The position numbers and the translations under genes were made by a program. A stretch of 64,000 nucleotides of DNA from Bugula neritina (Eukaryota > Bryozoa > Gymnolaemata > Cheilostomatida > Bugulidae), in assembly GCA_964035545.1 (NCBI GenBank), contig OZ037767.1:31915628-31979627 (forward strand), read 5' to 3'. The notes under the pieces are model-generated. The model saw nothing but the letters and a program-made list of their open reading frames with translations, did not search any database and had not been told where the DNA came from. Shown here piece after piece: positions 1 to 64,000 of the stretch (within the stretch, counting starts at the first letter, position 1; each line of letters starts with the position of its first letter).

Positions 1-449
1 TCTTATGTCATATCTACTGAGGTAAGACCTTAGTCTACACATCTCTTTAGTAATCACATTCACGGGAATGTTGGGGAACCACCAGTATTATCTAGAGGTT
101 TCTTAGCTGGCTGAAAGACTATAACTACATCTGTGTGACTTGTTTTCAGTGCTAGTTACTCCTATCTCCCTAGTTACTCCTATCTCCCTAGTTACTCCCT
201 AGTTACTCCTATCTCCCCAGTTACTCCTATCTCTCTAGTTACTCCCTAGTTACTCCCCAGTTACTCCTATCTCCCTAGTTATTCCTATCTCCCCAGTTAC
301 TCCTTTCTTCCCAGTTACTCCTATCTCCCCAGTTACTCCATGCTTGTAGAAGCCATGTTATCTTGTTACAGGTGGGTGGTGACCCCAGAGTTCTCGACCA
401 ATCGGAATCCTTACTCAGTGAAGATGGAATGCCCGCAACTACTAAATAG
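1..449 (+). CDS. 3' end of an unidentified gene (last two exons, partial)
   Basis: Two short open pieces look like the last exons of a gene that starts left of the window. Bases 1-21 are open and end at a consensus donor (GAG followed by GTAAGA at 22). Bases 372-449 follow a good acceptor (TTGTTACAG) and read 25 codons to a TAG at 447. Both joins are phase 0, so the two pieces splice in frame to a 32-residue tail rich in S, E, D and T and ending ATTK. There is no recognisable domain, so no function can be given. The intron between them (22-371) holds an 18-bp minisatellite close to the acceptor. The call could be wrong, because it rests only on splice signals and phase. Confidence 0.4.
140..356. 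repeat. ~18-bp minisatellite beside a splice acceptor
   Basis: About a dozen degenerate copies of ctagttactcctatctcc stand immediately before the polypyrimidine tract of the acceptor at 370-371. The units are C/T-rich and contain CAG or TAG, so each resembles a weak acceptor. Confidence 0.8.
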
Positions 450-1062
450 TGTACACTGTAGTTAACCTAGTATATACTAACTAGTATATACTAGTTAGTA
501 TATACTAGTTAGTAGTGAGTAGCTGACAGCTACGTACAAGCACAATCTTATACACTGATTTAGACTTTCTTATTAAAGTAACCTTGACCTCAGGTTTAGA
601 TGTGTAGTGAAGGACAAATTATGTTTCCTTTATGTGGACTGAAAATAAATCTTGTAATTAGCAAGTCTTCTTTTGTCGATGCTAACTATATACTAGCTAC
701 AATACTACACCTTACACACTTGACTAGCTCAGTAGAATGTATGATCACTTTCCTATTGACAGGCACCCACCTATCTACCCTTCATTGCCCCCACACACTG
801 GCCAGCTGTCTAGTGTAGAATAGGGAGCTGCTGGGTTGAAAATTGTCATCCTTTACAAGATAAATCAGTTAATAAATGTACCTTTATTCTTGCTCTATAT
901 ATGTACATATCTAGGTAAAACAAAGTTGAGTATATGTAAATAAGTAATATGTAAATAAGTGTTCAGTAACATGTGCTGAAAATGAAAATAATTTGAATGA
1001 GTTGAAACCAACTATTCTGGAGTTGAAGACAGATGAGTAGCTCTCTGCTACATAAATAAAGG
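450..1062. other. Intergenic, AT-rich, no gene seen
   Basis: This lies between the tail exon ending at 449 and the 46-bp repeat array. A short run near 465-515 repeats the motif actagtatata. Only short reading frames with no coding character are present. Confidence 0.5.
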
Positions 1063-1425
1063 TATATCTACAAGTATACCCTGCAATGCTGACACATATT
1101 AATAAAGGTATATCTAAAAGTATACCCTGCAATGCTGACACATATTAATAAAGTTATATCTACAAGTATACCCTGCAATGCTGACACATATTAATAAAGG
1201 TATATCTAAAAGTATACCCTGCAATGCTGACACATATTAATAAAGGTATATCTAAAAGTATACCCTGCAATGCTGACACATATTAATAAAGGTATATCTA
1301 TAAGTATACCCTGCAATGCTGACACATATTAATAAAGGTATATCTAAAAGTATACCCTGCAATGCTGACACAACATAATAAAGGTATATCTACAAGTATA
1401 CCCTGCAATGCTGACACATATTAAT
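1055..1425. repeat. 46-bp tandem repeat, about 8 copies
   Basis: The unit runs from aataaaggtatatct to gctgacacatatt with an exact 46-bp period (copies start near 1055, 1101, 1147). Each unit carries an AATAAA on the plus strand. The array lies 3' of the LDLa gene. Confidence 0.9.
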
Positions 1426-1436
1426 CAGAGACAATA

Positions 1437-1442
1437 TTTATT
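1437..1442 (-). other. Candidate polyadenylation signal of the LDLa gene
   Basis: The plus strand reads tttatt, which is AATAAA on the minus strand, about 95 bases past the stop codon at 1535. Confidence 0.5.
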
Positions 1443-1534
1443 TAGTGAATCAACTGCGTTAGTTTCAAGTCCTTTACTGCATGAAGACACATTGTTTAAT
1501 AGTTCTGTCACTATGGCGCATCTGTAGAGTTGGT

Positions 1535-3075
1535 TTATGGATTGGTGGCAGCTGTTGTGGGTGCTGGTGTGGGTGCAGCTGTTGTAGGGACAGCTGTTGT
1601 GGGTACAGGTGTAGGTACAGCTGTTGTGGGTACAGGTGTAGGTGCAGCTGTTGTGGGTGCTGGTGTAGGTACAGCTGTTGTGGGTACAGGTGTAGGTACA
1701 GCTGTTGTAGGTACAGGTGTAGGTGCAGCTGTTGTGGAGTTGATAGAAGAATTGGTAGCCAGTGTGGTTGCAATTGTGGAGTTGATAGAAGAATTGGTAG
1801 CCAGTGTGGGTGCAGGAGTGGATAAGTACTCACACTCAAGCTCATCACTGCTATCCCAGCAGTTTAAGGCTCCGTCACAATGTTGATCTTTCGGGATACA
1901 CTGAGTCCCATCATGACACACCCACCGGTTCTCTCCGCCACAGAGGTTTCCTGTCAAGCCAATCGTGAAGTTATTTGCACACTCTGACTCATCGTTCACA
2001 TTTGCTGGCTCTCCGGTACAGTCCACTTCTCCATCACACTTGTAGTTCTGGTGGAAGCAGCCCTCACCGGTTTCCGTATCATTGAGCGAAATGGCGCATG
2101 TGAACCGTACCTTTGTCCTACATGTTCTCCCACAATTCACTTCATCACTGCCATCTTCACAGTCTTCATACCCGTCACACCTCTGGTCCATCGGGATGCA
2201 TTCGTCAGTCCCGTTCTTGCTGCATTTGTATACGTATCTTCCCTAAAGTATCAAGCATAATATACTTTACATATGTGTGATACATCATAATATACACTGC
2301 ACTTTGATATACCATGACATGTACTGTACCATGATATATCATGACACGCAATAAACTATGATGTATATCATGAATAGGCCTATACTAAAATATCCCAACA
2401 GCACAATACCTCAACAGCACAATATCCCAACAGCACAATACCCCACACACACATGCCAACTTACCACCATTCTCTTTGCGTACTCCGTGTCCAGACAATC
2501 TTTTCCTAAATGTCCTTTCGTCAAATTAACAATCCGACTATCAAACTTTGTTAGCTTCATGTAAACGTTGTCGTTGTGTGGGTACACAGGCCACCATTTT
2601 GTGGCATATGAAGCGAGAACAGCAGCGGCTGCCCCTGTAGACAAAATCCATCAAGTCACATATTATATACTATATTATATTATATGCTATATTGTATTAT
2701 ATACTATATTATATTATATGCTATATTGTATTATATACTATATTATATTATATACTATATTATATTATATACTATATATTATTATATACTATATAGTATA
2801 TATTATTATATAAGCATAGTATATGACCCTCAGATTACTTATGTCTCATCATATAGTATTATATTAGAACTCAATTTTTAAGATATTATAAACATAATAT
2901 TCATCTATTAGTTTATACTTCAATATACTCAGATGTGTTTCTCTGGAGACCTACTTTAGATAGAAGAGGTAACAGACTTACCTATCATGAGAAGCAGAAG
3001 TACTCCAACTATATTCAGAGCCAGTCTACTGCTAGGCAGCTTGTTTCTAGCTAACTTAGTTTGTTTGTTGAATTC
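1535..3075 (-). CDS. LDL-receptor class A repeat membrane protein with a mucin-like tail (5' end unresolved)
   Basis: Minus-strand exons are 3075(?)-2982, 2634-2465 and 2242-1535; joins are phase 1 then phase 0. The first exon ends in a long hydrophobic stretch (LNIVGVLLLLMIG) that runs on into AAAAVLAS from exon 2. This predicts a signal-anchor (type II) membrane segment. Three cysteine-rich modules of LDLa type follow, with the calcium-cage signature visible (CDGYEDCEDGSDE; CDGALNCWDSSDELEC; the middle one is more divergent). The C-terminus is about 70 residues of T/A/P/V repeats (PTPVPTTAV), a mucin-like stalk, ending NP-stop. LDLa modules bind calcium and protein or lipoprotein ligands outside the cell; the ligand here is unknown. 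No ATG lies in frame in the first exon, and a TAG stands at 3078-3076. The start therefore probably lies in an undetected upstream exon joined near 3075. Confidence 0.75.
2655..2815. repeat. AT-rich microsatellite-like array in LDLa intron 1
   Basis: Copies of tatattatattatatgctatattgtat and shorter tata units fill the intron between the membrane-anchor exon and the next exon. Confidence 0.8.
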
Positions 3076-3091
3076 TAGCTTCCAGCACATG

Positions 3092-4705
3092 GTTCTTGTT
3101 GAACTAAATTTTAAATTTAATAAAACTTGAAGTTAAACTCTCAGGTAAAATGCTTATAAATATTTACCAGCTTATGCTACCAGGTGTAAGTAACTTTGAA
3201 ATAGGTAATCTTTTGACATCTTTTACAAATATTTTATAGTCACAACTTTCCTGTGAATGATGAAATATTAACTAATACAGTTATACTCACACAGTGTTGT
3301 TGTGTATCACAGAGAAGTTGAAATACTACTTCAGTACTTCCCACAGCCTTACTATGCTATCTGAATGCTATAGCTAGAGTCTCTAGTAGCCTCAAATTAA
3401 AACATATGGGGGCGTGTGAAGTACCCGATTGTGCTAATTCTCACTTAGTTCCTTAAGCTCTGAAACTAGAACCACACCTTTCACACTTAAGTAACTTAGA
3501 ATACCTTTCTATTCCAGTTTAGTCCAACAAGCTTGGCTATCCTTTGTGCTATATTGTATAGAATACAATAGGCTGTAGAATAAACTATTCTGTCTAATGC
3601 AGTCAAGGCACAATGCCTGTTGTTTACGTTAGAATAATATGTCCACAGCACTTGATTGCAGTTACAGCCATAATGGAGTGTAATTACTGATAGACTGTGT
3701 AATTATAATACTCTACTTTATTATTCATAACTAATGGCATGCAGCTGGTCAAAACTGAAGTTAAAAATTTAGATGGGCCATATTTAAAATTAAATAAATT
3801 TTAAGATGTAGCTGCAATGATGTATAATGTCTATATATATAATAATATAATGTCTATATAAAAATAATGTACGTAAACTTTATATGACATTTCATTTATA
3901 TATATATATAAATTTATCATTAGTGCTATTGTGAGTTTTGAATTATATATATTATACTTTTTTTTGCATATGTTGCGGTAATTTGATTGTTTATTATTAA
4001 TTGTTTATTATTAATGTTTCAAGCTTCAACATAATATTATACTATAGCCACTAAATATATTGCAGCCATAGTATGATCCTTGGTAAAATGAGGTTTCTTT
4101 TTAAACTTAATAGAGCTTTTTGTCTAAAATCTACAAATACATATATGGTCTGTACCCACACTCAAAGAACTATTATGAAGAGTACAAAAACAGATTCAAA
4201 TTTAAAAGGAGAAAAATATTGGGAGAATATTTGATGCTAGAAATTATCTAATTTTTTTTCCCTCGCACAACAAACCTTATAGGATTTATCCTCTTTTATT
4301 TCAGGGACAATTGTACTTGACATAGTATAAAACCTAAGTTTGACAAAATTATAGGAGAGGGGAAAATATCAAATTCTTCAATGAATCGATTCGGAATTAA
4401 ATAGCATAATTAGGACTTTAAGCTATCTCTAAATTGTGGGAATTTTCACCAAGTTTTTCAACTGCAACAGGTTAAAATTAGTAAAGCCGCTACTAAATAT
4501 TATAATGATTATAATACTAATTTGAATTTAGGCACTTCTATTTTGATATTTTTTTCAACAGTTTGTTCATGTTTGTAGGTAGCTAAAATTTGAAAGTGTT
4601 CTTGAATTTTGATTTTATTGTGAATATAAAAATACAATAACAATTGAAATAATTATATTTATAATTTTTATATTAATTTTAGATTCAATAGTTTAAATCG
4701 TTATC
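3092..4705. other. Intergenic region between the divergent LDLa and nup43 genes
   Basis: This is an AT-rich 1.6-kb stretch between a minus-strand and a plus-strand gene, so it should hold both promoters and possibly the missing first exon of the LDLa gene. I see no convincing core promoter motif, RNA gene or open frame. Confidence 0.5.
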
Positions 4706-7127
4706 ATGTCAGAATATAGCATGTTTGAATCAAAGTTTATTGGAAGAAATGTTAGTAAAGTTAAAATTTGTGATCAGTCATTTGGTGCAGAATCATTTCT
4801 ATCAGGGACACACACTTCCCAGACGTTTGTTAGTGCTGTAAGTAGCTTTCCAAATTTAAATTAATCATTATCAATGTCAATATGAATATCAATTATCATA
4901 TATGATGAGTTCAATGCTGGTTTTCAAAATTTGATGTCATAAAGATAATATGTAATGTAAATAAAAAACTAATGATAAGTTATGACATTATACCTTTACC
5001 TATAGGCTAAGGGACCTCTGTCTATGACCATTACTTTTTATATTTTATTGTTATTTAATCTTTGATGGTGGAATATCTGATAAAGGCATGCTAAATCTTG
5101 ATGTTGGTGCAGCTATGTTTATGCTGGTAAACAGGACAATGAAATTATCTTGTGGTCAGTTGGTGTGGAACGATCTGAAGAAGATGTAGAAGAACCAACT
5201 ATGTCAAAGAGCAGTAGCATCTCACATGTTGGTGATGTAATGGGACTGGACGTAAGACTTGGCTAATAATATTGATAATAGATACATGTCAGCAGAGTAT
5301 TGTGTGCTGGAGATGACATCACAGGTATGTGTTGATGACATCACTTGTTTCTGTCCTCTGTTGATAGTATAAAGGTGGAATTGCTGCTGCCGCTAGCTCT
5401 AATGGCTCCGTCAGCATGTATAAACTTGACAAAATGAGTTCGTCAACTGGTTTAGAAGCCCTTCATAGTTGGTCAGCTTTACACTCCTTCAAATCAGGTA
5501 GGATGACTCCTACTATTGTGTGTTGTCAGCTTTACACTCCTTCAAATCAGGTAGGATGACTCCTACTATTGTGTGTTGTCAGCTTTACACTCCTTCAAAT
5601 CAGGTAGGATGACTCCTACTATTGTGTGTTGTCAGCTTTACACTCCTTCAAATCAGGTAGGATGACTCCTACTACTGTGTGTTGTCAGATCATGTATAGT
5701 ATACAAGGCTAGACTGGAATGTTTCTTATGATCTCAGGTAGAGAGTGTCCCTGTACAGACTTGTGTATTGAGGACAACATCGCCACCTGTGGTGAAGATG
5801 GATCAATACATATATTAGACATGACCAGACCAACACCTGTTAGATCACTTGGTAATATGTCTTCTGTACTTTCACTTCTGTACTTTCACTTCTGTACTTT
5901 CACTTTACCTCTGTACTTTCACTTCTGTACTTTCACTTTACCTCTACTTTAACTTTGCTCTGTACCTTTGCTGCCAGTATCCTGTGACAGCTGCACACTC
6001 AACTCTATCATATGGGTTAGCCCGCAGTCCGTGGCCGTAGTCAACACCTCCGGACAGCTCAAAGTCTTTGACATTCGACAAAGCGGAACTCAGCCTACTC
6101 AGAAATTCATCTTGTAAGTTAAATGACTTTTCTGCTGCTCTGCAAACACAAAAACCCTCTCTCAAGTGTTAGATGCAGATTCAATGTTGTTACAGATCTT
6201 CTGCAGATTTCAGTTCCCTCAACTGTCTGGATAAGCACCCGTCTCAGCACCACCTGGTGGCAACCGGCAGTTACAACGGAGTGCTCGGGATATACGACCT
6301 CCGACAAGACGGTGTTCCGGTGACCATACTTGAAGGTCACAGCGGCAGCTCCAGTGAGTGACCTTTAATCTTTGACCTTTGATACGTGCCCACTCTTTGG
6401 TGTTGGTGCAATGCCTTCACAGTTTGCATATTATACTCTGTAGTGTTATGTACTCTGTAGTATTATGTGGTGTTATATACTCTGTAGTGTTATATACTCT
6501 GTAGTGTTATATACTCTGTATGTTATATACTCTGTAGTGTTATATACTCTGTAGTATTATATACTCTGTAGTGTTATATACTCTGTAGTGTTATATACTC
6601 TGTAGTGTTATATACTCTGTAGTGTTATATACTCTGTAGTGTTATATACTCTGTAGTGTTATATACTCTGTAGTATTATATACTCTGTAGTATTATGTGG
6701 TGTTATATACTCTGTATGTCATATTGAATCTGATTTCTCCTTTAGTTTCTGACATCAAGTTCCACTGCCGCTCTCCGGACATGCTCTTCACCTCGGCCTA
6801 TGACGGAACCGTGTGGCAGTGGAATGGCGGGAAACCTCATCAAGGTCAGTATACGAGTATAAAGGGTGAGGCAACTCTACCATGCCTCTCGGTGCTGAGT
6901 TACCATCACTTCCTGTTGCAGGTGCCGGGGACAGCGGAGAGCAGAGCGTCTGGTTCCTGGCTGACGCTGTCAAACATAGGATAGAAGTCTCTGAGCTGAC
7001 TTCTCTCTACACTCAGGCCGGCAGCATGTCTGGATATCCTGTCAACTGTTTAGACGTCTGCAACAACATGTTGGTGTGTGGCGGCGATAACGGGGCTCTT
7101 CACTTGTTCTACGACCTCCATATATGA
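4706..7127 (+). CDS. nup43: Nucleoporin Nup43, WD40 beta-propeller
   Basis: Eight exons: 4706-4837, 5135-5251, 5368-5497, 5738-5851, 5978-6113, 6196-6353, 6746-6844 and 6922-7127, giving 280 residues in frame. Nup43 is a WD40 propeller of the Y-shaped Nup107-160 complex, a scaffold of the nuclear pore that also acts at kinetochores. Family landmarks recur in order: DNEIILWS in blade 1, CPCTDLC then GEDGSIHILD, SGQLKVFDIRQ, HPSQHHLVATG, YDLRQDGVPV, FTSAYDGTVWQWNGG and the C-terminal VNCLDVCNNMLVCGGDNGAL. The protein is about 100 residues shorter than the human one, mainly through shorter loops. The exon 2 acceptor was placed at 5134 because only this keeps phase 0 and removes an in-frame stop. 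The exon 3 donor lies in a four-copy 53-bp duplication. Confidence 0.9.
5472..5690 (+). repeat. 53-bp tandem duplication of the nup43 exon 3 / intron junction
   Basis: Four near-exact copies start at 5472, 5525, 5578 and 5631. Each unit contains the last 26 bases of exon 3 (ending CAAATCAG), the donor GTAGGA and about 21 bases of intron. The first donor (5498) is the annotated one; the other three are copies. Confidence 0.95.
6437..6715. repeat. 17-bp minisatellite in a nup43 intron
   Basis: About 16 copies of tgttatatactctgtag fill most of the intron between exons 6 and 7. Confidence 0.9.
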
Positions 7128-7307
7128 CCTCAACATTTGACCTTGACATCCGCACTGCGCTGACAACTTGTATATAGTTTACTTCTGTCAAAGCTTATCC
7201 CAACTCACACTTCGCACGTTGTATAATATTTGTGAGTCATCTACTGTAAGAATCTTATCAAATGCATTTGGTGGTAGGATGTAAGCCAAAGTTTTGAATA
7301 TATGTGC

Positions 7308-7313
7308 AATAAA
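7308..7313 (+). other. Polyadenylation signal of nup43
   Basis: AATAAA stands 181 bases past the stop codon, followed by A/T-rich sequence. Confidence 0.6.
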
Positions 7314-8712
7314 ATGGTAAACAAAACTATGCATCATCTCTTTGCAACGGCGTAATTCATTAACTTTAACCCTTTACTCTGCAATGGTTTAAAAAGCAAG
7401 TAATGTCAAACACCTGGATCCTAGATGTATAATCTTACAGACAATTAAGTATGCTCAATTATTCTAAAAAGTTAATGGATACCAAATAAGGTGTTTCAAT
7501 TGATTACAAATGTTTGAAAAGGGTCACAACCTGTTGTCATGAAAATAAGAAAACATTTATAAGAAAGTCTCATCTAATCTTGCACAACTTAATCGCAAGT
7601 CCAATTCCTATAAACCTATTATTGCACAGTTATAGAACTACATATTATTATTATCATAGTTTACAACAATCATAACTTTAAGTTGCACCGTGTGATAATT
7701 CTCCGGATACTTTGTGGCAATTTGCAATGGCATAATGTAAGACGCAATATTTGGCCCTTGCTATGCGTGCAATAGCCATCACTTCATATTTAGTGTTATC
7801 GTCCCATACCACAAACATTATCAGGACTAAATTGAAATTAGATATTTTGCATCATATAAGTGCTAAGTAACATTTTTTTAAACTTAATTAAGAAATATAA
7901 AACACCAAATTAAAGTTTTGTTTTTCAAAAATAATACACGTATAAATGTGCGAAACAGTTTAGCTTTTGCAACTTCGTATCCATTGACAACATCCGGTTT
8001 AGAGTCTGTTTCGCAAGTTGAAGTTGCTGCCTTTGATTATCACTTATTGGATATAATAGTAATAAGAATACTGCTTGGGCTAGCTAAGATTAGATGTAGA
8101 GGCTGATGACTACCGCCATAAACTAATATTTGGTAAAAAATAATGTATTTTTATAAAACATAATAAATAATAATACATTGTGATGATCATTTTGATTATG
8201 CTCAACTTTAACTCTAACTAAAACTTAAACTCAATTTGAATTTCAACTTGAACTTTCTCACTTTTTCATAATTTAATTAAATTGATAAATTGATTACAGT
8301 GCGATTTTAATAAAATTGGTGGCAATTTAAACAACTGATATAAAACTAAGCTGACAATCCTTGAAGTCAATAACTGTAAGCTTTCAGTTATCTTCGCTGA
8401 TTCACTTATCATTAACTTTAGATTTAAACTAAAGATATTTTCTATCTAAAGAAGCAATAGTTTTATTAAAGTCTTAAAATCAGACATTCACCATGATGGC
8501 AATGCTGGCAACATGGTGGTTTTGGAGCTGTGTTGTGGTTCAGGAGTAATTATGAACCCATCACCTAGCACGGCACACCTGCTTTCTAAGGCTACTCTCG
8601 GTGACACTAACAATGGAGTGTTCAACATTTAATACAGTTTATCAAAGCCTTAATAGTTTATAGCAGATTTTATAGAATTTCATATGTTTGTTTTTCAGTA
8701 ATCAGCTGTGAG
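7314..8712. other. Intergenic, AT-rich, no gene seen
   Basis: Sequence between nup43 and the YccV-domain gene. It has scattered short reading frames without domain character and no tandem array. The promoter of the downstream gene should lie in the last few hundred bases. Confidence 0.5.
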
Positions 8713-9806
8713 ATGCCCGAGCAAGATGGCCGCATGGACTGGCGGGGTGCACTGCAACTGTCGCTCTTGCTGATGGCCGTCCCAGTTCAATATTGTATTA
8801 TGCAGTATTTTCCAGCCAATCAGGAGCAAAGCCAAGGTGCTTTATTTAAGTGAGTTTATCTGACAGCTAGTCTCTCAGACACAACCTTGTGTGAGTGTGA
8901 GTGAGTGAATACTTTATACTATGTTGTGTTGTGGTGCTTGTAGTCTCATCAATCAAGTTCAGCAGGTAAAGAAGGAGTTGTTTTCACTACCTGCGTGGCA
9001 GAAGTGGTGTATCAGAATAATAAATACTCTAGCAAACACCTACACTACGCATATCTGGGTCTCTGATCGTCCAATCACAGGCGACACTGGGGAATCACCC
9101 GCTGTCGAAGTCATCATCCACCAAGACCCTGAGGGTTACTATGCAAGTATGTTGCTATGGTGACCACTATACTATGCAATACTATACTATGCAATACCAG
9201 ATGTGTAATACAGTATGATACACTGTGATATAGTGTGATACAGTATGATGCAGTGTGATATTGTTGCTTTAGATTCACATATAGTCAGGTCTCCACGACC
9301 TGCTAATGTAAAGTTCAAGGTCGGCCAAGTCATTGTTCACAAGAGGTGGGGCTACAAGGGCGTCATCATAGGCTGGGATCCTGAGGCTAAGGCCTCCCTG
9401 GACTGGCTGGAGAGGAACCACCCTGAAGATAAGAATCATTGGAGGACTCAGCCAAACTACGCAATCCTCGTGGATAGTAGGGACAGGGCAGGGGCCCAGC
9501 TGACTTACATTCCACAGGAAAACATACTCCTAGCATCGTCTGGCAGCACTGTATGTACATAATGTAGTACATAAGTAAGTACATGAGTTATGTGAGTAAT
9601 TGCATGAGTTACAGTGGACACCTGTTACAGTGGACACCTGTTACAGTGGACACCTGTTACAGTCGACACTTGTTACAGTGAGTGTTAGAAGCATGTGCTG
9701 GCTGTTGTAGGTGAGACACCCATTGCTAATGGACTTCTTTGACGAATATGACGGTGTGAGGTATAGAGCCCGACCAGCTCTGAAGGAACTCTACCCTGAT
9801 GACTAG
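8713..9806 (+). CDS. YccV/HspQ-like (hemimethylated-DNA-binding-type) domain protein
   Basis: Four exons, 8713-8849, 8944-9146, 9273-9550 and 9711-9806, give 237 residues. Residues about 10-35 are hydrophobic (LQLSLLLMAVPVQY), a signal peptide or membrane anchor. Exon 3 encodes a clear YccV-like beta-barrel with the family pattern KFKVGQVIVHKRWGYKGVI, then GWDP and the later PNYAILVD and IPQENI. The same domain forms the C-terminus of animal FBXO21, which also shares the order of the following segment (HP..FF.EYDG..Y..). In bacteria the fold binds hemimethylated DNA or acts as a Clp/Lon specificity factor; in animals its role is mostly undefined. There is no F-box here, so this looks like a stand-alone member. 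The exon 2 acceptor (8942-8943) was chosen on phase and could be wrong; exons 3 and 4 are firm. Confidence 0.75.
9603..9680. repeat. 16-bp repeat in the last intron of the YccV-domain gene
   Basis: Four to five copies of ttacagtggacacctg. Confidence 0.8.
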
Positions 9807-10085
9807 TCGCTTCCTCTCCTACACTCCTACCAACCCCTGTCTCTCCTACACTCCTACCAACCCCTGTCTCTCCTACACTCCTACCAACCCCTGTCTCTCC
9901 TACCAACCCCTGTCTCTCCTACCAACCCCTGTCTCTCCTACACTCCTACCAACCCCTGTCTCTCCTACACTCCTACCAACCCCTGTCTCTCCTACACTCC
10001 TACCAACCCCTGTCTCTCCTACCAACCCCTGTCTCTCCTACACTCCTACCAACCCCTGTCTCTCCTACACTCCTACCAACCTCTG
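9807..10085. repeat. ~25-bp C/T-rich minisatellite directly after a stop codon
   Basis: About eleven copies of tctcctacactcctaccaacccctg, some shortened to 15 bp, start within ten bases of the TAG at 9804. They would form the start of the 3' UTR of the YccV-domain gene. Confidence 0.9.
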
Positions 10086-10275
10086 CCTTTATATCAAGTG
10101 ATTCCAGATACCCTATGTGGTTCTGCAGTTAATATTATTTGGTGGTTTATTTGTAAGCTGGCTTACTGTTATAACACAGTAATTATGTTAATATATCTTT
10201 GACTGGTCAAGGTTTTGGAGTTGTCCTCCGTCTTTTAACATGTATGTACAACTAAATGCTCAGTTCGTGTTGGCG

Positions 10276-10281
10276 AATAAA
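10276..10281 (+). other. Polyadenylation signal of the YccV-domain gene
   Basis: AATAAA stands about 470 bases past the stop. It faces the 3' end of the convergent tph gene, whose stop is at 10689. Confidence 0.45.
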
Positions 10282-10507
10282 CTCGGAGAAATGCTCCACA
10301 CATTTGCTTTGATCTCTAAGCATTTATTAATTTATATTTTCACATATTTTGCTATTTTTATTGTACTGTTTGGTTAGAAGGTTATATTCTCAATCAACTG
10401 TCATGATATTATAAAGAGTTAAGTGAAATATTATAGAAAGTCAAATGTATAAACCTATTTTTTGATAAAATAAAAATATGAAACTTTTAAAACATACCCT
10501 TGTATAT

Positions 10508-10513
10508 TTTATT
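10508..10513 (-). other. Candidate polyadenylation signal of tph
   Basis: tttatt on the plus strand is AATAAA on the minus strand, 176 bases past the tph stop codon. Confidence 0.5.
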
Positions 10514-10688
10514 ATTCAAATATCATGTTGCCATAGTTACCAAATATACACTAGTTTTGTCTAAAAAATACTGTCTATGAGTTACAAGAAGGCTGCACAC
10601 ATCTAACACAATCACAACATGCAGTATTGGCGCAGAGATCTATGTAGTTAATAGAGGTGACAACTCCGAATACATCTATCCTTGAGGT

Positions 10689-13600
10689 CTACTTCAATCT
10701 CTTCAAGGCAGCACAGATCTTGCTCAAATCTCCTTTGATCTCACTGACAGCGAGAGCAATGAGTTGTTCATTGTCAAGGACCTCTACACTCTGTGTGTAC
10801 GGGTTGTACCGCAACTCAAACGGCCTATTTATGTGACTAGCAAAATCTCTAAAGCAGAAGAAATGTGTTTGGGGTCATAATACTTTTTATAACATGTATG
10901 GAATGTTATATAAATAGAATGAAAAAGTTAGGCATAATAATTTCGGCTTGGAGTTGGATTTCTGACATTTTTTGAAAAATATATTTTCTTGTTATTCAAT
11001 CCATAATCAAATTTGTGTTAAGTACCAAATTCTTTAGAAAGCAAATCTGAGATCGTCTCCCATGCTACTCAAAGTTGACACAAATTATATAAAAATGAGA
11101 AAAAACCTAACTAAAAATACAATAAATATAGTAGATAGGCAATAGTAGCAAGAGCAATAGTAGTAGTAGTAAGAGGTTTTTGGTAAATTTGAAAGTTTCC
11201 TCTCAAATAAAGTTAAGTAAGTAACAACGGCACACTGTTTGACTGAGACAACATAATAAATTGACTGAGACAACATATTAGTTTGACTGAGTCAAACAAT
11301 GACAAAGGCTAAAACTTTGAAAATGTTGCTCTAAAAAGTAAGACATTAAGTTCGAAAGATTTTAATAATATGCCTCTGTAGTCACAAGCTGAGGAGAGCG
11401 TGAATTGTTGTAAAAATACACCTACTGAGCCACTTATTTTAATTTGACTCGGTCACATCCTGTCAAAACTAAAAGACTTGACTCAGTCTCAGAATAGTGC
11501 AAAAAATCAGTGAGCTAAAATTCAGGGGTGCCCAACCTTTTCAGATTGAGGGCCACTATTTATATCCAGGTGGTGAGGTTTGAGCTGGCGGCCACGGCAT
11601 TAGTAATTCTCAAAGTAATTTATTCAAAATTCTTATTAATCATTACACAATTAAGCCCAATAGTCACTACTGGATGCTGTATGTAGCGTTTTGCAGCATG
11701 TGTATATAAATAAGGTGGTTTTTCACTCTAATTCATATGGGTGTGAAAAATAATTTTCTATGTTATGCCTTTGAGGGCTACCAAAATGTAGGCGGTGAGG
11801 GGGGCACATCTGACCCTGGGGCTGCCTGTTGGACAGCCCTGGGGTAAACAGATAGATTGCTGTGGTGGGTTCAAGTCTTCTCACCTCATGTGAGGAATAG
11901 AAAAGTTTAATATGACTTTAGAAAGCAGAATAAACTGGATTACTGTGGCTAAATGTTTTACGCAGGGAGGGGGGAGGTATGATACTTCAATTTGCCATGT
12001 CCAGTTAGAAGCTTGACATTTCTACTCATCAACCATTCCTTTGTGTAACCAGTTAGTTAGAAAAGGAAAGGGGGAGAAGAAAGGGGGAGAAGAGAGAGAG
12101 GGAGAGAGTGGGAGAGAGAAAGAGAGAGGGAGGGAGAGGGAGAGGGAGAGGGAGAGGGAGAGGGAGAGGGAGAGGGAGAGGGAGAGGGAGAGGGAGAGGG
12201 AGAGGGAGAGGGAGAGGGAGAGGGAGAGGGAGAGGGAGAGGGAGAGGGAGAGAGAGAGCGCTAGGGAGGGAGGGAGGGAGGGAGGGAGGGAGGGAGGGAG
12301 GGAGGGAGGGAGGGAGGGAGGGAGGGAGGGAGGGAGGGAGGGATAGAGAGGGGAGGATGGGGAAGGGTTAACAGAAGATATAGCAATCACATGGTATATA
12401 CAAGTATATATGATGCTATAGCTACATATTACAGGTGTATATTATATTATAGCTACATATTACAGGTGTATATTATATATTATAGCTACATATTACAGGT
12501 GTATATTATATATACCTCATTTGATTCTTAGCATTCTCAAAGCTACAGGTGTAATAGTAGGACTTCTGATACTCCGTTATCATACACTCCTGTTTACAGG
12601 TGAGCACCGGGTCAAACTTGAGCACCTCAGCTTTGGGGGTCAGTGCATACTACCAACATTAATCATTCACCACCTCAGCTTTACCTGCTATTCTTATTGT
12701 TATGTCCATTAAGTATTTATTCAATTTTATGTCAAAATTAAAACTCAATTTTGCAGAAGCTTTTTGTAGTTAAAACAAGTTTTGTTAATTTTAACTAGCA
12801 TTACAATACAATATAATACAAGATATGTAGGAATTATCTTCCCTAACACACAAAGCATAATTATAATAATAAGATATATAAAAACTAAACACTACCTGAA
12901 GCTCCCCAATCGAAGATAGTAGGCCCGCTCCATACACCTTCATTTTACCATTTTCCTCACACAGTCCAAACTCCACAGTGAAGAAATAGCACTGTAATAT
13001 ATAATATATGTGAAGCTATTATAATACTGTAATATAATATATTATACTATAATATATTATCCGATACAATATGACATATATTAGATTTTATCAAATCACA
13101 ATATAATTATTATAATTGCTGATAATACAATATCTGTTTGATGTTTGATGCACCCCATTAGGAGAGACGAGTGAGAGACAGGTAAGGGACAGGTGAGAGA
13201 CAGGTGAGCTAGGTAAGAGACAGTTGAGAGACAGGTGAGAGACTGGTATTACTAACTGTAGCCAGTTTCTCCACTTCATCTTCAGATGCCCCGAGAGAGG
13301 CCAACCCGATCTCCTGTGAGAATTGTGCAAAAGTTGGCTCAGCTAGTAACGGCATGTGACCTAGCAGCTCGTGACAGCAGTCCCTACAAGCAGTACGTGA
13401 CACTATGTGACACCATGTAACAGCAGGTGTATAGAGGGGTGATACAGAGTATAGTAACATGTGACTTACGGCTCAGGTGTGTACAGAGGGGTACTGTGAT
13501 GGCGAATGTATTGTGTACAGTGAAACACCCTGAAAGCCAGACCAGCCAGAAAATCCCGGGCAGATAAATATCCGGCCACTGGTCGCAAAGTGAAACCAGT

Positions 13601-16600
13601 TCTTTCTACAACAAGGCAGCATGTATATGACTGAATATTATTTCAGTACACAGAAGTAACAGGTAAGCACGCAGGTAATATTTTCATAACTCTATACTTT
13701 ACCTACCAACCATATTTATATATAAGTAATCATATAATCTGAAATAGAATCTAATATATTAATATGTCAATGTGTTTTAAACATACAACACATGCAGTTC
13801 ACACTGCAAATATGGTATCACTCCTTGCCAAACACTCACATAACTTGAATTTAATTGTCTTTTTAAATTTGTTTTAATAATACATCTCTTTGCAGCAATC
13901 AGCCTTTTCAACTGCATAAATAATGTAAAGTTCAACTGGTTTCGGAGTTACTCACCTTTTAGAAAGAGAGACACGTCCTCCAACTGCGGAATATTATCTT
14001 TTCTAAAACAAAGAGCAAACCTCTCTGTCAAACTGTTGACTTTCAAAGTTGTCTTCTCATGTTAATTTAAGCAGGGGAAGTTTTAACATAACATTATTAT
14101 GAAATCTCTATGCCATATACTATTATCAAAGTATATTATTATATTATTGAGGGCGGATGACCAGAGCCATCATTCTTTTTGTGTGCGAAGTAAACATTAT
14201 ATAATATTATGGTCTCCCACTAACTTCATGTGGGGGCAGAAAGTATGATGCAATAAGTAATTATATATCTATGTTATTATATCATGAGGCCCACATAGTA
14301 TTATATTCTAGTAATATATCAGCAGTGTATAATATTCTAGTAATATATCAGCAGTGTATTATATTCTAGTAGTATATCAGCATTGTATTATATTCTAGTA
14401 GTATATCAGCATTGTATTATATTCTAGTAATATATTAGCATTGTATTATATTAAAGTAATATAGCAAATTAGTCTCAAATTGTAATTTAAACTCAGGTTG
14501 GTTAGAAGAAAGACAACTCTAAGGGGAATTTAAAATTGTTATATAAAGTTTATATAAATGTTACTTTAAGTACTGTACAAATATTGGCAGTAGATTGACA
14601 CATCTTATCATTAAGGAGTGTTTAATACAAATACATACTGAGATAAGTATTATCATGTGATATATTGTAGAGGTATATCACATGACTATTTGTGTTATAC
14701 TCGGAGTTGGTTATGTAACAGGTCACGTGTATGTACATTACAGCATATCCTGTAGGTACAATAGTGTGTATGTACATTACAGCATATCCTGTAGGTACAA
14801 TAGTGTGTATGTACATTACAGCATATCCTGTAGGTACAATAGTGTGTATGTACATTACATCATATCCTGTAGGTACAATAGTGTGTATGTACATTACATC
14901 ATATCCTGTAGGTACAATAGTGTGTATGTACATTACAGCATATCCTGTAGGTACAATAGTGTGTATGTACATTACAGCATATCCTGTAGGTACAATAGTG
15001 TGTATGTACATTACAATGCATGCTGTAGGAACACGTAACTTAAACCTGTACCCACAACTATTTACTATCTTCACCTGTACCCCCAACTATTTACTACCCT
15101 CACCTGTACCCACAACTATTTACTACCCTCACCTGTACCCACAACTATTTACTACCCTCACCTGTACCCCCAACTATTTACTACCCTCACCTGTACCCCC
15201 AACTATTTACTACTCTCACTTGTACCCACAACTATTTACTACCCTCACCTGTACCCACAACTATTTACTACCCTCACCTGTACCCACAACTATTTACTAT
15301 CTTCACCTGCACCCCCAACTATTTACTACTCTCACCTGTACCCACAACTATTTACTACCCTCACCTGTACCCCCAACTATTTACTACTCTCACTTGTACC
15401 CACAACTATTTACTACCCTCACCTGTACCCACAACTATTTACTACCCTCACCTGTACCCACAACTATTTACTATCTTCACCTGCACCCCCAACTATTTAC
15501 TACTCTCACCTGTACCCACAACTATTTACTACCCTCACCTGTACCCACAACTATTTACTACCCTCACCTGTACCCACAACTATTTACTATCTTCACCTGC
15601 ACCCCCAACTATTTACTACTCTCACCTGTACCCACAACTATTTACTACCCTCACCTGTACCCACAACGTTTTTCAAGAAGAGGTAGATTTTGCAGAAACT
15701 CTTTGCATGCCACTTTAGGGTACAGCCTGGAAAGCTCCCCGAATATTACTCCCCTAACAAAGAAAGGAATTTATTGGAACTGAAAATATAGAAGTACTGC
15801 TAGTGCCTTATGTGAAGTACATGACTAACACAGTTGCAGCTAACCTAGGCTACTCATTATTTGGCTGGGGAAATGAATATTAAATAACAAAGAGAAGAAA
15901 TTTAACATTTTTGAGATCAATTGGCCTACATTGAGTAATATTTAAACCTTTTATGAATTTAAGTTTCATAAATTTGTTTATATTATATACATCTGGTATA
16001 AAGTTGACGCACTGTATAGCAGAAATTTATGAGTTTATAGACAAGCTAGTATATCTGTTAGATTACCAGGTAGCTACTTCTTCTTCTGTGTATTTTATTC
16101 TTGGAATAGGCTGTCCACTAAAACAGTCCAAAATATCACATTGGCAACTGAGTGACTCTAAAGTTACAGACAAGTAAGGTATGTCCAGTATTTCCAAACA
16201 CTGTGGTGAGTGAGACGAAAGATAAACAACTAACTGTTTATAGTTGAACGCCAACTCAGCGAAATACCGCCGTCTCAGTTTGTATGACTCATCCTGAAAA
16301 CCTGGGTGATCAGTTTGCAGTTCCTGTCCCACCATGAGAACTCGGTTGGATGATCGGTCAAGGTCACTGATCTTTCGAGGAAACCACGGAACTCGATACT
16401 CGCAATCTTCTGTAAAGAGAGTAATACATGAAGCAGCTTTACAGCACACAGCGTCACACTACACAGTGTCACAGCACGCAGTGTCACACTACACAGCGTC
16501 ACACTACACAGTGTTACATGACACAGTGTCACACTACACAGTGTCACAGCTTGCAGTGTCACAGCACACAGTGTCACACTACACAACAGTGTCACATGAC

Positions 16601-18425
16601 CAACAGTACACTTTATACACATACAATATACTTCATGCACACATACACATGTATACATATACTACTATTTTATACACACATATAATATACTTCATATCCA
16701 CATATACATACATATACTACTATTTTATACACATATATAATATTATACTTCATATACATATATAATATACTTCATACGCATATATAATATATTTCCAGCT
16801 AGCTCAATGCGCTTCCTTATAAATCCCATGGGCCATGATACAACTTAACAGGAAATCTTTACTTCAACTTTGATGGCTTAGCTATCATGTGCAGATGTGT
16901 TAGTTTAGTCTTATATGCTATTTATAGTGTAAACCTACGCTTTGCTTCATTAATAGTTTTAACAGTTTAAATTTGCAATTCATTTGATTTTTTTCTAAGA
17001 AATCTTTGTATTTGCAGAAGAGTCTATAATCCTAATTAAACATCAAGTCAAGTGGGTGGTTTACATATATCTCACTTCATTATGAGATCAACACGTACAG
17101 CTTTAGTATAAATATAGAAGAGAGTGTTAGACTGAGATCTTACCATTTATAGTAGCAATAGGCAAGCGGGGGCTATGAGGCTCCTCATCACCTAGCTGAA
17201 AGTTCTCAACTTGATTTTTGAGAGCTGAGACTAGGGTTTCTAGATTTGAGTTTTCCACTTCAATTTCAGAGAAGAACTCGCACATGTGACGACTTCCGTT
17301 AAAGGATCGTCTAGACTCGATGTGGATGACGTTGACGTTATTATCCTGTGCAGACAAATCAGCGTTATATCATATGATAACTTATACAGCTATACTGTAT
17401 ATATCAACATGTGGTAACATAGTCATATATACAGTACAACGTGATGATGCCACACTAGGAACATATGATAATATCTTAGCAATGTTGTTTCACCATGAAA
17501 ATATGACTTTAGCTGAGAACTTAATACCTGGAAAAGTTTGAGGGCTTTAGCGAGGCCCCCAATCTCATCTTTTAGTGTGAATATAATGCATCGTGTGTTT
17601 CCAAAGTGCAGATCTTCTTCACTCATCAACTTTGGCAGCCTTTTTATTCGACTCTAAGATATATGAAATATTATATAAATACTTGCTATAACATATGCTA
17701 TACATGCATATACATCACAACTATATTATATACATTATATATATTATATACACTATATACTAGATATATATGCAACACATAATATACACATGCATTTTAC
17801 ATAAAAGTGCCCCAATTGTTATCCAAATGTTTTGATGACTTAACTTCACCAAATTTTTATGTAAACCGTATGTTTCAAGATCAATAAAATTAATAAATGA
17901 TTTTATATTTAAAATACATGTAGTATAATATAGCATATATAATGTAGTATAAGGGTGTTGTATGCATAAATATTCTAAAATATTGAGCACAAAATGAAAA
18001 TAAAAATAATTTAATATAAATATCATAATTAATAATTATATTATCTAGTAAATCTTTTAATTGATATTTATATTATATAATAAATATCCTGATTATTATT
18101 GATGTTATATATAGTAAATACCCTGAAGAATAATTTTATTCTATAATAAATATTCTAATTATAAATATTTGTGTTATATAATAAATATCTTGGAAAGCAT
18201 GAATAGAAAAATGCTCTCAACTTGCTCTAAATAGACTTTGCTCTAACTCAAAAAGAGTTTTAATTAAGGGCACATAATACACCCCACCTCTAAATTGGCG
18301 AGAGCACAATCTCCGGCATTGATGCTACTCTCGCTTCGAAATGGCCTTGAGCCTCTCGACCTTTGATAGCATTTCACTTTCTCAGAAGCTCTTCCCAGCA
18401 TTTCCTCTAAACAGCCTTTTTCCAT
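10689..18425 (-). CDS. tph: Tryptophan 5-hydroxylase (serotonin synthesis)
   Basis: Twelve minus-strand exons: 18425-18288, 17653-17528, 17345-17144, 16409-16235, 16117-16067, 15753-15655, 14002-13956, 13605-13470, 13383-13257, 12991-12896, 12649-12516 and 10848-10689. Together they give 496 residues, the usual size for the family. The enzyme hydroxylates tryptophan using O2 and tetrahydrobiopterin, the limiting step to serotonin. An ACT-type regulatory domain (about 65-135; [18 protein letters not shown], then VIHIESR) precedes the catalytic domain, which opens with [12 protein letters not shown]. The iron ligands are present: His329 and His334 (HELLGH) and Glu374 (FFTVEFGL), with the family spacing of 5 and 40. 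TPH rather than PAH/TH is indicated by [39 protein letters not shown] and the tail [13 protein letters not shown]. The C-terminal helix (about 480-496) fits the tetramer coiled coil. Introns carry many tandem arrays and a probable hAT remnant. Confidence 0.93.
11523..11841. mobile_element. Probable hAT-type MITE remnant in the last tph intron
   Basis: The left end caggggtgcccaacc and the right end gttggacagccctg are imperfect inverted repeats (about 11 of 14 bases) of the kind found at hAT termini. There is about 290 bp of non-coding DNA between them. I see no matching 8-bp target duplication, so it is old or my ends are off by a few bases. Confidence 0.45.
12062..12352. repeat. 290-bp polypurine tract, (GGGAGA)n then (GGGA)n
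   Basis: The tract is almost pure G/A on the plus strand: a mixed GA block, about 22 GGGAGA units, then about 20 GGGA units. It lies in the last tph intron, so the transcript is pyrimidine-rich (CTCTCC/CCCT). Confidence 0.95.
12405..12515. repeat. ~33-bp repeat next to the tph exon 11 donor
   Basis: Three copies of ctacatattacaggtgtata with tata spacers abut the minus-strand donor at 12515. Confidence 0.75.
14720..15016. repeat. 39-bp tandem repeat in the tph exon 6-7 intron
   Basis: Seven to eight copies of a 39-bp unit (tacattacagcatatcctg, then taggtacaatagtgtgtatg), nearly identical apart from one g/t variant. Confidence 0.92.
15040..15667 (-). repeat. 29-bp tandem array containing the tph exon 6 donor
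   Basis: About 21 copies with a 29-bp period. On the transcribed strand each unit reads GTTGTGGGTACAG then GTGAGGGTAGTAAATA. The first 13 bases are the end of exon 6 and the rest is the donor plus intron start, so the true donor at 15654 is followed by some 20 copies of itself. Confidence 0.93.
16435..16600. repeat. ~10-20-bp cacagtgtcacactacacag repeat in a tph intron
   Basis: About 15 degenerate copies just upstream (in the tph sense) of exon 4. Spurious reading frames cross it. Confidence 0.8.
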
Positions 18426-20042
18426 GTCTTGTAGGGAAATGAAAGTGAAGTCAATTAAGTAGAGTGGAGAGGCAGTAGAGAAGAGCAATTACTTCGTAGA
18501 TTAATCAAACACTCTCCAATATTTACTTATTTGACTTGTCAACTGATGATAAAGGTGTGTGGATATACACATCACGCCTCAAACTCTACGTTACTTCTAG
18601 TTTCATAATCAATACTCATTTATTTATACATTATCTTAGTTGCTATTTCTGTCAGTATACTTTTAACTAATTTTATAATTATCTTTGCTCTTCTGCTGAG
18701 ATTTCCTCTGACAATTATGGATGTAGTCCAAGTAACTATAACCTGATTCAAGTAAGCATGGTCGTATTAGAGTATGCAGGGCACAGTGTCTCAAGTTATA
18801 TATTGTGAGGTGAAACACATCTAAGTACATTGCAACCTCTCAGATTACCTTTCAGTGTCATTGTTAGCACTTAAGATATAAATACCTATGTGAATGTAAA
18901 ATGTGAAATATAAGTAAGTATGTGAATGTAAAATGTGAAATATAAGTAATTTATATGGTCTAGGATTATTGGATTACTGTAAATTAATAGCTTGGAGTTA
19001 TGACAGCACAGTTTTCAGTAGACAAGAAAAGCTTTGTAATAATCAATTGAACTGAATGCACAGAAAAAATAAACTTTGATTTGAGGAGGGTTGAAAAAAA
19101 CTTCTTTTGCTGAATTTCTAATCTAAAACACAAGCTGTTCTCAATTTCTCCATCAAACTGCACCTACCTTTAGATGTAAGATTTTACCCGTTATAGATGC
19201 AAAATATCTCAAAGCTTAGCAGCCAGGCACTGAGTTTTGACTTGAACAGCAGATCTGATGCTAGACACAGGCTAGCTGAACTCTCACTGTGATAGAGATG
19301 ACGTTGTTAAAACAATGACACTTGTTGCCGTCTCTCAAGCTTTGAGGGGAAATAAAATTGATTATTTGTAAAAGTATGAAAAGATAAGGATAAAAATAAA
19401 CTTAGGCAATACATAGTAGTGAAATTGGGCAGGAGTTTAGGGTTATATAACACTAGCAGCTATTGGCTCACAGACTACAGGGTTACGTAGGTGGTTGTTA
19501 CAGCACGCTGCTAACTTGAGCTGGGATCAGCTGAGATAAGGAAGTTGTGCTACAGATTAAGGTAAACTGTCTGAAGCTGCTTTAAATACAATAAACAATG
19601 AGTGTATGGCTAAGCAGCCCTTCTGTAGACTCACATATTCATACCCAGTTAGTAGTAGCTCAGATAATTGAAGGGACAGAGATAAGGTTCTCTGGGCATT
19701 TAATCATGACAAGACAGTTTATATTTATCATGATAACTCTTTTTCAAGTGATAAATAACAAACGAGGGATAATACATACATAATGTGTATAGAAAGTAAG
19801 GTAGAGGCTTTACATGTGACCAAGCTAGGCATCATGTGATAAACTGTCCTAAAACGTTGCCATGGGTGCATTGAAAATAGACATATCTCCCACAATTGTT
19901 CTGAAAGCATAATAATTGACAGTAGAAATAGATGTAAAGAGAAAACAGTGTAAAAGTTAGAAACTGTCCAAAAGAAGCTAGGTTAGGGGTTTGGGGTTTG
20001 ACTTGACAAAAATATTTAAGAGATTGATAACAATGATGCTAA

Positions 20043-20048
<6 letters not shown>
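18426..20048. other. Upstream region of tph, no gene seen
   Basis: An AT-rich stretch between the tph start and the TA microsatellite. It should contain the tph promoter and possibly a non-coding first exon, since an acceptor-like CTACAAG stands just before the ATG. No domain-bearing frame was found. Confidence 0.45.
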
Positions 20049-20360
<312 letters not shown>

Positions 20361-21015
20361 CACAAATATAATATTAGCTACAATTCTGTTCATTATATTG
20401 GAGAACTTAGAATTTCCTCAAACTAATAATATTGCTCAATGGCACAACAATGTCAGTATTGCATTTGGTGGAATGTGTGTTTTATGGTTTCATAATAGCA
20501 AGGCACAGGTGTCTCCGGGTGAATCAACCGGTTATGTCAATATCAATTCTTATCTAATTTGTATTTTGCCAAATTATTCTTGAAACTATGGCTGACTTAT
20601 AGTTCAAAAAAAAGAGAAAATGGCTTGTAATGAAGCACTTGTGTGGAGTAATGCAAGAGTAGCAGTTCCGTTATATTTTTCTAACCTACACTCTAAGTTC
20701 TAATACATGCAAGGAAAACAGGAATTTAATTATTGATATGTTTTTTGTAAAGGTTGTATTTTTTTTTCTTGAAATGATAGCAGAATATGAAGAGTATTAT
20801 TGCTTTTCCAAGCAGTTTATTTAACCTTTTTTGTATGAAATCATTATTTACAGATAACATGTCATGACTAGGAACTATGATTATGAATAAACAACAGCTA
20901 TAATAATTATTTAATATAACAACTGAATCATTCAGCTGCATGCAAAAAGTTCTCTCGCCTCAAGGATATTGCTGCCTTTCTCAAGGATATTGCTGCCAGA
21001 GCTTCTGTTGCTGAT
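20361..21015. other. 3' flank of the small membrane-protein gene
   Basis: A tttatt at 20816-20821 gives a minus-strand AATAAA about 195 bases past the stop at 21016. Otherwise I see no gene or array. Confidence 0.4.
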
Positions 21016-23357
21016 TCATGGAACCATAATCTGATAGAGTTTCACTGTAAATATTACAATATGTTATGTTAGATAACCACCTCACTCACTATATAACCAT
21101 CTCACTCACTATATAACCACCTCACTCACTGTATAACCACCTCACTCACTGTATAACCACCTCACTCACTGTATATCTACCTCACTCACTACATAACCAC
21201 CTCACTTACTGTATAACCACCTCACTCACTGTATAACCATCTCACTCACTGTATAACCACCTCACTCACTACATAACCACCTCACTTATTGTATAACCAC
21301 CTCACTCACTATATAACCACCTCACTCACTATATAACCACCTCACTCACTATATAACCACCTCACTCACTATATAACCACCTCACTCACTATATAACCAC
21401 CTCACTCACTGTATAACCACCTCACTCACTATATAACCACCTCACTCACTATATAACCACCCCACTCACTGTATAACCACCTCACTCACTATATAACCAC
21501 CTCACTCACTATATAACCACCTCACTCACTGTATAACCACCTCACTCACTATATAACCACCTCACTCACTGTATAACCACCTCACTCACTATATAACCAC
21601 CTCACTCACTATATAACCACCTCACTCACTATATAACCACCTCACTCACTGTATAATGACGTAAGAACTACCCATGAAAAAGACTCACCTCGCTGACTGA
21701 GTTTAGCTGCTGCCTCAGCCTCCTTAATTTTTGCTTCTCTCAGCTCTGCTGCCTCACTCAAAGCATTCTGATTGGTTGCTAACCTGCAATTGGTTAATAA
21801 GGTAATTAATATCAGCAGTGGTTATGCTCCTTTTATTTTCAACACACACAGATTTTACAGCGTAGTATAATGCATGGCAGTTGCTAAAAGCTGCATGAAA
21901 AAATGTTAAAAATAAAATATACTTTCAAAATTAGTCAAAAAATAAGTTTCACATAAAAATAGCATATCAGGTTTGAATAAGATTGAAAGCAATTCACTGT
22001 GAGATTGTAGAGATGCTGTTGATGTATCTGATTATAAATAGAGTTGTTCTCTCCTGGGCAAAGTTTAACTATAAGCCAGCAACTGGGAGCAAGCCAAGGG
22101 CTAGCTGTGCTTTCTTCAGCATATTTATATCATAATCATTACAAATAGCAAAAGTGTTGAATTAAATCTACATTTTGATTGAGTTATAATGGAAGGAGAA
22201 GTTTTACCTTTTCTGCCTCTTCTGAAAGCAGACACAGAGCACAATGATGAGCAGAGTGGCTGTAAGCCCTACACCAAATCCCAGACCCGTCGCTATTTTA
22301 GTGCTTAGAGTTGAGCTGGTGGTTGTAACAGCAGCAGTTGAGTTGGCAGCAAGTTCAACATCTTCTGAGTTGGTGAAGTTGGCAGCAAGTTCAACATCTT
22401 CTGAGTTGGTGACGTTGGCAGCAAGTTCAACATCTTCTGAGTTGGTGGTGTTGGGTGTGGAGAGATTAGCTAGGCTGTGGACAGATGTGCAGGTTGGCAT
22501 GGCAACAGCGAAGGTTTGGAGGACTGAAAGATAAACAAAGTATTGGGAGTGAGTGACATCTAGTGTTGTATTCTATGCTAACATGTGCTAATAACCAGCA
22601 ATTAGGGAGGCAATAACAAAGAAAGGTCTAACAACTTTACATAAGTTAAGTTTATAGATTCAGCTTAGTCCTTTTATCAAGTAGAAATTCATAGTGGGTT
22701 TGTAAAAATAATTCAATTTCAAACAAATTAATTATAAAAGAATCAACAAGTCATTAAAATTTTATAAATCTAAATAGCTCTACTGAACAAAAAAATAATT
22801 TTGAGACTTAGTTGGGGTGTAAAATGATTTCTCTGTATTTTCAAAGTACTAAATTCAAATTAAAAAACCTGCTCTCTTTAATATCATTTTACAGATAACA
22901 AATGAAACTAATGTACAATTATATGAATATTACCATAATACAAATATTATTATAATATAAATATTATTATAATATAAATATTATTATAATATTCATATTA
23001 CTATATTATAAATCACATATATGTTTCAATAAGAAATTTTATTAGAAACCACATATAATAAGCACTCTTTGCATAATAACCAACTTACTATACTGTAATA
23101 CTAATAGTACTTACATATATTGTATATATATCACAATATTATTTTATATTACTACACTATACAGAAATACTATTATACTGCTATACAAATAATGCAGCAC
23201 TGCCAACTATACTGCAGTAAAAGTTTATTTTTTTAGTTTTGGAAAAATGTTGCTTCATTTTTAGCAACTTTTTAGCCAAAACTGCTCTCACTAATCTATA
23301 GAATGTTGTGAGATACTTAGGCTATACACATTACTTAAACTCACCGAGCCTAACCAT
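21016..23357 (-). CDS. Small single-pass membrane glycoprotein with 12-residue ectodomain repeats
   Basis: Four minus-strand exons, 23357-23345, 22523-22208, 21783-21689 and 21044-21016, give 150 residues with all phases closing. The first 13-base exon plus the start of exon 2 make a short hydrophobic leader (MVRLVLQTFAVAM). The ectodomain (about 16-80) is S/T/N-rich and holds three 12-residue copies of NSEDVELAAN followed by V/F/S-T, so each copy ends in an N-glycosylation sequon. A glycine-rich hydrophobic segment (about 83-103, GLGFGVGLTATLLIIVLCVC) spans the membrane. It is followed by basic FQKRQKR and a cytoplasmic tail with an A/E/K heptad-like helix (SEAAELREAKIKEAEAAAKL). I do not recognise a family. 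The architecture fits a small cell-surface stalk or receptor-like protein, but no function can be assigned. The last, 29-base exon is the least certain part. Confidence 0.6.
21063..21655. repeat. 20-bp tandem array in the last intron of the small membrane-protein gene
   Basis: About 29 copies of ataaccacctcactcactgt. On the transcribed strand each unit reads GTGAGTGAGGTGG and so contains GTGAGT, the same hexamer as the real donor at 21688-21683. Confidence 0.95.
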
Positions 23358-23798
23358 GGCATTTACAAGTATGAGCCTGCTCTTCATAGTGGAAGAGGGT
23401 ATGAAGATATGGGCAGACAGAGATCTGGTGTCACACAATACATAATACAAACTGACAGGAGCACCTGCCCATCTAGTTTATGAACCACCTGCTCACCAAT
23501 GCCATCTCGCTGACATGCTTGGACTGCCTGTGGTTGGCTGACTGTTATTTTCAGAGTTATGATGACATTCCATTCTATTTGTTTGTATGCTGACCTCAGG
23601 TGATGACTATTTAATAGTCCTGGAATGACAGATAAATACCAATAGACAGATGGAAACTGGACAAAGGCAAGACATTCTCTGTGTTGTGATAAGACTGGGC
23701 TATGACCAGCAGGAGACATGAAAGTGTTTTGTTGTAATACAATTAATTGTTGTGATGATTCTATTGGTTTATGATGAGCTTGATGACCTGTGAGCAGA
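23358..23798. other. Upstream flank of the small membrane-protein gene
   Basis: Should hold its promoter. A 111-codon minus-strand frame at 23384-23719 has no recognisable features and is not called. Confidence 0.4.
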
Positions 23799-26713
23799 GT
23801 ATATATTATACTGTATGCAGAGTGTATATTGTACTGTATGCAGAGTATATATTGTACTGTATGCAGAGTATATATTATACTGTATGCAGAGTATATATTA
23901 TACTGTATGCAGAGTATATATTGTACTGTATGCAGAGTATATATTGTACTGTATGCAGAGTATATATTGTACTGTGTGCAGAGTATATATTGTACTGTAT
24001 GCAGAGTGTATATTGTACTGTATGCAGAGTGTATATTGTACTGTATGCAGAGTATATATTGTACTGTATGCAGAGTATATATTGTACTGTATGCAGAGTA
24101 TATATTGTACTGTATGCAGAGTGTATATTGTACTGTATGCAGAGTGTATATTATACTGTATGCAGAGTGTATATTGTACTGTATGCAGAGTGTATATTAT
24201 ACTCTATGCAGAGTGTATATTGTACTGTATGCAGAGTATATATTGTACTGTATGCAGAGTGTATATTGTACTGTATGCAGAGTGTATATTATACTGTATG
24301 CAGAGTGTATATTATACTGTATGCAGAGTGTATATTGTACTGTATGCAGAGTGTATATTGTACTGTATGCAGAGTGTATATTGTACTGTATGCAGAGTGT
24401 ATATTGTACTGTATGCAGAGTATATATTGTACTGTATGCAGAGTATATATTATACTCTATGCAGAGTGTATATTGTACTGTATGCAGGGTATATATTGTA
24501 CTGTATGCAGGGTATATATTGTACTGTATGCAGAGTGTATATTGTACTGTATGCAGAGTGTATATTGTACTGTATGCAGAGTGTATATTGTACTGTATGC
24601 AGAGTATATATTGTACTGTATGCAGAGTATATATTGTACTGTATGCAGAGTATATATTGTACTGTATGCAGAGTATACATTGTACTGTATGCAGAGTGTA
24701 TATTGTACTGTATGCAGAGTATATATTGTACTGTATGCAGGGTATATATTGTACTGTATGCAGAGTATATATTGTACTGTATGCAGAGTGTATATTGTAC
24801 TGTATGCAGGGTATATATTGTACTGTATGCAGGGTATATATTGTACTGTATGCAGAGTATATATTGTACTGTATGCAGAGTATATATTGTACTGTATGCA
24901 GAGTATATATTGTACTGTATGCAGAGTGTATATTGTACTGTATGCAGAGTGTATATTGTACTGTATGCAGAGTATATATTGTACTGTATGCAGAGTATAT
25001 ATTGTACTGTATGCAGAGTGTATATTGTACTGTATGCAGAGTGTATATTGTACTGTATGCAGAGTGTATATTATACTGTATGCAGAGTGTATGTTGTACT
25101 GTATGCAGAGTGTATATTGTACTGTATGCAGAGTATATATTGTACTGTATGCAGAGTATATATTGTACTGTATGCAGAGTATATATTGTACTGTATGCAG
25201 AGTGTATATTGTACTGTATGCAGAGTGTATATTGTACTGTATGCAGAGTGTATATTATACTGTATGCAGAGTATATATTGTACTGTATGCAGAGTGTATG
25301 TTATACTGTATGCAGAGTGTATGTTGTACTGTATGCAGAGTGTATATTGTACTGTATGCAGGGTATATATTGTACTGTATGCAGAGTATATATTGTACTG
25401 TATGCAGAGTGTATATTGTACTGTATGCAGAGTGTATATTGTACTGTATGCAGAGTATACATTGTACTGTATGCAGAGTGTATATTGTACTGTATGCAGA
25501 GTATATATTGTACTGTATGCAGGGTATATATTGTACTGTATGCAGAGTATATATTGTACTGTATGCAGAGTGTATATTGTACTGTATGCAGAGTATATAT
25601 TGTACTGTATGCAGGGTATATATTGTACTGTATGCAGAGTATATATTGTACTGTATGCAGAGTATATATTGTACTGTATGCAGAGTATATATTGTACTGT
25701 ATGCAGAGTATATATTGTACTGTATGCAGAGTGTATATTGTACTGTATGCAGAGTATATATTGTACTGTAAGCAGAGTATATATTGTACTGTATGCAGAG
25801 TATATATTGTACTGTATGCAGAGTGTATATTGTACTGTATGCAGAGTGTATATTATACTGTATGCAGAGTGTATGTTGTACTGTATGCAGAGTGTATATT
25901 GTACTGTATGCAGAGTATATATTGTACTGTATGCAGAGTATATATTGTACTGTATGCAGAGTATATATTATACTGTATGCAGAGTGTATATTGTACTGTA
26001 TGCAGAGTATATATTGTACTGTATGCAGAGTGTATATTATACTGTATGCAGAGTATATATTGTACTGTATGCAGAGTATATATTATACTGTATGCAGAGT
26101 GTATGTTGTACTGTATGCAGAGTGTATATTGTACTGTATGCAGGGTATATATTGTACTGTATGCAGAGTATATATTGTACTGTATGCAGAGTGTATATTG
26201 TACTGTATGCAGAGTGTATATTGTACTGTATGCAGAGTATATATTGTACTGTATGCAGAGTATATATTGTACTGTATGCAGAGTATATATTGTACTGTAT
26301 GCAGAGTGTATATTGTACTGTATGCAGAGTGTATATTATACTGTATGCAGAGTGTATATTATACTGTATGCAGAGTGTATATTGTACTGTATGCAGAGTG
26401 TATATTGTACTGTATGCAGAGTGTATATTGTACTGTATGCAGAGTATATATTGTACTGTATGCAGAGTATATATTATACTCTATGCAGAGTGTATATTGT
26501 ACTGTATGCAGAGTATATATTGTACTGTATGCAGGGTATATATTGTACTGTATGCAGAGTATATATTGTACTGTATGCAGAGTATATATTATACTGTATG
26601 CAGAGTGTATATTGTACTGTATGCAGAGTATATATTGTACTGTATGCAGAGTGTATATTATACTGTATGCAGAGTATATATTGTACTGTATGCAGAGTAT
26701 ATATTATACTGTA
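23799..26713. repeat. 21-bp satellite, left block, about 139 copies
   Basis: The unit is gtatattgtactgtatgcag plus one base (a or g). Variants at four or five positions (tgtata/tatata, tgtact/tatact, agagt/agggt) are shuffled along the array. Because 21 is a multiple of three and the unit has no plus-strand stop, all three plus frames stay open for hundreds of codons. These are not genes. Confidence 0.97.
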
Positions 26714-27496
26714 TGTAACTGCCCTCCTAGTTTGCTATGAAAGTTCCATACGGGTGTATGTTTTAGTGTAGATAGTTTATTGATTTACACTGTTCACACC
26801 ATTTACACCTTTTACACCGTGAAACTACAATTTTCACAAAACAAAATGATTAAAATATGATAGAATAAGAGCAAATTAAACACAGAAAAGTACATAAAAG
26901 AATTTGATAAATTGCTTGTTTTATAATTATTAAAATATTCAAAGTAACAGTATAAATCAACAAAGTTATAATATATAAAAGCATACCTCTTTCACCCTTT
27001 CTAGGAGAGAGTTAGTAGTATAAAGAAAGCAACATTTTATACCGTGTGTTTGTAAAAACAGCTATAATATTATGTGAGAGTAGATGAGAATGGAACCTTG
27101 ACGCTTGAGGGTTCTTACGATAATGTCCTGGCTAAATGTATTTTAACTGTTTTTGTCGGCATGTGTAAAGCTAGTGCACTCAGTTTCTTAGTCATGGTTT
27201 TTTGAGTGCAGCCAGTGCAAAATAAAACTTGCAATGCACCGAGTGATACTAAAATGGTCTTGAAGATAAAAAAAAACAGTGACAAACAAGTGCTAAAGAG
27301 TACACTAAGGATGGGTGATTCATCGCTGTTGGAATATGTGACAACACAAACGCAGTGTGGCAATGTCGGTAAATGCTAAATTGCTAATTGATATATATTA
27401 TGACAGTTATGAACAAATTGACAGCAGAGTGTCAGTAAGCAAACTAAATAAAACCAAATTTATGAAATTTTACTATTTATTATAAAGGACACTACA
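26714..27496 (-). repeat. LTR (3' LTR in element orientation)
   Basis: 783 bp, bounded by TG..CA and apparently identical to 30037-30819. Contains an 82-codon minus-strand frame duplicated in the other LTR, which has no coding signature. Confidence 0.9.
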
Positions 27497-27570
27497 CTCC
27501 CACCTAAAATTTCAGAAATTTTTCAGCAAAGTTTTACTCGTTATCCTTTAAATACATATGTATATATTTT

Positions 27571-29300
27571 TTAGTTTTCAATTAGTGTCACCAGCTTTGA
27601 GACAGGGCGGTGTAGGTACTTTTTGGAGTTCACAGGCTGGTTTCTATTACCAATTAAAATTTTGGCTGATCGGACTCTACCGTCTTTTGATTTTATACAT
27701 TCTACCACCTTTCCCATAGACCACTCATTTCTATTACCATTGTCATCCACAATAATCACTATGTTTCCGGTCTTCATTTCTCGGCCTGTTTGATTCACCC
27801 ATTTCTGGCGAGATTGGAGATAGCACAAATACTCAGTGCGCCAGCGCTGCCAGAAGTTATTTGCCAGATGCTGCACAGCACGCCAGCGCTTGCGGCTGTA
27901 AATATCACTGTCGGTGAATTCAGATGGAGGTGAAAGAATGATGTCTGACTTCATAGTCAGCAGGAGATTTGGAGTGAGAGGATGATGTTCTTCAGTGACT
28001 GTGGAAAGGGGCCTCGAATTTATGATAGCCATAACCTCATACATGAGGGTTCGGAGGTTACTGGTGTCGAGTCTTCCGGCATGTTTTCTCAGAACGTGCT
28101 GAAGTATGCTTCTAGCTGAACGGATCATCCTTTCCCAGACGCCACCCATGTGACTGGCTGCAGGCGGGTTTAGCTTAAACTCCAGGACACCTTTCTCAGT
28201 TAGTTCAGGAATAGCGCCAATGAAGTTGGTACCCTGGTCACACCAGATTTCTCTAATGGGGCCGCGAATAGCAATTACGTTGCGAATGGCATTTATGAAG
28301 GAAGAAGTAGTCATGTCATCGAGTAGCTCGATGTGGACCGCTCGACTGGCCAAGCAAGTGACCATTAGACCATAACGTTTCAGTTCAGTGCGTCTATCCT
28401 TGACTTGGAAGGGGCCAAAACAGTCGACTCCACAATAAGTGAAAGGGGGTGACTCTGTAACTCTTTCTGCAGGAAGTGAAGACATATTTGGAATGATTGG
28501 CTTACCGCGATCACGACGGCAGTCCACACAATGATAGATGAGAGAGGTAACTAGCTGTCTAGCACCTATGACCCAATAACCAGCTGATCTCATTTGAGCT
28601 AGGGTCATTCCACGACCTTGATGCTTAGCCTGGTTATGGAAGTGCTGAAGAAGAAGTTGGGTAAAATGTCCGGCCTTGGGAAGGATGATTGGGTGTTTGT
28701 TTGAGAACTCAATGAATGCGCTATGATCGAGTCTACCTCCAACTCTCATGATACCCTTTGAATCAAGGAATGGGCTGAGATTGAAGATAGGGCTGCTTTG
28801 ACTGATTTTCTTGCCATCTTTCAGGCATTGAGCTTCAGGAAGATGCTCCTGTTGTGCAGATTTGATGATGTATGATTCAGAGGCAGATTTTATATCATAA
28901 GAAGTGCTTTTCATGTGCTTAGAGCGTGCTTTCTGAATGAATAGTCCTGTCACTTTGACAGCTGTCGTCCAGGAGGAAAAGCGATGGAGCAAATGATAAA
29001 GTGTTGGATGGGTGGAGGTATCATGGGTTGAAGTAACAAGTGACTTGACCTCTTTGTCATCATTTCTAACTTGTGGGGTTGGCTGCTCAGGGATTACTAT
29101 CGGTTCATTCCAGAGAAAATCTGGTCCCGTGAACCAGTTGGATTTGTTTAGCTGATCAATGGTCAGACCTCTTGAGGCATGGTCAGCAGGGTTCTGGTCT
29201 GTTGGTACTGTCACAAAGCGCACAATAAATTCAAAGATAGCACGCGTAACCACAGTAGGCAAGGAAAATCGTAGTGCGTTGACTGTTAAATTATTGCTTT
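27571..29300 (-). pseudogene. BEL/Pao pol fragment: RNase H end, integrase, DUF5641-type C-terminus
   Basis: An uninterrupted minus-strand frame of over 560 codons (extending upstream to a TAA near 29310) ends 74 bases before the 3' LTR. In order: NPADHASRG (end of the BEL/Pao RNase H region); a zinc-binding segment with the H..H / C..C pattern (HFHNQAKHQGRG ... CVDCRRDRG); and an integrase core with the acidic triad in the contexts CGVDCFGPF, IWCDQGTNF and GGVWERMIRS. The C-terminal domain typical of BEL/Pao integrases follows (RKRWRAVQHLANNFWQRW). The frame has no usable native start, and the upstream protease and reverse transcriptase are absent. It is a truncated pol, probably unable to transpose without a helper, although the integrase itself is unbroken. 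Confidence 0.88.
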
Positions 29301-29562
29301 GACCTAGTTATTGCCCGGAATGTAAACGCAGCACGCTGTGTTGTCACTATTACAACAGCGATGTTACAGTAATAAAGAGATAGAACAAATGAAAATAAAG
29401 ATGCTCACTAATAGTAATTGTGATATGTGAATGAAAAGTTATAATTAGCTTGAGAGCTATGTAAAATTTGGTAGCTATGTAGTACAAGAAGTAAATTGTG
29501 GTTAACTAGGACAATGTGTCAGTTGGGTAAAAACTTATACAGTATAGATATAATTAAACTTA

Positions 29563-29829
29563 TCACTCTGGAGTCTTGTTGGCTGCTGGCTCTGGCTCTT
29601 GGCTCTGGCTTTGTAGCTCTGGCTCTTGGCTGACTGGCGCTGGCTCGGTACGACTGTATAGGCTGATAGTTTGGCTATCGTTCGACTGCTGGTCAGTTTT
29701 CCCCGGAGACTGTATGCCTGATTTGGGTGAATTGTGGGTTGAGTTGTTTAACTTGGGTTTGGTGTGCTTGTGCTTATCGTAAGTGATGAATGAGAATTTA
29801 CTCTGTGCATGAGGATAGAAGCATTTCAC
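29563..29829 (-). pseudogene. Possible gag N-terminal remnant of the BEL/Pao element
   Basis: An 88-codon frame rich in S, P, Q, E and K, ending in SQEPE-type repeats, lies where gag would begin in the element. It has no zinc knuckle. The assignment is by position only. Confidence 0.35.
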
Positions 29830-30036
29830 ATTAGAGTATTACGTGCTGTTTTGGATTAAAGTTGTGGGAGCTTGATGTAGAGTGGAAAATCAAGGTTCAA
29901 TCATTTGAGTGTAAGTAGGTTACAGTTTCGCTTGTCAGCAGCAAGTGGGAAGTTTACTTGCTGTCTTAGGTTAAAGTTCCACTTCGTGAGAGCTAAGAGT
30001 CTAACACTTGTCAAAGGCAAGTGGGAAGAGTTTCAC

Positions 30037-30819
30037 TGTAACTGCCCTCCTAGTTTGCTATGAAAGTTCCATACGGGTGTATGTTTTAGTGTAGATAGTT
30101 TATTGATTTACACTGTTCACACCATTTACACCTTTTACACCGTGAAACTACAATTTTCACAAAACAAAATGATTAAAATATGATAGAATAAGAGCAAATT
30201 AAACACAGAAAAGTACATAAAAGAATTTGATAAATTGCTTGTTTTATAATTATTAAAATATTCAAAGTAACAGTATAAATCAACAAAGTTATAATATATA
30301 AAAGCATACCTCTTTCACCCTTTCTAGGAGAGAGTTAGTAGTATAAAGAAAGCAACATTTTATACCGTGTGTTTGTAAAAACAGCTATAATATTATGTGA
30401 GAGTAGATGAGAATGGAACCTTGACGCTTGAGGGTTCTTACGATAATGTCCTGGCTAAATGTATTTTAACTGTTTTTGTCGGCATGTGTAAAGCTAGTGC
30501 ACTCAGTTTCTTAGTCATGGTTTTTTGAGTGCAGCCAGTGCAAAATAAAACTTGCAATGCACCGAGTGATACTAAAATGGTCTTGAAGATAAAAAAAAAC
30601 AGTGACAAACAAGTGCTAAAGAGTACACTAAGGATGGGTGATTCATCGCTGTTGGAATATGTGACAACACAAACGCAGTGTGGCAATGTCGGTAAATGCT
30701 AAATTGCTAATTGATATATATTATGACAGTTATGAACAAATTGACAGCAGAGTGTCAGTAAGCAAACTAAATAAAACCAAATTTATGAAATTTTACTATT
30801 TATTATAAAGGACACTACA
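30037..30819 (-). repeat. LTR (5' LTR in element orientation)
   Basis: 783 bp, apparently identical to 26714-27496. The satellite resumes directly after it at 30820. Confidence 0.9.
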
Positions 30820-32478
30820 CTGTATGCAGAGTGTATGTTGTACTGTATGCAGAGTGTATATTGTACTGTATGCAGGGTATATATTGTACTGTATGCAGAG
30901 TATATATTGTACTGTATGCAGAGTGTATATTGTACTGTATGCAGAGTGTATATTGTACTGTATGCAGAGTATATATTGTACTGTATGCAGAGTATATATT
31001 GTACTGTATGCAGAGTATATATTGTACTGTATGCAGAGTGTATATTGTACTGTATGCAGAGTGTATATTATACTGTATGCAGAGTGTATATTATACTGTA
31101 TGCAGAGTGTATATTGTACTGTATGCAGAGTGTATATTGTACTGTATGCAGAGTGTATATTGTACTGTATGCAGAGTATATATTGTACTGTATGCAGAGT
31201 ATATATTATACTCTATGCAGAGTGTATATTGTACTGTATGCAGAGTATATATTGTACTGTATGCAGGGTATATATTGTACTGTATGCAGAGTATATATTG
31301 TACTGTATGCAGAGTGTATATTGTACTGTATGCAGAGTGTATATTGTACTGTATGCAGAGTATATATTGTACTGTATGCAGAGTATATATTGTACTGTAT
31401 GCAGAGTATATATTGTACTGTATGCAGAGTATACATTGTACTGTATGCAGAGTGTATATTGTACTGTATGCAGAGTATATATTGTACTGTATGCAGGGTA
31501 TATATTGTACTGTATGCAGAGTATATATTGTACTGTATGCAGAGTGTATATTGTACTGTATGCAGAGTATATATTGTACTGTATGCAGGGTATATATTGT
31601 ACTGTATGCAGAGTATATATTGTACTGTATGCAGAGTATATATTGTACTGTATGCAGAGTATATATTGTACTGTATGCAGAGTATATATTGTACTGTATG
31701 CAGAGTGTATATTGTACTGTATGCAGAGTATATATTGTACTGTATGCAGAGTATATATTGTACTGTATGCAGAGTATATATTGTACTGTATGCAGAGTGT
31801 ATATTGTACTGTATGCAGAGTATATATTATACTGTATGCAGAGTGTATGTTGTACTGTATGCAGAGTGTATATTGTACTGTATGCAGAGTGTATATTGTA
31901 CTGTATGCAGAGTATATATTATACTGTATGCAGAGTGTATATTGTACTGTATGCAGAGTATATATTGTACTGTATGCAGAGTGTATATTATACTGTATGC
32001 AGAGTATATATTGTACTGTATGCAGAGTATATATTATACTGTATGCAGAGTGTATGTTGTACTGTATGCAGAGTGTATATTGTACTGTATGCAGAGTATA
32101 TATTGTACTGTATGCAGAGTATATATTGTACTGTATGCAGAGTATATATTATACTGTATGCAGAGTGTATATTGTACTGTATGCAGAGTATATATTGTAC
32201 TGTATGCAGAGTGTATATTATACTGTATGCAGAGTATATATTGTACTGTATGCAGAGTATATATTATACTGTATGCAGAGTGTATGTTGTACTGTATGCA
32301 GAGTATATATTGTACTGTATGCAGAGTATATATTGTACTGTATGCAGAGTATATATTGTACTGTATGCAGAGTATATATTATACTGTATGCAGAGTGTAT
32401 ATTGTACTGTATGCAGAGTATATATTGTACTGTATGCAGAGTTTATATTGTACTGTATGCAGAGTGTATGTTGTACTA
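30820..32478. repeat. 21-bp satellite, right block, about 79 copies
   Basis: Same unit as the left block. The order of variant units just right of the LTR (starting 30825) repeats the order found from about 26095 in the left block for several hundred bases. This indicates a higher-order repeat or segmental duplication around the insertion. Confidence 0.95.
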
Positions 32479-32654
32479 GTATCACATGTACATCAAGTAA
32501 TATGACCTATTACATATTATAGTTCATATCATAGCTACAGATTTAGTGAGCGCATTATGAACTTTTATTTTATTAGTAAACAATAATTCATATGTTACAT
32601 TAGTAAACTGAGTAGGACACAAGACAGTAGCAGCTGCAGAGACAGCTAGTTATA

Positions 32655-32775
32655 CACAGGTAGTTATACACAGGCAGCTATACACAGGCAGTTATACACA
32701 GGTAGTTATACACAGGCAGCTTATACACAGGTAGCTATACCCAGGCAGCTTATACACAGGTAGCTATATACAGGC
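32655..32775. repeat. ~15-bp repeat, ttatacacaggtag
   Basis: Eight to nine copies of ttatacacaggcagc/tagc right of the satellite. Confidence 0.85.
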
Positions 32776-33000
32776 AGCTGGAGAGAAAGACTGCTCTGAT
32801 TGGGTATAAGACTGCAGAGTACAATGATATGTCTTACCGTAATACACTTGTAAACACATTGAGTAGAGTTGAATGCTTCAGAGAGAAGGTATTATAACTG
32901 TTCAATGGAATGATCATACGAACACACAATAGGGACCTGAGCAATTATTCAATGTGACAATGAAAGAGCTGACTATGGGTTAGAGCTGATAGCTTGTAAC

Positions 33001-33078
33001 TAGGCTTGATATACAGGTGGCAGCAGGTGTTAGTGAGCAGCAACATGGCGGTGACAGGGTAGCTGCTACTGCCTGCAG
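33001..33078 (+). other. Possible 5' UTR exon of the death-domain gene
   Basis: A strong donor (CTGCAG followed by GTGAGT) at 33079 closes a short segment with a five-codon upstream frame (ATG at 33045, TAG at 33060). The first coding exon needs an upstream partner because its acceptor lies only seven bases before the ATG. The start of this exon is undefined. Confidence 0.35.
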
Positions 33079-33364
33079 GTGAGTAGTAATTAATATGATA
33101 GTACAACACTACATAATATTATATAATATGATATAATGTAATAAAATATGATATAATATGATAAAGCAATATTATATAAATAACATAATATGCTAACATT
33201 TTAGTATATTATGCAATACAATGATGATATAATGGGATATACCTATAGTATAATAGGCTATATTATAGTATAATATTATATAATAAAATAAAGTAGAAAA
33301 TAATATGATGTGATATAGAACATAACATAATATAATATAATATAATATAGTATCATGTTGGTAT

Positions 33365-33665
33365 AGTAAATTACTTGAGTATCAGTAGTATCCTATATTG
33401 TGAGTACTATATTACAGTATTAGTATCAGTAGTATCCTATATTGTGAGTACTATATTACAGTGTTAGTATCAGTAGTATTCTATATTGTGAGTACTATAT
33501 TACAGTGTTAGTATCAGTAGTATTCTATATTGTGAGTACTATATTACAGTATTAGTATCAGTAGTATTCTATATTGTGAGTACTATGTTACAGTATTACT
33601 ATCAGTAGTATCCTATATTGTGAGTACTATATTACAGTATTAGTATCAACAGTATTCTATATTAT
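33365..33665. repeat. ~53-bp tandem repeat
   Basis: About six copies of a unit built on gtatcagtagtattctata followed by ttgtgagtactatattacag. Each copy contains GTGAGTA (donor-like) and ATTACAG (acceptor-like). Confidence 0.9.
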
Positions 33666-34239
33666 GTTATTGACGACAAACAAACGTTTATTGATTTCAG
33701 GTAATTAGTTTTTGCTAACGTATTGACATTTTCGTAATAAAGTAAAACTTGAAACATATTATTTCAGATTTGTATAGCTGAGGTGATAAACTGATGCCTT
33801 CTGCTGTGACATCACTGTGAATTTGCTGACCGCTATTACGCGATAATAGTAGGTATATTATTGCAGGTGATAGTATAATATTACAGGTGATGTACTGCAG
33901 TAATCTATTTACAACAGGAATCTTTACTTGAGAAGGGATGAAACCCAACAGCGACTGACCAACTAACATTAAAACAAAAAGTGAGTTGCATTATAATATA
34001 CTATATATAATATATTATAATATATTATATATAATACATTATAATATAACATATTATATATTATAGTATATTATAAAATATTGTAATATACTATATAATA
34101 TGATATATTATATTTGATATATTATAATATAATACATTAAATTTTAAAATTGCTGTAAGAGTTGTTTGGGTGATGTACTACGTGCAGGGTGATTGCATGT
34201 GAAGTGAAAGCAGTTCCACTCTAATAGTAATATACTGCC

Positions 34240-34608
34240 CACTCAGTGCTGCTTCTATCTCACACAGGTCCACTCAGTGCTGCTACTATCTTATACAGGT
34301 CCACTCAGTGCTACTTCTATCTTACACAGGTCCACTCAGTGCTGCTTCTATCTTACACAGGTTTACTCAGTGCTGCTTCTATCTTACACAGGTTTACTCA
34401 GTGCTGCTTCTATCTCACACCGGTCCACACAGTGCTGCTTCTATCTCACACAGGTCCACTCAGTGCTGCTTCTATCTCACACAGGTCCACTCAGTGCTGC
34501 TTCTATCTCATACAGGTCCAGTCAGTGCTGCTTCTATCTCATACAGGTTTACTCAGTGCTGCTTCTATCTCATACAGGTTTACTCAGTGCTGCTTCTATC
34601 TTACACAG
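34240..34608 (+). repeat. 31-bp tandem array made of splice acceptors
   Basis: About twelve copies of gtccactcagtgctgcttct followed by atcttacacag. The last copy supplies the polypyrimidine tract and AG (34607-34608) of the first coding exon of the death-domain gene, and that exon itself begins GTCCACT like every unit. All copies are therefore equivalent 3' splice sites. Confidence 0.93.
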
Positions 34609-34615
34609 GTCCACT

Positions 34616-37600
34616 ATGCCGGGAACATTTACCATAGACGACATGGAGCGCCGGGCGCCGAGCTCACTCAAGCACGCTCGGTCCATCCTAAGTAGCGCCC
34701 TTGGCAGCACCCAGAAGATGCTGATTAACATTGAGAAGTCATTCTACGGCAGCAAGCACACCAAAACTGAGATTGGCAAGAAGGCGAGACTGATAACTAA
34801 GGTACACGTCATGTTATACACGCTATGCTATAGTTAGACCACCTGACTAGATAGAGAACACAATTCTTCAGTCAATAAAATTATATCTTGTGAGAGACTG
34901 TAGCTGAAAGCAGTGTCAGTGATGTGTAGTGAGTGGGCTGCATAAGTCTAGGAGTGTATAAATCTAGGGGTGTATAAACCTAGGGGTGTATAAATCTAGT
35001 GGTATACAAGTTTAGGGGTGTACGGTATAAGTCTAGGGGTGTACAAGTATAGTGGTATACAAGTTTAGGGGTGTACAGTATAAGTCTAAGAGAAAATATT
35101 AGAAGCAGGCTAGGTGAAAGACAAAGTGTGTCAGCTACGATAGCATGACATTACAGCCATATTAAGGCCGTCTAACCACCTGCACTGGCAGTAAGATGAA
35201 TATCCTTAGCCTGAGATACATTAGTATTATTTCTTTATGGGACGTTAGACATAAGCTCCATATTATGAAATATAATGGGGTATAGTCACCAGAGAGGAAG
35301 TTGAAACAATCAATATATAGCTGATTAAACTTGATGTCTTATAGTTTGCTTTGTATGTTTAACGTATATTGTACAATAAATTACATATATCTAGCTTTAT
35401 TAATATTATATAATTACAAGTAATTAAAATGCCACTTAAGCCACATTAGCATTATAAAAATGTTGTAAACTTAATATCTTATGCTAATAAAGGACTGGTT
35501 TGCTTTATAAAATCATCAAGGCATTTCAACTGCATAATAAATGTATGAATGGTAGATAGGCTATTATTAGATTAATTTTATTCATAGATATGCTATTATG
35601 AGAGTCTATTCATAGAAAGGGTTTATGCACTTTTTCCTCTTGCACATAGAGCTGTAGGTCACATGACCTATTGTTTAGCAGCATCTCCCCTTTCCTAAGA
35701 GACATTGCAACATTCACAAGTTTATATATATACTTGTGAACAGTATGATTAGTTACATGGCCATAATAAGGTAGTTGAATTGCTAGCATAGGCTATAACC
35801 TGCCTCCACACACAAAAGGTTATCTTCTCACACAACAGATGCTTGTAGTTAGAAACCATTTTCCCTCATGCCTCTTGCAGTAAAAGTTTCAGAGTAAAAT
35901 ATATATAAAGTGAGGTTAGCTTAAAATAGGACCACTTTAATATTAACCTGGTATCTTTTGTCAAATGGTATGTGCAAACAGTAGGGGAGAGTGTAGGTGA
36001 TTGTGTAGGTGATGGTAGGGGAGAGTGTAGGAGAGAGTGTAGGTGATGGTAGGGGAGAGTGTAGGAGAGATTGTAGGTGATGGTAGGGGAGAGTGTAGGA
36101 GAGAGTGTAGGTGATGGTAGGGGAGAGTGTAGGAGAGAGTGTAGGTGATGGTAGGGGAGAGTGTAGGAGAGAGTGTAGGTTATGGTAGGAGAGAGTGTAG
36201 GAGAGAGTGTAGGTGATGGTAGGGGAGAGTGTAAGAGATAGTGTAGGTGATGGTAGGAGAGAGTGTTATAGGTGATGGTAGGGGAGAGTGTAGGAGAGAG
36301 TGTAGGCGGGTGTGTAGGTGAGTGTAGGTGAGTGCAGGTTAGCTTCTATTCACTGTCAGCAGATCAGAGAATACCTCAGGACAATGACCTCTCAACAGCT
36401 GCTGTCAGCTGCGTCATACTGCATCAGGAACAATTTAATTGATCGCATTGCTTCATACTTTATAGTATGTAGGTAAATAGATCCTGAATTCAGATGCGTG
36501 AGATCAGAGGTGCATTGAGGAACAAAATTACACGACATAAAAACTTGCTAATTGGTGATTATTACTGCCAGTTGGTGGCTTCAAATCAATTTGGGCAGTA
36601 GTTTATAAGGCTATCTCTATACATTGCAGAAGCTAGCTCTATAATAAATATTGTAGCAAGTATAACATAATTTGACAACTTACAGTCTGAGTTTAATGTA
36701 AAGCACACAGCTTGCTCAAACTGTTAATGTATAACTAAGTAGGACTTCAATGAGTGTAGCATGTATATTCCTGTAAGCAGCTGCAACTATGTGATGCCGC
36801 TAGCAGGGAATAAACTATGTGTGTGGAGTTGTCATCTTCTAGTTAACAGCCGCTTTTCCAGGTGATGAAACAAGTGAACTTGAAGTGGCTGACGGAGCCG
36901 GTGCATCTGGAGAGGCTGGCTACCCGGGCTTTGTTTGCAGACGACGATGACGACGACTACTTGGTTGGAGTCATCAAACAGATCAGGGAGTTCTATGACA
37001 AGACGTGGCGGGCTATTCCAGGGGAGCTAACTTCAGTCATAGAGCGGATAGAACTGATACTAAAGTAAGGGTTATATATAGTATAGAACTGATACTAGAG
37101 TAAGAGTTATATATAGTATAGAACTGATACTAGAGTAAGAGTTATATATAGTGTAGAACTGATACTACAGTAAGAGTTATATATAGTATAGAACTGATAC
37201 TACAGTAAGAGTTATATATAGTCTAGAACTGATACTAGAGTAAGAGTTATATATATAGTGTAGAACTGATACTACAGTAAGAGTTATATATAGTATATAA
37301 CTGATACTAGAGTAAGAGTTATATATAGTATAGAACTGATACTAGAGTAAGAGTTATATATAGTATAGAACTGATACTAGAGTAAGAGTTATATATAGTA
37401 TAGAACTGATACTACAGTAAGAGTTATATATAATATACTATAATGCAGGTATCTGCAACAATATTGTCCCCCCATGTACAACTCCCTGACTGACCCTCAC
37501 ATACAAATAGCTAGAGATTATGAACTCAAGTTCAAATCCAGAACGGCGGACATCAAGAAATACATAAAGCATGTCCTCGATCTACACGGCAACTTTCAGA

Positions 37601-40600
37601 AGGGGATGATGTATTTGGATGACATGAGTGCGGTAAGTTTACATAATATTCACTAGCAGTGCAGTAAGTTTACATAATATTCACTAGCAGTGCAGTAAGT
37701 TTATATAATATTTACTAGCAGTGCAGTGAGTTTACATAATATTTACTAGCACCACTAGTTTTATAATCAAATAAAATATTTCATTTGCAGATGTTATAGT
37801 GGAATGTTTTATAGAGGCAAACCCTTTATCACTCTCATTATGAATAACATTATATTAGATTTATGAAACCTGTACTTATTGATAGAATAAAACCTGTAAG
37901 TTTATGATCAACAGAACACGAGGGAGTTGGCTATGAAACTGGAGGCGGAGGATTGCCCCTTCGTCTTTGCGTTCTATGAGGCGTGTGAGTGTCTGCGGGA
38001 GGCAATGAGGAGTGAGCAGGATTGGCTGGTAGTTGCCAACGAATACACTTACTTTCTGGAGAGTGAAATCAATGACCTTCAATCTAGTAAAGACTCTCTT
38101 CAACAAAAGGTAAGTAAGTTGGTTGCTGATAGTTGAGGGGGTAGAATGCAGATACCAAAGGGTGAGAAGAGCTGTGAAATTTATGTTGATAAACTAATTT
38201 CATGGGAAAATAATTTCCTTTCAATAAAGCTCAGTGTACATATTTTCTTAATGAATAGAAAAAGTCAGCCATCATGGCTGTTTTGAAAAGGAGTAGTATT
38301 ACTTCCAAGGTGTGTAGCTGTAGTGTATTTATAATTCCAGATTATGTAACTAAAAGGGCGGCATATGTTTGAGCTTTAATCTCTTTCATAGTTGTTGTGA
38401 TAGGCAAACATGAAAGAGCAGTGTTTGTAAAGCTGATTATTTTCAAATTTTATGTTAAAAAAGCTGAATTGATTGTATTGAAGTAATGAGCGAGTCATGC
38501 AGGTAACACCTAAATAGAGATTATAACTATCCACCTTACTATAGCACACTATACTATACTATAGCACACTATACTGTACTATAGCATACTATACTATAGC
38601 ACACTATACTATAGCACACTATACTATGCTATAGCACACTATACTATAACACACTATACTATACTGTAACAATAGACGATAACATATAATACTAATGATA
38701 TATTTTATAATGTTTATTTATTTAAAGTTTGGTAGAATATAAATGTTATATGCTACAAACTTTGACTCATAATATTTTATTCCATTTCTTATAAAAGTGC
38801 ATTTCCCATTTGTATACATTTATATGCCTGTGAGAGTAGTTCATAGACTGAGGGCTGACCTTACATATCAACTATAAATGACGGGCAGGTGCTGAAGAAA
38901 CAAGACCAGTATAACAAAGGTAACTACAGGCTAACGACGCTCCGTCAGGAACTGGACATTCAGCAGCGTCAGCAGGCTTCCCTACAAAGCAAAGAAATGG
39001 AGTTGGTGGTTAGAGATGAGGCGCTTGCAGCTCAGGTATAATACTTCAGGAGTCTGATATAGTAGGATAGAGGGCACTTTACGCTTATAGTCACAGGGTG
39101 ACATAAATGTGACATGTGTGACGCTGTTACAGTTTGGAATGTAGGACTTGGTTTCCAACTTTAGGGCAATATTTCAATTAACTAAAAACTATTTTGAACA
39201 CCGACAGGTGGCAGAAAGGAAACTGGACTTTGACATCAAAGAGTTTCGACTGGCAGAGTTGAAGAGAACCACAAACCCCAAGACGGCCACTTTAGCTGCC
39301 GTAGATGCTTTGAACAAGCTGACAGATGAGGTCAAGGTCGAAGGTAGGTCATCCCTCTTGTTATAGCTGTCCAATCACAACCTTTAACCTTACTTGAGAA
39401 GTTTATAGTCTCATATTAACGCAAGTGTTAAAAGTAGCCTAATTAGTTATATCTGAGTAATTGGAGTCACGCCAAATTTGAATTGTGAATAATTTAAAAT
39501 AGCAGCTGGTTAAAGATGTTCACTCTCTTTTAATGAAGGTAAGGAACTGATGGATATAGAAAAGGAGAGAAATTTAATAAAACTAAAAATATGCCAACTG
39601 GTAGAGAAGCAACAGCAGTATCACACCATGACCCTGGAGTATGAGAAGCTAAACAAACGAGTGAAGGTGTTGAATCGCAGCTACCTGGCCACCCACAAAG
39701 AGTTCACAAAAGTATCTCACACTATTGACCATGTCAGGTAACTTTAGGTGTCTTATATACAGTACATGCATAGTACAGTGCTATATATACGTGATATAGT
39801 GTTGTATAGACATAGTACAGTGCTGTATAGACATGATACAGTGCTGTACAGACATGATGCAGTACTGTATATACATAAGACAGAGCTGTAGGTACTTCGT
39901 ATCATATTACAGGTACATGATACAGTATCTAGACACACCTGATACTGCTCAAAAGGTTTTCCTCAATCTGCCACGGCGTAAGGAAGCCCTAGAGGTATCT
40001 AGATCTCATGGTATCAACTTACAGGCAACTCCAGGTGGGTACCGTATAACTAGCAACTCCAGGTGGGTACCGTATAACTAGCAACTCCAGGTGGGTACCG
40101 TATAACTAGCAACTCCAGGTGGGTACCGTATAACTAGCAACTCCAGGTGGGTACCGTATAACTAGCAACTCCAGGTGGGTACCATATAACTAGCAACTCC
40201 AGGTGGGTACCATATAACTAGCAACTCCAGGTGGGTACCATATAACTAGCAACTCCAGGTGAGCATCGTATAACTAGCAACTTTTCCACAGTTTGCAGAC
40301 TGTCAGTTATGACATCAGCTAATTGCTGACTTTGGTGTGTTTCAAACAGACGACACACTGGACCGAGTGTTCACCCTGCTGTCTCAGACGCTGGGTAGTA
40401 AATGGATTGATATGTATCGCGAGCTACCTTTCTTCCCGCCCCGAGGGTGTCGCACTATAGAACAGGATATAGTCTCCATACAGAGCGAGTGCATGCGTGA
40501 TTCTGTCAGCAAAGAAGTGAGGAAGAGTTTAGAGCGTTGGCGGAGATTCCACACAAGGGCAAAGGTGAAACTTTGAAATAAAATATCAAATAATTGTTCA

Positions 40601-40727
40601 ATGGTGGTATACGAGACATATAAGGTGTATGAAATATATGCCATTGGAGTTAAATTTGACTATAGCCTTTTGCAACAGTTGACTTACTGTTGCAATTTTA
40701 TAAATTTCAAAATTAGTGAAAATGAGC

Positions 40728-40781
<54 letters not shown>

Positions 40782-41153
40782 AAAATCTGAAATTTGTAGA
40801 ATATTGTAATCAAACAAATATAGTGTTGTAGCAATGACGTACTTGTACTATAAAATTTTATTGTATATTAACAACATAAACGCCGCGATGTTATGTAATT
40901 TTAGGCTTCTGACTTACTGCCTGTGATAAAGCAGTTAGGAGAGAATGATCTTCTAGATGCTATAGACAAAGTGGTGAACCCGCCTCGACTAAAGACACCG
41001 GTCATAGAACACATTCCAACCTTCTTGGACAAGAAACTAGAAAAATATTACCACCAGGTTTCCCGATATGACTTCCTACGACACAGTCACGGCAAGAAAA
41101 GCCAAACGCCTGCGCTTCCACCGATTGGGCGGAAAACTATCAAAGGCAACTAG
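34616..41153 (+). CDS. Coiled-coil protein with a C-terminal death domain
   Basis: Ten coding exons, 34616-34801, 36862-37064, 37449-37632, 37915-38109, 38889-39035, 39208-39343, 39539-39737, 39913-40034, 40350-40564 and 40905-41153, give 611 residues with every phase closing. Residues 1-255 are helical and charged without a domain I recognise, and include an acidic run (DDDDDDY, about 88-94). Residues about 245-420 are long heptad-rich coiled coils (ESEINDLQSSKDSLQQK; EYEKLNKRVKVLNRSY). Residues about 458-555 fit the death-domain fold: LDRVFTLLSQTLGSKWIDMY, ELPFF, the central SLERWRRFHTRAK and LLPVIKQLGENDLLDAIDK. The tail is basic. Death domains assemble receptor, adaptor or kinase complexes in immunity and cell death, so this is probably an adaptor or scaffold; the partner is unknown. 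Three of its donors and its first acceptor sit in tandem arrays. Confidence 0.72.
34945..35090. repeat. ~17-bp repeat, ataagtctaggggtgta
   Basis: About eight degenerate copies in the first coding intron of the death-domain gene. Confidence 0.8.
35985..36335. repeat. ~35-bp purine-rich minisatellite
   Basis: About ten copies of aggggagagtgtaggagaga plus gtgtaggtgatggt in the same intron. Strongly G/A-biased on the coding strand. Confidence 0.9.
37049..37440 (+). repeat. 35-bp array copying the exon 2 / donor junction of the death-domain gene
   Basis: About eleven copies with a 35-bp period. Each carries GAACTGATACTA (the end of the exon closing at 37064) followed by a/cag and TAAGAG. Each copy thus has a GTAAG donor in the original context. 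Confidence 0.93.
37625..37755 (+). repeat. 31-bp repeat starting at the exon 3 donor of the death-domain gene
   Basis: Four copies (donor-like GTAAGT or GTGAGT at 37633, 37664, 37695 and 37726). Each includes AGTGC(G/A), the last bases of the exon, before the donor. Confidence 0.9.
38535..38675. repeat. ~10-18-bp actatactatagcac repeat
   Basis: About ten degenerate copies in a death-domain gene intron. Confidence 0.8.
40025..40275 (+). repeat. 28-bp array copying the exon 8 / donor junction of the death-domain gene
   Basis: Nine copies with an exact 28-bp period. Each reads GCAACTCCAG (last 10 bases of the exon ending 40034) then GTGGGTACCGTATAACTA. The last copy changes the donor to GTGAGC. 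Confidence 0.95.
40731..40779. repeat. (TA)n microsatellite
   Basis: About 24 TA dinucleotides in the last intron of the death-domain gene. Confidence 0.95.
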
Positions 41154-41274
41154 TGAAAAAGTTGGGACAGTTAAAACTTTGCCAAGGTGCTGCAGTTGGC
41201 TTATTGCCTCTTACTTATATCAGTTCTGAGCAGTGGCCCACAACCATAGTGATTTTATTGTGGTCTTGAGGCCA

Positions 41275-41280
41275 AATAAA
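41275..41280 (+). other. Polyadenylation signal of the death-domain gene
   Basis: AATAAA stands 122 bases after the stop codon. Confidence 0.6.
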
Positions 41281-43676
41281 TAAGAGCATATTAATATTTT
41301 GATCTATCCAAAACTTAAACGTTTAAAAATATTATAAAACAAAATTTAGTTTTTGTGTGCGTGTGAGTAGAAAACGCTGTAGCAATGAGTTTTTCTTTTG
41401 ATAACTTGGCATCATATATTTAGAATTTAAGTTAATGCTTTTGGAGTGAATTAAAGAACTAAATATTATTGAAAGGCAAAATAAATGAAAATATCTTATA
41501 TATTTTTTTATAACATTCAGTTATAATATTTTATACAAGCTAATTTGATAATAAATAATTTATTTTTGTTATACATAAAAATATTACCAAAATAAACTAA
41601 TTTGTCTTAACATACATAAAACTTTGATATCTATTCATCACTTGTGAGCATTCTTTATGTAAATTTTATAATTAATGCTTTGTTAACCTAATAGACTAAA
41701 AATTATTGCTGCAATAAAATCACTTTATTTGTTACCTTCAAAACTTAAAACAAAAATATACCGGTTGCTTGTTACCTTCCTCTTTTGCATAGTTGATAAA
41801 AAAGTTTTCAATTTATAGAAAGCAGCAATGAAAATGCATAAAAGCAGAGTCTGATAAATACTACTCAAAAAAAGCTATAGACTACTTATTTCAAAATAGT
41901 AAAGCAATTGGAAAACTGTCCTTTTTAGCTGATGACAGAATTGAAAGATTGTCCACAAATTAGATTTAGCAGAGCCAAAAGTATGACACTAATAGCAACA
42001 ATATTAGCATAAGTATAACTCATAATCTATTTATAGCTATACTAAATTATAGAATCTGTATTGGACATTATCACTTCATATGATTACTAAAACATAACTA
42101 TAACAATATGTTAAGGAACTCAATAACTATAACACTCTGAGTTATACTTTAAGTATAAGTATAAATATAAGCAGACGAATAAGCATTAGATTTAGTATAA
42201 GTCTAACAGTAACTGTAACATAAGACTAAGTATAACTATAAGTATAAGTAACTAATACTAATAGCTCAGTAAAAATATTGAGTTATAATAATAACTAAAT
42301 AAGGTATTACCATTGTAACTATTTTTTAAAAGTATTCTATACAGCACAAATATTAATATAGTTAGTTTAAAAACACTTTTTTTTTAAATTTACAAGCTTT
42401 TGCTAACAGTTAACTTTAAAATTTAGACCTGGAAAGTATTAGTATAAGTGTCAGTTGACTCTACATCTTATAGCTCTCAGTGATAGTTTTCTGCTAATTC
42501 CGGAATTGGCATTTGAAATAGAAGCACTAATTTGAATCGCCACGCTATAAAAAAACTAACCTTTCGGGCGCAAATAAATTAGCAAACTCACAATAAGTTG
42601 ACGATTTTTCTTACTACAACATTAGACATATAATCAAAACAACAACTATTTCAGCTTTCACTTTGTTCCAGCTTAGTCGCTTCATCTTTTAGTTTGAGAG
42701 TGGGAGTGAACAAGTACTCAGCACTCACGCCCACTGAGCAACAAACACTGGCAGTGACACCGAGAGACTCCAACGTTGCAACCAGACTTTGAGTGAGTTT
42801 TATATTCATAGTGGCAATGATTAAAATTTTGACTGCAGTAAAAATTATTATTAGGATAATTACAAAGATACTGATACTCATACTGATAGTCTAAGTCATA
42901 GTCATAATCATAATGATAATCTAAATAATTTAAACTATGATAATGATTGTGATTATGGTATTCATAATGACAACGGGTATACTAGTCATTATCAGATTAT
43001 GATAATCATAACCTGGACACTTACACCCAGATCATCAGTTAGTCTGAGAATTTCACCAAAGCCAGTTATACTATTACTTAGAATATCATGGTAACTTTAT
43101 GATTATTGGTATAACTATTACTAACAGTAACTCAATAATTATAATGCTAAGCTTAATGTCTCAGCGTGTGACAGGGATAGCTTGTGTCGTTAGATCATAC
43201 ACTAGCCCTAGGCTACGAGAACAGTTACTGCATTGCTGTAGAACTTTGTTCTAGCTAAAATCAAAATGAATACTTAGATTAACAATGGGATTGACAGTAC
43301 TGACATTGCATTAGTTTTAAATTAACTTGGTTAGCCATTGATTTGAATTGACTTGTTGAGACATCACAATAACATATTGAAAATAATGCTTGTTATTACT
43401 TTTCTCTATGCTTTTAGATTAATAGATGATTTTCTAAGTGTAAAGTTTAGTGCTACAAGCATTTTGAAATAATATCTTTTTTTGAGCTTTTGGTACAAAC
43501 TATCACTGAGCAATTATTAGAAGTAAAAAGTTAGTCATACTTGGTCATACTACTCTATACTTTAAGCTGTAATATAGCAGAGCATAGTTCACTTTTGAAC
43601 ACTAATAAAGCATTTACTAACTTTCCACTCAGCAGAATCAAGCTTTTCAAATTTTGTTAAATTTCATTTGTTTTAG
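41281..43676. other. Intergenic, AT-rich, no gene called
   Basis: Contains a degenerate region (about 41990-42300) rich in aactataagtata words. There is also one 76-codon minus-strand frame (42881-42651) with an N-terminal hydrophobic stretch, left uncalled. An acceptor-like TTTGTTTTAG at 43667-43676 suggests that the next gene has a non-coding first exon somewhere here. Confidence 0.45.
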
Positions 43677-43695
43677 AAAAACTATATGTCTTGGC

Positions 43696-46600
43696 ATGAA
43701 TATGGCTGATTTTCTGCTGAAGCTGGTTTTAACCACTTTCCTAATTTTAAATATCACCAATTTTATTGATGGAAGAAGCCGCAGTTCTAAAAGCGAAATT
43801 AGAAAAGGTGAAAATTTACTAGTTATCAGTTTAGATGGATTTCGCTATGATTTCCTTGACATTGCGGGGACAACAACTCTAAACAAACTTGCGTCAAGAG
43901 GTGTGCGAGCTAAAAGCCTGACTAGCTCGTATGTCACTAAAACCTTTCCTAATCACTACAGCATTGCCACAGGGCTATATGAAGAGTCGCATGGAATTGT
44001 CACCAATACGATGTGGGACCCGCTTTGGGAAGAGCTGTTTTTTAGTTGTACTGATCCAGAGTGTGGTAAATGGTACGGAGGGGAGCCCATATGGAACTCA
44101 AACGAGCTGGCCAATCAGAGAACACCTGGTAGCAGCAGACAGAGGAGAGGGTCGGGAGTCGTCTACTGGCCGGGGGCATCTGCAGAGATAAATAACATGA
44201 ATATAACCTTCTCAGAGAAGTATGTGGATCCCTACTCTAATGACTCGTCATACTTGAACTTGCGCCAAAGGTTCGACAAAGCAATATCTTGGTTCACAGA
44301 TAAGGAGACGCCAGTTAATCTAGCCATGGTGTATTATGAGTTTCCAGACAAGTTGTGCCATATTTATGGCCCCGAGAGTGCCGAGGTATTGTATCTAGTT
44401 CACACGAGCACATTCCATACTGCTAAATGATTTGGTATCAACTACAGACATGTTTTTCCACTTCTCTCTTCTGTTTACTGTTAAACCTGGTTAATGTTTT
44501 CACAGGTTAATAACAGCGTGCAGCAGATTGACACTGACTTCCGGTATCTCTTGGATCGCCTGCACCAGAATGACCTCTACGACACAACAAATATGCTCAT
44601 AGTCAGTGATCACGGTTTTGCAGACATCAATGGTCAAGTGTACTTAGATGACTGTATTAAAAACATTTCTGAGTATATTGTTATCAACAACTCGCCTATA
44701 GTTGGCATCTGGCCAACTAATGAGGGTACGTCACCACGTAGACCCTTCTTCAGTTTCCTCATGTTATATCTGTACTGTGTGTTTGTAGAACAATAGCTTG
44801 AATTTGCAACCTGCTGCAAAGTAACATCCTTGCTTAGACTTCTTAAACTGGCTGTAACTGATGTCTTAGTTTTCACTTGAACTCTATAACAGAAGGTGTT
44901 TTGTGCTACTGGGTAGATTTATACAGGTATAAAGACTACTCTCTGTACACAACTTGTAAGTAATGTCAGTCATCTGATGAATGTGATGTATTTTTATCCC
45001 TTTATAAGGAAGCGACACGGAGTATCTGATCAGGACGCTGGAGGAATGTGGAGACTACGTGGTACATCGTAACCCCAGTCCCCAGCTCCAGCAGTATCAC
45101 TACAGCTCTAACAGGAGAATTGCCCCCATCCTTCTATCCACCCCTTTCTCCCCTGAGGGCTCTTCTGCTAAACTAATCATCACAAGTCGGGCTGCAAACT
45201 GGACCAACAGTGAGTGTTACCCATAATGCCTTGCACCAGCTGCACTTCTCTCAGCCTACGCTGTGTGTAGAGGCTGTGTAGAGACGACCTATTAGTTAGT
45301 GAACTCACTCACTAAGCAGATCAGTTAGTGAGTTCATGAAGCAGATCAGGTAGTGAGTTCATGAAGCACTGGCATCCTTGTACTATACAATAAATCAGAA
45401 TTGATCTTATAAAACTGTACATCTTTCAAAAACTAAACTAAGTTTGAGATGATTTGTTATTAGGCTTGTCCCTTGTTGTATTTACTTCTGCAAGTTGATC
45501 TGAATAGACTGCTGCAGTAGAAGAGTTCTACTATTCAACTCCAGTTGTATTCATCTCAACTTGTATTCAACTCCAGTTGTATTCAGAGTGTAACAAAACA
45601 TAATTTAAGATTCAATTATCAATTACTAATTAAGTGAAACTATGTAAACTCTAATTGTTCACATTTATTAATGGAATTAATTTTGACTATTGATTTTTTG
45701 TTTCCACAACAACGAGTATGATGGTCTATTTTAAATCATAATTTATTTATCTCACTATGTACACTGCAACTATGAACTGTGGCTATTTATAGTGTAACTC
45801 TGTACTGTGATTATTTATAGTGTAACTCTGCTTTGTGACTTCATAGTGTAACTCTGTACTGTGACTATTCCCAGTGTGCTGTGACTTCATGTATTTGTAC
45901 TATTATCTTGCTTTGAATTTTGAACTTTTATAACCAGCCATGCTAAAATTACTTTCTTACTATAACAACATGGTAACCTGGTTTTCCCACAGAGGGCTCT
46001 CATGGATGGAACAACTCCTGGGACAGAATGCACGCCTTATTCATAGCTCATGGGCCGGCTTTTCACACGGGGATGATTCACCAATCTTTTGTCAATGTGA
46101 ATATTTATCCGCTGATGTGTGCCTTGCTCGCCATTTCCTGTCCACCATCTAACGGCTCAATAGATGCTGTCAAAGACATGCTGCGGACCAAGCTGCCTGT
46201 TGATGAGAGTGCTGTCTTCTGCATAAAAGTATGGGGATGTAAGTAAGAGCGGGTAATAGCTACAGGTACTTGTATCTAGGTAATAGTTACAAGTACTTGT
46301 ATCTAGGTAATAGTTACAAGTACTTGTATCTAGGTAATAGTTACAAGTACTTGTATCTAGGTAATAGTTAATAGTACTTGTATCTAGGTAATAGTTACAA
46401 GTACTTGTATCTAGGTAATAGTTACAAGTACTTGTATCTAGGTAATAGTTACAAGTACTTGTATCTAGGTAATAGTTACAAGTACTTGCAGCAGAATGAT
46501 TGTCCTGATTTGAGTTGAATGTGGATTACACTTTCATATAACATCTGTATGTTGTATCGTGTATTTTACTGCAGATTACAGTGACACATAATAGATACAC

Positions 46601-46865
46601 GACACATATTTCTGTTGTAGTTTACATCTTAATAGTGTGTGCTGTAGTGGTTGCAGCCGTGCTCAGTTATCTCTCAGCTCATAGCTTCAAGTCTTACATA
46701 AGTGATCGCTTGAAGGGTGAGAATAGCAAGAATACCAAGTACGATACAGAGTACAATGTCAAGTACGATACAGAGCACCACGTCAAGTACGATACAGAGT
46801 ACCACGTCAAGTACGATACAGAGTACCACGTCAAGTACGATACAAAGCACAAGGTTAATGTGTAG
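43696..46865 (+). CDS. Ectonucleotide pyrophosphatase/phosphodiesterase, ENPP4/5-like, type I membrane protein
   Basis: Five exons, 43696-44385, 44506-44725, 45009-45209, 45993-46238 and 46621-46865, give 533 residues. ENPPs are alkaline-phosphatase-fold ectoenzymes that cleave phosphodiester bonds of nucleotides or lipids with two zinc ions. The nucleophile is Thr83 (TKTFPNHY). Metal ligands are visible at Asp47 (ISLDGFR), Asp218 and His222 (FPDKLCHIYGPES), Asp265-His266 (VSDHGF) and His390 (IAHGPAF). A hydrophobic leader (about 5-23) and a C-terminal membrane span (about 453-472, YILIVCAVVVAAVLSYL) match ENPP4/5. The usual Gly before His222 is Cys221. The cytoplasmic tail is unusual: it holds five copies of an 8-residue KYDTEYHV unit encoded by a 24-bp minisatellite. 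ATG 43696 was chosen because it follows an acceptor; Met3 is an alternative start. Confidence 0.87.
46252..46492 (+). repeat. 27-bp array just past the donor of ENPP exon 4
   Basis: About nine copies of ggtaatagttacaagtactt plus gtatcta, starting about 13 bases after the donor at 46239. Each unit carries a GGTAATAG, donor-like. Confidence 0.9.
46737..46855 (+). repeat. 24-bp coding minisatellite in the ENPP tail
   Basis: Five copies of the unit tacgatacagagtaccacgt plus caag, in frame, encode KYDTEYHV-type repeats in the cytoplasmic tail. Confidence 0.9.
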
Positions 46866-47034
46866 CTGCAACATTCACTGCAAATGTCCGCCTTACAAAT
46901 TACAGGACAGTCCGGTACATTCTGAGATATTCTACTATGAGGATATTCAAACATGTTTTGAGTTATAGTTTGGGAAAATCCAAGTATTGTATGTCAACAT
47001 TCAAGAATATTCCTGGATCTCAGATTCTTTATCT

Positions 47035-47150
47035 TTATCTTTTTCTATTGGCTGATACTTTCTCATCTCATTTTCTATTGGCTGATACTTTCTCATCTCT
47101 TTTTCTATTGGCTGATACTTTCTCATCTCTTCTTCTTTTGGTGGATATTT
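47035..47150. repeat. 30-bp repeat, ttttctattggctgatactt
   Basis: Four copies of ttttctattggctgatactt plus tctcatctct in the 3' flank of the ENPP gene. Confidence 0.85.
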
Positions 47151-47382
47151 TTTATGTTTTAGTTTATTGGCTGATATTTAGGGTATTGAGAAATTTGTAT
47201 GTTTTGCTTTAGGTGGCTTCATACCTCTGTGTATTACTACACTATCCTCTTCAGCCTTGGTACAATGTGTTACTCCTCCATTGCAATTGCAATGAACTAC
47301 AAAATGCTACTTTTTGTTTTGCAAGACAGCCAATATTTATGCTGACTGTACCTGCGTGGAGGATGTATTACCTGTGAGTCTA

Positions 47383-47611
47383 GTGTACGGGTCTAGTGTA
47401 CGGGTCTAGTGTACGGGTCTAGTGTACGGGTCTAGTGTACGGGTCTAGTGTACGGGTCTAGTGTACGGGTCTAGTGTACGGGTCTAGTGTACGGGTCTAG
47501 TGTACGGGTCTAGTGTACGGGTCTAGTGTACCGGTCTAGTGTACCGGTCTAGTGTACGGGTCTAATGTACGGGTCTAGTGTACGGGTCTAGTGTACGGGT
47601 CTAGTGTATGT
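47383..47611. repeat. 13-bp tandem array, gtctagtgtacgg
   Basis: About 17 nearly perfect copies, with two adjacent copies carrying gtaccg instead of gtacgg. Confidence 0.95.
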
Positions 47612-49689
47612 ATATTGCTTATGTTAAGTGTACTATACTGTTGTTGTGCTTATTCCTCATGATACAAGTAATGTTATAGTCTATATTCTACACCTTAAGA
47701 TCTGATGGTACAATAAAAGCTCATTCCAGTAAAATTCCTGGCCATGACTGTCAGCATGTTCACACTTGACTCACAACATACTAAATCAGCTGCCTAGTCA
47801 CGCTGCCTGCTTCATGTTGCTACTTCATGCTAGTAGTTGACTCTAGCTATACCCAGGGTTCCTACTCTACTACTAGCAGATAGCGGCTTCCATTGGACAC
47901 ACTTTAGAGATAACATCATGCACTGCAGTTCCATTATTATACTTTAGTCGACAGTTTATATACAGTAGTTTTAATATATCTAGTTGTTAAAAAGATAGTA
48001 TTTATAATGAGATTGTCACTTGAGTAGTTATACAGTAGGTTTAGGTGTTATAAAGTGTAAATAGACAGTGTTGCATTTTTGCAAACAATCTAATTACTCA
48101 ATTGACAGAGAAACTTTCTGATAACTTTGGTTATCATCAGCTTGTGGCCCTTGCAGTGCTGTATAACTTGTATGAAATACCATGTCACGTGAATTGTGTA
48201 TAGTGTAGTTGTTCTCTGGTGTCAAACAACCAGCTAACTTGAAAAATTATGCATTGTATACGCGTAACCAAAATAAAAAGATTAATGCACCCAATAATCA
48301 TTAATTATTAAAATAGTTGCAGCTGCTTATAGAAGGCAAGAACACGCGTTAGTAGTTTTCTTCTCTTACCAAGCATTAACCAAAAACGGCTCCCAATCGC
48401 GTTAGGCGCAGTCACGTGATTTTAAACCTGAGAGTTCATGTTTACAAGTTGTCAAGCGTGATGGAAATCAGAATGAACTAGAAAGTAGAAAGTATTTAAA
48501 TTTCAAAACCACATTATCACACGTTTTTGAGTGCAAGATCAACCTGTTAAAACTGTTCTATTTAGCCTTTTTATTTTATTGGATAGAAAGACTTCTAACT
48601 GAATTTTTGTTATCAACGGAAGTGGCGCGAATTCGTAATCTATATCATAATTTAATAATTAAGATTTAGTTTTACTTTGATTTAATTTTAGTTAAACTTA
48701 GTGATTTACAGTTTGGGTTTCAGTCACTCTCACAATGTGAGTGCCAATATGGCTTACCTCTGAATATTGTTACCAGTAATCATGTTCATTATCATTAATG
48801 ATTGATGCTCAACTAACTAATAGCTATTAAACCAAGTCTAATATTTATACTAATAGTAATAACTATTACATTTACTATTAGTATTACTATTAGTATTACT
48901 TAACTATAAGTATAAGTATAAGACGAAATAACTATAAAATATAATCATAATGATAATGAGTATGACTGTTCAAATTGAAATTCAAATTGCGTTGCAGCCA
49001 CTTGCCCTTGATTCAAGTTATTACTATATTAGTAAATATATATACATATAAATGAAATTGAATCACATTGACATAGGAAATGTTAAGGTAGTTGGCTCTA
49101 ACTCTAAGATAGAAAGCGAGCTGGACTTTGTTTGAATTAAAATTTGCTTAAGCTTGATAGCTATTAGTATTAACCTTGAGGTTTTTCATAACTCACCCTA
49201 AGACTAAATCAATCACTGTGACTGACACTATCTCTAAGTCTAACTCAGTGCCACAGTCAGCAGAACCTTAAACTTGAAATTATAACTAAATTTATCATTT
49301 TTTTTGTAATTATGATTAAACTAAAACTAAATATCAGTATGCCAATATACTTTATGATATAGCTTTACATCCATGTTAACGATGAATCTTTGTGATTACA
49401 TTTGACTTCAGTTTGAATGTCTACTCCTTGTGGCAGGAATGTTAATTATGAACTACTGCAATCCTTCTACATGACACTCAGCTTTTTCTCCTGGAGTATA
49501 AAAGTTGCCTATAACTGCAGAATCTGTAGTTTTAGGAATCTTTCACATTTTATTGCTCAAACAATCCTGTGTAAAAGTTCCTAACAGTCAAATGATTTTT
49601 CTGGAATAATTATTCTCAGAACTTGTAGCCTATATTTATAAAGTTTAAAATGTTATGAAATATCCATAACCTGCTTAGCAATAATCTTC

Positions 49690-50395
49690 AACATGCTATA
49701 GTCTGTGTCTCAGTATGCTATAGTCTGTGTCTCAGTATGCTATAGTCTGTGTCTCAGTATGCTATACTCTGAGTGTGTCTCAGTATGCTATACTCTGAGA
49801 GTGTCTCAGTATGCTATAGTCTTAGTGTGTCTCAGTATGCTATAGTCTGTGTCTCAGTATGCTATACTCTGAGTGTGTCTCAGTATGCTATAGTCTTAGT
49901 GTGTCTCAGTATGCTATAGTCTATGTCTCAGTATGCTATAGTCTGTGTCTCAGTATGCTATAGTCTGTGTCTCAGTATGCTATAGTCTGAGTATCAGTGT
50001 GCTATAGTCTTAGTGTGTCTCAGTATGCTATAGTCTGTGTCTCAGTATGCTATAGTCTGTGTCTCAGTATGCTATAGTCTAATTGTGTCTCAATATGCTA
50101 TAGTCTGTGTCTCAGTATGCTATAGTCTTAGTGTGTCTCAGTATGCTATAGTCTAATTGTGTCTCAATATGCTATAGTCTGTGTCTCAGTATGCTATAGT
50201 CTTAGTGTGTCTCAGTATGCTATAGTCTATGTCTCAGTATGCTATAGTCTGTGTCTCAGTATGCTATAGTCTGTGTCTCAGTATGCTATAGTCTGAGTAT
50301 CAGTGTGCTATAGTCTTAGTGTGTCTCAGTATGCTATAGTCTGTGTCTCAGTATGCTATAGTCTGTGTCTCAGTATGCTATAGTCTGAGTATGTC
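49690..50395. repeat. 22-bp tandem array directly upstream of cep104
   Basis: About 30 copies of tcagtatgctatagtctgtg plus tc, with longer variants (cttagtgtg) in a partly periodic order. It ends about 30 bp before the cep104 ATG, so it is in the promoter, 5' UTR or a 5' intron. Confidence 0.93.
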
Positions 50396-50425
50396 TCTTT
50401 AGTCTGACTTTGTAGCTGTAAGAAA

Positions 50426-53400
50426 ATGCCTGAAAAAGTAGCTTTTCATGTGGTACATGCTTCTGGTCAAGATGAGAACTTCAGGGCAGCCGAGTTGAAC
50501 ACTCACAGTCCGCTGACGCGGGGCTGGTCGTCTTCCAGGTGAGCTTTCTGATGTCTGTCTAATAATATATTAATAGAATGGTAATATAATATAATAATAT
50601 GATGATGATATAATATACTGATAAAATAGTAATATAATATACTAATAGAATGGTAATATAATATACTGATAGAATAGTAATATAATATACTAATAGAATG
50701 GTAATATAATACACTGATAGAATAGTAATATAGTATACTGATAGAATAGTAATATAATATACTGATAGAATAGTAATATAATATACTAATAGAATGGTTA
50801 CAGGTTTTGTCTGTATCCCCAAGATATTGTCATCCAGCTGGAGAAAAGATGCCGGCTCAGGAAAATCCAAGTTTTGTCACATCAATATCTAATAGGTAGG
50901 AGATCACCTCTGGTATTAGTAGATGTTACGTATATTGTATGAGTATATATTACACGTATTAGTAGATGTTACGTATATTGTGTGAGTATATATTACACGT
51001 ATTAATAGAGGTTACGTATATTGTATGAGTATATATTACACGTATTAATAGAGGTTACGTATATTGTATGAGTATATATTACACGTAGTAATAGATGTTG
51101 CCTATATTGTATGAAATTATAGCCAGTAGAGTGGAGTTTTTTGTTGGAGACATTCCCCCTGACATCCCGGTAAATCTCCAGAACTCCCGCTACACCAGGC
51201 TAGGGTAAGTTCCATTTCCTGTTTCCTGTCTAGTACAGCTACTACTCTCAGTCTATGGCCTGAGAAACTGTCATCAGCTCAAAGAAAGTTTATTATACAG
51301 AGTATTGAATACTGGCAACCGGTACTGATGCTATTTGTGTACGGTAGATACGTGGCGCTCTCCAGCAATGAACAGACGGATTACAAAGCCCGGGAACTCA
51401 AATCTGTGCATGTGGATGCTGTGGGCATTTACTTGAAGCTCGTCATACATAAGAATCATGTGAACAAATGTAACCTGTACAACCAGGTAAGGTATAGTAT
51501 ACTGAGAGAGTAAGGTATAGTATACTGAGAGAGTAAGGTATAGTATACTGAGAGAGTGAGGTATAGTATACTGAGAGAGTAAGGTATAGTATACTGAGAG
51601 AGTAAGGTATAGTATACTGAGAGAGTAAGGTATAGTATACTGAGAGAGTGAGGTATAGTATACTGAGAGAGTAAGGTGTAGTATACTGAGAGAGTAAGGT
51701 ATAGTATACTGAGAGAGTAAGGTATAGTATACTGAGAGAGTAAGGTATAGTATACTGAGAGAGTAAGGTATAGTATACTGAGAGAGTAAGGTATAGTATA
51801 CTGAGAGAGTAAGGTATAGTATACTGAGAGAGTAAGGTATAGTATACTGAGAGAGTGAGGTATAGTATACTGAGAGAGTAAGGTACAGTATACTGAGAGA
51901 GTAAGGTACAGTATACTGAGAGAGTAAGGTATAGTATACTGAGAGAGTAAGGTATAGTATACTGAGAGAGTAAGGTACAGTATACTGAGAGAGTAAGGTA
52001 CAGTATACTGAGAGAGTAAGGTACAGTATACTGAGAGAGTAAGGTATAGTATACTGAGAGAGTAAGGTATAGTATACTGAGAGAGTGAGGTATAGTATAC
52101 TGAGAGAGTAAGGTATAGTATACTGAGAGAGTAAGGTATAGTATACTGAGAGAGTAAGGTATAGTATACTGAGAGAGTAAGGTATAGTATACTGAGAGAG
52201 TAAGGTATAGTATACTGAGAGAGTAAGGTATAGTATACTGAGAGAGTAAGGTATAGTATACTGAGAGAGTAAGGTATAGTATACTGAGAGAGTAAGGTAT
52301 AGTATACTGAGAGAGTAAGGTATAGTATACTGAGAGAGTAAGGTATAGTATACTGAGAGAGTAAGGTATAGTATACTGAGAGAGTAAGGTATAGTATACT
52401 GAGAGAGTAAGGTATAGTATACTGAGAGAGTAAGGTATAGTATACTGAGAGAGTAAGGTATAGTATACTGAGAGAGTAAGGTATAGTATACTGAGAGAGT
52501 AAGGTATAGTATACTGAGAGAGTAAGGTATAGTATACTGAGAGAGTAAGGTATAGTATACTGAGAGAGTAAGGTATAGTATACTGAGAGAGTAAGGTATA
52601 GTATACTGAGAGAGTAAGATATAGTATACTGAGAGAGTAAGGTATAGTATACTGAGAGAGTAAGGTATAGTATACTGAGAGAGTAAGGTATAGTATACTG
52701 AGAGAGTAAGGTATAGTATACTGAGAGAGTAAGGTATAGTATACTGAGAGAGTAAGGTATAGTATACTGAGAGAGTAAGGTATAGTATACTGAGAGAGTA
52801 AGGTATAGTATACTGAGAGAGTAAGGTATAGTATACTGAGAGAGTAAGGTATAGTATACTGAGAGAGTAAGGTATAGTATACTGAGAGAGTAAGGTGGAG
52901 TATACTGAGAGAGTAAGGTATAGTATACTGAGAGAGTAAGGTATAGTATACTGAGAGAGTAAATGCACACAGCTGCTATTTGTTGATCCACTCAATTGAA
53001 ACGTATTGATTTATGAAAGTATATATTTTGTAGGTTGGGGTGATAGCAATCAACGTAATTGGTGATGATTTAAACAAGATAAACCAGGTGAGTGACTCCA
53101 ACATCTACAGTGCTGTGAAAAAGTTTAAGGACGCCTCCCTGTTTTCCATAATAGCAATGTTCCAAGCTAATTTTAAGACATAACAAATGCATTTCCATAG
53201 GCATGATGCCTATCAAACTGATCCTTAAGATCTCCTTATCTCATTTATATAAATCAGTACTGTCTCTTTTCACTTTCTTCCAAAATATCGGTGAAATAAT
53301 GAGATACTATGCATATATGGGAATCATTCAATGTTCTCCCAATTTGTGTGTACTGTAGGATATCAGAATATTTTACTTGAAACATAGAAAATTTTTTTAT

Positions 53401-56400
53401 GTGATTTGTTCTACACATTATAGCAGCATTGCAACACACAGTGCTTTAAATTTTAGTATCAATGTTTTGTTGGCCAGCCTTTATTCTCAATCACTAGTCG
53501 GCAGCGACGAGGCATCGACACGTACAGCTTCTCCAACTCGTTTTCAGTCACAACATGATGCTATGCATGAATTACAGGCTTTATGAGTGTCACCTTAGTT
53601 GTTGGCTTCTGTGAAGAGACTATTTTAGCCATTCTTGGCCATGAATTTTTATTGGGTTCAAGTCCCGGCTTTGGGCTGGCCAGTTAAGCGTTGAGACCCT
53701 CTGCTTTTTCATTCACTCTTTAACAGTTTTTGCCCAATGGCATGGTGCATTGTCATCTTCAAATATGTTAATTTTATTTAAAAAGAAATATTTTTATGAT
53801 TGGAAGAAGTTTAGCATTGAGATTCTCCATATATTTTTGGGCATTGACATCATTCCAGGGCAATTACTGAGTCGACCTACACTTTTTCATGTTATACAAC
53901 CCCAGAACACAACACTGATAGGGTGCTTAATTGTTTGAAGAATACATTAGGGGTTATATTTCTCATACTGGTATCTTCTAACAAAACAGTTTCCAGCATG
54001 ATTGTTCACATTAAATGTAGATTAATCTGAAATAATTACTTTTTTCTAATCATTCACTGTCTAACTACCACGCTCCTTGGCCTACTGTAGCCGGTTTTTT
54101 CGCTACTTCTCGGTTAGTAGAGGCTTCCTTCTTGCTTTGCAGACACATAGACCATGGCTCAGCAGTCTTCGCCTTATTAGCGATGTCGAAGCTGTTGTTA
54201 CTGTTGATTCTGATCATTCTTTGCCAACTCAGGACTTGTTTTATGGCAATCTTTCTTGCTGATCCTAATGAAAACCTTGTCATCTCCGAGTGCGCTTATT
54301 CTTGGTCGTCCACTTCCAGGTCGATCTGCTAGACTGCCAGTCTCCATGAACTTCTTGATAATTTGATGTACAGTTGTCTTTGTTTTGCCAACCTTTTCAG
54401 ATATTTTCCTAATTGAAAAACCTTCATTGTGCAAAAAAATTATTACAAACCTTGCTTTTGAAGTAAGATTTACAGCTCTCATTTTGTCTATGCGCAGCAC
54501 CTAAGTGGACACCATGTAAAAGCTTACAACTAAATGACAGATTTTAAATTATGAAGGAAAGTCATACTTTATAGTATCATGATGCCATGTACAGAGTAAA
54601 ATTTCACTGTTTAGCCTTTTGTGGTTATCAGAAGCTATAAACTTTGGAAACATAAAAACACAGGAGTTGCGCTTCCCTAGCTGCTTGTATAGTTAGCCCG
54701 AAAATAGGTAAAAAACATTTTAGCAGTAGGAATTTATAAGGTGGAAATTGTAGTGCACATTCTAAGGGTCCTTTTGGTATATAGAACTTGCAGGAAAATA
54801 CTAAGAACTTTCAAGAAATGCCTATTAAACAAGATACATAGAAATTTCTGCAAGCGTCCTTAAACTTTTTCACAGCACTGTATGTTGTCTTGTAGCTGTC
54901 AAATAGGTTACTCTACTCTTTCTCTTGCTTCAGCACAGCTCTAGAGTTGTCTCCTCTGATATACATGAGTTTGTTTATATTCTGTATTCAGGATGACGAC
55001 ACAGCTGTGAGCACACAAAAACCAGACTTTATCTCACCTCTAGACGACCTTGCCTTTGACATGTATCAAGATACTGAAGTTGCGCAAATCATACGAAAGT
55101 TAGAGAAGAAAAAACAAGATTCTGTTCTTGGTAAGAATCTGTCAGCCGTTTCTACTTACACATTCAGCTCTACTAGTAGTAGTATTACTCTAGTACCACT
55201 AGTAGTAGTATTACTCTAGTACTACTAGTAGTAGTATTACTCTAGTACCACTAGTAGTAGTATTACTCTAGTACTATTAGTAGTAGTATTACTCTAGTAC
55301 TACTCTTAGTAGTATTACTCTAGTATCACTAGTAGTAGTATTACTTTAGTACTACTGGTAGTACTATTGAACTCTATCCAATTGTTAAACATTTTAGGGG
55401 AGAAATATGACTTTGCAAAGAAACTGAAACAAGTAATAGTTGATCTGCAAAAGGTTTGTACAACTTTAAGCTCTCTGATGGTTTCCTTATTGTCTTCTCC
55501 TGTTTGAGAGGACAACTTTGAGCTGAGATGTAACTTGCTGATTGCAGGTGGGAGAGAAGTTAGGCAAGTATGAAGTGGATAAGAGACAGGCTGTAGAGAA
55601 AGAGGATTACGACAAAGCAAAGTTAAAGAAAGTACAGATGGAGGAGTATAGACTACAGATGTACAAGGCTTTGAATATACCTGCCTTGTTACAGGAGCAA
55701 AGTGTAAGTCATTGCATATGCTTGTTGCTAAGGTAAACATTTTTCAGTGGGGTTAATAAATGAAATACTCAATGCTGAACATGATTTCACTGTTTTTCAG
55801 CCGATAGCCAATCAGAGATCTCCCCGGATAGACCCGCCTCCAGCTCGACTGAAAGAGATTCCGAGTCCACCCGTACCGAAAGATTCCGTAAACCGGCCAA
55901 GTCAGCCGAGTCCCTTACCTGCCGTATCAAACAGGTGACTTGTTTACTACCTGATATATACCTGTTTATTCTACTCTACCTTATATACTACCTGTATACT
56001 CTACCTTATATACTTTACTCTATATATTCTGTATATTCTGTATACTCTGTACACTCTGTATACTCTGTGTACTCTGTATACTCTGTGTACTCTGCTCTGT
56101 TTGGATTGTATAACCAACTAACACACGGTGTGACTAACCAGCTTGTTGGTTTCATAATAAGACCATCTCTGGATTCCAGGGGGTCCCCTCAACAAAGCCC
56201 TAGAACCTATGCTGACGAGAGCTCAGCTTTAGGGAAGGTTCGCTTTGAAGACCCCAATGATGACAGGCCGTTGCCAACGCAGCAGTAAGTTCGTACTCAC
56301 ACCCGATTGGCTACTGCTCAGCTATGCCCCTACGTCTGATTGGCTAGTGCCACACAGCTTCTGATTGCTCTATAGCCTGTGTTTTGGTTTGCTGTCAACT

Positions 56401-59400
56401 GCTATGATCATATTTTGGTTGTTGGCTCACCCCCCCCCCCTACACTCACTCACTGCCCCCTGATCTTCAGCCATCCACCCCACTCAGCTCGAATTAGTCT
56501 TTCTACAGCTATTGTATGGTTTGCTGACACCTCTGGAGTTGCCGATGATAAACAACTCAGTGCATCAGTATTCACCTCCATAAACCCTCCTGAGTGAATA
56601 ATGTAGTGTAACCATACTAATATACTCTGTTACAGTAGCAGAGAGCCTGTGGTCCACAACTCCCCTAGCCCACGTCACGTTGACAATGTAGACAGAGAGG
56701 AGAGGGCGTTACCAGCTCCCAAGCAATCGTGAGTTTTGATACAAGTTTTGCTGTAGATATTGCCTGTACTATTCTACTCTATATTAATGTTTTGAGGTGA
56801 TAATTGTGTATTGCTATTCTAGGCAGTAAACGGTGTACCAGTCCTGTATTTCTGTGTGTGTGTGGGGAGGGGAGAGGGGTGTGTTTGGAAGGGGGGAGAG
56901 GGGTGTGTGTGGAGGGGAGGAGAGGGGGGTGTGTGTGGAGGGGAGGGGAGAGGGGTGTGTGTGGAGGGGAGAGGAGAGTGGTATGTTTGGAGGGGGAGAG
57001 GGGTGTGTGTGGAGGGGAGAGGGGTGTGTTTGGAGGGGGAGAGGGGTGTGTGTGGAGGGGAGAGGGGTGTGTGTGGAGGGGAGGGGAAGAGAGGGTGTGT
57101 GTGGAGGGGGAGGGGAAGAGGGGTGTGTGTGGAGGGGGAGAGAGGGGTGTGTGTGGAGGGGGAGAGAGGGGTGTGGTCATCGCACAATGGTTAAGGATGT
57201 CAACCAAGTTCTGAGATTTGAATCTAACATATTTTTTTGAGTTTCGTATTCATTGTTGATATGACAAGACGTCTGCTGGTTTTACAATGACTTCTAAACT
57301 GTACCATTTATAGATACAATCCACCAGCAGATGATGAGCTGGAGAGTACAGCTGGTGGACAAACAGACAGATCTGAAGTTGCCGGGAGCACAATGTCGGA
57401 GAAAGATCTACGGGAAGCTGCTTCTGTGATAGACATATTTGGTTTACCTCTGGTAGGCTGATTGACATCATTGTAGCTAATAAATCTCTTCTGTGTTGCA
57501 AATATCACATAGTACCAGGGGTACATGTTTGGTATTGTGATGTTAGTAATATAATCAGTTTGATAAAGTGAGTTACTGAACGAGTTGTGTGAGCGAGTGA
57601 CGGTGAGTGAGTGACAGTGAAGGAGTGACAGTGAAGGAGTTAGATATCTAGTCTGGTAACTCTGTCTCTCAGGTGCAGAAAGTTTACGCCAGGAATTGGG
57701 GCAGCAAAGAGGAAAGTATGACGGATCTGATAGAGCAACTCTCGTCATTCAGCGGAGAAAAAGAGGAAGCCAAGGCTATGATGAAGGCCGCCACATTCCT
57801 CATACAAAAACTGCTCAAGGACTCAGTCTATCTCGTTTTCAAAGCTACAATCGGCGCTCTCAAATATCTGCTGACAGAATTTGTACCCAAACACAGGTGA
57901 GTCATCCATGTCAAAGTCGTATTCATCAGGTCAAGGTCAAGTGTGCTTATAGTCCTTGTAGTCTGCTTATACAGTGTAAATATAGCTGCTGCCTGCTGTG
58001 TGTATTTTTTGTGAGTGTACAGCTAATATTGTTGATGGCAATCCTCAGGTGCAAATGAAATGATGCCTACCCCCCCCCCCCCTATTACTAAACAGTATAC
58101 AGCCTACCTCCCCCTCTACCTCTCCCCACTCTAGACAGTACACAGCCTACCTCCCCCCACTCTAGACAGTAGACACTGTAACAGCTGATATATTGTGTCT
58201 GTATTATATGGTGTGCTTTAGGATACCCAAACATGATATTCACTACGCCTGTGAGAAAACCTTACCTGGGATAATGCACAAGACAGGTGATACTGTAAGT
58301 ATGTTAACATGTTATTGTATGACCCTATCTAGGTCTTAGCTACTGTATTCTATCTTCTATCTGATCTAGTAAATATGTGTAATATATACTAGCTGATATA
58401 TAGTAATATATACTGGCTGATAGAGTAATATATACTAGCTGATAGAGTAATATATACTAGCTGATAGAGTAATATATACTAGCTGATAGAGTAATATATA
58501 CTAGCTGATATAGTAATATATACTAGCTGATAGAGTAATATATACTAGCTGATATAGTAATATATACTAGCTGATATAGTAATATATACCAGTTGATATA
58601 GTAATATATACTAGCTGATATATAGTAATATATACTAGCTGATATAGTAATATATACTAACTGATATAGTAATATATACTAGCTGATATAGTAATATATA
58701 CTAACTGATATAGTAATATATACTAGCTGATATATAGTAATATATACTAGGCTGATATATAGTAATATATACTAGCTGATATAGTAATATATACCAGCTG
58801 ATATAGTAATATATACTAGCTGATATATAGTAATATATACTAGCTGATATGTGTATCGCTGACTGTGCCCTGGTAATATTTAGGCTGCCAGAACAAGAAC
58901 AGATGCGAAGGCACAGATTATTGAGATGTCTCAGTATCCGGAGTTGAGTGTAAGTAGTATTAGTACTGTATGGGTACACATTGACAGTAAGTAGTCTTAG
59001 TACTGTATGGGTACACATTGACAGTAAGTAGTATTAGTGCTGCTGGTTGTGTACAAGATTTATCAACTACTTGTGTTTTCCAGGGACCTAAGGTGAGTAA
59101 ATGTTTTTGAATGTCCATGTGTTTACAGTATTTAGTGTGCACACTTAGGTGATAAGCATAGGCTTATTAACTCTGTTAGATGTGCTTATATGACATAGAT
59201 GTAGTGGTTGATATACATACTAGATGTAATTACATGCTTGTAGTGCATGTAAGGAATAGATTGTGCTTACTCGATGTAGATGTAGCTTATAGTATATGCT
59301 TCTAGTATATGCTTAAAGTATATGCTTATAGTATATGCTTATAGTATATGCTTATAGTATATGCTTATAGTATATGCTTATAGTATATGCTTATAGTATA

Positions 59401-62400
59401 TGCTTATAGTATATGCTTATAGCCTTGTACCAGTGAGATTTGGCATCCTAGTGCAGTTTGTATAACATGTAGTTGGCACCCTCAGAGTTATCTCCTCATT
59501 CCCCATTATCTTCTCTGTAATATCCTGTGCCATCTCATCTCATACGTCTGTATTCATACGCCTGTATTCATACGCCTGTATTCATACGCCTGTATTCATA
59601 CGCCTGTATTCATCGTCTGTATTCATACGTCTGTATTCATACGCCTGTATTCATACGTCTGTATTCATACGTCTGTGTTTATACGTCTGTATTCATACGT
59701 CTGTATTCATACGTCTGTGTTTATACGTCTGTATTCATACGTCTGTATTCATACGTCTGTGTATTGTTTTGTCTCATCCATATATAATAATGAGTCTGAA
59801 AGTTGAACAACTCCTAAACTAACAAACTCTTTTAATACCTCCTATCTGCTGGCAGTTTATTAGTATGATAGACTAGCACTAGTCCTGTTGTATGCAGGCA
59901 GTTGTTATACATAGAAACAAGGTGATGTGCATCTACCTGCTATATTTTTAGTCAACACATGTAGTCCCTCTCTTCTGTGTTCGGCCATTCAAGTTGAACT
60001 CAGCACCAAGATTGGCACAGAGCCACGTGGAGGTCATAGATGAGCTGTATTCTACCCTACCAGCTAGTGACGGGTATGTCAGTCTATATAATACTGCTAT
60101 ATACTAGTACACTACCAGCTAGTGACGGGTATGTCAGTCTATATAATACTGCTATATACTAGTACACTACCAGCTAGTGACGGGTATGTCAGTCTATATA
60201 ATACAGCTATATACTAGTACACTACCAGCTAGGGATGGGTATGTCAGTCTATATAATACTGCTATATACTTGTACACTACCAGCTAGTGACGGGTATGTC
60301 AGTCTATATAATACTGCTATATACTAGTACACTACCAGCTAGTGACGGGTATGTCAGTCTATATAATACTGCTATATACTAGTACACTACCAGCTAGTGA
60401 CGGGTATGTCAGTCTATATAATACAGCTATATACTAGTACACTACCAGCTAGGGACGGGTATGTCAGTCTATATAATACTGCTATATACTAGTACACTAC
60501 CAGCTAGTGACGGGTATGTCAGTCTATATAATACTGCTATATACTAGTACACTACCAGCTAGTAAAGACTGAATGAAACGAGTTAACATACTTGCAGTGG
60601 GCTCAATGTGGACAACATGATGAAGTTCTGTGTCAACGCCCTCCGCCATCACTCTGGTCAGGTCAGAACCCCCACAGAGAATCTTATCATCAAGTTATAC
60701 AAACAGCACAGGCACGCAGTCAAGAGTTATCTTCCCCCTGATGATGAGAAAACTAGGCGGAATACTCTCTACCGGCAGTTGTTCGAAGCATTTGATGTTA
60801 TAGATGGGAAGCCTAGCAAGAGGGACCTAGAGGTGTGTGTATACCATGTGCTAAAGTATAGTACTATATGATATGATATAATACCGTATAGTATGATGTA
60901 ATACAGTATAGTATGATACACAGTATAGTATGATGTAATACAGTATAGTATGATGTAATACAGTATAGTATGATGTAATACAGTATAGTATGATGTAATA
61001 CAGTATAGTATGATATAATACCGTATAGTATGATGTAATACAGTATAGTATAATATAGTCCTGCATTATTTAAACTCTTCTATTACATTATCCAGATGAA
61101 CTACACATATGTAAGTAGAGGCGTGGTTTGCTCTATATGATCTGTTATATGATTACGTGACTAGTAATATACTTTTCAATATATTATGGTATTTCATTTT
61201 CAACATATTATATGTTCTGCACGTTGACAACTCAGTCACTAAATGATGATTTTACTGAGTACTGTGTACTGGTCATAGTTACTCACTGCACAGTGAGTTG
61301 TATTAGTTATAGTCATAGTATATGCTCTGCTATTTCAATATTATGAATATAGTAATATACAATATTCTGAATATAGTAATATACAATATTTTATACGCTT
61401 TCATAGACTTTATTTGCATCTTCCTATCTATTCATATTCACGGCTGTCAGTACTAGTCGTAGGGTTACTGTCGGTACTAGTCGTAGAGTTACTGTCAGTA
61501 CTAGTCGTAGAGTTACTGTCAGTACTAGTCGTAGAGTTACTGTCAGTACTAGTCGTAGAGTTACTGTCGGTACTAGTCGTAGAGTTACTGTCAGTACTAG
61601 TCGTAGAGTTACTGTCAGTACTAGTCGTAGAGTTACTGTCAGTACTAGTCGTAGAGTTACTGTCAGTACTAGTCGTAGAGTTACTGTCAGTACTAGTCGT
61701 AGGGTTACTGTCAGTACTAGTCGTAGGGTTACTGTCGGTACTAGTCGTAGAGTTACTGTCGGTACTAGTCGTAGAGTTACTGTCAGTACTAGTCGTAGAG
61801 TTACTGTCAGTACTAGTCGTAGAGTTACTGTCAGTACTAGTCGTAGAGTTACTGTCAGTACTAGTCGTAGGGTTACTGTCGGTACTAGTCGTAGAGTTAC
61901 TGTCAGTACTAGTCGTAGAGTTACTGTCAGTACTAGTCGTAGAGTTACTGTTAGTACTAGTCGTAGAGTTACTGGTAGTACTAGTTGTAGGGTTACTGTC
62001 AGTACTAGTCGTAGAGTTACTGTCAGTACTAGTCGTAGAGTTACTGTCAGTACTAGTCGTAGAGTTACTGTCAGTACTAGTCGTAGAGTTACTATCAGTA
62101 CTAGTCGTAGAGTTACTGGTGGCTGATGCCTCCCTCTGCTGACTTTAGAAGCAGCGTCAAACTGAAGAGGCAGCAAAGAAGGCAGAAGTGGAGGAGCTGC
62201 AGCAGCAGATTGCTCAGATGAAAGCTCTCCAGTCCAACATTGGCGGCGGCCAGAAGAAGAATAAGGTGCTCCATAACCTGTAATCTGATTGGCTAGTTAT
62301 CATTTTATTTTCAACTAGCATTAATATAGCCGCTCTGCGGGATTGTTAGTAGTTGTGGCTTCATTTCTTACTCAGCTGTAGAGTTTCAGCTAAGTTAATC

Positions 62401-63731
62401 TAAAAATAGATTTAACTTTAATTTTACTTCAATTACTAAAGAAACAGTTTTTATTGGTTTTCAGAAATCCATAGCCCCTCCCCCTGATGATGATGCAATA
62501 TCCAGTATCACTAAGTTCGACAGGTGAGATGTTACACTATTCCATCAGGTCAATTGGAAGGTTGAACCAACTTTATCAATAGTTGTACCTGCTTACTCTC
62601 CACTACACAGTTGTACAATAATAAAGTATTGTGTGACATGAGTATTATATATAATAAAGTATTGTGGTGTGACATGAGTATTATATATAATAAAGTATTG
62701 TGTGACATGAGTATTATATATAATAAAGTATTGTGTGACATGAGTATTATATATAATAAAGTATTGTGGTGTGACATGAGTATTATATATAATAAAGTAT
62801 TGTGTGACATGAGTATTATATATAATAAAGTATTGTAGTGTGACATGAGTATTATATATAATAAAGTATTGTAGTGTGACATGAGTATTATATATAATAA
62901 AGTATTGTAGTGTGACATGAGTATTTTATTATATATACATACTATATATAATAAAATATAAACATTTCCAGGACGTGCATCTTCTGCAACGAACAGAACG
63001 ACAACTTCACGGATGAGGGACTAGATCTGCACTACTGGAAGAGTTGCCCCATGTTGAAGAGATGCTCCAATTGCAAACAGGTCTGTCTTTCTCTCTTAAT
63101 ACTCTCCCTTCTCCCTCTCAACAATTTCCCCCCCTCTCTCAATACTCTCCACTGTCTATTCTCTCACATAGTAATATTCTCTCATATACAAGTTTCAACT
63201 ACCTTCATATTGAGTTCTATTTGCTGTCAGGTGGTAGAGATAGCTAGTCTGACTGAGCACTTGTTGACTGAGTGCGAGGCTAAAGGAAACTACAGCAAAT
63301 GTCCGAGGTGCACGGAGGCCATCCCCAAACCCGAGTTTGATGAACATGTTAAATCTAAGGCTTGTCCGCGTGAGTGTTTAATAGGTTATAATTTGTATTA
63401 TCTCTACTGATTGGCTACATTGTCTGTATTCTCTCTACTGATTGGCTACACTATCTACATTCTTTATACTGATTGGCTACATTTTCTGTATTCTCTCTTC
63501 CGATTGGCTGCAGCTGCTGACAGTAAGAAAGCTCGCTGCCCACTCTGTCATGAGAACATAGTCTCCGGAGACTCCTCCTGGACGGAGCACCTCATGGGCT
63601 CCTCCCCTGACGCCTGCAAACAGAACCCCAGACGTCTCACTGCTAAGTTCAAGGGCAAACCTAAAGCGGGCAGCAAGGCTGGCCCCGCTACGGGACTGAA
63701 GGGAAAAACAAGTAAACCTGGCAGGAAATGA
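50426..63731 (+). CDS. cep104: Centrosomal protein CEP104 (ciliary tip protein)
   Basis: Twenty-three exons: 50426-50538, 50804-50895, 51123-51204, 51348-51486, 53034-53087, 54992-55130, 55398-55453, 55548-55703, 55801-55934, 56180-56284, 56636-56728, 57314-57452, 57673-57896, 58222-58294, 58884-58949, 59084-59092, 59952-60073, 60598-60832, 62149-62265, 62465-62523, 62972-63080, 63231-63369 and 63514-63731, giving 890 residues (human about 925). CEP104 caps ciliary microtubule tips, binding tubulin by a TOG domain and partners by zinc fingers. In order: jelly-roll domain (1 to about 160; ARELKSVHVDAVG, HKNHVNK); the conserved PLDDLAFDMYQDTEVAQIIR; coiled coil (about 195-280); TOG helices (about 400-677; VDNMMKFCVNALRHHSGQVR, YLPPDDEKTRRN); helix (677-716); zinc fingers (about 735-850; CIFCNEQNDNFTDEGLDLHYW, CPLCHENIVSGD). 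I see no canonical S/T-x-I-P end-binding motif. Introns hold a Tc1 copy and many arrays. Confidence 0.93.
50565..50795. repeat. ~24-bp array in cep104 intron 1
   Basis: About ten copies of atactaatagaatggtaata, running up to the acceptor at 50802-50803. The last unit turns into GAATGGTTACAG. Confidence 0.88.
50920..51105. repeat. ~43-bp array in cep104 intron 2
   Basis: Four copies built on gtagatgttacgtatattgt plus atgagtatatattacacgtatta. Confidence 0.9.
51487..52962 (+). repeat. 23-bp array starting exactly at the cep104 exon 4 donor, about 64 copies
   Basis: The unit is gtaaggtatagtatactgag plus aga. The first copy is the real donor (GTAAGG at 51487), and almost every later copy keeps GTAAGG or GTGAGG. 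No exon sequence is included. Reading frames of over 500 codons on the minus strand are artefacts of the repeat. Confidence 0.97.
53108..54880 (-). mobile_element. Tc1/mariner-type DNA transposon, inactive, in cep104 intron 5
   Basis: Perfect 27-bp terminal inverted repeats (53108-53134 and 54854-54880; starting CAGTGCTGTGAAAAAG) are flanked by TA at 53106 and 54881, the usual target duplication. The 1773-bp length fits a full-size element. The decayed transposase runs on the minus strand. Confidence 0.92.
53640..54500 (-). pseudogene. Decayed Tc1-type transposase
   Basis: The first 100 codons (54500-54198) are open and encode the paired-like helix-turn-helix: FLHNEGFSIRKISEKVGKTK, then VHQIIKKFMETGS and the GRPR-type hook DRPGSGRPR. 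After that the frame breaks. A recognisable catalytic-domain fragment (EDDNAPCHWA, 53760-53731, then NWPAQSRDLNPI) survives in another frame with in-frame stops on both sides. It is not functional. Confidence 0.88.
55165..55370. repeat. ~30-bp repeat, actagtagtagtattactct
   Basis: About seven copies in the intron after cep104 exon 6. Confidence 0.85.
55965..56100. repeat. Short tactctgtatactctg repeat in a cep104 intron
   Basis: About ten 10-bp-type units following the donor of exon 9. Confidence 0.75.
56865..57172 (+). repeat. G-rich ~20-bp array in the cep104 exon 11-12 intron
   Basis: About fifteen copies of ggggagaggggtgtgtgtgg plus ag. Runs of four or more G recur every few bases on the transcribed-sense strand, so both the DNA and the intron RNA could form G-quadruplexes. 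Confidence 0.92.
58380..58850. repeat. ~22-bp array, gatatagtaatatatactag
   Basis: About 21 copies in the intron after cep104 exon 14. Confidence 0.93.
58950..59035 (+). repeat. 37-bp repeat starting at the cep104 exon 15 donor
   Basis: Donor-like GTAAGTAGT recurs at 58950 (the real donor), 58987 and 59024 with a 37-bp period. Confidence 0.9.
59084..59092 (+). other. 9-base microexon of cep104
   Basis: GGACCTAAG is bounded by TTTTCCAG and GTGAGT and joins exons 15 and 17, both phase 0, adding Gly-Pro-Lys. The splice sites are strong. It could be alternatively included. Confidence 0.6.
59285..59420. repeat. ~15-bp repeat, atagtatatgctt
   Basis: About nine copies in the intron before cep104 exon 17. 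Confidence 0.88.
59545..59765. repeat. ~15-bp repeat, tattcatacgtctg
   Basis: About fifteen copies of tattcatacg(t/c)ctg in the same cep104 intron. Confidence 0.9.
60050..60560 (+). repeat. 55-bp array copying the cep104 exon 17 / donor junction
   Basis: About nine copies with a 55-bp period. Each contains CTACCAGCTAGTGACGG (the last 17 bases of exon 17) followed by GTATGTC and intron sequence. The final copy is cut to CTACCAGCTAGT. Confidence 0.95.
60868..61055. repeat. ~22-bp array, tatgatgtaatacagtatag
   Basis: About eight copies shortly after cep104 exon 18. Confidence 0.9.
61440..62125. repeat. 24-bp array, about 28 copies, in a cep104 intron
   Basis: The unit is actgtcagtactagtcgtag plus agtt. 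A 24-bp length with no stop keeps both strands open for over 240 codons, an artefact. The array ends about 25 bases before the exon 19 acceptor. Confidence 0.96.
62625..62925. repeat. ~36-39-bp array in a cep104 intron
   Basis: Eight copies of gtgacatgagtattatatat plus aataaagtattgt, alternating with a 3-base insertion (ggt or agt). Each carries an AATAAA on the coding strand inside the gene. Confidence 0.9.
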
Positions 63732-64000
63732 AGCAACTCCATCTTTCACCAGTCTTCTTGTTCCATCTTTAAATAACAATCTGGTTCATTTGCTTTCATC
63801 TTGCGATATTCAGATATGTAGTCACATGACCAGACTAGAGCTTACGTGACCAGGCTAGTAGTCACATGACCAGACTAGTAGTCACATGACTAGGCCAGTA
63901 GTCACATGACAAGAATTTTGAGTCATTTAATCAATATATAGTGTGTCGGTGCACATTTGGAGTTGAGTTGCCATACTCAACAGCTCTCTAAGTTATAACT
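63732..64000. other. 3' flank of cep104 with a short 19-bp repeat
   Basis: Between 63820 and 63910 five copies of agtcacatgaccagactagt occur. No canonical AATAAA is seen before the window ends. Confidence 0.6.

Follow-up and report, generated by a model that had tools for sequence, protein, structure and literature searches.

The question raised by this locus is how tandem arrays came to repeat the 5′ splice donor in each of their units, and which of the many equivalent donors is then used. The window, i.e. the whole 64,000-nucleotide stretch of the bryozoan Bugula neritina that was analysed, contains several such arrays at exon ends.

Splice donors inside repeat units

Arrays were detected with TRF, followed by sequence reading and by comparison with curated gene models having open frames. 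Drafts were obtained with a self-trained gene finder, which merged neighbouring genes, and the window models were therefore curated by hand. The gene count refers to seven modelled genes, the 18-22.7 kb stretch and other unmodelled parts being left out. Among the 52 hand-checked introns of these genes, eight arrays carry the donor inside their repeat units, and they are found in four genes, namely:

5113..7127, + strand: nup43, 7 exons, open throughout; 5′ end provisional
10686..17653, − strand: tph (aromatic amino acid hydroxylase), 11 exons (corrected), open throughout; 5′ end provisional
34616..41153, + strand: coiled-coil (‘death-domain’) gene, 10 exons (corrected), open throughout
50416..63731, + strand: cep104, 22 exons (corrected), open throughout

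In tph, 40 unaligned residues revealed a 117-nt intron without an array. The corrected model of the coiled-coil gene includes the intron 34802-36861, and a further array with a junction-like look (35981-36306) falls inside it. The gene labelled ‘death-domain’ has no Pfam match at E≤0.001, and its bryozoan relative carries the name CEP250-like. CEP104 is 72% identical to the Watersipora protein; an overlong exon 4 was dropped on comparison with relatives, as was a 9-nt microexon, missing in them, that had been placed within the intron 58950-59951.

The eight donor-spanning arrays are as follows (the slash marks the exon edge):

5472..5688, + strand: nup43, 53-bp units, 4.1 copies; 26 nt of exon end and donor CAG/GTAGGA; intron 5498-5737
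15044..15667, − strand: tph, 29-bp units, 21.5 copies; 13 nt of exon end and donor CAG/GTGAGG; intron 15654 down to 14003
37048..37437, + strand: coiled-coil gene, 35-bp units, 11.1 copies; 17 nt of exon end and donor AAA/GTAAGG; intron 37065-37448
37627..37751, + strand: coiled-coil gene, 31-bp units, 4 copies; 6 nt of exon end and donor GCG/GTAAGT; intron 37633-37914
40025..40282, + strand: coiled-coil gene, 28-bp units, 9.2 copies; 10 nt of exon end and donor CAG/GTGGGT; intron 40035-40349
51487..52962, + strand: cep104, 23-bp units, 64.2 copies; begins at the GT; intron 51487-53033
58950..59042, + strand: cep104, 37-bp units, 2.5 copies; begins at the GT of AGT/GTAAGT; intron 58950-59951 (corrected model)
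60053..60563, + strand: cep104, 55-bp units, 9.3 copies; 21 nt of exon end and donor CGG/GTATGT; intron 60074-60597

Most of the corresponding junctions were compared with related proteins. For nup43, TRF and the frame test were used along with an alignment to a NUP43 PDB entry, which is gapped at the array site. The tph junction, CGYR/KDNIPQ, aligns without gaps to TPH2 (PDB 4v06), and the frame test was also run. In the coiled-coil gene, the junction ELILK/YLQQ (array 37048..37437) is the same in a 98% identical protein, P0121, and aligns without gaps to Watersipora P0122, DDMSA/NTREL (array 37627..37751) is present in P0121, and TP/DD (array 40025..40282) is common to both proteins. In cep104, YNQ/VGVIAIN (array 51487..52962) is identical in Watersipora P0125, and SDG/GLNVDN (array 60053..60563) aligns without gaps to CEP104 of PDB 5lph and to Watersipora.

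The copying of donors in array units on both strands was thus borne out by TRF, sequence reading and the open-frame models, with tph as the minus-strand case, while the ‘at least five genes’ of the original prediction came down to four among the seven modelled. Unit length across the eight arrays is 23-55 bp, and each array holds 2 to 64 further GT-bearing copies (119 in total, a period slip of 2 bases being allowed). The claim that every unit carries the exon end together with the donor applies to six of the arrays, where 6-26 nt of exon sequence lie inside the array; the other two (51487 and 58950) begin exactly at the GT and have the donor in their units without a clear exon end. In the first of these, the copies read AGA/GTAAGG vs. 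CAG/GTAAGG at the true exon end.

Three more arrays lie near exon edges. Those at 55170 and 55947 in cep104 have a near-junction look and begin 39 and 12 nt within their introns, respectively, and an ENPP array at 46252 begins 13 nt within an intron that was left out of the count.

Array placement and the donor-acceptor asymmetry

The window is situated near a chromosome end, and arrays with a period of at least 7 make up 31% of it. In 20 random stretches the median coverage by the same array class is 2.9% (mean 5.7%, range 0 to 34%), and the closer a stretch is to a contig end, the higher its array density tends to be (Spearman -0.50, p=0.025, n=20). The arrays themselves exceed chance. A family spread by transposition was rejected, since two of the eight arrays, when searched genome-wide, gave no close copy, other matches having 64-73% identity. 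This result and the differences between units uphold the independent births that had been proposed.

The 52 window introns between coding exons hold 49 arrays in the curated models. Under a null with present-day intron lengths, the 8 donor-spanning arrays represent a 3-fold excess over the 2.67 expected (P=0.0037), whereas 5.86 are expected under a collapsed null, in which the introns retain a single repeat copy (P=0.21 for at least 8); the values before the final model revision (50 introns, 47 arrays, 5.81 and 2.63 expected) hardly differ. The overlap of arrays with donors is therefore above chance under the former null and not under the latter, and a modest enrichment at donors is conceivable.

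The counts are small and derive from this one window and a 200-kb sample beyond it, which provided 61 introns flanked on both sides by gene-finder exons scoring ≥6. These introns hold 13 arrays, of which one spans a donor (L016), a borderline case as the array begins 3 nt past the GT. Two hand-fixed introns (L022 and L010) were added because of their arrays, so that the sample is biased towards donors; L021 and the first-pass models of L010 and L022 were left out of the sample count. With the sample included, 11 donor-spanning arrays are seen vs. 3.55 expected (P=0.0005, present-day lengths).

No array spans an acceptor between coding exons in the 52 window introns (P=0.0012 under the collapsed null), a deficit that is weaker under present-day intron lengths (P=0.060). 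The donor-to-acceptor count is accordingly 8:0 (sign test p=0.008), and we use it as the main figure since the hand-added introns bias the larger and less certain count, 11:0 (p=0.001), towards donors. This asymmetry is a firmer signal than the donor excess. One acceptor-like array precedes the coding sequence:

34239..34615, + strand: coiled-coil gene, acceptor-like array, 31-bp units, 12 copies; pyrimidine tract and ACAG/GT end

The acceptor-like end is intact in 11 of its 12 units, no ATG occurs inside the array, and the array directly adjoins the start codon ATG at 34616. Judging from the motif, it presumably serves as a 5′-UTR (or trans-splice) acceptor. The first acceptor of this gene had been predicted to lie in an array; an acceptor-like array before the ATG is indeed present, and its role in splicing is suggested by the motif. 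When it is counted in, the ratios become 8:1 (p=0.039) and 11:1 (p=0.006).

We consider it likely that these arrays arose as minisatellites born without targeting in a repeat-rich region close to a chromosome end, and that selection then filtered them, since the upstream site is spliced. Segments of ~10-55 bp would be duplicated and expanded all over introns, in keeping with the observed array density, by slippage or unequal exchange. A founding segment that by chance covers a donor would put a donor into every unit; if the spliceosome settles on the first donor, i.e. the one furthest upstream, the mRNA would be unchanged and only the intron would grow, so that donor arrays would be tolerated. 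The suggestion that the arrays lengthen introns neutrally fits this scheme, and they would show a route for harmless intron growth. A segment covering a coding acceptor would introduce a complete acceptor 5′ of the real one, and its use by the same upstream-first rule would break the frame, so that coding-acceptor arrays would be purged. In the presumed 5′-UTR acceptor array, added sequence without an ATG would do little harm. If the asymmetry holds genome-wide, it would be a direct readout of the upstream-first rule from surviving mutations.

A process directed at junctions, with duplication starting at donors, e.g. where breaks linked to transcription, or R-loops, form at the exon-intron step, appears unlikely. 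It would account for the excess under present-day lengths, in the window and with the sample, and for donors but zero acceptors being hit between coding exons; yet the excess is gone with collapsed introns, and selection alone also predicts the asymmetry. Furthermore, 53 of the 64 intronic arrays in window and sample contain no splice site, and they lie within 15 nt of a donor (8 of 53) about as often as of an acceptor (5 of 53). The original prediction of a duplication process acting at junctions thus retains the 3-fold excess in its favour, while the spread of arrays throughout introns and the fit of the collapsed null go against it; junction targeting is not shown as the main explanation and is needless under the better, collapsed-intron null. 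It is similarly doubtful that donors are hot spots of minisatellite birth via transcription- or splicing-linked damage at the passage from exon to intron. If donors are such hot spots, the arrays would be traces of mutation directed at 5′ splice sites, and also natural splice-site competition experiments, each won by the first of as many as 65 near-equal donors.

Donor copies and open reading frames

In the frame test, the first donor copy keeps the frame open in all eight arrays, and each of the 23 later copies tested leads to a stop. At the sample locus L022, too, the first copy gives an open frame, and copies 2 to 4 run into stops. For each of the three donor arrays in the coiled-coil gene, moreover, the junction in P0121 is exactly that of the first copy, and the 2178-bp contig of P0121 is too short to contain the introns. 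Proteins and frames together suggest that splicing takes the first, upstream donor, and they argue against the imprecise donor choice that had been put forward for these arrays. How one of several identical neighbouring 5′ splice sites is chosen has long been asked, mostly with two sites in artificial genes, and in-vitro work often favours the intron-proximal of two identical donors, opposite to what the frames require here. The arrays provide a natural test: several conserved genes have a series of 3 to 65 near-identical donors, and their frames show which one is required.

It is very unlikely that the arrays are functional, whether by recruiting U1 snRNP to their rows of donors and so keeping AT-rich introns from being polyadenylated too early, or by providing reserve donors against mutation. 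The consensus donors of the copies look good, and in the six arrays whose copy number sufficed (five from the window and one from the sample; three window arrays with too few copies were left out), 112 of the 114 downstream copies retain GT. However, 28 donor-base changes are seen in these six arrays vs. 20.9 expected by rotation, and 3 changes of the GT alone vs. 4.7 expected, i.e. the donor bases show neither special conservation nor decay and vary like the rest of the unit, in a test that is weakened by homogenisation of the copies. The predicted buffering of splice-site mutation thus finds no support. Spare donors would also be of no help where the later copies tested yield stops, and 44 of the 52 introns have no donor-spanning array.

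Comparison with known systems

Introner elements are repeated intron sequences with splice sites whose similar copies are dispersed at many genomic sites. They differ in this dispersal from the two arrays searched here, which have no close dispersed copies (64-73% identity).

A closer likeness is offered by the ‘mirage’ minisatellites of amphioxus. There, tandem repeats in the Adh3 and globin genes span the exon-intron boundary, many units contain AG/GT splice signals, the 5′ and 3′ boundaries can both be duplicated, and array length is unstable between alleles or within a body (PMC3087553). The bryozoan arrays also extend over exon-intron boundaries with AG/GT-type signals in their units, and they are probably mirage-type minisatellites. 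They are distinguished by the bryozoan host, by up to 64 further donor copies, by counts against null models, and by the involvement of donors only among coding-exon introns plus one presumed 5′-UTR acceptor array, in contrast to both boundaries in amphioxus. The portions of the bryozoan genome literature that were searched, including those of PMC13326412 and PMC7576161, name no such arrays. Mirage arrays in amphioxus are already known; the bryozoan case, the copy number, the null-model counts and the donor bias are new.

Human VNTRs are enriched subtelomerically and have GC-rich units (PMC7608644). The minisatellite-like arrays here are likewise concentrated towards chromosome ends (21 stretches), whereas most of their units are AT-rich.

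Tandem duplication of a segment with splice signals is also described for ATP2A1, fission yeast and the potato RdRp gene (PMC4974935). The duplicated segment holds a splice signal there as it does here, but new introns arise in those cases, while here the first donor is kept and existing introns grow. That the arrays themselves supplied both splice sites, and so created new introns, is hardly plausible: AG/GT or a similar sequence is present at the donor in the units, the ATP2A1 and fission-yeast cases exist, and a related model was proposed for mirages by the amphioxus authors (PMC3087553), but in none of the eight window cases does the array include the acceptor, which is found 11 to 1041 nt past the array end, so that the array did not supply both sites. 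Wrongly expanded repeats in the assembly are a scarcely credible source of the pattern, since, although long arrays are hard to assemble and copy numbers could still be wrong, many different units are all in register with exon ends, the frames are open, and a protein tyrosine phosphatase gene from a different contig shows the same pattern.

Tandem arrays at exon-intron junctions

The window lies ~0.44-0.50 Mb from the end of a 32.4 Mb contig, in a genome of 215.8 Mb, and tandem arrays called by TRF occupy 32% of it. Seven gene models were curated, namely: nup43; tph; a coiled-coil gene; ENPP; cep104; and an LDLa-type and a YccV-like gene, the last two being named by eye. All seven are open (no stop, or a terminal stop only), with several 5′ ends provisional. 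CEP104 shows 72% identity to Watersipora subatra. The coiled-coil gene (34616..41153, + strand) was originally labelled a 'death-domain' gene; the product has no Pfam match and appears to be coiled-coil. Over 99% of its length, it matches a protein of the cheilostome bryozoan W. subatra at 70% identity; weak relatives (26-27% identity) occur in Ruditapes and Tubulanus.

Coding exons in the models are separated by 52 introns, and arrays (49 in total) lie in 31 of these. The original observation of arrays that hold a splice site in each unit is borne out by eight of these 49, found in four genes, whose units include the 5′ splice donor, with the GT repeated in its sequence context. None of the eight has a unit length that is a multiple of three. 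Among the 52 introns between coding exons, no acceptor-spanning array was found.

Donor-spanning arrays (by start) and the acceptor-like array
5472, nup43: unit 53 bp, 26 nt exonic
15044, minus strand, tph: unit 29 bp, 13 nt exonic
37048, plus strand, coiled-coil gene: unit 35 bp, 17 nt exonic
37627, plus strand, coiled-coil gene: unit 31 bp, 6 nt exonic
40025, plus strand, coiled-coil gene: unit 28 bp, 10 nt exonic
51487, cep104: unit 23 bp, 0 nt exonic
58950, cep104: unit 37 bp, 0 nt exonic
60053, cep104: unit 55 bp, 21 nt exonic
34239-34615, acceptor-like: 31-bp units of pyrimidine tract plus acceptor, AG intact in 11 of 12 copies

The acceptor-like array directly abuts the ATG of the coiled-coil gene and, judging from its sequence, may be a 5′-UTR or trans-splice acceptor. 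It contains no ATG, yet this is a weak detail, as 72% of shuffled units also lack one.

Probable use of the first donor copy

Splicing from the first donor copy keeps the frame at all eight junctions, while copies 2-4 (2-3 at 58950) introduce a stop every time (23 of 23). The first-copy junction of tph lies in an ungapped alignment to TPH2 (PDB 4v06). In cep104, the first copy at junction 60074 agrees with the CEP104 of PDB 5lph, and first-copy splicing at junctions 51487 and 60074 agrees with Watersipora CEP104, again in alignments that cross the junctions ungapped. The NUP43 alignment crosses its junction with gaps and gives weaker support than the other homologues. In addition, P0121, a coiled-coil protein found by search (98% identical), has the first-copy junction at all three donor arrays; its source, a contig of 2178 bp, is probably a transcript, because that length cannot contain the introns. 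A candidate cep104 microexon within the 58950 intron was dropped, its residues being missing from relatives.

Donor bases show 28 changes among the copies against 20.9 expected, and the GT itself 3 against 4.7. Their rate of change is no lower than that of the remaining unit sequence. This favours neutrality, although homogenisation of the arrays weakens the argument.

Chance, targeting and a proposed loss of acceptor arrays

As a null, one unit-length founding segment per array was placed at random in introns reduced to one copy per array. For the window, this predicts 5.86 arrays over a donor and equally 5.86 over an acceptor, compared to 8 and 0 observed (P = 0.21 for at least 8 donors; P = 0.0012 for 0 acceptors). 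With present-day intron lengths, 2.67 of each are expected (P = 0.0037 and 0.060, respectively). The true expectation probably lies between the two, because introns with several arrays lengthened stepwise; any donor enrichment falls somewhere from 1.4- to 3-fold by choice of null. A duplication process aimed at exon-intron junctions, as originally proposed, therefore keeps the 3-fold donor excess at present-day lengths in its favour, but loses it under the collapsed null. The donor-to-acceptor ratio between coding exons is the same whichever null is used (8:0, sign test p = 0.008), and becomes 8:1 (p = 0.039) if the presumed 5′-UTR acceptor array is included.

The most likely account of the donor arrays is minisatellite birth combined with the loss of acceptor arrays. 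Minisatellites would arise anywhere in these introns. A founding segment over a donor would be harmless if the spliceosome picks the first donor: the mRNA would be unchanged and the intron would lengthen. Over the acceptor of a coding intron, it would add a complete acceptor upstream of the genuine site, breaking the frame, and the array would be lost. This upstream-first rule explains donor tolerance and acceptor loss alike, and allows a UTR acceptor array without an ATG as an exception. Exon definition, in which the shortest exon is favoured, fits the donor half but would prefer the downstream acceptor.

Comparisons are available from 20 random 10-kb stretches of the genome (200 kb), where arrays of period 7 or more have a median density of 2.9% (mean 5.7%). 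The densest stretch (34%) is the closest to a contig end, and densities of 19% and 10% also occur at 3.4 and 4.1 Mb from an end. Density declines with distance from the contig end (Spearman -0.50, p = 0.025, n = 20; -0.57, p = 0.007 with the window included). Human minisatellites are likewise described as enriched towards chromosome ends (PMC7608644).

In the 61 gene-finder introns of the sample, 13 arrays include one borderline donor-spanning case (stretch L016) and no acceptor-spanning case. Two further donor-spanning arrays were hand-picked for their arrays and are more illustration than test. The first (L022:1786-2225; unit 45 bp, 35 nt exonic) lies in a protein tyrosine phosphatase gene (Pfam), whose intron divides the active-site loop HC|SAGVGRT; the first copy is open and copies 2-4 are stopped. 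The second (L010; unit 31 bp) lies in a gene with protease-associated and RING domains by eye, the searched piece of which had no Pfam match. For window and sample together, these two included, the donor-to-acceptor ratio is 11:0 (p = 0.001), or 11:1 (p = 0.006) with the UTR acceptor array. At L016:9042-9275, a 36-bp array spans the intron from its second to its penultimate base, leaving the donor GT and acceptor AG unrepeated.

Known systems and other repeats

Amphioxus Adh3 and globin genes carry 'mirages', tandem repeats across exon-intron boundaries of both kinds, many units of which have splice signals, reportedly with splicing undisturbed (PMC3087553). The window arrays share with mirages the repetition over an exon-intron boundary and the splice signals in many units; on the acceptor side, they include only the presumed 5′-UTR array. 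The Rogers model of intron gain does not apply, because the acceptor lies outside the array. As far as our searches of the literature show, the arrays are new in their phylum, their copy numbers and their donor bias, as is the comparison of their counts with a null.

Coding minisatellites occur in a threonine-rich stretch of the LDLa-type exon (1578-1814, minus strand). Their units of 27 and 42 bp are both multiples of three, as selection on coding repeats predicts. A BEL/Pao-like retroelement, named by eye, lies within one 23-bp tandem array (23794-32482). A rotated form of this 23-bp unit is found to either side of the element, whose two ends have identical open frames among those listed; a recent insertion into the array seems likely. 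A large cep104 intron holds a fragment (54201-54500, minus strand) that resembles a Tc1/mariner-type transposase. Finally, the ENPP exon at 43666-44427 has a 95% identical relative, P0001, in JGI and Logan contigs, so there is sequence, from a closely related organism or a second individual, that could reveal array length variation.
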